Source of the DNA: a virus
IMG/VR virus record: IMGVR_UViG_3300021140_000043
Location: 1 to 22,447 of that record
Length of the DNA stretch: 22,447 bases
Reading direction: 5' to 3' (one strand)
Below the pieces are notes generated by a model. That model was given only the letters and a program-made list of their open reading frames with translations. It did no database searches and had not been told where the DNA came from. Shown in pieces: positions 1 through 22,447 of the stretch. How positions within the stretch are numbered: position 1 is the first letter of the stretch; each line of letters begins with the position of its first letter. A program made the position numbers and the translations under genes.

Positions 1-449
1 GCAACGAGACGCTTGACGCCCTCGGCACGAGTAAGCGTCACAGCAAGTGCTGGCGCAACTTTCTTGTTGTCGTTGTTCTTGGCACGCTGACCAGCAGGCG
101 CAAACTTCTTGAGATTGCTGATGTCTACATACTCGTAGCCCTGAGCCTTAGCCCACTTAGCGTGAGCAAACTTGACTTTCGCAATCGTGCCATACTTCTT
201 GACACAGTTACGAATGGCATTGAGAACCTTTATGGTTTGGTCGTGTGGCAACTTAGTCGTGATGTTTGGATTGACAGCCAACGCCTTAGCGTAAGCCTCA
301 ACAGAACGAACGCCTGACGCAATGAAGTCGTCAAAGACTAAAAACCACGCTTCGTATTTGTCTGCGCTAGAACTAGCGAACAAGTCGCTCGCCTTGCGTA
401 GAGAGTTTGTATTCCGTGCGTTTAGTACGCTTGCCTTGTTAGTGGTAAT
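1..449 (-). CDS. hypothetical phage protein, 3' end cut by window edge
   Basis: An open leftward frame runs from about 449 through base 1, giving about 149 residues without a stop. I do not recognise the family. The protein is rich in Lys and Ala; a middle stretch reads KYEAWFLVFDDFIASGVRS, followed by VLNAIRNCVKKYGTIAKVK. This looks like a folded soluble alpha-helical protein with no membrane segment. The start is uncertain because no in-frame ATG follows the upstream stop. A good AAGGAG site at 462-457 sits 7 bases before an in-frame ATT at 449, which I chose. GTG at 479 and TTG at 383 are alternatives. Codons end in C more often than in the rightward structural genes, so this gene may belong to a different, perhaps early, block. 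The reading frame is well supported; the start and function are not. Confidence 0.6.
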   Translation of the reverse strand, partial: MTTNKASVLNARNTNSLRKASDLFASSSADKYEAWFLVFDDFIASGVRSVEAYAKALAVNPNITTKLPHDQTIKVLNAIRNCVKKYGTIAKVKFAHAKWAKAQGYEYVDISNLKKFAPAGQRAKNNDNKKVAPALAVTLTRAEGVKRLV

Positions 450-468
450 TGTATTGCTCCTTGTTAGG

Positions 469-497
469 AACTCGGACACGAGTCCGAGTTTGTTTTA
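469..497 (+). terminator. Rho-independent-terminator-like hairpin, rightward
   Basis: A perfect 9-bp stem AACTCGGAC / GTCCGAGTT with loop ACGA is followed on the plus strand by TGTTTTATGTTTG. The T-rich tail lies only on the plus side, so it would stop rightward transcription, although the genes on both sides are read leftward. On the minus strand the hairpin lies just before the AAGGAG site of the leftward gene at 449, so it could instead be a leader structure of that gene. Confidence 0.5.
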
Positions 498-797
498 TGT
501 TTGTATCTGATAGCGCACTCCCCAAGAGGACTTGATACGCTGACACGGTGCTTGCCCTGTCACTAATAGAAACTACGGCGTCTATACGCTTCCGTGCCTT
601 GCGCTGTATGGGTGTTCGCACGCTGATACATACCCCCTGGGCGTAGGCCCTCCCCTGCCCGTCGTTGTGCAAGGGACTCTTCTTGTGCGTGGGCGGAGAG
701 GTGGGGTTATAGATTCGCCTGGTTCGTTGTAGGGGTGGCGGCTTTGTTTTGTTGGTACTGGATTTGGCCGTTATTCTATATGGTTTTTATAGGGGGT
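498..797. other. about 300 bases without a convincing gene
   Basis: No frame here reads like a protein on either strand. The part at about 541-720 is visibly more GC-rich than its surroundings (about 58% by hand count). It contains an imperfect hairpin at 541-562 (TGACA/TGTCA outer stem, GG/CC inner pairs). The right end (about 768-797) holds TATAAA and TATAGA on the minus strand, which could be weak promoter elements for the leftward gene below 449. I looked for a tRNA cloverleaf and found none. A structured non-coding RNA or control region is possible but unproven. Confidence 0.3.
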
Positions 798-1097
798 TTA
801 CCATTTGACTTTGTTGGCCCAGTATGCGGCTGACATTGGTCCTTTTGCGATGTTTTTGGAGTGGCGTGATTGGAAGTTTTCCCTGCGTTGACGGTAGGAT
901 GCGGATTCTCCAGTCTTCTTTGGGGAGCCGCTGACTCCTTGTTGTCCGAATCGGATGGTTTTGATTTGGGACCCTGATTTGGCTACGACGATGTGTGATT
1001 TTTTGGGGTGGTCGGGTGTGCGTTTGGGTTTGTTGTATCCGCTTACACCTGCACGTGCTAGGCGTGAGTCACGTTTGGGGGTAGGTTTGGTTGCCAT
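798..1097 (-). CDS. small conserved phage protein (AYWANKVKW type), 99 aa
   Basis: This 99-aa basic protein starts MATKPTPKRDSRLARAGVSG, has a central KTIRFGQQGVSGSPK stretch, and ends in GPMSAAYWANKVKW. From memory, near-identical architectures (a Lys/Arg-rich N-terminus, an IRFGQQG block, an RHAKNI-like block and this C-terminus) occur as small uncharacterised proteins in marine and cyanobacterial phages; I cannot name the family with certainty. The role is unknown. High charge and small size suggest nucleic-acid or virion association, but that is inference. A GAGG site lies 6 bases before the ATG. The start overlaps the last 29 bases of the upstream leftward gene, implying co-translation. 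The long coding overlap and conserved feel make the call solid even though the function is open. Confidence 0.75.
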   Translation of the reverse strand: MATKPTPKRDSRLARAGVSGYNKPKRTPDHPKKSHIVVAKSGSQIKTIRFGQQGVSGSPKKTGESASYRQRRENFQSRHSKNIAKGPMSAAYWANKVKW

Positions 1098-1359
1098 TGA
1101 TTACCTCTATGTTGAGTATCCATCCTAGTGGGATGTGGTTTATGTCCCCAACTGTTTTAGGGGTGGTTTCTGTTTTAAAGATTGTGCCTGCCAACGTCAG
1201 ATAGTGTTCTTGGCAGTCTTTCCAGTAGTGTCCTACGGTGGTGGCTACGGCTGTTTCGGGTTCGTAGTCGTCTACTTCATGCCATCCTGAGTGGGGTGCG
1301 TATGCATCCCGCCAGGTGACTCGTAGTTCTTGCCATTCTGTGAGGTGGTCTAGATTCAT
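1069..1359 (-). CDS. hypothetical phage protein, 96 aa
   Basis: This 96-aa leftward protein begins MNLDHLTEWQELRVTWRD and contains DAYAPHSGWHEVDDY and VATTVGHYWKDCQEHYLTL. The second half is beta-rich (HIPLGWILNIEVI). It resembles small soluble phage proteins of unknown role with a W-x-D-A-Y...S-G-W signature, but I cannot name a family. The ATG is preceded by AGGAAA at a workable distance (1367-1362). It is the first gene of the leftward transcript, lying about 117 bases below the predicted start site at 1476, and it overlaps the next gene by 29 bases. No membrane segment or signal peptide is seen. I am confident that it is coding but make no functional claim. Confidence 0.7.
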   Translation of the reverse strand: MNLDHLTEWQELRVTWRDAYAPHSGWHEVDDYEPETAVATTVGHYWKDCQEHYLTLAGTIFKTETTPKTVGDINHIPLGWILNIEVINGNQTYPQT

Positions 1360-1373
1360 GGTTTCCTGTCGGT

Positions 1374-1383
1374 TGTATAAGCG
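1374..1383. repeat. direct repeat TGTATAAGCG, copy 1
   Basis: This exact 10-base copy pairs with 1420-1429. The two copies bracket the CGGGGC...GCCCCG hairpin at 1394-1418. They could be protein-binding half-sites or part of the RNA leader structure. Confidence 0.5.
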
Positions 1384-1419
1384 TTTACTGGAACGGGGCT
1401 ACGCTTTGGCTCGCCCCGA

Positions 1420-1429
1420 TGTATAAGCG
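1420..1429. repeat. direct repeat TGTATAAGCG, copy 2
   Basis: This is the second exact copy of the 10-mer at 1374-1383, in the same orientation, on the other side of the hairpin. Confidence 0.5.
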
Positions 1430-1441
1430 ATACTTGTCTAG

Positions 1442-1464
1442 AACCGCCTTTAGGGCGGTTTTCT
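1442..1464 (+). terminator. terminator-like hairpin, rightward
   Basis: A 7-bp stem AACCGCC/GGCGGTT with loop TTTAG is followed by TTCTGG on the plus strand. The T-run is short (TTTT counting stem bases), so termination would be moderate at best. It may insulate the terminase transcript from rightward readthrough, or act as a leader hairpin of the leftward transcript. Confidence 0.4.
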
Positions 1465-1473
1465 GGCTTCCCC

Positions 1474-1498
1474 CCCTATAGTCCCCCCCATTCGTTAC
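1474..1498 (-). promoter_or_regulatory. T7-type promoter-like element, leftward
   Basis: On the minus strand GTAACGA (1498-1492) is followed by a run of G and then ACTATAGGG, with TATA at 1480-1477 and the predicted start G at 1476. The ACTATAGGG core equals the 3' part of the T7 promoter. It faces the two small leftward genes. The first T of TAACGA lies 21 bases before the start G, as in the copies at 6154 and 15776. Confidence 0.5.
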
Positions 1499-1499
1499 C

Positions 1500-1514
1500 T
1501 GAGAATGATTCTCA
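1500..1514. promoter_or_regulatory. Fur-box-like 7-1-7 palindrome
   Basis: TGAGAATGATTCTCA is a perfect 7-1-7 palindrome. It differs from the classical Fur 7-1-7 box (TGATAATNATTATCA) only at one symmetric position in each half. It sits one base upstream of the leftward GTAACGA element and between the divergent promoters. Whether host Fur or a phage repressor uses it is unknown. Confidence 0.45.
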
Positions 1515-1528
1515 CATATACAAGCCAT

Positions 1529-1548
1529 GCCAGCCCTGTCTGGCTGGC
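1529..1548. repeat. inverted repeat GCCAGCC-N6-GGCTGGC
   Basis: A perfect 7-bp stem with loop CTGTCT lies between the Fur-like palindrome and the rightward promoter-like element. There is no T-run on either side, so it is more likely an operator or RNA structure than a terminator. Confidence 0.4.
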
Positions 1549-1554
1549 TCCTAG

Positions 1555-1576
1555 GTAACAAAGTTGCCTATAGGGT
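1555..1576 (+). promoter_or_regulatory. T7-type promoter-like element ahead of small terminase
   Basis: GTAACAA is followed by TATAGGGT ending directly at the ATG (1577). The predicted start G is 1573, leaving a 4-base leader GGGT. The upstream half has one change (TAACAA) from the other copies. No usable Shine-Dalgarno site exists for the gene. Confidence 0.5.
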
Positions 1577-2002
1577 ATGAAGGAAGAATTGATTCTATCT
1601 GCACCCCAGCAGGCTTACCTAGACTGGCTCTGCACGCCCCCTATGGAACGCAATCCTGGTTCTAAGAACAAGATGGCTGTAGAGTTGGGCGTTGATGTTA
1701 AGACGCTTCGGCGTTGGGAAAAGAAACCTGTGTTTCGTGACCAGTGGCAGAACCGTGTGGATGATATCCAGGGTTCTCCTGAGCGTACCCAGGGTGTGTT
1801 AGATATGTTGTACACTAAGGCTATGGATGGTGATACGAAGTCTGCTCAGTTGTATCTTCAGGCTACGAATCGTATGGCTCCGCCTACGATTGAGGTTAAA
1901 TCCGACCGTAAGGCTCAGGAATTGTCTGATAGTGAGTTGGATGAGTTGATTGGTGCTTTGGCTGCTCGTGAGAAGGAAACACGGTCTTTGCGGGTTGTGT
2001 GA
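1577..2002 (+). CDS. terS: terminase small subunit
   Basis: This 141-aa protein is probably the DNA-recognition subunit of the packaging motor. An N-terminal helix-turn-helix-like part (about residues 12-60; KNKMAVELGVDVKTLRRWE) is followed by a helical oligomerisation-like region (about 70-100; LYTKAMDGDTKSAQLYLQAT) and a charged C-terminal tail. This order is typical of the phBC6A51-type small terminases that use HTH domains. The position directly upstream of the large subunit supports the call. It is first in the rightward operon, and its ATG follows the TATAGGGT element by zero bases, so the mRNA would be almost leaderless. Its TGA overlaps the next ATG (TGATG). Family similarity is by motif reading, not alignment. 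Confidence 0.8.
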   Translation: MKEELILSAPQQAYLDWLCTPPMERNPGSKNKMAVELGVDVKTLRRWEKKPVFRDQWQNRVDDIQGSPERTQGVLDMLYTKAMDGDTKSAQLYLQATNRMAPPTIEVKSDRKAQELSDSELDELIGALAAREKETRSLRVV

Positions 2003-2115
2003 TGGACTTGGTTGTTTGCGAGACTTGTGGAGAGGAATTTCCTGCTAATTGGGGTGGGTGTCCTTTTTGTGATTCTGGTGAGCGTCCTGTTTTGAAGATG
2101 AGAGATAACGACTAG
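2002..2115 (+). CDS. 37-aa zinc-ribbon-like protein
   Basis: This short frame between the two terminase genes encodes MDLVVCETCGEEFPANWG followed by GCPFCDSGERPV and a charged tail. Two C-x2-C pairs (Cys6/Cys9 and Cys20/Cys23) make a rubredoxin-like zinc knuckle very likely. The start ATG shares its A with the TGA of the small terminase, so it is probably translated by coupling. The stop is 9 bases before the large terminase ATG. The function is unknown; such minimal zinc ribbons may bind nucleic acid or dock to terminase subunits. Its length falls below common gene-calling cut-offs, so it is easily missed. Confidence 0.7.
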   Translation: MDLVVCETCGEEFPANWGGCPFCDSGERPVLKMRDND

Positions 2116-2124
2116 TTTTTTGTT
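2105..2124 (+). promoter_or_regulatory. partial promoter-like element ahead of large terminase
   Basis: ATAACGA lies 19-20 bases ahead of the terminase ATG, matching the spacing at 1555, 3696, 8596 and 18128. The TATAG core is missing (CTAG then a T-run). There is no Shine-Dalgarno site. It may be a decayed copy or chance, because TAACGA also occurs inside coding regions. Confidence 0.2.
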
Positions 2125-3699
2125 ATGGAATTAAATGAACTCCTAAATGAGAGGGAGTGGCGTCTTTGTCGTGGTCCTGACGATGCTTCTCCTAGCGACC
2201 TTGCTGATGCGTTTGAACATTTTTGTTCTACGTATTGGTTCATTAGGCATCCTGAGCGTGGACGTATCCTGTTTGAGATGCGTGAGGCACAGGTTGAGAC
2301 TGTGTATGCTTGGATTTCTAATCGTAACAGTATCGTTTTGAAGGCCCGTCAGATTGGGTTTTCTACGTTGGCTGCGGCTTTTGCTTTTTGGGAGGTGTTC
2401 TTTTGGCCTGACCGTTTTGAGGTTATGTTGAGCCGTACCGAGCGTGAGGCGGCTAAGTTGTTACAAAAATCTAAGTATGGGTATAAGATGTTGCCTGACT
2501 GGATGCGTCAACGGGGTCCTGGTTTGGTGTCGGATAATCAGTTGAAGATGGTGTTTAGTAATGAATCTGCTCTTGAGTCTCTTCCTAGTGGTAATGACCC
2601 TGCTCGTGGTGAATCCGTTTATCGTGTCTTTATTGATGAGATGGCGTTTCTTCCGAACTCTGAGGAAGCCTGGGCGTCTATTGAACCGATTGCCGATGTG
2701 GGTGGTCGTATTGTATGTTTATCCACCGCTAAGGGTGAGGGGAATATATTTCATAGGCTTTGGGTTGGGTCACAGACTGGGACGAATGATTTCAAAGGTA
2801 TTTTCTTTCCTTGGTCGGCGGGTGACCGTGATGAGGAGTGGTACGAGGTAAAGAAGGCCCAACTGCCTGATTGGCAGTTAGCCCAGGAGTATCCTAGCGA
2901 CCCTGAGGAGGCTTTTGTACGGTCGGGGCGACCTGTATTCGATTTGGATGTTTTGCGTGCCCTAGAGGTTTCTGAGCCTGATAGGGGGCATTTGTTTTAT
3001 GGTGAGTGGATTGAGTTCCGTCGTGATGGTGGTCCGTTGTCTGTGTGGCAGGAACCTGAGTTGGGTACTGTTTATTGTGTCGGTGCCGACGTTGCTGAAG
3101 GTTTGGGTCATGGTGACTATAGTGTGGCTCATGTTATTAATGCTCATACAGGTGATGTGGTTGCTGTGTGGCATGGCCATATTGACCCTGACTTGTTTGG
3201 GTCTGATGTTTTGTTTGATTTGGGTGATTGGTATAATCATGCGTTGATTGGTGTTGAGTCTAACAACCATGGTTTAACCACGCTGAAGGCTTTGCAGCGT
3301 GTGGGTTATCGTAATATTTATCGTCAGCGTCGTTTGGCTCAGCGTTCTCCTCAGGCTACTGAGGTGTTGGGTTGGCGTACTTCGGCTGCTTCTAAGCCGT
3401 TGGCTATTGACGAGTTGGCTAAGGCGTTGCGTGATGCTGATTTGGGTTTGATGGATGCTAATACTGTTGCTGAGTTGCGAACGTTTGTTCGTGAAGAGAA
3501 CGGTAAGATGCATGGTTCTCCTCATGACGACCGTGTTATGGCGTTGGCTATTGCTAATCAGATGTTGAAACATGTGTGGCTTCCTGAGTATACTCCTGAT
3601 TTGGCTCCACCTAGGTACTCTTTTGATTGGTGGGCTACTCAAGTGACACGTGAAAAGCCTGAAAAGTTTATTATTGGGTCGTTTAATACTCGCAGGTAA
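2125..3699 (+). CDS. terL: terminase large subunit
   Basis: This is the packaging ATPase and nuclease, 524 aa, a normal length. The N-terminal ATPase shows an adapted Walker A, KARQIGFST (residues 73-81), and a Walker B, VFIDE (168-172), followed by a C-motif-like CLSTAKGEG. The C-terminal RNase H-like nuclease keeps the expected acidic residues: Asp322 in GADVAEG, Glu378 in GVESNNHG, and Asp468-Asp469 in SPHDDRVMALA. All catalytic positions are therefore present and the gene appears intact. The start ATG has no Shine-Dalgarno site and follows a T-rich stretch. Codons end strongly in T. It sits behind the small terminase and the zinc knuckle and ahead of small membrane genes and the portal, as in many podoviruses. 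Confidence 0.95.
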   Translation: MELNELLNEREWRLCRGPDDASPSDLADAFEHFCSTYWFIRHPERGRILFEMREAQVETVYAWISNRNSIVLKARQIGFSTLAAAFAFWEVFFWPDRFEVMLSRTEREAAKLLQKSKYGYKMLPDWMRQRGPGLVSDNQLKMVFSNESALESLPSGNDPARGESVYRVFIDEMAFLPNSEEAWASIEPIADVGGRIVCLSTAKGEGNIFHRLWVGSQTGTNDFKGIFFPWSAGDRDEEWYEVKKAQLPDWQLAQEYPSDPEEAFVRSGRPVFDLDVLRALEVSEPDRGHLFYGEWIEFRRDGGPLSVWQEPELGTVYCVGADVAEGLGHGDYSVAHVINAHTGDVVAVWHGHIDPDLFGSDVLFDLGDWYNHALIGVESNNHGLTTLKALQRVGYRNIYRQRRLAQRSPQATEVLGWRTSAASKPLAIDELAKALRDADLGLMDANTVAELRTFVREENGKMHGSPHDDRVMALAIANQMLKHVWLPEYTPDLAPPRYSFDWWATQVTREKPEKFIIGSFNTRR

Positions 3700-3716
3700 C
3701 GATTTATTCTACTAGT
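3696..3716 (+). promoter_or_regulatory. weak promoter-like element
   Basis: GTAACGA begins at the stop codon of the large terminase, and the ATG follows 20 bases after its first T, exactly as at 8596 and 18128. The core is degenerate (CTACTAG instead of TATAGRG). The downstream gene has no Shine-Dalgarno site. Confidence 0.3.
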
Positions 3717-3941
3717 ATGACTGTTTTTGTATGTGATAGATGTGATTCCCGTTGGGTAGGCGACCAATTGCCTCCTCGTGGGTCTATTTGTTTTAGATGC
3801 CACGTTAAAACCGTGGACATCGGTTTCCGTCATGGTAAGGAAAACTTCCATGGTGCTACTATTCGTGAGAAGCAGAACAAGATTGTGTCGGATGCCGCCG
3901 CTAAGGGTATCAAGGCTGAACCTATAACTAATTGGATGTAA
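3717..3941 (+). CDS. small zinc-ribbon phage protein, 74 aa
   Basis: The protein has an N-terminal zinc ribbon with two C-x2-C pairs (CDRC at 6-9 and CFRC at about 25-28), then VDIGFRHGKENFHGATIRE and a charged helix. I recall similar small proteins with a FRHGKE-F-HG-TIRE block in environmental and actinobacterial phages but know no function. The ATG is not preceded by a Shine-Dalgarno site. It follows the terminase stop by 17 bases, and the stop is one base before the next gene. It could be a nucleic-acid-binding or assembly accessory factor; this is inference. Confidence 0.75.
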   Translation: MTVFVCDRCDSRWVGDQLPPRGSICFRCHVKTVDIGFRHGKENFHGATIREKQNKIVSDAAAKGIKAEPITNWM

Positions 3942-3942
3942 C

Positions 3943-4140
3943 ATGTCTTGGTGGGTTCCTATTGTCGTTGCTATTATTACTGGACCTATGGTTGTTATTT
4001 TACAGTTACTCCGTAGAGAAAACAGTAGCCAGCATGCCGAAGGTAGGGAACTTCTTAATCGGGTTTTATATAAAGTCGATGATGTCGGAACAAAAATTGA
4101 CAACCATATCGGTTGGCACGAAGGGAAGGAACAGAAATGA
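3943..4140 (+). CDS. one-pass membrane protein, possible lysis accessory
   Basis: This 65-aa protein opens with a hydrophobic helix (WWVPIVVAIITGPMVVILQL, about residues 3-22), then Arg-Arg, then a soluble helix LLNRVLYKVDDVGTKIDNHI with heptad-like spacing, and ends GWHEGKEQK. This single-TM plus coiled-coil design fits small phage membrane proteins encoded beside holins (DUF2746-like proteins of actinophages are a comparison from memory). It could be an accessory holin or a spanin-like protein. A larger overlapping frame starting at 3932 is less likely because its hydrophobic run is a shadow. The stop overlaps the next ATG (ATGA), so the pair is probably co-translated. Confidence 0.65.
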   Translation: MSWWVPIVVAIITGPMVVILQLLRRENSSQHAEGRELLNRVLYKVDDVGTKIDNHIGWHEGKEQK

Positions 4141-4337
4141 ATTCTATTTTAACTAAAACACAGCAGGCGGCACTTCACTCGTATTTGCGTTCTGTGCTTG
4201 CAACCACTATCGCTGCTGTTATGGCTGGGGCTAAAGACTGGTCCAGCATTGGGGCTGCTTTTATTGCAGCCGCATTGCCACCTATCATGCGCTATTTGAA
4301 TCCTAACGATTCAGGGTTTGGTGTAGGGTCTAAGTAA
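4137..4337 (+). CDS. putative holin, 66 aa
   Basis: From the ATG at 4137 (GGGAAGGAAC site upstream; ATGA overlap with the previous stop) the protein is 66 aa. It has a short polar N-terminus, a hydrophobic segment SVLATTIAAVMAG (about 17-29), a second one SSIGAAFIAAALPPIM (about 34-49), and a tail YLNPNDSGFGVGSK. The LPP-x-M-R-x-LNPND ending is a pattern I associate with small actinophage holins. It would form membrane lesions to release endolysin, but no endolysin lies nearby. A longer frame from 4113 adds eight charged residues and is less likely. Its TAA overlaps the portal ATG (TAATG). Confidence 0.65.
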   Translation: MNSILTKTQQAALHSYLRSVLATTIAAVMAGAKDWSSIGAAFIAAALPPIMRYLNPNDSGFGVGSK

Positions 4338-6157
4338 TGGCTCGTCCAGCGAATCGTGACGTTCTAGCGTCTTACCGTAAAAAGATTGACCATTCCCGTA
4401 AATGGCGTAAGGAAGAGAAGTACGACAAACTTTGGCGTCGTATGATTGACCTCTACAAGGGTAAGCATTACCTTCAGGTTTCTGAAGAGGACAGAATGCT
4501 TGTAAACGTCTGTTTTGCTACTATCAACGTTATTGGGCCTAGTGTGGCTGTTAACCATCCTAAGATTACGGTGGGTGCACGCAAGGCTGAAGATGGCGAT
4601 AAAGCCATCATCACGGAAGCCATTATTAACTATTGGTGGCGTCATTATGATTGCCAGAAGCAGATGCGCCGTGCTGTTGATGACTATCTGATTCTTGGTC
4701 ATGGCTGGCTTAAAACTGGTTATCGTTTTATTGAGGAAGAAAAACTGAGCAAAGCAGCACCTGATGATGAAGGCGAATACACAGACCCTACTCAGGGTAT
4801 GTCTTTGGAGAGCCAGTTGGTTGTTGTTGAGGACCGTCCTTTTGTTGAGCGTGTCTCACCGTTTGATGTTTTTATAGACCCTGATGCTACCAGCATTGAT
4901 GATGCCAAGTGGATTGCACAGCGTGTGCGTCGCCCTATGGTTGACGTCAAGAATGACCCTAAGTATAACCGTCGTGCCCGTGAGGATTGCCAGGCTTCGC
5001 ATTACAGCAAATGGTCTGAAGATGATGGTAAGGCTAGAATGTCTCGTAAAGAGGAAGATGGCTATGTTGACGTGTGGGAATTTTATGATATTCGCCGCCA
5101 AATCATGGCTGTCTTCTGTGATGGTGGGGATAACTTCTTGATTAATCCACATAAGATGCCATATGCTTTTGGGCATCCTTTTGTTATGCTACGCAACTAT
5201 GATGTTCCCGAGCATTTCTACCCCATGGGTGAACTAGAGGCCATTGAACCTTTGCAGTATGAATTGAACGAGACACGCACACAGATGATGAACCATCGTA
5301 AGCGTTTCGCACGCAAGTGGTTGTATAAGGAATCAGCGTTCGACCAGGATGGTCGTGCAGCGTTAGAGTCTGATGAGGATAACGTTATGGTGCCTGTTGT
5401 TTCGGATGAACCTATTGGTGGTGTTGTTTCTTCAATGCCTGCAATTGTTAACCCACCTGAACTGTACACCATTTCGGGTACTATCACACAAGACATTGAC
5501 CGTATCAGTGGTGTTGCTGAGTTTATGCGTGGCGGCTCATCAGAGATTAGCCGTACTGCTACAGAGTCGGCTATGATGCAGGACGCCATGAATGCTCGTA
5601 CTTCAGACAAACTGGCTGAAGTTGAGCGTGCTATCGCATCAGCGGCTAAACGTCTTGTCGGGCTTGCACAGCAGTATATGACTGGCGAGCAGGTTGCTCG
5701 TGTTGTTGGTTCAGGTGCTATGCCTATTTGGGTTAACTTTGACCGTGACTATATTCAGGGGGAGTTTGATTTTGAAGTTGAGGCTGGCTCTACGCAACCT
5801 GTCAATGAATCTTTCCGTCGTCAGATGGCACTACAAATGGTTGATGCTATGGCGCCGTTTGTTGGCGCAGGTGTTGTGGATATGGCGGCGTTAGCCCGTC
5901 ATGTATTGCAATTCGGTTTTGGTGTTAAAACACCTGAAGCATTCTTGGCTCAACCTGCACCTCAGGGACCTGTAGGTCCTGATGGTCAACCCATGCAAGG
6001 CCCACCTCCTGGTGGTCCTGAAATGGGTGGCGCACCGATGCCAGGCATGGAAGAGGCACCACCTGCTGGTGGTATGCCGATGCCAAGTTCTATTCCACCA
6101 CAGGTGTTGGCTGCTATTGCCAACCAAACTGGTGGTTTACCAAACACACAAATGTAA
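4337..6157 (+). CDS. portal protein
   Basis: This 606-aa protein is the dodecameric portal through which DNA is packaged and to which the tail attaches. The start, MARPANRDVLASYRKKIDHS, is followed by a typical podovirus portal body: DRMLVNVCFATINVIGPSVA, a YLILGHGWLKTGYRF block, a VSPFDVFIDPDATSIDDAKW block, a PHKMPYAFGHPFVMLRNY block, and a long helical segment with EISRTATESAMMQDAMN and VERAIASAAKRLVGLAQQYM. These match P22-like portal organisation. Residues from about 540 onward form a Pro/Gly/Met-rich low-complexity tail (PQGPVGPDGQPMQGPPPG), probably disordered and exposed inside the head. The stop TAA begins the GTAACGA element of the next transcription unit. Confidence 0.9.
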   Translation: MARPANRDVLASYRKKIDHSRKWRKEEKYDKLWRRMIDLYKGKHYLQVSEEDRMLVNVCFATINVIGPSVAVNHPKITVGARKAEDGDKAIITEAIINYWWRHYDCQKQMRRAVDDYLILGHGWLKTGYRFIEEEKLSKAAPDDEGEYTDPTQGMSLESQLVVVEDRPFVERVSPFDVFIDPDATSIDDAKWIAQRVRRPMVDVKNDPKYNRRAREDCQASHYSKWSEDDGKARMSRKEEDGYVDVWEFYDIRRQIMAVFCDGGDNFLINPHKMPYAFGHPFVMLRNYDVPEHFYPMGELEAIEPLQYELNETRTQMMNHRKRFARKWLYKESAFDQDGRAALESDEDNVMVPVVSDEPIGGVVSSMPAIVNPPELYTISGTITQDIDRISGVAEFMRGGSSEISRTATESAMMQDAMNARTSDKLAEVERAIASAAKRLVGLAQQYMTGEQVARVVGSGAMPIWVNFDRDYIQGEFDFEVEAGSTQPVNESFRRQMALQMVDAMAPFVGAGVVDMAALARHVLQFGFGVKTPEAFLAQPAPQGPVGPDGQPMQGPPPGGPEMGGAPMPGMEEAPPAGGMPMPSSIPPQVLAAIANQTGGLPNTQM

Positions 6158-6179
6158 CGAAACAACTACTACTATAGAG
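6154..6179 (+). promoter_or_regulatory. T7-type promoter-like element ahead of scaffold and capsid
   Basis: GTAACGA at the portal stop is followed by ACTATAGAG, with the predicted start G at 6177. The leader of about 28 bases contains a good Shine-Dalgarno site (TGGAG) before the scaffold ATG. Together with the copy at 15776 it has the fullest core, ACTATAGAG. Strong transcription would suit scaffold and capsid. Confidence 0.5.
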
Positions 6180-6204
6180 CAACCATTTTGGACTCTGGAG
6201 AATT

Positions 6205-6984
6205 ATGGATACTGAAAATTTTGATGCTGAAGCATTTGACCCCATCGCTGATGGACAAGTTGAAAGCGGAGGTGATGTTTCTTTTGATGAAGCACCGATT
6301 GATTATTTCAATGTTGACGAATACGCTGACAAATATGTCAAGGTAGTCGTTGATGGCGAAGAACTTGAAGTGCCACTTAAAGAAGCGGTTTCTGGATATC
6401 AACGTCAAGCGGATTATACCCGCAAGACACAACAACTGGCTGATGAGCGTCGTGGCGTTCAGTTTGCATCGGCAATCCAACAAGCGTTGGACAATGACCC
6501 AAATGCAACTATTGAACTATTGAAGTCTCATTATGGTTTGGACCAACAGGATTCCTTTGAAGAGGATGATTTGTGGGCAGACCCGATGGAAAAGCAATAT
6601 CGTCAACTTGAGAATCGTCTGAAGTCCTTTGAGGAACAACAGGCTATGAACGAGTTGGAACGTAATATTGGTTCTCTTCAGCAAAAATACGGTGAAGATT
6701 TTGACGCTAATGAAGTAGTTTCATTGGCACTAGCAAGGGGAACAACCGATTTAGAATCGGTTTACAAGCAAGTGGCATTTGATAGACTTTATAGTGGAGA
6801 ACAGGCTCGTCGTCAGGCACAGGCACAGCGTGCACAGCAGGAACAACAAATTGTTCAGGCTAAGCGTTCTAGTGGTATTGTGGCTGGTGGTTCGTCTGCT
6901 CAAGGTACATCCGTAGATTCACAACCAATCACTAATTTACGGGATGCTTTTGCTGCTGCTAAACAGCAGTTGGGTATTTCATAA
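6205..6984 (+). CDS. scaffolding protein
   Basis: This 259-aa strongly acidic protein has an N-terminal run of Asp/Glu, a small beta motif YVKVVVDGEELEVPLKEA (about residues 47-64), then YQRQADYTRKTQQLADER and long helical stretches (LENRLKSFEEQQAMNELER), ending in a Gln/Ala-rich tail. The V-D-G-E-E...L-x-x-x-Y-Q-R-x-A-D-Y-T-R-K-T-Q pattern is common in scaffold proteins encoded between portal and capsid genes. It would guide procapsid assembly and then leave. GGAG precedes the ATG, and the gene heads the scaffold-capsid unit behind the promoter-like element at 6154. No protease domain is visible. Confidence 0.8.
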   Translation: MDTENFDAEAFDPIADGQVESGGDVSFDEAPIDYFNVDEYADKYVKVVVDGEELEVPLKEAVSGYQRQADYTRKTQQLADERRGVQFASAIQQALDNDPNATIELLKSHYGLDQQDSFEEDDLWADPMEKQYRQLENRLKSFEEQQAMNELERNIGSLQQKYGEDFDANEVVSLALARGTTDLESVYKQVAFDRLYSGEQARRQAQAQRAQQEQQIVQAKRSSGIVAGGSSAQGTSVDSQPITNLRDAFAAAKQQLGIS

Positions 6985-7005
6985 TATTTCCTAGGAGGAA
7001 TTCAA

Positions 7006-7944
7006 ATGTCGAACCCGAACTTTGACGCACTACTCTCAACTACACTTGCGAACTATCGTGACAAGTTGACCGACAACGTGTTTACCGCACGTCCACTTAC
7101 ATACTGGCTTAGTGACAAGAGTCGTATCCAAACCGAATCTGGTGGTACGAAAATTGTTGAGCAGTTGATTTATGGTCAGAACAGCACTGTTGCTTCGTAC
7201 TCAGGTTACGAAACACTCAGCCTTACACCACAAGATGGTATTTCGGCTGCTGAATACGACTGGAAGCAATATGGTGCTTCAATCGCTATCAGCGGTATTG
7301 AAGAGGCTAAGAACAATGGCGAGCATGCTATTATTAACTTGCTTGAGGCTAAGATTATGCAGGCTGAAGAGTCATTGCGTGAAGGCTTTAACCAAATGTT
7401 CTTTGCTGATGGCACAGGCAACTCTGGTAAGAACTGGAACGGTCTTGGTAACCTTGTTGAGTCAGGTAACACCGTTGGTGGTATTAACTCGGCTACAGCA
7501 GGTAACGAATACTGGCGTTCATATGAGGAAAACACCGCTGGTGCTTTGACTCTTCTTCAGATGGCGACTGCTTATAACAGCGTGTCTGTTGGTAACGACC
7601 ATCCTGACGTTATCCTTACAACTCAAACATTGTTTGAAAAGTATGAATCACTTCTGCAACCACAGTTGCGTTACACTGATACAAAGACAGCAGATGCTGG
7701 TTTCCAGAACCTTCTGTTCAAGTCTGCGCCTATCATGTACGACGTTCACTGTACAGCAGGTGTTATGTACTTCTTGAACTCTAAGTACATCAAACTTGTT
7801 GGTCACTCTGACAAGTGGTTTGCACAGACCGATTTCGTTCGCCCTGAGAACCAGGACGCACGTTTCGCTCTTATCATGTGCTACGGTAACCTTGTTGTTT
7901 CTAACCGTAAGAAGCAAGGTAAGTTGACCGCAAAGACTGCCTAG
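7006..7944 (+). CDS. major capsid protein, HK97-like
   Basis: This 312-aa protein begins MSNPNFDALLSTTLANYRDK and contains GGTKIVEQLIYGQNSTV, YETLSLTPQDGISAAEYDWK, an ISGIEEAKNNGE segment, EAKIMQAEESLREGFNQMFF and a NPDVILTT-like block (HPDVILTTQTLFEKYE). I associate this pattern with HK97-fold capsid proteins of podoviruses and some siphoviruses. The strongest ribosome site in the window (AGGAGG, 7 bases before ATG) and codons with many C-ending AAC, GAC, TAC and ATC point to very high expression. A GC-rich hairpin 21 bases after the stop may shape the mRNA end. Position behind the scaffold and abundance signals make the call firm. Confidence 0.9.
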   Translation: MSNPNFDALLSTTLANYRDKLTDNVFTARPLTYWLSDKSRIQTESGGTKIVEQLIYGQNSTVASYSGYETLSLTPQDGISAAEYDWKQYGASIAISGIEEAKNNGEHAIINLLEAKIMQAEESLREGFNQMFFADGTGNSGKNWNGLGNLVESGNTVGGINSATAGNEYWRSYEENTAGALTLLQMATAYNSVSVGNDHPDVILTTQTLFEKYESLLQPQLRYTDTKTADAGFQNLLFKSAPIMYDVHCTAGVMYFLNSKYIKLVGHSDKWFAQTDFVRPENQDARFALIMCYGNLVVSNRKKQGKLTAKTA

Positions 7945-7964
7945 TCAGTTTTGTCAATTGATTT

Positions 7965-7982
7965 GGGGGGCTTTGGCCCCCC
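7965..7982 (+). terminator. GC-rich hairpin after the capsid gene
   Basis: GGGGGGC / GCCCCCC form a perfect 7-bp stem with loop TTTG just behind the capsid stop. The sequence after it (ATCTCTACC) has only a weak T-run, so it may be a partial terminator or an mRNA-stabilising 3' end, as often found behind capsid genes. Confidence 0.55.
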
Positions 7983-8011
7983 ATCTCTACCCACCACATT
8001 AAGGAGTAATG

Positions 8012-8599
8012 ATGCCATACGCAAAAAAAAGCAAGACCGTAAATGGTCCCGATAACAACAAGGCTTACATGCCAGTTCCTAAGGGTTACAAGGGAAACTG
8101 GAATGTTCCTAAAGGTACACCTTGGAAAAAGGATTCGCCTTATAACCCAGCAAATAAAGGCAAAGGTCCAACATCTCGTGGTCCTTCACCCGAATCAGTA
8201 GCAAAAGCAAAAGCGTCTGCAACACCCCGTGTTGTATCGCCTGCACCTTCACCCAAAGCGGTGGCTGGCCGTAAGGCTGCTGTTGCAAAACGTGCTAATG
8301 CTGTTTCGGCTTCTAAAGAAGCAGGAATGATTCGTTCCAGCAAAGAAGCGGCTGCAACTAAAAAAGCACAGGCTAAGCAGGTAACGTCTCGTGGGCCAAG
8401 TCCTCGTAGTGTTGCTGCTGCAAAGAAAAAGGCTTCTGCTGTTACGCCGATTGCTTCACCACGTGGCAAGGCTGCTAACCAGGCTGCTCGTCGTGCTGCT
8501 ATTACTGCTGCACAAAAGAAAGCATCTTCCAGCAAGAGGGCTTCTTCTGCACGGACTTCTGCTTCTGTGAAGCGTGGCGTTAAGGGAAAATTAAAGTAA
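8012..8599 (+). CDS. very basic histone H1-like protein, 195 aa
   Basis: After a Pro/Gly/Lys N-terminus (residues 1-53; YMPVPKGYKGNWNVPKGTP), the protein is almost wholly Ala, Lys, Ser, Arg, Pro and Val, with hardly any acidic residues. Two copies of a unit TSRGPSPxSVAxAK start at about residues 54 and 125, with a shorter SPAPSPKAVAGRK unit between, so it grew by internal duplication. Composition matches the tail of eukaryotic histone H1 and bacterial H1-like proteins. It should bind DNA or neutralise it inside the head, or be a basic internal virion protein. ATG 8012 is chosen over 8009 because AAGGAG at 8001-8006 is then 5 bases away rather than 2. It lies between capsid and tail adaptor genes. 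Confidence 0.75.
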   Translation: MPYAKKSKTVNGPDNNKAYMPVPKGYKGNWNVPKGTPWKKDSPYNPANKGKGPTSRGPSPESVAKAKASATPRVVSPAPSPKAVAGRKAAVAKRANAVSASKEAGMIRSSKEAAATKKAQAKQVTSRGPSPRSVAAAKKKASAVTPIASPRGKAANQAARRAAITAAQKKASSSKRASSARTSASVKRGVKGKLK

Positions 8600-8616
8600 C
8601 GAACCCCACATAGGGT
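8596..8616 (+). promoter_or_regulatory. T7-type promoter-like element, 4-base leader
   Basis: GTAACGA overlaps the stop of the H1-like gene; ACATAGGGT runs into the ATG at 8617. The predicted start G is 8613. One change (CATAG for TATAG) from the other copies. No Shine-Dalgarno site is present. Confidence 0.45.
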
Positions 8617-8841
8617 ATGAGTAAACAACTTGCCCACACCCTATATGGAGAACCTGTAAGTGGTTCCCGACCTGCCGTTTCGGCAGTCGGGAGCAAACTT
8701 GCGCCTGGAAGCGGACCGTATATCGGCCGTAACCGTTGTATCGCCAATAACGATACTTGTGAAGGACCCAAAGCCAAACAAACCGACTACTGTATCGGTC
8801 ATTTGCGTACTATGGCTAAGGAACAGAAGGAGAACGAATGA
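8617..8841 (+). CDS. small Cys/His protein, possible zinc finger, 74 aa
   Basis: The protein has a flexible N-terminus (SKQLAHTLYGEPVSGSRP) and a C-terminal motif CIANNDTCEGPKAKQTDYC-IGH, with spacing C-x6-C-x10-C-x3-H that would suit one zinc ion. I recall similar C-x-A-x(2-3)-D-T-C-x-G...C-x-G-H-L-R endings in phage and bacterial small proteins but no proven role. It starts directly behind the promoter-like element without a Shine-Dalgarno site and overlaps the tail adaptor gene by ATGA. A strong 11-bp hairpin lies inside its coding sequence (8666-8691). A head-completion or accessory role is possible from position only. Confidence 0.7.
   Translation: MSKQLAHTLYGEPVSGSRPAVSAVGSKLAPGSGPYIGRNRCIANNDTCEGPKAKQTDYCIGHLRTMAKEQKENE
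8666..8691 (+). other. strong intragenic hairpin
   Basis: CCCGA-C-CTGCCG, loop TTT, CGGCAG-TCGGG forms 11 base pairs with one bulged C, within the first third of the 74-aa gene. No T-run follows, so it is not a standard terminator. It could slow ribosomes, protect mRNA or be a processing site. Confidence 0.5.
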
Positions 8842-9536
8842 GCACAACACAGGAACTGATTACGTTCGTTAGAGACATCACCGATTTGGACGAGGCAGAT
8901 TTGCCTTCGTCTCTTGTTGTTTCTTACCTTAAAGATGGGTTTCAACGTATTATAAACTTGGAGCGTCGCTGGCCGTTTCTTGAAACTACCTACACATTGT
9001 CTACTGTCGCTGGACAACGTGACTATGCCACCAGTTCTATCGGGTCTGGAAACCTACGTGAGGTCACCAGTGTCTTGGATAACTCTACCAGTGGTAATCG
9101 TCTTAGTTTGATTTCTATTGATGAGGCTGAAGCCGTATGGCACGGCTCATTTGATACCCCTACCCGTCCTTTGTTTTATGCAGAGTGGGGAGATGTTATT
9201 AAATTGTATCCTAAGCCTGATACCGTGTATCCGTTGACGGTTCGTGGATACCGCAAGGCTAGTTACACTTGGACCACCAGTTTAAATACAGAAGTGGATT
9301 GCGATGAGCGTCTGCATAACGCCATCGCATACTATGCTGTGGCGCAAGCCTACAAGAGGCAGGAAGACCCTGAGTTGTCTAACGTGTATAAGCAGTCGTT
9401 TGATGAGGCTGTTATGTTGGCTCGTAAAGAGTTGATGCGTGCCAATGGTCATCGCCCTATGGTGATGTCTAGAGGGTTTGTGCGTCCTAGTGAGAAGTAT
9501 TGGCTTGAGTCTTTGGGTAGAACGCTGGGTCAATAA
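8838..9536 (+). CDS. head-tail adaptor (tail tubular A-like)
   Basis: This 232-aa protein is probably the adaptor ring between portal and tail nozzle in short-tailed phages. It starts MSTTQELITFVRDITDLDEA, has a helix with SLVVSYLKDGFQRIINLERRWPFLE (about residues 26-50), a beta domain around TYTLSTVAGQRDYATSS, and late helices ERLHNAIAYYAVAQAYKRQEDPE. The long N-terminal helical region with an R-W-x-F-L-E block and late Y-x-A-x-A-x-A-Y helix is typical of such adaptors (gp11-like and P22 gp4-like). AGGAG precedes the ATG, and the gene overlaps both neighbours (ATGA in front, TAATG behind), fixing it in a nozzle operon. Confidence 0.75.
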   Translation: MSTTQELITFVRDITDLDEADLPSSLVVSYLKDGFQRIINLERRWPFLETTYTLSTVAGQRDYATSSIGSGNLREVTSVLDNSTSGNRLSLISIDEAEAVWHGSFDTPTRPLFYAEWGDVIKLYPKPDTVYPLTVRGYRKASYTWTTSLNTEVDCDERLHNAIAYYAVAQAYKRQEDPELSNVYKQSFDEAVMLARKELMRANGHRPMVMSRGFVRPSEKYWLESLGRTLGQ

Positions 9537-11143
9537 TGTCTACAATGCGTGTTTTTCGTCAGGATGATTTTACTGGTGGGCTTAATCTTAGGGCCGACCA
9601 GTTTCAACTCGCCCCGAATGAATCGCCACGTATGTTGAATGTTGAGATTGACCCTCGTGGTGGTGTTTTTAGTCGTGGCGCTATGCGCCGTATTAATACT
9701 AGTCCTGTTTCTGGTGCTTGGCGTCCTAAGAATCTTGTTCCGTTTTATACGGGAACTAATTCTTATGTTATGTTGTCTACTGGGTTTGCATCTGCCGTTA
9801 ACGGCGATGTGCACTACTCTACAGGTGGTAACTTCAGCCCTTTAAGCATCCCTGTCAGTGCACGGGATGGTGCTAGTTTTGCACCATGGGGTGACACTCT
9901 CTATATTGCTACTGGCTCCGATACTGTGTCATACAAATGGAACGGCACATCCACAACCGCTTTGAGTGCTTCTGGACCTACATGGCAGGAATCATACACT
10001 ACTGGTTTGTCAGGTGTTCATTTTCCCAAGGCTAAGCACACGGTTACGCACGCAGGTAAAGTGTTTGTTGCTAATACAAACGAGAACGGTGTTGCTCGTC
10101 CCAATATTGTTAGGTGGTCGCATCCTAACAGCCCTGGCAACTGGGCCTCTAATGACTTTATTGAAATAAATGATGGTGGAGCAGAAATTACTGCGTTGAC
10201 TGTTTACGCTGGTCACCTCTTGGTGTTTAAGCGTGATTCTGTATATGCAATATTTGGTTATGATTCTGACACTTTCCAGGTTGTCGAGATTTCTCGTACT
10301 GTTGGTGCAGCAACACCGCATGCTGTGACAACAACTGAACGTGGTGTTTATTTCTTTTCATATCCTGAAGGTTTGATGTATTACGATGGCAAATCGTTGC
10401 GTGACATTTTTGAACCTGTCCGTCCTGCTATTATAAACAACGCTATTAACGCCAGTATTTCTACGCAGGTTTTTGTTAACAATATTAACCGTCGTATCTG
10501 GGTTTCTGTTCCTTACAGTGAAACAGCATCAGAAACTATTTCTACTGCTTCTTTTATTTTTGACCCAACTATTGGTAATGGTGCCTGGCTGTTGTTTTCA
10601 ACAGCAGACAATCGTGGGTTAAACGGTGGTTGTGATTTTATTGAACCATCTTTAGGGACAATCAAGCATTTGGGTGTTCATTCTACCCAGCCTTATGTTT
10701 TATCTGTTGATGAATACAATAATTCTTACGACAATATTACAGGAACTAACTATCAGTTTACTGCTCGTTACCGCACACGCTGGATTGATGGCGGGTCGTA
10801 TTCTCAAAAGAAAATGTTTCGACGTCCCGAGGTTGTTGTTAAACAGCAAAACATTCAGGGTGGTTTAATTGTTAAAGCCTATGCTGATTATGAAGAGGCA
10901 GATAACGGTGAAATTAAACAGTATACTTTGACTATTCCTAGTTCAGGTTTGGGAATGGTTTGGGGTACTACTCTTTGGAATGCATCCAATTGGGGTGCAC
11001 CAAACTCGGGTTCTCAACTTATTACTGGACGCAGTATCGGTCTTGCCAAGACTATACAGTTAGAGTTTACAGGTCCTGTTGGTACCGCTTGGGGTATCAA
11101 TAGTTTTACATTAAAATACAATCCTAGGAGGGTTACAGCATAA
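9536..11143 (+). CDS. tail nozzle / tail tubular B-like protein
   Basis: This 535-aa beta-rich protein opens with FRQDDFTGGLNLRADQFQLA and PNESPRMLNVEIDPRGG. That opening is typical of nozzle-type proteins of podoviruses (T7 gp12-like or P22 gp10-like). The middle repeats short blade-like stretches (APWGDTLYIATGSDTVSYKW; HAGKVFVANTNENG; VYAGHLLVFKRDSVYAIFG; TERGVYFFSYPEGLMYYDG) that suggest a beta-propeller. The C-terminal third turns to beta-sandwich-like sequence (TARYRTRWIDGGSYSQKK). It would extend the portal-adaptor channel and hold the fibres. It begins by TAATG coupling with the adaptor and ends the same way before the collar fibre. Confidence 0.8.
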   Translation: MSTMRVFRQDDFTGGLNLRADQFQLAPNESPRMLNVEIDPRGGVFSRGAMRRINTSPVSGAWRPKNLVPFYTGTNSYVMLSTGFASAVNGDVHYSTGGNFSPLSIPVSARDGASFAPWGDTLYIATGSDTVSYKWNGTSTTALSASGPTWQESYTTGLSGVHFPKAKHTVTHAGKVFVANTNENGVARPNIVRWSHPNSPGNWASNDFIEINDGGAEITALTVYAGHLLVFKRDSVYAIFGYDSDTFQVVEISRTVGAATPHAVTTTERGVYFFSYPEGLMYYDGKSLRDIFEPVRPAIINNAINASISTQVFVNNINRRIWVSVPYSETASETISTASFIFDPTIGNGAWLLFSTADNRGLNGGCDFIEPSLGTIKHLGVHSTQPYVLSVDEYNNSYDNITGTNYQFTARYRTRWIDGGSYSQKKMFRRPEVVVKQQNIQGGLIVKAYADYEEADNGEIKQYTLTIPSSGLGMVWGTTLWNASNWGAPNSGSQLITGRSIGLAKTIQLEFTGPVGTAWGINSFTLKYNPRRVTA

Positions 11144-11904
11144 TGGCTACTTTAAATATTCCAAACAGTTTCACAAACGGCTACGTTGCAAACGCTAACG
11201 AGGTTAACGCTAACTTTCAAAGTGTTAAAACTTTTGTTGAGTCATCGGTTCTTCAGTCCGACACTAAAACGGTGTTTTTGGCTCCTGTTGGTTCTATAAC
11301 CATGTATACTGGTGTTACTGCACCAGCAGGCTGGTTGCTGTGTGACGGTGTTACCAGCACTGCTTCTTATCCTGCGCTTGCGGCGCTGGTGGGGGCTACT
11401 ACGCCCAACCTTCAAGGTAGGTTCCCTATTGGTGATAATGGTTCTTTGGCTTTGAACGGTACTGGTGGTTCGCTCACTATTGGTGCAAACAATCTTCCTT
11501 TACACGCACACAACAACACGGCTACTTGGACACAGGGAGCAACCACTGCAGGCCGTAGTGAAAATCCTCACTATCACACAGGAGTTACAACTCACGAAGG
11601 CACCCACTATCACACAGACGCCAGAGAAGGCACTACTGGTACTGCTGCTGTATCACATAGTCATAACGAAGAAGGAACTGCTGGAAGTATTGGGGCTGGT
11701 GGTGGCGATTTTGGTACTGATGCAACAGACTATGGTGGTAGCCACTCTCACAGTTTTACCACCAGTAGTGAAGTTTCTAACATTGTAGGAATCACTGTCA
11801 CAATGGCTGGTACAGTAACGATGTCTAATGGCAACAACACCACCACAGCATCTGATTACTACCAACCATACTATGTAGTAAACTTCATTATTAAGCACGA
11901 CTAA
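11143..11904 (+). CDS. tail collar fibre with five His-x-His motifs
   Basis: This 253-aa fibre has an N-terminal attachment part (residues 1-45), then a phage collar domain (PAGWLLCDGVTSTASYPALA ... PNLQGRFPIGDNG, about 48-100), as in T4 gp12-type short tail fibres. Residues 118-205 carry five His-x-His motifs at 121-123, 143-145, 155-157, 172-174 and 201-203 within Gly/Thr-rich sequence. The C-terminus (YQPYYVVNFIIKHD) is the usual end of collar proteins. In T4 gp37 and gp12, such motifs from three chains bind metal along the axis, so a trimeric metal-stacked needle is expected by analogy. AGGAGG lies 11 bases upstream, and the TAATG junction couples it to the nozzle gene. Confidence 0.8.
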   Translation: MATLNIPNSFTNGYVANANEVNANFQSVKTFVESSVLQSDTKTVFLAPVGSITMYTGVTAPAGWLLCDGVTSTASYPALAALVGATTPNLQGRFPIGDNGSLALNGTGGSLTIGANNLPLHAHNNTATWTQGATTAGRSENPHYHTGVTTHEGTHYHTDAREGTTGTAAVSHSHNEEGTAGSIGAGGGDFGTDATDYGGSHSHSFTTSSEVSNIVGITVTMAGTVTMSNGNNTTTASDYYQPYYVVNFIIKHD

Positions 11905-12287
11905 TGCCTATAGAAACCCCAAGAGATAAACCAGAGTTGCAGATTTGGACTGCACCTTTAATGGAAGCACTCCGTTCATCGGATGCTTCCACTCTTCAGC
12001 ATATCTTCACTTCACTTAAGGAGTATCTGCGTGGTGTTCAAACAACCATCAGTTCAAACTACTACAACCTAAATATTGGTTCTGTATCGGTGGGTACAGC
12101 AGCCGCTAGTATCACTGGCACGTTTCCGAATCAAAACTTAAATCTTGTTTTACAAACTGGACCTGCTGGGCCGACTGGCCCTACAGGCCCGCAAGGTATC
12201 CCTGGGTATTCTATTTTAAACATTGACGGTGGAGCACCTGATTCTATTTATGGTGGTATACCTGTTATTGATTGTGGGAGTATCTAA
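11904..12287 (+). CDS. short fibre protein with collagen-like end
   Basis: This 127-aa protein has an N-terminal non-repetitive part ([20 protein letters not shown]; a helix then a beta-rich stretch, residues 1-80). A short Gly-x-y run [19 protein letters not shown] (about 86-104) and a compact end ([20 protein letters not shown]) follow. It is probably a connector that anchors the long collagen-like fibre encoded next, or a subunit that trimerises with it. It is coupled by TAATG at both ends. I know no exact family; the role is inferred from composition and from lying between two fibre genes. Confidence 0.65.
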
Positions 12288-13546
12288 TGGCTATTATTGT
12301 TCAATACCGTCGTGGCACAGCCGCACAATGGACCAGCACTAATCCTGTATTAGCGATTGGCGAGCCTGGTTATGAAACTGATACAGGCAAGTTTAAGGTT
12401 GGTAACGGTACGCAAACGTGGAGTTTGCTTCCGTATTCTAGTGGCACTGTAGGTCCGACTGGTGCGACTGGTGCTACAGGCGCAACAGGCATTCAGGGTC
12501 CACAAGGTATTCAGGGCTTGACTGGTGCTACTGGTCCTGTAGGGGCTACTGGCCCTACTGGCCCTACTGGCCCTACTGGACCTATTGGTCTTACAGGAGC
12601 CACAGGAGCCACAGGAGCGACTGGACCGCAAGGTCCGCAGGGTGACACAGGGGATACTGGTCCTGTCGGCCCTACGGGGCCTACAGGCGCTACTGGAGCG
12701 ACTGGGGCGACTGGTCCCACGGGTCCAACAGGGGTGACTGGTGCTGGATATTTTGGTGTTACTTCTAACACATCAAACACTATTGGAGTTGGCTCAAAAA
12801 CTTTTACCATTTCATCTCCATCTCCAAACGCATACCAGTCTGGTCAACGAGCACGAGCAATAAATCCAACATCACCAACAAACTACATGGAAGGCGTTAT
12901 TACGGTATCGCTATCTACCTTAACCATGACTGTAGATACGGTTGGTGGTTCTGGGACTCATGGCATATGGAGTTTTTCTCTTGCTGGCAATGTTGGTCTT
13001 ACGGGTCCGACTGGTCCGACTGGTCCGACTGGTCCAACTGGACCTACTGGTCTTACTGGTGATACAGGTCCTACTGGTCCGACTGGTGCGACGGGTCCAA
13101 CAGGTGCTACTGGTGCTGATTCTACTGTTCCTGGCCCTACGGGTCCTGCTGGTGCTACGGGGGCTACGGGTCCTGCTGGACCCATCGGACCTACAGGCGC
13201 CACGGGCGCCACAGGCGCTACTGGTGCTACGGGTGGTTTTAACTCAACACAAATAATTAACGCACAGCACAATGCTACCTATTCTTTGGTGATTTCTGAC
13301 TTAGGAAAAATGATTACAACAAGCCATGGAACCGCTGTTACTATAACCGTTAATGCGTCTTTAGGTTTAGTGCCTGGACAGTCTATTGATTTTTTACAAT
13401 TGGGCAACGGACAGGTAACTATAAACCCTGGTACAGCCACGGTCCACGGAACTCCAGGACTTAAGTTAAGGGCAAAACATTCTTCGGCATCACTGTTTTG
13501 TACAGCAACAGACGAGTATGTTTTGATTGGCGATTTGAGCGCATAA
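12287..13546 (+). CDS. collagen-like tail fibre with Mtd-type N-terminus
   Basis: Starting at the TAATG junction (12287; an ATG at 12272 adds five unlikely residues), the product is 419 aa. Residues 1-48 ([20 protein letters not shown], then [21 protein letters not shown]) match the virion-attachment domain seen at the N-terminus of the major tropism determinant (Mtd) and many fibres. Two collagen-like blocks follow (about 55-153 and 237-317), mostly GPT and GAT triplets, separated by an 80-residue beta-rich domain. The C-terminal domain (about 318-419; [15 protein letters not shown] ... [13 protein letters not shown] ... YVLIGDLSA) is a recurrent fibre tip. It should form a trimeric rod carrying a receptor-binding tip. 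Confidence 0.85.
12451..12745 (+). repeat. collagen-like Gly-x-Thr repeat block 1
   Basis: About 33 consecutive Gly-x-y triplets, mainly GPT and GAT. Tandem copies of CCTACTGGC and similar 9-mers occur around 12550-12580, so length change by slippage or recombination is likely. Confidence 0.8.
12994..13236 (+). repeat. collagen-like Gly-x-Thr repeat block 2
   Basis: About 27 Gly-x-y triplets, again GPT/GAT rich and including tandem GGTCCGACT repeats near 13005-13035. A short break ([10 protein letters not shown]) splits the block. Confidence 0.8.
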
Positions 13547-14688
13547 TGCCAATCCGTAGAGGAACGTTTGCTTCAAGCATGACTGGATTGCCTATTGCTA
13601 TAATCGGGGCTGTAACAAACTTCAATCAAGACAAGGCGACATTTAACGCTATCGTAAGTGCCGAGTATCAAAGTACCACAGTTAAGTTTCAATACAACAC
13701 AACAAACAACTTTGCTTCTTACACTGAAGTTACTGCTGCTAATTCTCCTGTAACCAGTCAATCTGTTGCTGCTTATTTTAACGCTACTGGTTTGTCTGTT
13801 GGGACTACCTACTATGTTCGTGCTGTTGTGAGCAACATTATTGGTACTGTTACTACTTCTTCTGTTTCGTTTACCACTTGGAGTCTTAAGACTTATTTAA
13901 ATACTACGGCTGGTTCATACACTGTAAGTGTTCCTTCTATCACACCAACTGGTGGTGTGGCAATAGCGCCAACTATTTATGAAATGCTTGTTTACGGTGG
14001 AGGAGGTTCAGCGGCTTATGGAGGCGGTGGAGGAGGCGGTTATCGTATATCAGGAAGCACACAATCCAATACGGGTGGAACGCAGTCAGTTACCATCCAA
14101 GTTGGTGCAGGTGGACCATACAACAGTTCTACCTCATTGCCTGCACCAGCAGGTCAAAATTCTATTGTAATTTTTGGTTCAACAACTTGGACTGCTGGTG
14201 GTGGTTTAGGTGGTGGATGGCTTACTAACGCCGCAGGTAGTGTAGGTACTGGAACAAACCCAGCACATGCTGGTGGGGTTGGTTACTACGGTTACACATA
14301 TATTTCTGGTTACAATCAATGGACAGACCCATCATGTGGATGTTGTGCAACTGATAAATTCGGCTTTTGTGAGACATACTGCACATGCAATAACCCCAAT
14401 AGCCCTATCTACTCAACTGATTACAGCCGCTACGCAGGTGGTGGCGGTGGAGGAACTGACTCTGCTGGAGGGACTGCTGGTTATCCAGACGTAGGTGGAA
14501 CTGGTGGAGCAGGAGGTGGCGCATACGGCTTGCGGGGTGGTAATGGCGGTGGCGGTGGAGGCACAAGCAGTGCTGGAGCCGCAGGTTCAGTACCAGCAGG
14601 TTCAGGTCCAATCGTAGGTACTGGTGGTACTGGTTGGTGGAATGGTGGCGTTGCTGGCGGTGTAACATTCAAATACTACGGACCATAA
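13546..14688 (+). CDS. glycine-rich receptor-binding-type fibre/adhesin
   Basis: From the TAATG start at 13546 (a frame from 13498 adds 16 residues inside the previous gene) the protein is 380 aa. Residues 1-125 include a fibronectin-III-like sandwich (TTVKFQYNTTNNFASYTEV ... LSVGTTYYVRAVVSN). Then come long Gly runs (YGGGGSAAYGGGGGGGYRI; from about 300 GGGGGGTDSAGG and GGNGGGGGGTSSAG). Glycine-rich sandwiches like this build adhesin tips of T-even-type fibres (S16 gp38 is a known example). A cluster of six Cys at about 264-283 (SCGCCATDKFGFC-ETYCTC) interrupts the Gly-rich part and might bind metal or form disulfides. It probably recognises the cell surface. Fold assignment is by composition only. 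Confidence 0.75.
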   Translation: MPIRRGTFASSMTGLPIAIIGAVTNFNQDKATFNAIVSAEYQSTTVKFQYNTTNNFASYTEVTAANSPVTSQSVAAYFNATGLSVGTTYYVRAVVSNIIGTVTTSSVSFTTWSLKTYLNTTAGSYTVSVPSITPTGGVAIAPTIYEMLVYGGGGSAAYGGGGGGGYRISGSTQSNTGGTQSVTIQVGAGGPYNSSTSLPAPAGQNSIVIFGSTTWTAGGGLGGGWLTNAAGSVGTGTNPAHAGGVGYYGYTYISGYNQWTDPSCGCCATDKFGFCETYCTCNNPNSPIYSTDYSRYAGGGGGGTDSAGGTAGYPDVGGTGGAGGGAYGLRGGNGGGGGGTSSAGAAGSVPAGSGPIVGTGGTGWWNGGVAGGVTFKYYGP

Positions 14689-14695
14689 GGAAATT

Positions 14696-15787
14696 ATGAT
14701 TACAGTAAAACCATTTAACTTGGAAGTTTTGTCAACACACAAAGGATTCTTTTTGCTTGACGAACTTCCCAAACACGCAACAGAAGTTGATGTGTGGGTA
14801 CAAACTCCAGCAGGTAATGAGTCTGTTGATTTTGTTGACATATTTAGTATGGCAGATGGCTCCTTGCTTGCTGCATGGAAACATCCATTTCAAAAGATAC
14901 AGAACCTTCAGGCTTTCTGTGACGGGGTAACACAGGTTTTAAGTTTATACATTGTTGAGAGGGTTTTTGATGTTTACGATAAATCACCAGATTCAGAGTA
15001 TGGAACATTTATTTTTTGCCCGTCTGTTCATGTGGAGGGTGCCGACTGGCGCTGCGACCAAAACATGTACGGACCTAGGTCGTTTAAAGGTGAAAAGGTT
15101 GCTCAAATAATAAACAGTTTAGATGAAATTGTTTATTATGAACCATTCTTAAATGTCTGCGGTGCTGGACATATTATATATATCGAAACAAGAACAAAGT
15201 CAGAACTTGCAAACGAAAAATTAAACAACAGCATAATCCCTGTTACGGGAAGAACATTTCAGGAATGTTTGCGTTTGGTTTATGAATGGTCTGTGCTTGC
15301 TGAAGAACCTTTCAACTCAAAAGATGATGCCGCCGTTGCGGCTTCAAAGTTTATTAAATCTTTGAAACTGACAGAACAGGAAATTGGGGAAATTAATAGT
15401 CTTCCACAGATGCAGGTATCTAAGTTTATTTTGGGTTCTGAAACTGCAAGACTGCGGGATATGGAAATACCTGAATTGTCTGAAGGGATTGTGAATATTC
15501 TTTTCAAGCGTATTGCGGCAAGCACGTTGTCTTTTATCGTTTCCCGAAATCCTAGTATTTGGGATTTTGATGAAATCAAAAATCAGGAGATACTTCAGAT
15601 GGAAATGGGCATTCAAAGGTTTAGGGAATACTATAAACTGCCAGAAGACATGGATATCGAGGATGGGAATAAGGTTTTGGACCATGCTTTTATTTATTTC
15701 GAAAAACAGCATTCCTATGTGTACACACAGTTAAGGAACTTTAGAAACAAGAAGAAAGTCCTTGATGGGCTGGAGGTAACGAAATGA
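14696..15787 (+). CDS. unrecognised 363-aa protein inside the structural block
   Basis: AAGGAA lies just before the ATG. The protein looks soluble and well folded, with no Gly-rich, collagen or coiled-coil signature. The N-terminal half is beta-rich (LSTHKGFFLLDELPKHATEV; VDVWVQTPAGNESVDFVD). Cys-containing stretches follow (FIFCPSVHVEGADWRCDQN), and the C-terminal half is helical and charged (ASKFIKSLKLTEQEIGEIN; EIKNQEILQMEMGIQRFREY). I do not recognise a family. Codons favour A and T endings such as AAA, ACA, CCA and GAA, unlike the GGT/GCT/CGT-heavy neighbours, hinting at separate acquisition. The next promoter-like element begins inside its last codons (GTA ACG A), so transcription restarts behind it. 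It might be a fibre chaperone, a host-takeover factor or an accessory gene; none of these is supported by sequence. Confidence 0.7.
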   Translation: MITVKPFNLEVLSTHKGFFLLDELPKHATEVDVWVQTPAGNESVDFVDIFSMADGSLLAAWKHPFQKIQNLQAFCDGVTQVLSLYIVERVFDVYDKSPDSEYGTFIFCPSVHVEGADWRCDQNMYGPRSFKGEKVAQIINSLDEIVYYEPFLNVCGAGHIIYIETRTKSELANEKLNNSIIPVTGRTFQECLRLVYEWSVLAEEPFNSKDDAAVAASKFIKSLKLTEQEIGEINSLPQMQVSKFILGSETARLRDMEIPELSEGIVNILFKRIAASTLSFIVSRNPSIWDFDEIKNQEILQMEMGIQRFREYYKLPEDMDIEDGNKVLDHAFIYFEKQHSYVYTQLRNFRNKKKVLDGLEVTK

Positions 15788-15800
15788 CGTACTATAGAGG
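15776..15800 (+). promoter_or_regulatory. T7-type promoter-like element inside a gene end
   Basis: GTAACGA here is read as Val-Thr codons, not as a stop, so its conservation is not explained by stop-codon context. ACTATAGAGG follows with start G at 15797. The leader is 10 bases and begins with GAGG, which could serve as the ribosome site for ATG 15807. Confidence 0.5.
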
Positions 15801-15806
15801 ATTTGT

Positions 15807-16247
15807 ATGAGCAATATTGACTACACAGGATTTACACAGCGCCAAAGAGCCGCAGGGAGCCAGTATGGCTCCAAGACGGCTTCTAACGCCTATGCCCGTT
15901 TCTTGTCTCAACAGCGTGGTTCTAGGAAGAAGTTTGGGCTTCAACAGGATTATGAGAAGCAGGCACCGAAGGTGGTTGGCGGATACACACAGCGTGGTCT
16001 TGCTGGGCCTGGTGTTAAGTCGGGTATTTTTCAGAAGGGTATGAATGAGTTTGCTAGTCAGAATTTGAATGATATTAATGATGTTAATACTGAGATTGCT
16101 AGCGATATGGACCAGTTCAATTTGCTTGACCGTCAAAACAAGGCAGAGTATGAAGACCAACTGGCCGCTATTCAGGCCGAGAAGCAACAGCAGATTGCTA
16201 ATACAGCAGCAACTTTACAGGCTTTTAAGCCGTTCTTAGGAGGATAA
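15807..16247 (+). CDS. probable internal virion protein, 146 aa
   Basis: The protein is Gln/Ala/Lys/Arg-rich, with a flexible basic first half (TQRQRAAGSQYGSKTASNAY; QQRGSRKKFGLQQDYEKQ) and a helical second half (NEFASQNLNDINDVNTEIAS; QNKAEYEDQLAAIQAEKQQQ). It ends with TAATLQAFKPFLGG. No recognisable enzyme domain is present. Such helical Gln-rich proteins encoded after the tail genes are usually ejected or core proteins in podoviruses. It is first behind the promoter-like element at 15776, with GAGG 6 bases ahead of its ATG. AGGAGG for the next gene lies in its final codons. Confidence 0.6.
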   Translation: MSNIDYTGFTQRQRAAGSQYGSKTASNAYARFLSQQRGSRKKFGLQQDYEKQAPKVVGGYTQRGLAGPGVKSGIFQKGMNEFASQNLNDINDVNTEIASDMDQFNLLDRQNKAEYEDQLAAIQAEKQQQIANTAATLQAFKPFLGG

Positions 16248-16248
16248 C

Positions 16249-17109
16249 ATGGCCGTAGCAAAAGATGAGGGTCCAGCAACCAAGGGGCTGGTTGGTGTTA
16301 AAGATAAAAAATCTAAAACACCTAAGGGTGGTACTTCGTACACTGGTGCTTCGGGTCAGTATGCTTGGCGTAAGCCTGCACCTGTTGGTACTGCGATAAC
16401 GCCACAGCAACAAAACATAAAGTCTCCTGCTCAAATTGCTAGGGAAGCAGCCATCATTGCCAAAGATGGAGCATTGACTGGTGTCGGAGGTGGAGGTGGT
16501 GCTGGTGGTCCTAGTCCACTTGACCGCTATACACAGGCTATTCAGGGTATGCTTACTAGTGGTTCGTATCGTCAACCACAGGATGATTTGCTTGCTAAAC
16601 TTACCGAAATGTATGGTCAGGCACAGCCACAGATTAATACTGCTATGGATAGTTTGACTGGTTTTCTTCAGGGGCAGTCTAATCCTTATGCTGGTTTGCA
16701 GGCTCAAACAACGCAGGTTACGCCTCAGTTGTCTGAGTTGCTTCAGTCGCAAGGTGTTGACCAAACTCCTTTGCAACAGTTGGCTGCTGTAACGCAGGCA
16801 CAGAACACTGGTCAGTCTGATGCGTTTCAAAACCTGATTGGTTCTATGCAGAACATGTGGCAGGGTAACCAGGCTGGGCAGATTTCTGATGTGGCTGCAC
16901 AGAGGGCTGGTTTGCAAACGCAATTAGAGAATTCTAGATTGGGTGCTGGTACACAGTTGAACACTCAGGCTGCTGGTCAACAGCAGGATTTGATGAAGAT
17001 GTTGCTGGAGGCGTTGTCTAAAGGTGGACGACCTAACAAGGGTGGGTTGTTTGGTGAAAGCAACACGGCTGCAAGGCTACCAATCAAAGTTGGAAGAAAA
17101 GGTAAATAA
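16249..17109 (+). CDS. probable internal virion protein, 286 aa
   Basis: AGGAGG precedes the ATG. The N-terminus is basic and disordered-looking (KDEGPATKGLVGVKDKKSK), then a Gly stretch (GVGGGGGAGGPS at about residue 81). A long Gln/Leu/Ala-rich helical region follows (AKLTEMYGQAQPQINTAMD; LQAQTTQVTPQLSELLQSQ; QQQDLMKMLLEALSKGG), and the C-terminus is basic (ARLPIKVGRKGK). The repeated Gln-rich amphipathic helices resemble internal core or ejection proteins. It is coupled to the next gene by TAATG. The family is unknown; the location after the tail genes is the main evidence. Confidence 0.6.
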   Translation: MAVAKDEGPATKGLVGVKDKKSKTPKGGTSYTGASGQYAWRKPAPVGTAITPQQQNIKSPAQIAREAAIIAKDGALTGVGGGGGAGGPSPLDRYTQAIQGMLTSGSYRQPQDDLLAKLTEMYGQAQPQINTAMDSLTGFLQGQSNPYAGLQAQTTQVTPQLSELLQSQGVDQTPLQQLAAVTQAQNTGQSDAFQNLIGSMQNMWQGNQAGQISDVAAQRAGLQTQLENSRLGAGTQLNTQAAGQQQDLMKMLLEALSKGGRPNKGGLFGESNTAARLPIKVGRKGK

Positions 17110-18131
17110 TGGACCCAGTAGTTTTACAGTTGCTTATGCAAATGTCGCAAGCCAAAGGTGGAAACAGGAATCTGTCGGGAACGCTTAACAACATGGATAA
17201 TCCTTTGTTGTTGGCTTTGGCTGGTGTTTTGGACCCTATGAGCGGTCAGGGCGCTGGACAGTCTAGTGGTATTTATAATCAGTTTGCTAACGACCCTAAT
17301 ACTCCTGCTACTGTTCAGCAGGTTATGGATTGGGTTGACCAGGGTTTAAACAAGTACCAGATTGAGTCTATGGTGACTCAACTGCCTGATGCTGTTGTTA
17401 TGGATGGCGGATACACAAAGAAGCAACTTGTTTCTATGGCTAATGATATGACTAAACAGCGTTCTACTGGTGCAGACAAGAATGTATTCGAGAAGGCTGG
17501 TTACCGTAATCCTAATGATGTGTATGGTTTGATGGATGCCCCTTTGTCTGCTGATTCGCAGCAACGTTTGGTTGAGTTGCAAACAGAGTATGAGCCGATA
17601 GAAAATAAGATGGCTAACCAGGAATCTCGTTCACGTGTGGCGGCTAATAAGATGCGTGGTTTTGGTACTGAAGTTAAATCTACGCTGGCTGATGATTTAA
17701 AAAGAGAAGCAAATACTTTGACGACAGGCATGGCTAGTGTTGCTATGCGTAATTTAGCCAAGTATGTAGCATCTAATCCTTATTTGACTGTTGAGGATTT
17801 AAATGAGCAGGTTGATTCCATTGCTTCTACAACTTCTGCTCGTCCTGGCGAAGTTAAACAATTTAAAAAACGTGCTTTAAAATATGTTGATGCTCTTGCC
17901 AAAACAGCAACTCCTGCTTCTGAAGTTAAAAGTATGGACCGTGGCAAGTCTGTTGCCGATTGGGAGCAGTCCAAAATTGAAGAGTCTAAGATTAAGGCTG
18001 AGGCGTCTAATAATGCTCGTTTGCAGGAAGCCATTAGGCAGGCCAACTTGGACCAGGCTGCAAGGGCAGGGCGGACACCGTTTACAGACCAGGCTTCTCA
18101 GTTGATGAAATTCATTGCTGGGACGAAGTAA
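17109..18131 (+). CDS. probable internal virion protein, 340 aa
   Basis: The ATG shares its A with the previous stop. The N-terminus (MDPVVLQLLMQMSQAKGGNR) and a Gly/Leu segment LLLALAGVLDPMSGQGAG precede a long helical body (TPATVQQVMDWVDQGLNKYQ; QRLVELQTEYEPIENKMANQ; DLNEQVDSIASTTSARPGEV). The C-terminus is charged and coiled-coil-like (ADWEQSKIEESKIKAEASNN). No catalytic motif was identified. With the two genes before and the giant gene after, it looks like part of an ejected internal-protein set. The stop begins the GTAACGA element before the giant gene. Confidence 0.6.
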   Translation: MDPVVLQLLMQMSQAKGGNRNLSGTLNNMDNPLLLALAGVLDPMSGQGAGQSSGIYNQFANDPNTPATVQQVMDWVDQGLNKYQIESMVTQLPDAVVMDGGYTKKQLVSMANDMTKQRSTGADKNVFEKAGYRNPNDVYGLMDAPLSADSQQRLVELQTEYEPIENKMANQESRSRVAANKMRGFGTEVKSTLADDLKREANTLTTGMASVAMRNLAKYVASNPYLTVEDLNEQVDSIASTTSARPGEVKQFKKRALKYVDALAKTATPASEVKSMDRGKSVADWEQSKIEESKIKAEASNNARLQEAIRQANLDQAARAGRTPFTDQASQLMKFIAGTK

Positions 18132-18148
18132 CGATTTCCATATAGAGT
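18128..18148 (+). promoter_or_regulatory. T7-type promoter-like element ahead of the giant gene
   Basis: GTAACGA at the previous stop is followed by CATATAGAGT, which runs into the ATG (18149). The predicted start G is 18145, giving the 4-base leader GAGT and no Shine-Dalgarno site. Confidence 0.5.
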
Positions 18149-21100
18149 ATGGCTAATCCGTATACAGACCAGAGGGCTTTGCTTGCCCGACTGCAACAAC
18201 AAAACACTGGTGCAGCAACCTCTAGGGTTGCGCCTGGACCTTTACCATCTAAGGCTGGTATCACTTTAAGCAACACAGCCACGAATATGGCTATTACTAA
18301 CCCTGCTCTCAGGTCCAAGATTGAGGCTATTGCGGCCAACAAGCCACAGGGCGCTGGTGGCGTTATTGGTGTGCTTGGCACGGCTCTAAAGCCGTTGTCG
18401 GTGTTGGCTCTTCCTGGTCGTGCTGTTGTTGGTAGTGTTCGTGAACTTGCTGATGTTATGGATGGTAATCCAAACACTACTGCTAGTTTTGGTGATTTCC
18501 GCAAAAACATGTCTGACCCTACGTTTGGGTTTGGTAAAGCATTTAAAATCAATACAGGAAGCATTTGGCTTGACAGAGGTATCGGCCTTGTTGGCGACCT
18601 CGCTTTAGACCCTTTAACTTATCTTACTGCTGGTACAGGCAAGTTTGCTGGTATGGCTGGGAACGTTGATTTGGCTGCTAAGGTTTTGGGTATAACTAAC
18701 GACGCTGCTTTGGCAGGTCGTGTTGCTAAGTATGGTCGTGGAGCGTCAGGGTTGACAGACGATATTCTTCAGGGTGCTGGTGCTAACCGTCACGGCTTGT
18801 ATATGTTTGGAAAGAAACTTGGTAAGGCTGGGGAAATGCAGCAGGGTTTCCGCATTCCTGGTACTGGTGCGCTGGGTCAAATGACCAGCGCTTCCATGTC
18901 TAGACTGCGTGTGTCTGTAATGGGTACAAAAGGTGGAAAGTTTCTACAAAAGATTACTATGCCTCCTGACATGCTTGAAGCACGAGTGGCTTTGCGTCAA
19001 GGAACTTTAGGCTCTACTGACGCTGTTAGAGCAGTTATTGGGGCTATACAGTCGGAACCTATTCAGCGTATGACCACAGGTACTGTTCGTCAAGCCGAGG
19101 CTGCTTCTATGGAGCAGTTCCTTAAAGAACTTGACGTTATGGGTGCTGAATCGTATGGTGATGATTTGCATAAGATGATAACAAGCGAAGGTGCCTACAA
19201 CGCTGGTACAGCAGAGCAACGCATGATTGTTGATGCTATTAAAGAAAAGTTTGCTTATTTTGAAACCAATGTAGACGCTGCTCGTCAAGTTATTGACGAC
19301 ACTAGTCCTCCTTTTGGTATGAAAGACTACTTCCCAATGATGCAAACTGATGAGGCTATTGCATTCAGGTCTAATGGTTCTGCTGCTGCTGAAGAGTTGA
19401 ATACTATTTACCGTCGTGACCCTCTTGAGGGTGGTAATAACTTTAGAACTAGAACCCTTGAAGAAGGCGACATTTTCTTTGGTCATCGGCTTACACAGTC
19501 GGATATTGACGGTGGTATCGAGGCTTTAAACACTATTGCGACACGTGAAGGTACTGGTTTTACTGGTAAGTTTTTCGAGACTGATGTTAAGAAAGTTTTA
19601 ACTAAGTATGTTGATTCTTATGCTCAAGAGATGGGTATTCTTGAGAAGCATAAGTTTCTTGTTGAGTCTGGATTTTGGACTCATGCAGATAATGTAACTA
19701 CAGGCAAGTATGTATTAGATAAAGAGTTGATTGATTCTGTAAAGAAGAACATTAAAACTTTAGATAACGACCTCAAGGCTTTGCATTATTCTGTTCAGAA
19801 GTCACATATTGGTTTTTCCCAGGCTTTAGATGATTATGTTAAACAACTTGAAGAAACATTAACAAACTTCAAGAGTGCTACTGGCGAGTTGGGGCAGATG
19901 GAAACACTTGCTGCTTCAAAGCAAGTGTTGGAAGATGCTCTTAGTGGTTCTTTGACTGCTGGTGCTGATGAACTGCGTTTGTTGGCTGACAATCTTGGAA
20001 ACATGAAAGCAGGATATGCCAAGTTGATGGGTCTTGAAATTAGCGGCAAGAACATTGTTGTTGCTGGTACAGAAGAACTTGCTGATGTGCCTATGACTCT
20101 TGATGGTTTGATTTCAACTATTGATGATGTTCAGCGTGAGGTTTACGCTCTTGGTGAACAGATGGACAATCTTGCCATAGATAGGGTTGGCACGGAACTA
20201 GAGGCTGCTGCTAAGCAAGCCGAGTTAGAAATGAAGAAAGTGGAAGACAGAATGCGGGAACTTGTTCCTCGCATTCAGAATGTTACTCAGTTTGCTAACC
20301 AACTGGAAAGTGCTTTTGAATCTTTGGCTACTGGCTCTAACTTGGCGGACTTTAACGAGCATGTAGTTAAGGTTGTTGCTATGGCCATGCGTGATGGTCA
20401 GATTGGTTCTGATACTGTACAGAAGTGGATTAAAGAACAATATGATTTCTCAGGCAGGTTAGAAACTGCTTTGCGCAACCTAAGCAACGAGCCTGGTAGC
20501 CTGTTTGAACGTACCAACCAAATAGTTAATACGATGAAGATTAGTAATATTACTAAGATGAATCCATCTGAGTTTTACGATAATCTTACTAAGATGTTTA
20601 CTGGAGAAATGACTCACGCTCGGGTGCGTGAGATGGCTGTGTATGCGCTTCTAAATAATGATATAATTTATGGGGATAATGTTCCAGAGTTGCTTAAGCC
20701 TTTGCGTGCTAAGTTGGAGGATTTGATTGAGAAATCTGCCCAGGCAGAAGCGTACGCTGATACAATCAGAAAGGCGGACACTACGGGTAACCGTATGAAT
20801 GCCGCCAGGGTTTGGGAAAAGCAATGGGAGCCCGCCTATCAGCGTGTGCAGAATGACCGTGAGGCTCTTGCTGAGTTTGAAGAATTTCGTGATTCTTTTA
20901 CTGCCGTAATTAACGACCTTGACGATACCTCAATACTTGACAGCACTATTACCGATGCGATGCTTGACAGATACTATGATAAGTATCCCTTTTTGCAACA
21001 ACTTGTTCCTCAAGAGCAAAGCGCAGAAGGTTTTATTACTGACTTGATGAATAGTTCAATGGTAACCAATGGTGAAATGCTTGATGGCATGTTGGTTAGT

Positions 21101-22447
21101 GATGTTGGTTTGGGTCGTGGTGCTGGTGATTCGGCTGACCGTTTAACCTTTAGGGATTTGCTTGCCAAAGTTGAGTCGGCTATTGCTCAGAAACAAGCAC
21201 TGTGGGAAACAGCCGTTTACAGGATTGGCCCTGGTGGGGTCGGTGAGAAATTTTATACTGGTAAGGAAATTGTTAGACGTTTTGACCGTGCTAAACAAAT
21301 TAAAAACATCCTTTCAGACCTGAACAAAAAGCGTGCTCAAGAAGCAGAGTTTTTATTTAACGAAGCCGACAAGGCTCGTGGTGGAATTTATCGTGACTTG
21401 TTTACCCCTGAGAAACAAGCACGATATCAAGAACTAAAACTCATAAATCAGAAGCGTGCCTTGACGCCTGCGGAAAAGAAAGAGTTTACTCTTTTTGAAA
21501 AAGCAGATAACCTTAAACTTGAATCAGAGACACGTGCTGCACAAAAAAGCGGTGCCGATAGATATCAAGAACTTGATAATGAATTGGCTGAACTTACTGG
21601 TGGTGGAAGTCTAGTTAGGCCTGAATGGTTTGATGGCGAAGTTAATGCAAAACTAGATTTGGCTAACTCTATTTTAGAGTATCAAATGGTTTCTGAAGTT
21701 CACACACGTTTTAAGGCTATTGTAACATATACAGAGGCTATGGGGTATGTTCCTACAGAGGCTATGTTTGCTAAAATAACCGAGGGTGTTTCTAGCAAGT
21801 TTATGCCTATTTTGGATAGTAAGATTAGCGAATCAATTCGTGCTCGTATTATTATGCAAAGAATTGATGAAGAGATTGCCGTAGCAATCAATGCAGGTAG
21901 AAATGTTGATGGCGTTTCTGTTGCTTCTCTTTTTAAACAAAAAATGGCTGGATTAACTTCTGCTGAAAGAAAAGTTGTAGAGGCTGTTATCGGTACTCGC
22001 ATTTCTTGGGGTGCAGACCCATGGACTTTGAAGCGTGGTAAGGCTGCATGGATTAAGGCAAACGTTCCAGAAGGCACTACGGCTTCTAAGGCTGAAACAA
22101 TGTGGGTTAAGGCTGTGGTTCAACCATGGTATGTAAACGCCGTCCCTGGTGGCCCTTTATATAAGAATAGAATGTTAGATGCCCTTAATGAGGCATCAAA
22201 AGGTAGAAGTCGTGCTGCTAGAAAGCAATTGTCATCTCCTTGGGCTGATGATGCAACGCCCGATATAGTCAAGTCTTGGTTTGAAGATATTCTTGGTACA
22301 GGCAACTCTGTTATTGGCGGACGTCGTGCTAGAGCGGCTGCGGCTGGTGTTGATGGGGAAATTGAACAGCGAATTTACGGAATGAAACAAGTTCGTGCAA
22401 AGTTTAAAACCATGATTGCCCCCGACATGAACATGGAAGATTTCTTT
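18149..22447 (+). CDS. giant internal-virion-type protein, 3' end cut by window edge
   Basis: One uninterrupted frame of 1433 codons runs from the ATG at 18149 to the last base with no stop. Near the N-terminus lie hydrophobic Gly/Ala-rich helices (GGVIGVLGTALKPLSVLALP at about 70-89; GIGLVGDLALDPLTYLTAG at about 145-163). These could insert into membranes during DNA entry. Long charged coiled-coil-like helices follow at about 536-577, 680-724 and 1042-1077 (for example AAKQAELEMKKVEDRMREL), and the sequence stays helix-rich to the edge. Size, helicity and position after the tail genes suggest an ejected core protein like those of T7 or N4-type phages, though I see no transglycosylase motif in this part. 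It starts almost leaderless behind its own promoter-like element. Confidence 0.8.
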   Translation, partial: MANPYTDQRALLARLQQQNTGAATSRVAPGPLPSKAGITLSNTATNMAITNPALRSKIEAIAANKPQGAGGVIGVLGTALKPLSVLALPGRAVVGSVRELADVMDGNPNTTASFGDFRKNMSDPTFGFGKAFKINTGSIWLDRGIGLVGDLALDPLTYLTAGTGKFAGMAGNVDLAAKVLGITNDAALAGRVAKYGRGASGLTDDILQGAGANRHGLYMFGKKLGKAGEMQQGFRIPGTGALGQMTSASMSRLRVSVMGTKGGKFLQKITMPPDMLEARVALRQGTLGSTDAVRAVIGAIQSEPIQRMTTGTVRQAEAASMEQFLKELDVMGAESYGDDLHKMITSEGAYNAGTAEQRMIVDAIKEKFAYFETNVDAARQVIDDTSPPFGMKDYFPMMQTDEAIAFRSNGSAAAEELNTIYRRDPLEGGNNFRTRTLEEGDIFFGHRLTQSDIDGGIEALNTIATREGTGFTGKFFETDVKKVLTKYVDSYAQEMGILEKHKFLVESGFWTHADNVTTGKYVLDKELIDSVKKNIKTLDNDLKALHYSVQKSHIGFSQALDDYVKQLEETLTNFKSATGELGQMETLAASKQVLEDALSGSLTAGADELRLLADNLGNMKAGYAKLMGLEISGKNIVVAGTEELADVPMTLDGLISTIDDVQREVYALGEQMDNLAIDRVGTELEAAAKQAELEMKKVEDRMRELVPRIQNVTQFANQLESAFESLATGSNLADFNEHVVKVVAMAMRDGQIGSDTVQKWIKEQYDFSGRLETALRNLSNEPGSLFERTNQIVNTMKISNITKMNPSEFYDNLTKMFTGEMTHARVREMAVYALLNNDIIYGDNVPELLKPLRAKLEDLIEKSAQAEAYADTIRKADTTGNRMNAARVWEKQWEPAYQRVQNDREALAEFEEFRDSFTAVINDLDDTSILDSTITDAMLDRYYDKYPFLQQLVPQEQSAEGFITDLMNSSMVTNGEMLDGMLVSDVGLGRGAGDSADRLTFRDLLAKVESAIAQKQALWETAVYRIGPGGVGEKFYTGKEIVRRFDRAKQIKNILSDLNKKRAQEAEFLFNEADKARGGIYRDLFTPEKQARYQELKLINQKRALTPAEKKEFTLFEKADNLKLESETRAAQKSGADRYQELDNELAELTGGGSLVRPEWFDGEVNAKLDLANSILEYQMVSEVHTRFKAIVTYTEAMGYVPTEAMFAKITEGVSSKFMPILDSKISESIRARIIMQRIDEEIAVAINAGRNVDGVSVASLFKQKMAGLTSAERKVVEAVIGTRISWGADPWTLKRGKAAWIKANVPEGTTASKAETMWVKAVVQPWYVNAVPGGPLYKNRMLDALNEASKGRSRAARKQLSSPWADDATPDIVKSWFEDILGTGNSVIGGRRARAAAAGVDGEIEQRIYGMKQVRAKFKTMIAPDMNMEDFF

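Follow-up and report, generated by a model that had tools for sequence, protein, structure and literature searches.

A start-associated GTNACRAA box in the late module of an uncultured phage group: a candidate promoter class for leaderless and short-leader mRNAs

Phage late-transcription regulators of the RinA/ArpU type carry a helix-turn-helix resembling sigma region 4. The SAS of cluster K mycobacteriophages (GGGATAGGAGCCC) contains an AGGAG ribosome-binding core, is located 3–7 bp before the start, and marks non-structural genes (PMC3203893). Leaderless genes are common in Actinobacteria (PMC3160421). The repeat described here lies at a fixed short distance from the start codons of selected gene families in a 22,447-base virus record (the window, meaning the whole stretch of DNA analysed) and in its relatives. 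It is interpreted below as a phage-specific, start-associated promoter; a reading in terms of a T7-type polymerase is not supported.

The late module and the boxes in the window

The window holds a podovirus-like late module and is a fragment without the early region of the phage. The genes of the module, by start position, are as follows:

1577, plus strand: TerS gene (terS)
2125, plus strand: TerL gene (terL)
4337: P22/SU10-like portal gene
6205, plus strand: scaffold-position gene
7006: major capsid gene
8838: SU10-type adaptor gene
12272: collagen-like repeat ORF
18149, plus strand: giant ORF, a virion-protein gene, of which only the start is present; it continues beyond the window end

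A TerL search returned 80 related viral contigs at 71–100% identity, and 17 whole or large records were read. In five relatives (G005, G008, G010, G011, and G014) the contig ends overlap identically over 86–127 bases; judged by these ends, the five appear to be complete at 37–40 kb. The nearest GenBank phage by TerL is MW202803. The phage group is uncultured and of a freshwater type. A prophage search for the host gave best matches that are just 29–36% identical and mostly from Bacillota, and a transglycosylase-like (Rpf-type) domain in one relative hints at Actinobacteria. No tRNA genes were found in the pieces scanned.

The earlier note had described a recurring promoter-like element at transcription-unit borders, which is supported here and extended by the relatives. 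The pattern GTAACRAN{3,14}YATAGRG has six matches in the window, at 1498–1474 (minus strand) and at 1555, 6154, 8596, 15776, and 18128 (plus strand), all at the places that note had named and nowhere else. It has no match in 100 shuffles of the window, and its reversed control pattern has none in the window. The gaps from the first T to the G are as claimed: the five plus-strand sites have 17, 22, 16, 20, and 16, and the minus-strand site has 21. In ascending order (16, 16, 17, 20, 21, 22) these gaps show no fixed spacing. The copy at 15776 is indeed within Val-Thr codons (ORF 14696–15787 ends Val-Thr-Lys-stop there), the copy at 1498–1474 is on the opposite strand, and TAACGA also occurs inside coding regions such as the capsid gene. 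The boxes and associated elements are located as follows:

1470..1489, minus strand: GGGGGGGACTATAGGGGGGG element, adjoining the leftward box on its downstream side; nearly exact in relatives
1491..1498, minus strand: GTNACRAA box GTAACGAA of the leftward site; putative start A at 1477 (minus strand), 21 nt past the box G
1500..1514: palindrome TGAGAATGATTCTCA, located between the two divergent boxes; recurs in relatives
1555..1562, plus strand: box GTAACAAA, 22 nt before the ATG of terS (1577)
2105..2112, plus strand: drifted box ATAACGAC, 20 nt before the ATG of terL (2125)
3696..3703, plus strand: box GTAACGAT, 21 nt before the ATG of a 74-aa gene at 3717; without the T7-like core
6154..6161, plus strand: box GTAACGAA, upstream of the scaffold-position gene (6205)
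6176..6197, plus strand: conserved leader AGAGCAACC...GGACTCT of the scaffold-position gene; begins 22 nt past the box G
8596..8603, plus strand: box GTAACGAA, 21 nt before the ATG of the gene at 8617
15776..15783, plus strand: box GTAACGAA, overlapping the last codons of ORF 14696–15787
15796 to the ATG at 15807, plus strand: putative short leader AGAGGATTTGT, downstream of the 15776 box
18128..18135, plus strand: box GTAACGAT, 21 nt before the ATG of the giant virion-protein gene (18149)

The partial copies reported at 2105 (ATAACGAC) and 3696 (GTAACGAT) are present and look like box members with a drifted core. Their distances to the start codon (20 and 21 nt) match those of the full sites at 1555 (22), 8596 (21), and 18128 (21).

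Conservation of the box and of its distance to the start codon

Orthologous upstream regions share one invariant box, (A)nGTNACRAA, where N is A, G, or T; an A two bases ahead of the box also recurs. The distance from the box G to the start-codon A is 19–23 nt, with a sharp mode at 21–22, at terS and the genes at 3717, 8617, and 18149, in the window and in related contigs. The box is kept at orthologous places in 30 distinct sequences for terS, 36 for gene 3717, 18 for gene 8617, 11 for gene 18149, and 24 for the scaffold gene, and the sequence around it drifts while the box stays. It is found at part of the late genes only. Between box and start codon nothing recurs apart from a TA-rich stretch, itself weak, and an enriched T at −1. 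Among orthologous sites, the YATAGRG core is present at 13 of the 105 with the short distance and at 11 of the 37 with the long distance; common alternatives directly before the ATG are CTATTAGT, GTATAAAGT, CATATAGT, and CTAGGGT. The constant features are the box and its start-codon distance; the core is not constant.

A homology-free count gave 36 boxes at 19–23 nt, compared with a mean of 2.0 for permuted patterns, although 1 of the 200 permutations reached 25. The octamer GTAACGAA occurs 48 times in 18 related records, 25 of these being 10–70 nt upstream of a predicted gene start; permuted octamers (n = 60) gave a mean of 0.7 sites and a maximum of 4. A scan of the collection with the full short form found 11 contigs, and all 10 that were checked carry the structural genes of this phage group. 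The reverse of the full short form found no contig. Rfam has no known RNA family at the box sites, and BLAST of the divergent region returned no match among GenBank phages. An apparent turnover of the box to GTTTC-N-GGAAAC in MW202803 was dropped as evidence; that word has about 30 dispersed copies there, many of them within genes.

Two sites place the box farther from the ATG. At the scaffold gene, the box-to-ATG distance varies among relatives from 45 to 54, and the distance from the box to the conserved AGAGCAACC...GGACTC leader, read from the sequences, is 20–25 nt. At 15776, the same distance of about 21 nt leads to AGAGGATTTGT-ATG, where the short leader has a GAGG of its own. A single start about 21 nt past the box G would explain both the short- and the long-distance groups. 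The earlier note's two spacing classes reflect the position of TATA, which is near −8 in one group and near −4 in the other. A hairpin in the scaffold leader was considered and set aside; the sequence is invariant, and the predicted pairing is without covariation.

The leftward site contains the 20-mer GGGGGGGACTATAGGGGGGG, which is kept in most relatives covering the region and is also found exactly in many unrelated phages. Its form GGGGGGGACTATAGGGG is present in at least 120 viral contigs, and the reverse of that form in none. In marine T7-like phages the 20-mer is located 25–80 nt after the terminase match; elsewhere it is near terminase, helicase, replication-initiation, or methylase genes. 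A function as a cohesive-end site was considered and rejected: the 20-mer is beside terminase in two phage groups and two contigs end within it, and in other phages its neighbours are replication or methylase genes. A literature search on the 20-mer found no paper. It occurs in phages both with and without a T7-type polymerase, and therefore bears no testimony for such a polymerase here.

The promoter reading, its candidate reader, and the alternatives

The (A)nGTNACRAA box probably defines a phage-specific promoter class for leaderless or short-leader late mRNAs. RNA polymerase would start about 21–22 bp past the box G, at an A that follows the TA-rich stretch. At most sites this would be the A of the start codon, giving a leaderless mRNA; the scaffold gene and the one starting at 15807 would, at this same distance, receive a short leader that includes a ribosome-binding site. 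The TATAGRG "T7 core" would be one frequent form of the TA-rich start region together with the start-codon context. No polymerase is recognisable in the genome itself, so a phage factor would redirect the host RNA polymerase to the boxes.

The Shine-Dalgarno match is 3.38 for genes with a box at 19–23 nt, 3.34 for random sequence, and 4.58 for other genes. By this score, the short-distance genes show no Shine-Dalgarno signal beyond the random level, which is what leaderless mRNAs would predict. In three relatives (L045, L046, and L033), the gene-8617 locus has an intrinsic terminator directly upstream of the box, with 31 nt left to the ATG, and in some relatives the terminator ends about 9 nt before the box. 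The terS gene adjoins the divergent region and has no rightward gene upstream, so a promoter is needed there. Against the promoter reading, a classical −10 (TANNNT near −12) is present at only 6 of 109 sites, and 44 of 109 have TANNNT at −6, from which a sigma-dependent start would fall inside the gene. The restriction of the box to part of the late genes and the missing covariation in the scaffold leader also count against it.

A conserved phage protein that carries a sigma-70 region-4-like helix-turn-helix is the leading candidate for the reader and may recognise the box. The protein is known from the relatives, as the window stops short of its region, and was found in every relative searched that has a full early region. 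It is standalone in G011 and G014–G016 and otherwise fused to DUF1599. In the relatives examined it is identified by a Pfam match and by alignment, and its PHROG label is sigma factor or transcription regulator, with a weak late-activator match. Profile comparison against the PDB returned sigma factors (best E 3.7e-6). Its predicted fold resembles sigma region 4 with a probability of 1.00, at an E of about 0.1 or weaker and with moderate model confidence. The weakest point is position: the box at −22 to −15 is not at the −35 distance where sigma region 4 normally binds, and the candidate fits poorly in this respect. It is conceivable, though doubtful, that a phage protein consisting of sigma region 4 only reads GTNACRAA at about −21 and that the host polymerase starts exactly at the start codons with no usual −35/−10, leaving several late genes leaderless.

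Other explanations make different demands on the same sites. The box could be an RNA-level signal for translation or mRNA processing on long late transcripts, with the genes translated from processed or Shine-Dalgarno-less mRNA. The tight start-codon distance, the missing Shine-Dalgarno signal, and the enriched T at −1 would all agree with this, but the scaffold gene keeps its leader distance rather than its ATG distance, terminators directly upstream of the box require transcription to start there, and the same is true of terS, which has no rightward gene before it. An RNA-level signal is accordingly considered unlikely. Group 3 sigma promoters resemble GTNACR-N12-GGGTAT, a form the short-distance sites often take. 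The box or its surroundings could thus be the −35/−10 of a host sigma factor, for example of the sigma-B/F type (GTTT...GGGTAT), and Actinobacteria often have leaderless genes (PMC3160421). Against such ordinary host promoters, which are judged quite improbable, GGGTAT arises as a by-product where GG(G)T precedes the ATG and is absent from many short-distance sites and from the long-distance sites; as a −10 it would put the start within the gene. The sequence upstream of the box shows no −35 conservation, and TANNNT is missing near −12. Reading GGGTAT as the −10 of a sigma-B/F promoter was rejected as not general.

The earlier note had proposed that a single-subunit phage RNA polymerase reads the element and that its promoters tolerate variable spacing. 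In this explanation a phage-encoded T7- or N4-like polymerase would read GTAACGA...TATAGGG as a T7-type promoter. Six sites in the window do carry the T7-like core, and a TA-rich stretch right beside the start fits the promoter layout of such a polymerase. The search for its gene, however, went against this proposal: the PF00940 profile matched 0 of 18 related records and was absent in MW202803, while T7 and two marine T7-like contigs used as controls were positive. In four relatives with identical overlapping ends (G005, G010, G011, and G014), no protein exceeds about 660 aa except giants of 2.7–3.0 kaa. The giant protein is the only one of suitable size, and it has no polymerase motifs or hits. 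As an N4-like virion polymerase, the giant protein (2.2–3.1 kaa) was rejected, having no motif, no conserved core, and no Pfam, PHROG polymerase, or PDB match. An MW202803 gene annotated as "DNA-directed RNA polymerase", between terL and the portal gene, encodes 105 aa and is too small for a polymerase. The core is moreover lost in most orthologues, and the spacing between the motif halves varies by 6 bp. This explanation is largely refuted and is given very little weight. Chance or stop-codon context (TAA CGA after genes) is refuted and has almost no probability left. Several boxes do overlap an upstream TAA stop codon, but the shuffles lead to an expectation of zero matches, neither terS nor the leftward site has a stop upstream on the strand concerned, and orthologues with GTTAC or GTGAC alter the stop; the earlier statement that stop codons are insufficient to explain the element holds.

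If the promoter reading is true, it provides a simple rule by which late promoters, and the exact starts of their transcripts, can be located across a large uncultured phage group, and it names a small phage protein as a testable reader of the box. A T7-type polymerase should not be deduced from words resembling ACTATAGGG in metagenomic phages.

Comparison with known systems

To our knowledge, the proposed promoter layout, with a box at about −21 and the start at the ATG, would fit no sigma class. Some copies of the element end in ACTATAGGG or TATAGAG, as in the T7-type promoters of Autographiviridae; unlike that system, there is no recognisable single-subunit RNA polymerase gene, fixed spacing, or conserved core here. 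The phage group encodes a small sigma-region-4-like protein, as do phages with RinA/ArpU-type regulators, but in a different neighbourhood and often fused to DUF1599. As with the TA signals of leaderless genes in Actinobacteria, there is no Shine-Dalgarno sequence and transcription probably starts at the start codon; there, TANNNT is about 12 bp upstream (PMC3160421), whereas here TANNNT is at −6 and the box at about −22 to −15. Like the cluster K SAS (PMC3203893), the element is a short, asymmetric, many-copy repeat at a near-constant short distance before the starts of a subset of genes, and its conservation follows the gene family among relatives. Unlike the SAS, its sequence is GTNACRAA, about 14 nt before the start and without a ribosome-binding core, and the genes it precedes are mostly structural.

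Giant virion protein and the annotated polymerase of MW202803

18149-22447: giant protein (2,261-3,124 aa across the window and relatives), encoded last in the structural module
MW202803 (L255), 38887-39204: 105-aa protein annotated as 'DNA-directed RNA polymerase'

The giant protein has a hypervariable middle between conserved ends and, in the window and relatives, is without a match to any family. The 105-aa protein of MW202803, the nearest GenBank phage by TerL, was rejected as an RNA polymerase because it is too small. Its gene lies between terL and the portal gene; the corresponding interval of the window is occupied by small genes, one of which (3717-3941) encodes a zinc-ribbon-like protein. 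MW202803 also contains approximately 30 scattered GTTTC-N2-6-GGAAAC palindromes, both within and between genes, two of them immediately upstream of CATATGGTATG / CATAGTGTATG starts.

Leaders

6176-6197: leader AGAGCAACC...GGACTC preceding the scaffold-position gene
1359-1477, minus strand: leftward leader with two potential hairpins 3' of the G-run

The first leader is near-invariant among relatives, the remainder of whose leaders is divergent. The second potential hairpin of the leftward leader (CGGGGC...GCCCCG) shows compensatory changes among relatives, and this leader has no match in Rfam.

Elements upstream of terS

1470-1489, minus strand: 20-mer GGGGGGGACTATAGGGGGGG
1500-1514: TGAGAATGATTCTCA, a perfect palindrome flanked by the divergent GTNACRAA boxes

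Exact copies of the 20-mer are present in many unrelated phages (sequences L122-L238). The 17-mer GGGGGGGACTATAGGGG is present in at least 120 contigs, while its reverse, used as a control, is present in none. The 20-mer is located upstream of terS in the window, 25-80 nt downstream of TerL in marine T7-like phages, and close to replication genes in other phages. The palindrome, found again in relatives, resembles 7-1-7 operators of the Fur/Zur type; alternatively, it could be a TerS site.

Follow-up and report, generated by a model that had tools for sequence, protein, structure and literature searches.

Genomic context of P0001

The window, by which we mean the whole stretch of DNA analysed (a 22.4-kb virus contig, positions 1-22,447 of its IMG/VR record), carries a podovirus-like virion operon with the following features.

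2125-3699: terminase (terL)
4337-6157: portal, P22-like
from 6205: scaffold-like gene
7006-7944: major head protein (MCP; phrog_9953)
9536-11143, plus strand: nozzle-like virion protein (phrog_3287), which opens the variable fibre slot
from 11143: collar-type fibre
12287-13546, plus strand: collagen-like fibre with an Mtd_N N-terminus
13546-14688, plus strand: Gly-rich fibre/adhesin with an FnIII-like N-terminus, the obligate upstream neighbour of the P0001 family
14696-15787, plus strand: P0001, 363 aa, proposed partner or chaperone of the Gly-rich fibre
15776-15801, plus strand: GTAACGAAA(n5-7)TACTATAGAG element (the two motifs span 15776-15799), overlapping the last P0001 codons
15807-16247, plus strand: conserved 146-aa gene, which closes the variable fibre slot in relatives

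P0001 begins after a 7-nt gap behind the Gly-rich gene, runs from ATG to TGA and encodes a protein of ~42 kDa; several genes follow it in the operon, the last of them a very long ORF. The frame is intact in a sibling contig (G001, also designated L085; 34.8 kb), with 99.7% protein identity. Because it is open and near-identical in this sibling and has 71 distinct homologues, P0001 is a real gene. As noted in the initial annotation, it resembles neither of the gene sets around it, the fibre genes at 12287-14688 on one side and the small genes of the virion region from 15807 on the other.

That annotation had also described the codons of P0001 as foreign-looking and richer in A/T endings than those of its neighbours, and neither description was borne out. 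Corrected for amino acids, the synonymous GC3 of P0001 is 0.334, where the other genes would predict 0.354 (z -0.8); that of its upstream neighbour is lower still (0.264). The codon-usage distance of P0001 (z +3.8) is smaller than those of terL (+9.4), the MCP (+7.1) and the Gly-rich gene (+5.0). Its low GC (0.384) is due to codon position 2 (GC2 0.32), that is, to amino-acid content. One Rfam match inside the gene (RF02778) reached 21 bits against a threshold of 50 bits and was attributed to chance.

Searches for known families

The view of P0001 as an unrecognised gene was upheld, the family being absent from the curated libraries searched: P0001 had no significant match in Pfam, PHROGs, NCBIfam or PADLOC, nor among PDB sequences. 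A tblastn search of about 50,700 phage records yielded no relative, no cultured phage searched carries P0001, and two scans of bacterial genomes for the host likewise returned none. When 36 family members were compared with PF16778 and other tail-chaperone models, nothing matched at E<=0.1, and the PADLOC models gave no match for the same members. Several weak candidates were discarded: Pfam/NCBIfam matches to a FabV FAD domain, glutaredoxin and HAD were below cut-off or partial, the recurring Pfam match Eno-Rase_FAD_bd was below cut-off and covered ~40 residues, and a tblastn match in Vibrio phage pTD1 had an E of 0.4.

A swap slot in related phages

We located relatives of the window through the major head protein and compared the 36 loci that contained both flanking genes. 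P0001 was found in three (L009, L014 and L016), each time with the Gly-rich gene. Neither a collagen-like nor a Gly-rich fibre was present in 29 relatives, and in the other four the collagen fibre was followed by genes other than the pair: three beta-type fibre-like proteins and one small protein in L005, a further collagen protein in L010, a VanY-type peptidase in L013, and, in the slot position of P0001, a Phage_tail_APC (PF16778) tail-assembly chaperone in L018. L005 is 98% identical to the window across 6.8 kb, yet lacks the Gly-rich/P0001 pair, and thus the interval from the nozzle gene to the 146-aa gene is a swap slot. P0001 is not present in all relatives with the same operon, as a standard structural protein of the virion would be in this phage group, nor did it show the clear homology to a standard family shared by all relatives that would have spoken against the initial annotation.

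P0001 is paired with the Gly-rich fibre gene

With the FnIII-like N-terminal part of the Gly-rich protein as query, a scan of viral contigs yielded 80 loci; the reverse scan, with the P0001 family alignment, gave 139, of which 80 were taken. Pooling both sets and making them distinct left 71 distinct P0001 family members among the loci kept. A P0001 relative came next in practically every FnIII-scan locus with enough sequence. Conversely, every family member with upstream coverage was preceded by a Gly-rich fibre gene (70 recognised by HMM and one truncated Gly-rich ORF by eye). A family member lay directly 3' of 66 of the 70 Gly-rich/FnIII matches; the four exceptions are weak matches to other proteins, namely two FnIII proteins of 529 aa without a Gly-rich character, and L017 and L026, which show that some more distant FnIII/Gly-rich proteins occur without P0001. 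Spacing between the two genes was mostly a gap of 6-12 nt or a short overlap.

The genes found 3' of P0001 form 12 clusters unrelated to one another, terL, glycosyltransferases and the 146-aa gene among them, and the pair is therefore a unit and not a product of general synteny. Contigs carrying the family reach 148 kb, so the backgrounds differ. On backgrounds other than that of the window, P0001 is often followed by a glycosyltransferase gene (phrog_13126, phrog_3408). A gene of 345-354 aa found 3' of P0001 in many contigs, considered as a tandem paralogue, is a glycosyltransferase and no copy of P0001. The C-terminal ~100 aa of the collagen-like fibre (about 13238-13543 in the window) also turn up 5' of the Gly-rich gene in phages of other backgrounds. 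P0001 is no isolated insertion: it invariably accompanies the Gly-rich fibre gene next to it and closes a mobile fibre cassette made up of the collagen-like fibre, the FnIII/Gly-rich fibre and P0001.

As a separate observation on placement, the cassette stands directly 5' of a terL gene that is 63-66% identical to that of the window in L106, L153, L155-L163, L167, L168, L170 and L180, a position that differs from the one in the window's genome.

The Gly-rich gene and P0001 travel together between unrelated viruses. L009 belongs to the window's phage group, whereas no capsid or nozzle gene of the window has a match in the flank of L098; across these different backgrounds P0001 is 85% and the Gly-rich protein 89% identical. 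Within one group, L009 and L016 share 93% identity in the collagen C-terminus but only 40% in P0001 and 51% in the Gly-rich protein, which locates the breakpoints of exchange after the collagen gene and ahead of the pair. The distance matrix of P0001 correlated with that of the Gly-rich protein at r=0.65 (0 of 1000 permutations as high), whereas the collagen C-terminus gave 0.30. The correlation is imperfect: with P0001 at 28% identity, the FnIII part can still be 80% identical, so that this part recombines separately.

Predicted structure and conservation

An AlphaFold model of P0001 built from 36 sequences (pLDDT 88.8, pTM 0.86) consists of a beta-rich part (residues 1-165) and an all-helical part (169-359). 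An earlier model from 15 sequences had a pLDDT of 72, and its fold search gave no information. With the whole chain as Foldseek query, through which a small shared domain could escape, nothing significant was found in the PDB (best E 0.09, TM below 0.2). Foldseek against BFVD gave three matches, all uncharacterised proteins of uncultured Caudovirales phages: A0A6J5NMD2 and A0A6J5QQQ2 share the P0001 fold (TM 0.93 and 0.90) and A0A6J5R3D4 does so partially. At 22-32% identity to P0001, these three are members of its family. The polar residues R119, C120, E149, E190, E197 and R252 are invariant, and the last helical segment (291-363) is the most variable part of the protein.

In alignments the Gly-rich proteins have variable central loops within a conserved Gly frame. 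Rate profiles along P0001 and the Gly-rich protein did not clearly separate a chaperone from a tip protein. One class of Gly-rich proteins (alignment A3) has a variable insert rich in Cys and Tyr, seen for instance as CNPY or CYQT repeats in L014, L092 and L095; this insert is likely a receptor-contact loop.

A probable assembly chaperone for the fibre tip

Our combined findings suggest that P0001 is a dedicated partner of the upstream Gly-rich fibre protein, and probably its intermolecular assembly chaperone. We favour a chaperone because of the obligate pairing, the joint transfer, the close spacing, a beta-then-helical order like that of gp25 of phage Pam3, and the Phage_tail_APC protein in the slot of L018. 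The analogy is one of function: P0001 would work like a fibre chaperone, with no claim of membership in a known chaperone family. The initial annotation had suggested a novel accessory function, mostly for reasons that do not hold; the accessory distribution stands, whereas the function is probably fibre-tip maturation and not an unrelated accessory role.

We infer the following sequence of events. With their reading frames so close together, the Gly-rich protein and P0001 would be made side by side. As the fibre protein emerges, P0001 may grip its flexible, Gly-rich distal region through the N-terminal beta domain. The helical C-terminal part of P0001 would meanwhile oligomerise, probably as a trimer, and keep the fibre chains aligned with one another until the tip has folded, whereupon the chaperone would be released. 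Being specific to that tip, P0001 would have to move with it, and the pair is swapped, as a putative host-recognition cassette, both in the virion-operon slot and between unrelated phages.

Known systems offer parallels of layout. In Pam3, the chaperone gene gp25 lies 11 nt behind the Gly-rich fibre gene gp24; gp25 grips the TNF-like and Gly-rich domains with an N-terminal beta-sandwich, and has a C-terminal helical trimerisation domain. With gp25, far more of the trimeric fibre is obtained in soluble form, and virions contain no gp25 (PMC9608196). P0001 shares with the gp24-gp25 system (PDB 7YPX) its position, spacing and partner type and, judging from the model, its domain order. However, hhalign of P0001 with gp25 gave a probability of 0.4% (E 0.17), and P0001 did not match 7YPX, which is in the PDB sequence library. 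Moreover, gp25 has 162 aa versus 363 aa, the conservation pattern is reversed between the two, and P0001 had no Foldseek match to a solved structure, so that only the layout is alike. The Gly-rich domain, too, is no more similar to Pam3 gp24 than glycine composition would give, and homology between the two was rejected. Like Tfa/Phage_tail_APC proteins (PF16778; TfaMu), P0001 stands directly behind a fibre gene, and the PF16778 protein of L018 occupies the same slot, but there is no sequence homology between them. Alteromonas phage V22 encodes a receptor-binding protein (RBP) and a new type of intermolecular chaperone (gp26-gp27); this chaperone, of 21.8 kDa and with a DUF4376 domain, is needed for RBP maturation and absent from the final complex (PMC7289586). 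It too was encoded by a previously unrecognised gene 3' of the RBP gene, and the pair resembles that of Pam3 but with an unrelated chaperone; however, the P0001 family has no DUF4376 match, and no tblastn match of P0001 in the phage collection was credible.

In the main rival explanation, P0001 remains on the Gly-rich tip for good, as a virion component that serves as a distal fibre subunit or an accessory receptor-binding protein. Obligate pairing and co-transfer are equally expected for such a protein, and a fixed structural subunit would give identical gene linkage, which counts against the specificity of the chaperone argument. Tip proteins are commonly encoded last in a fibre cassette, the P0001 model has a substantial beta domain, and its 42 kDa are twice the size of known fibre chaperones (about 20 kDa). 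Nonetheless, we regard a permanent component as plausible but less likely: the Gly-rich protein, with its loops and Gly frame, is already tip-like, and P0001 is half helical, carries no collagen, Gly-rich, collar or other fibre motifs, and matched no fibre or adhesin fold.

Another reading is that P0001 acts as an enzyme on the fibre, whether collagen-like or Gly-rich, or on the host surface, by glycosylation or hydroxylation for instance. This reading would fit the collagen-like partner gene, the glycosyltransferases that often come next elsewhere, and the six invariant polar residues; it is improbable given that no enzyme family scored above cut-off, Eno-Rase_FAD_bd included, and that the PDB fold search returned no enzyme fold. 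The accessory distribution and unfamiliar fold could also be those of an unrelated moron or counter-defence gene hitch-hiking behind a fibre gene. This idea is largely refuted, and we give it very little credence, since members with upstream coverage always stand beside the same fibre gene across the 12 downstream contexts, and none of the 36 members scanned matched PADLOC.

We put forward tentatively that the family may be a structurally new class of proteins for fibre maturation, whose fold resembles no solved structure. Its members would work with FnIII/Gly-rich adhesins only, adhesin and helper making up a self-contained cassette for host range that very different uncultured phages exchange. 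Receptor-binding tips set which bacteria a phage infects, and tips that need a dedicated helper cannot move alone. With about 70 distinct members, the family accounts for an unannotated gene in many uncultured phage genomes and offers a marker for the receptor-binding genes in them, and the pairing tells which two genes to co-express for a functional adhesin.

Putative regulatory elements and other observations

P0001 had been reported to be followed by a fresh promoter-like element that starts inside its last codons. The sequence is conserved and does start there, whereas no sigma-70 promoter was called at 15776-15801 and a promoter role remains putative. The window contains two GTAACGAAA...TACTATAGAG copies in total, the second at 6154-6179, at the end of the portal gene and 5' of the scaffold gene; both overlap the end of one gene just ahead of the next. 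Upstream of 15807, GGTAACGAAA is kept as DNA in L009, L014, L016 and L018 (with one change in L018) and is read in a different frame in relatives (GNETEV versus EVTK ends), which argues that it belongs to the downstream gene and not to the P0001 protein. The element at 15776-15801 is thus a probable regulatory element of the downstream gene.

Directly 5' of the scaffold-like gene (window 6154-6204), a conserved AGAGCAACC...GGACTCT sequence is kept in relatives whose scaffold-like protein is only about 45% identical, and it could be a hairpin or regulatory RNA.

Five sequences are consistent with the core of a type II hammerhead ribozyme (stem II-GAAA-stem III-UH-stem I-CUGANGA), a type described in PMC3088659. 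They lie among minus-strand genes, at 16745, 16412 and 16155 on the minus strand of L085 and at 2969 and 2499 on that of L016, and show compensatory stem changes; the L085 copies were not called by Rfam. The minus-strand gene region of L085 also holds four near-palindromic TGTGATAGAGGTCTATCAC copies (about 15112, 16157, 16743 and 17235), and this sequence is probably an operator.
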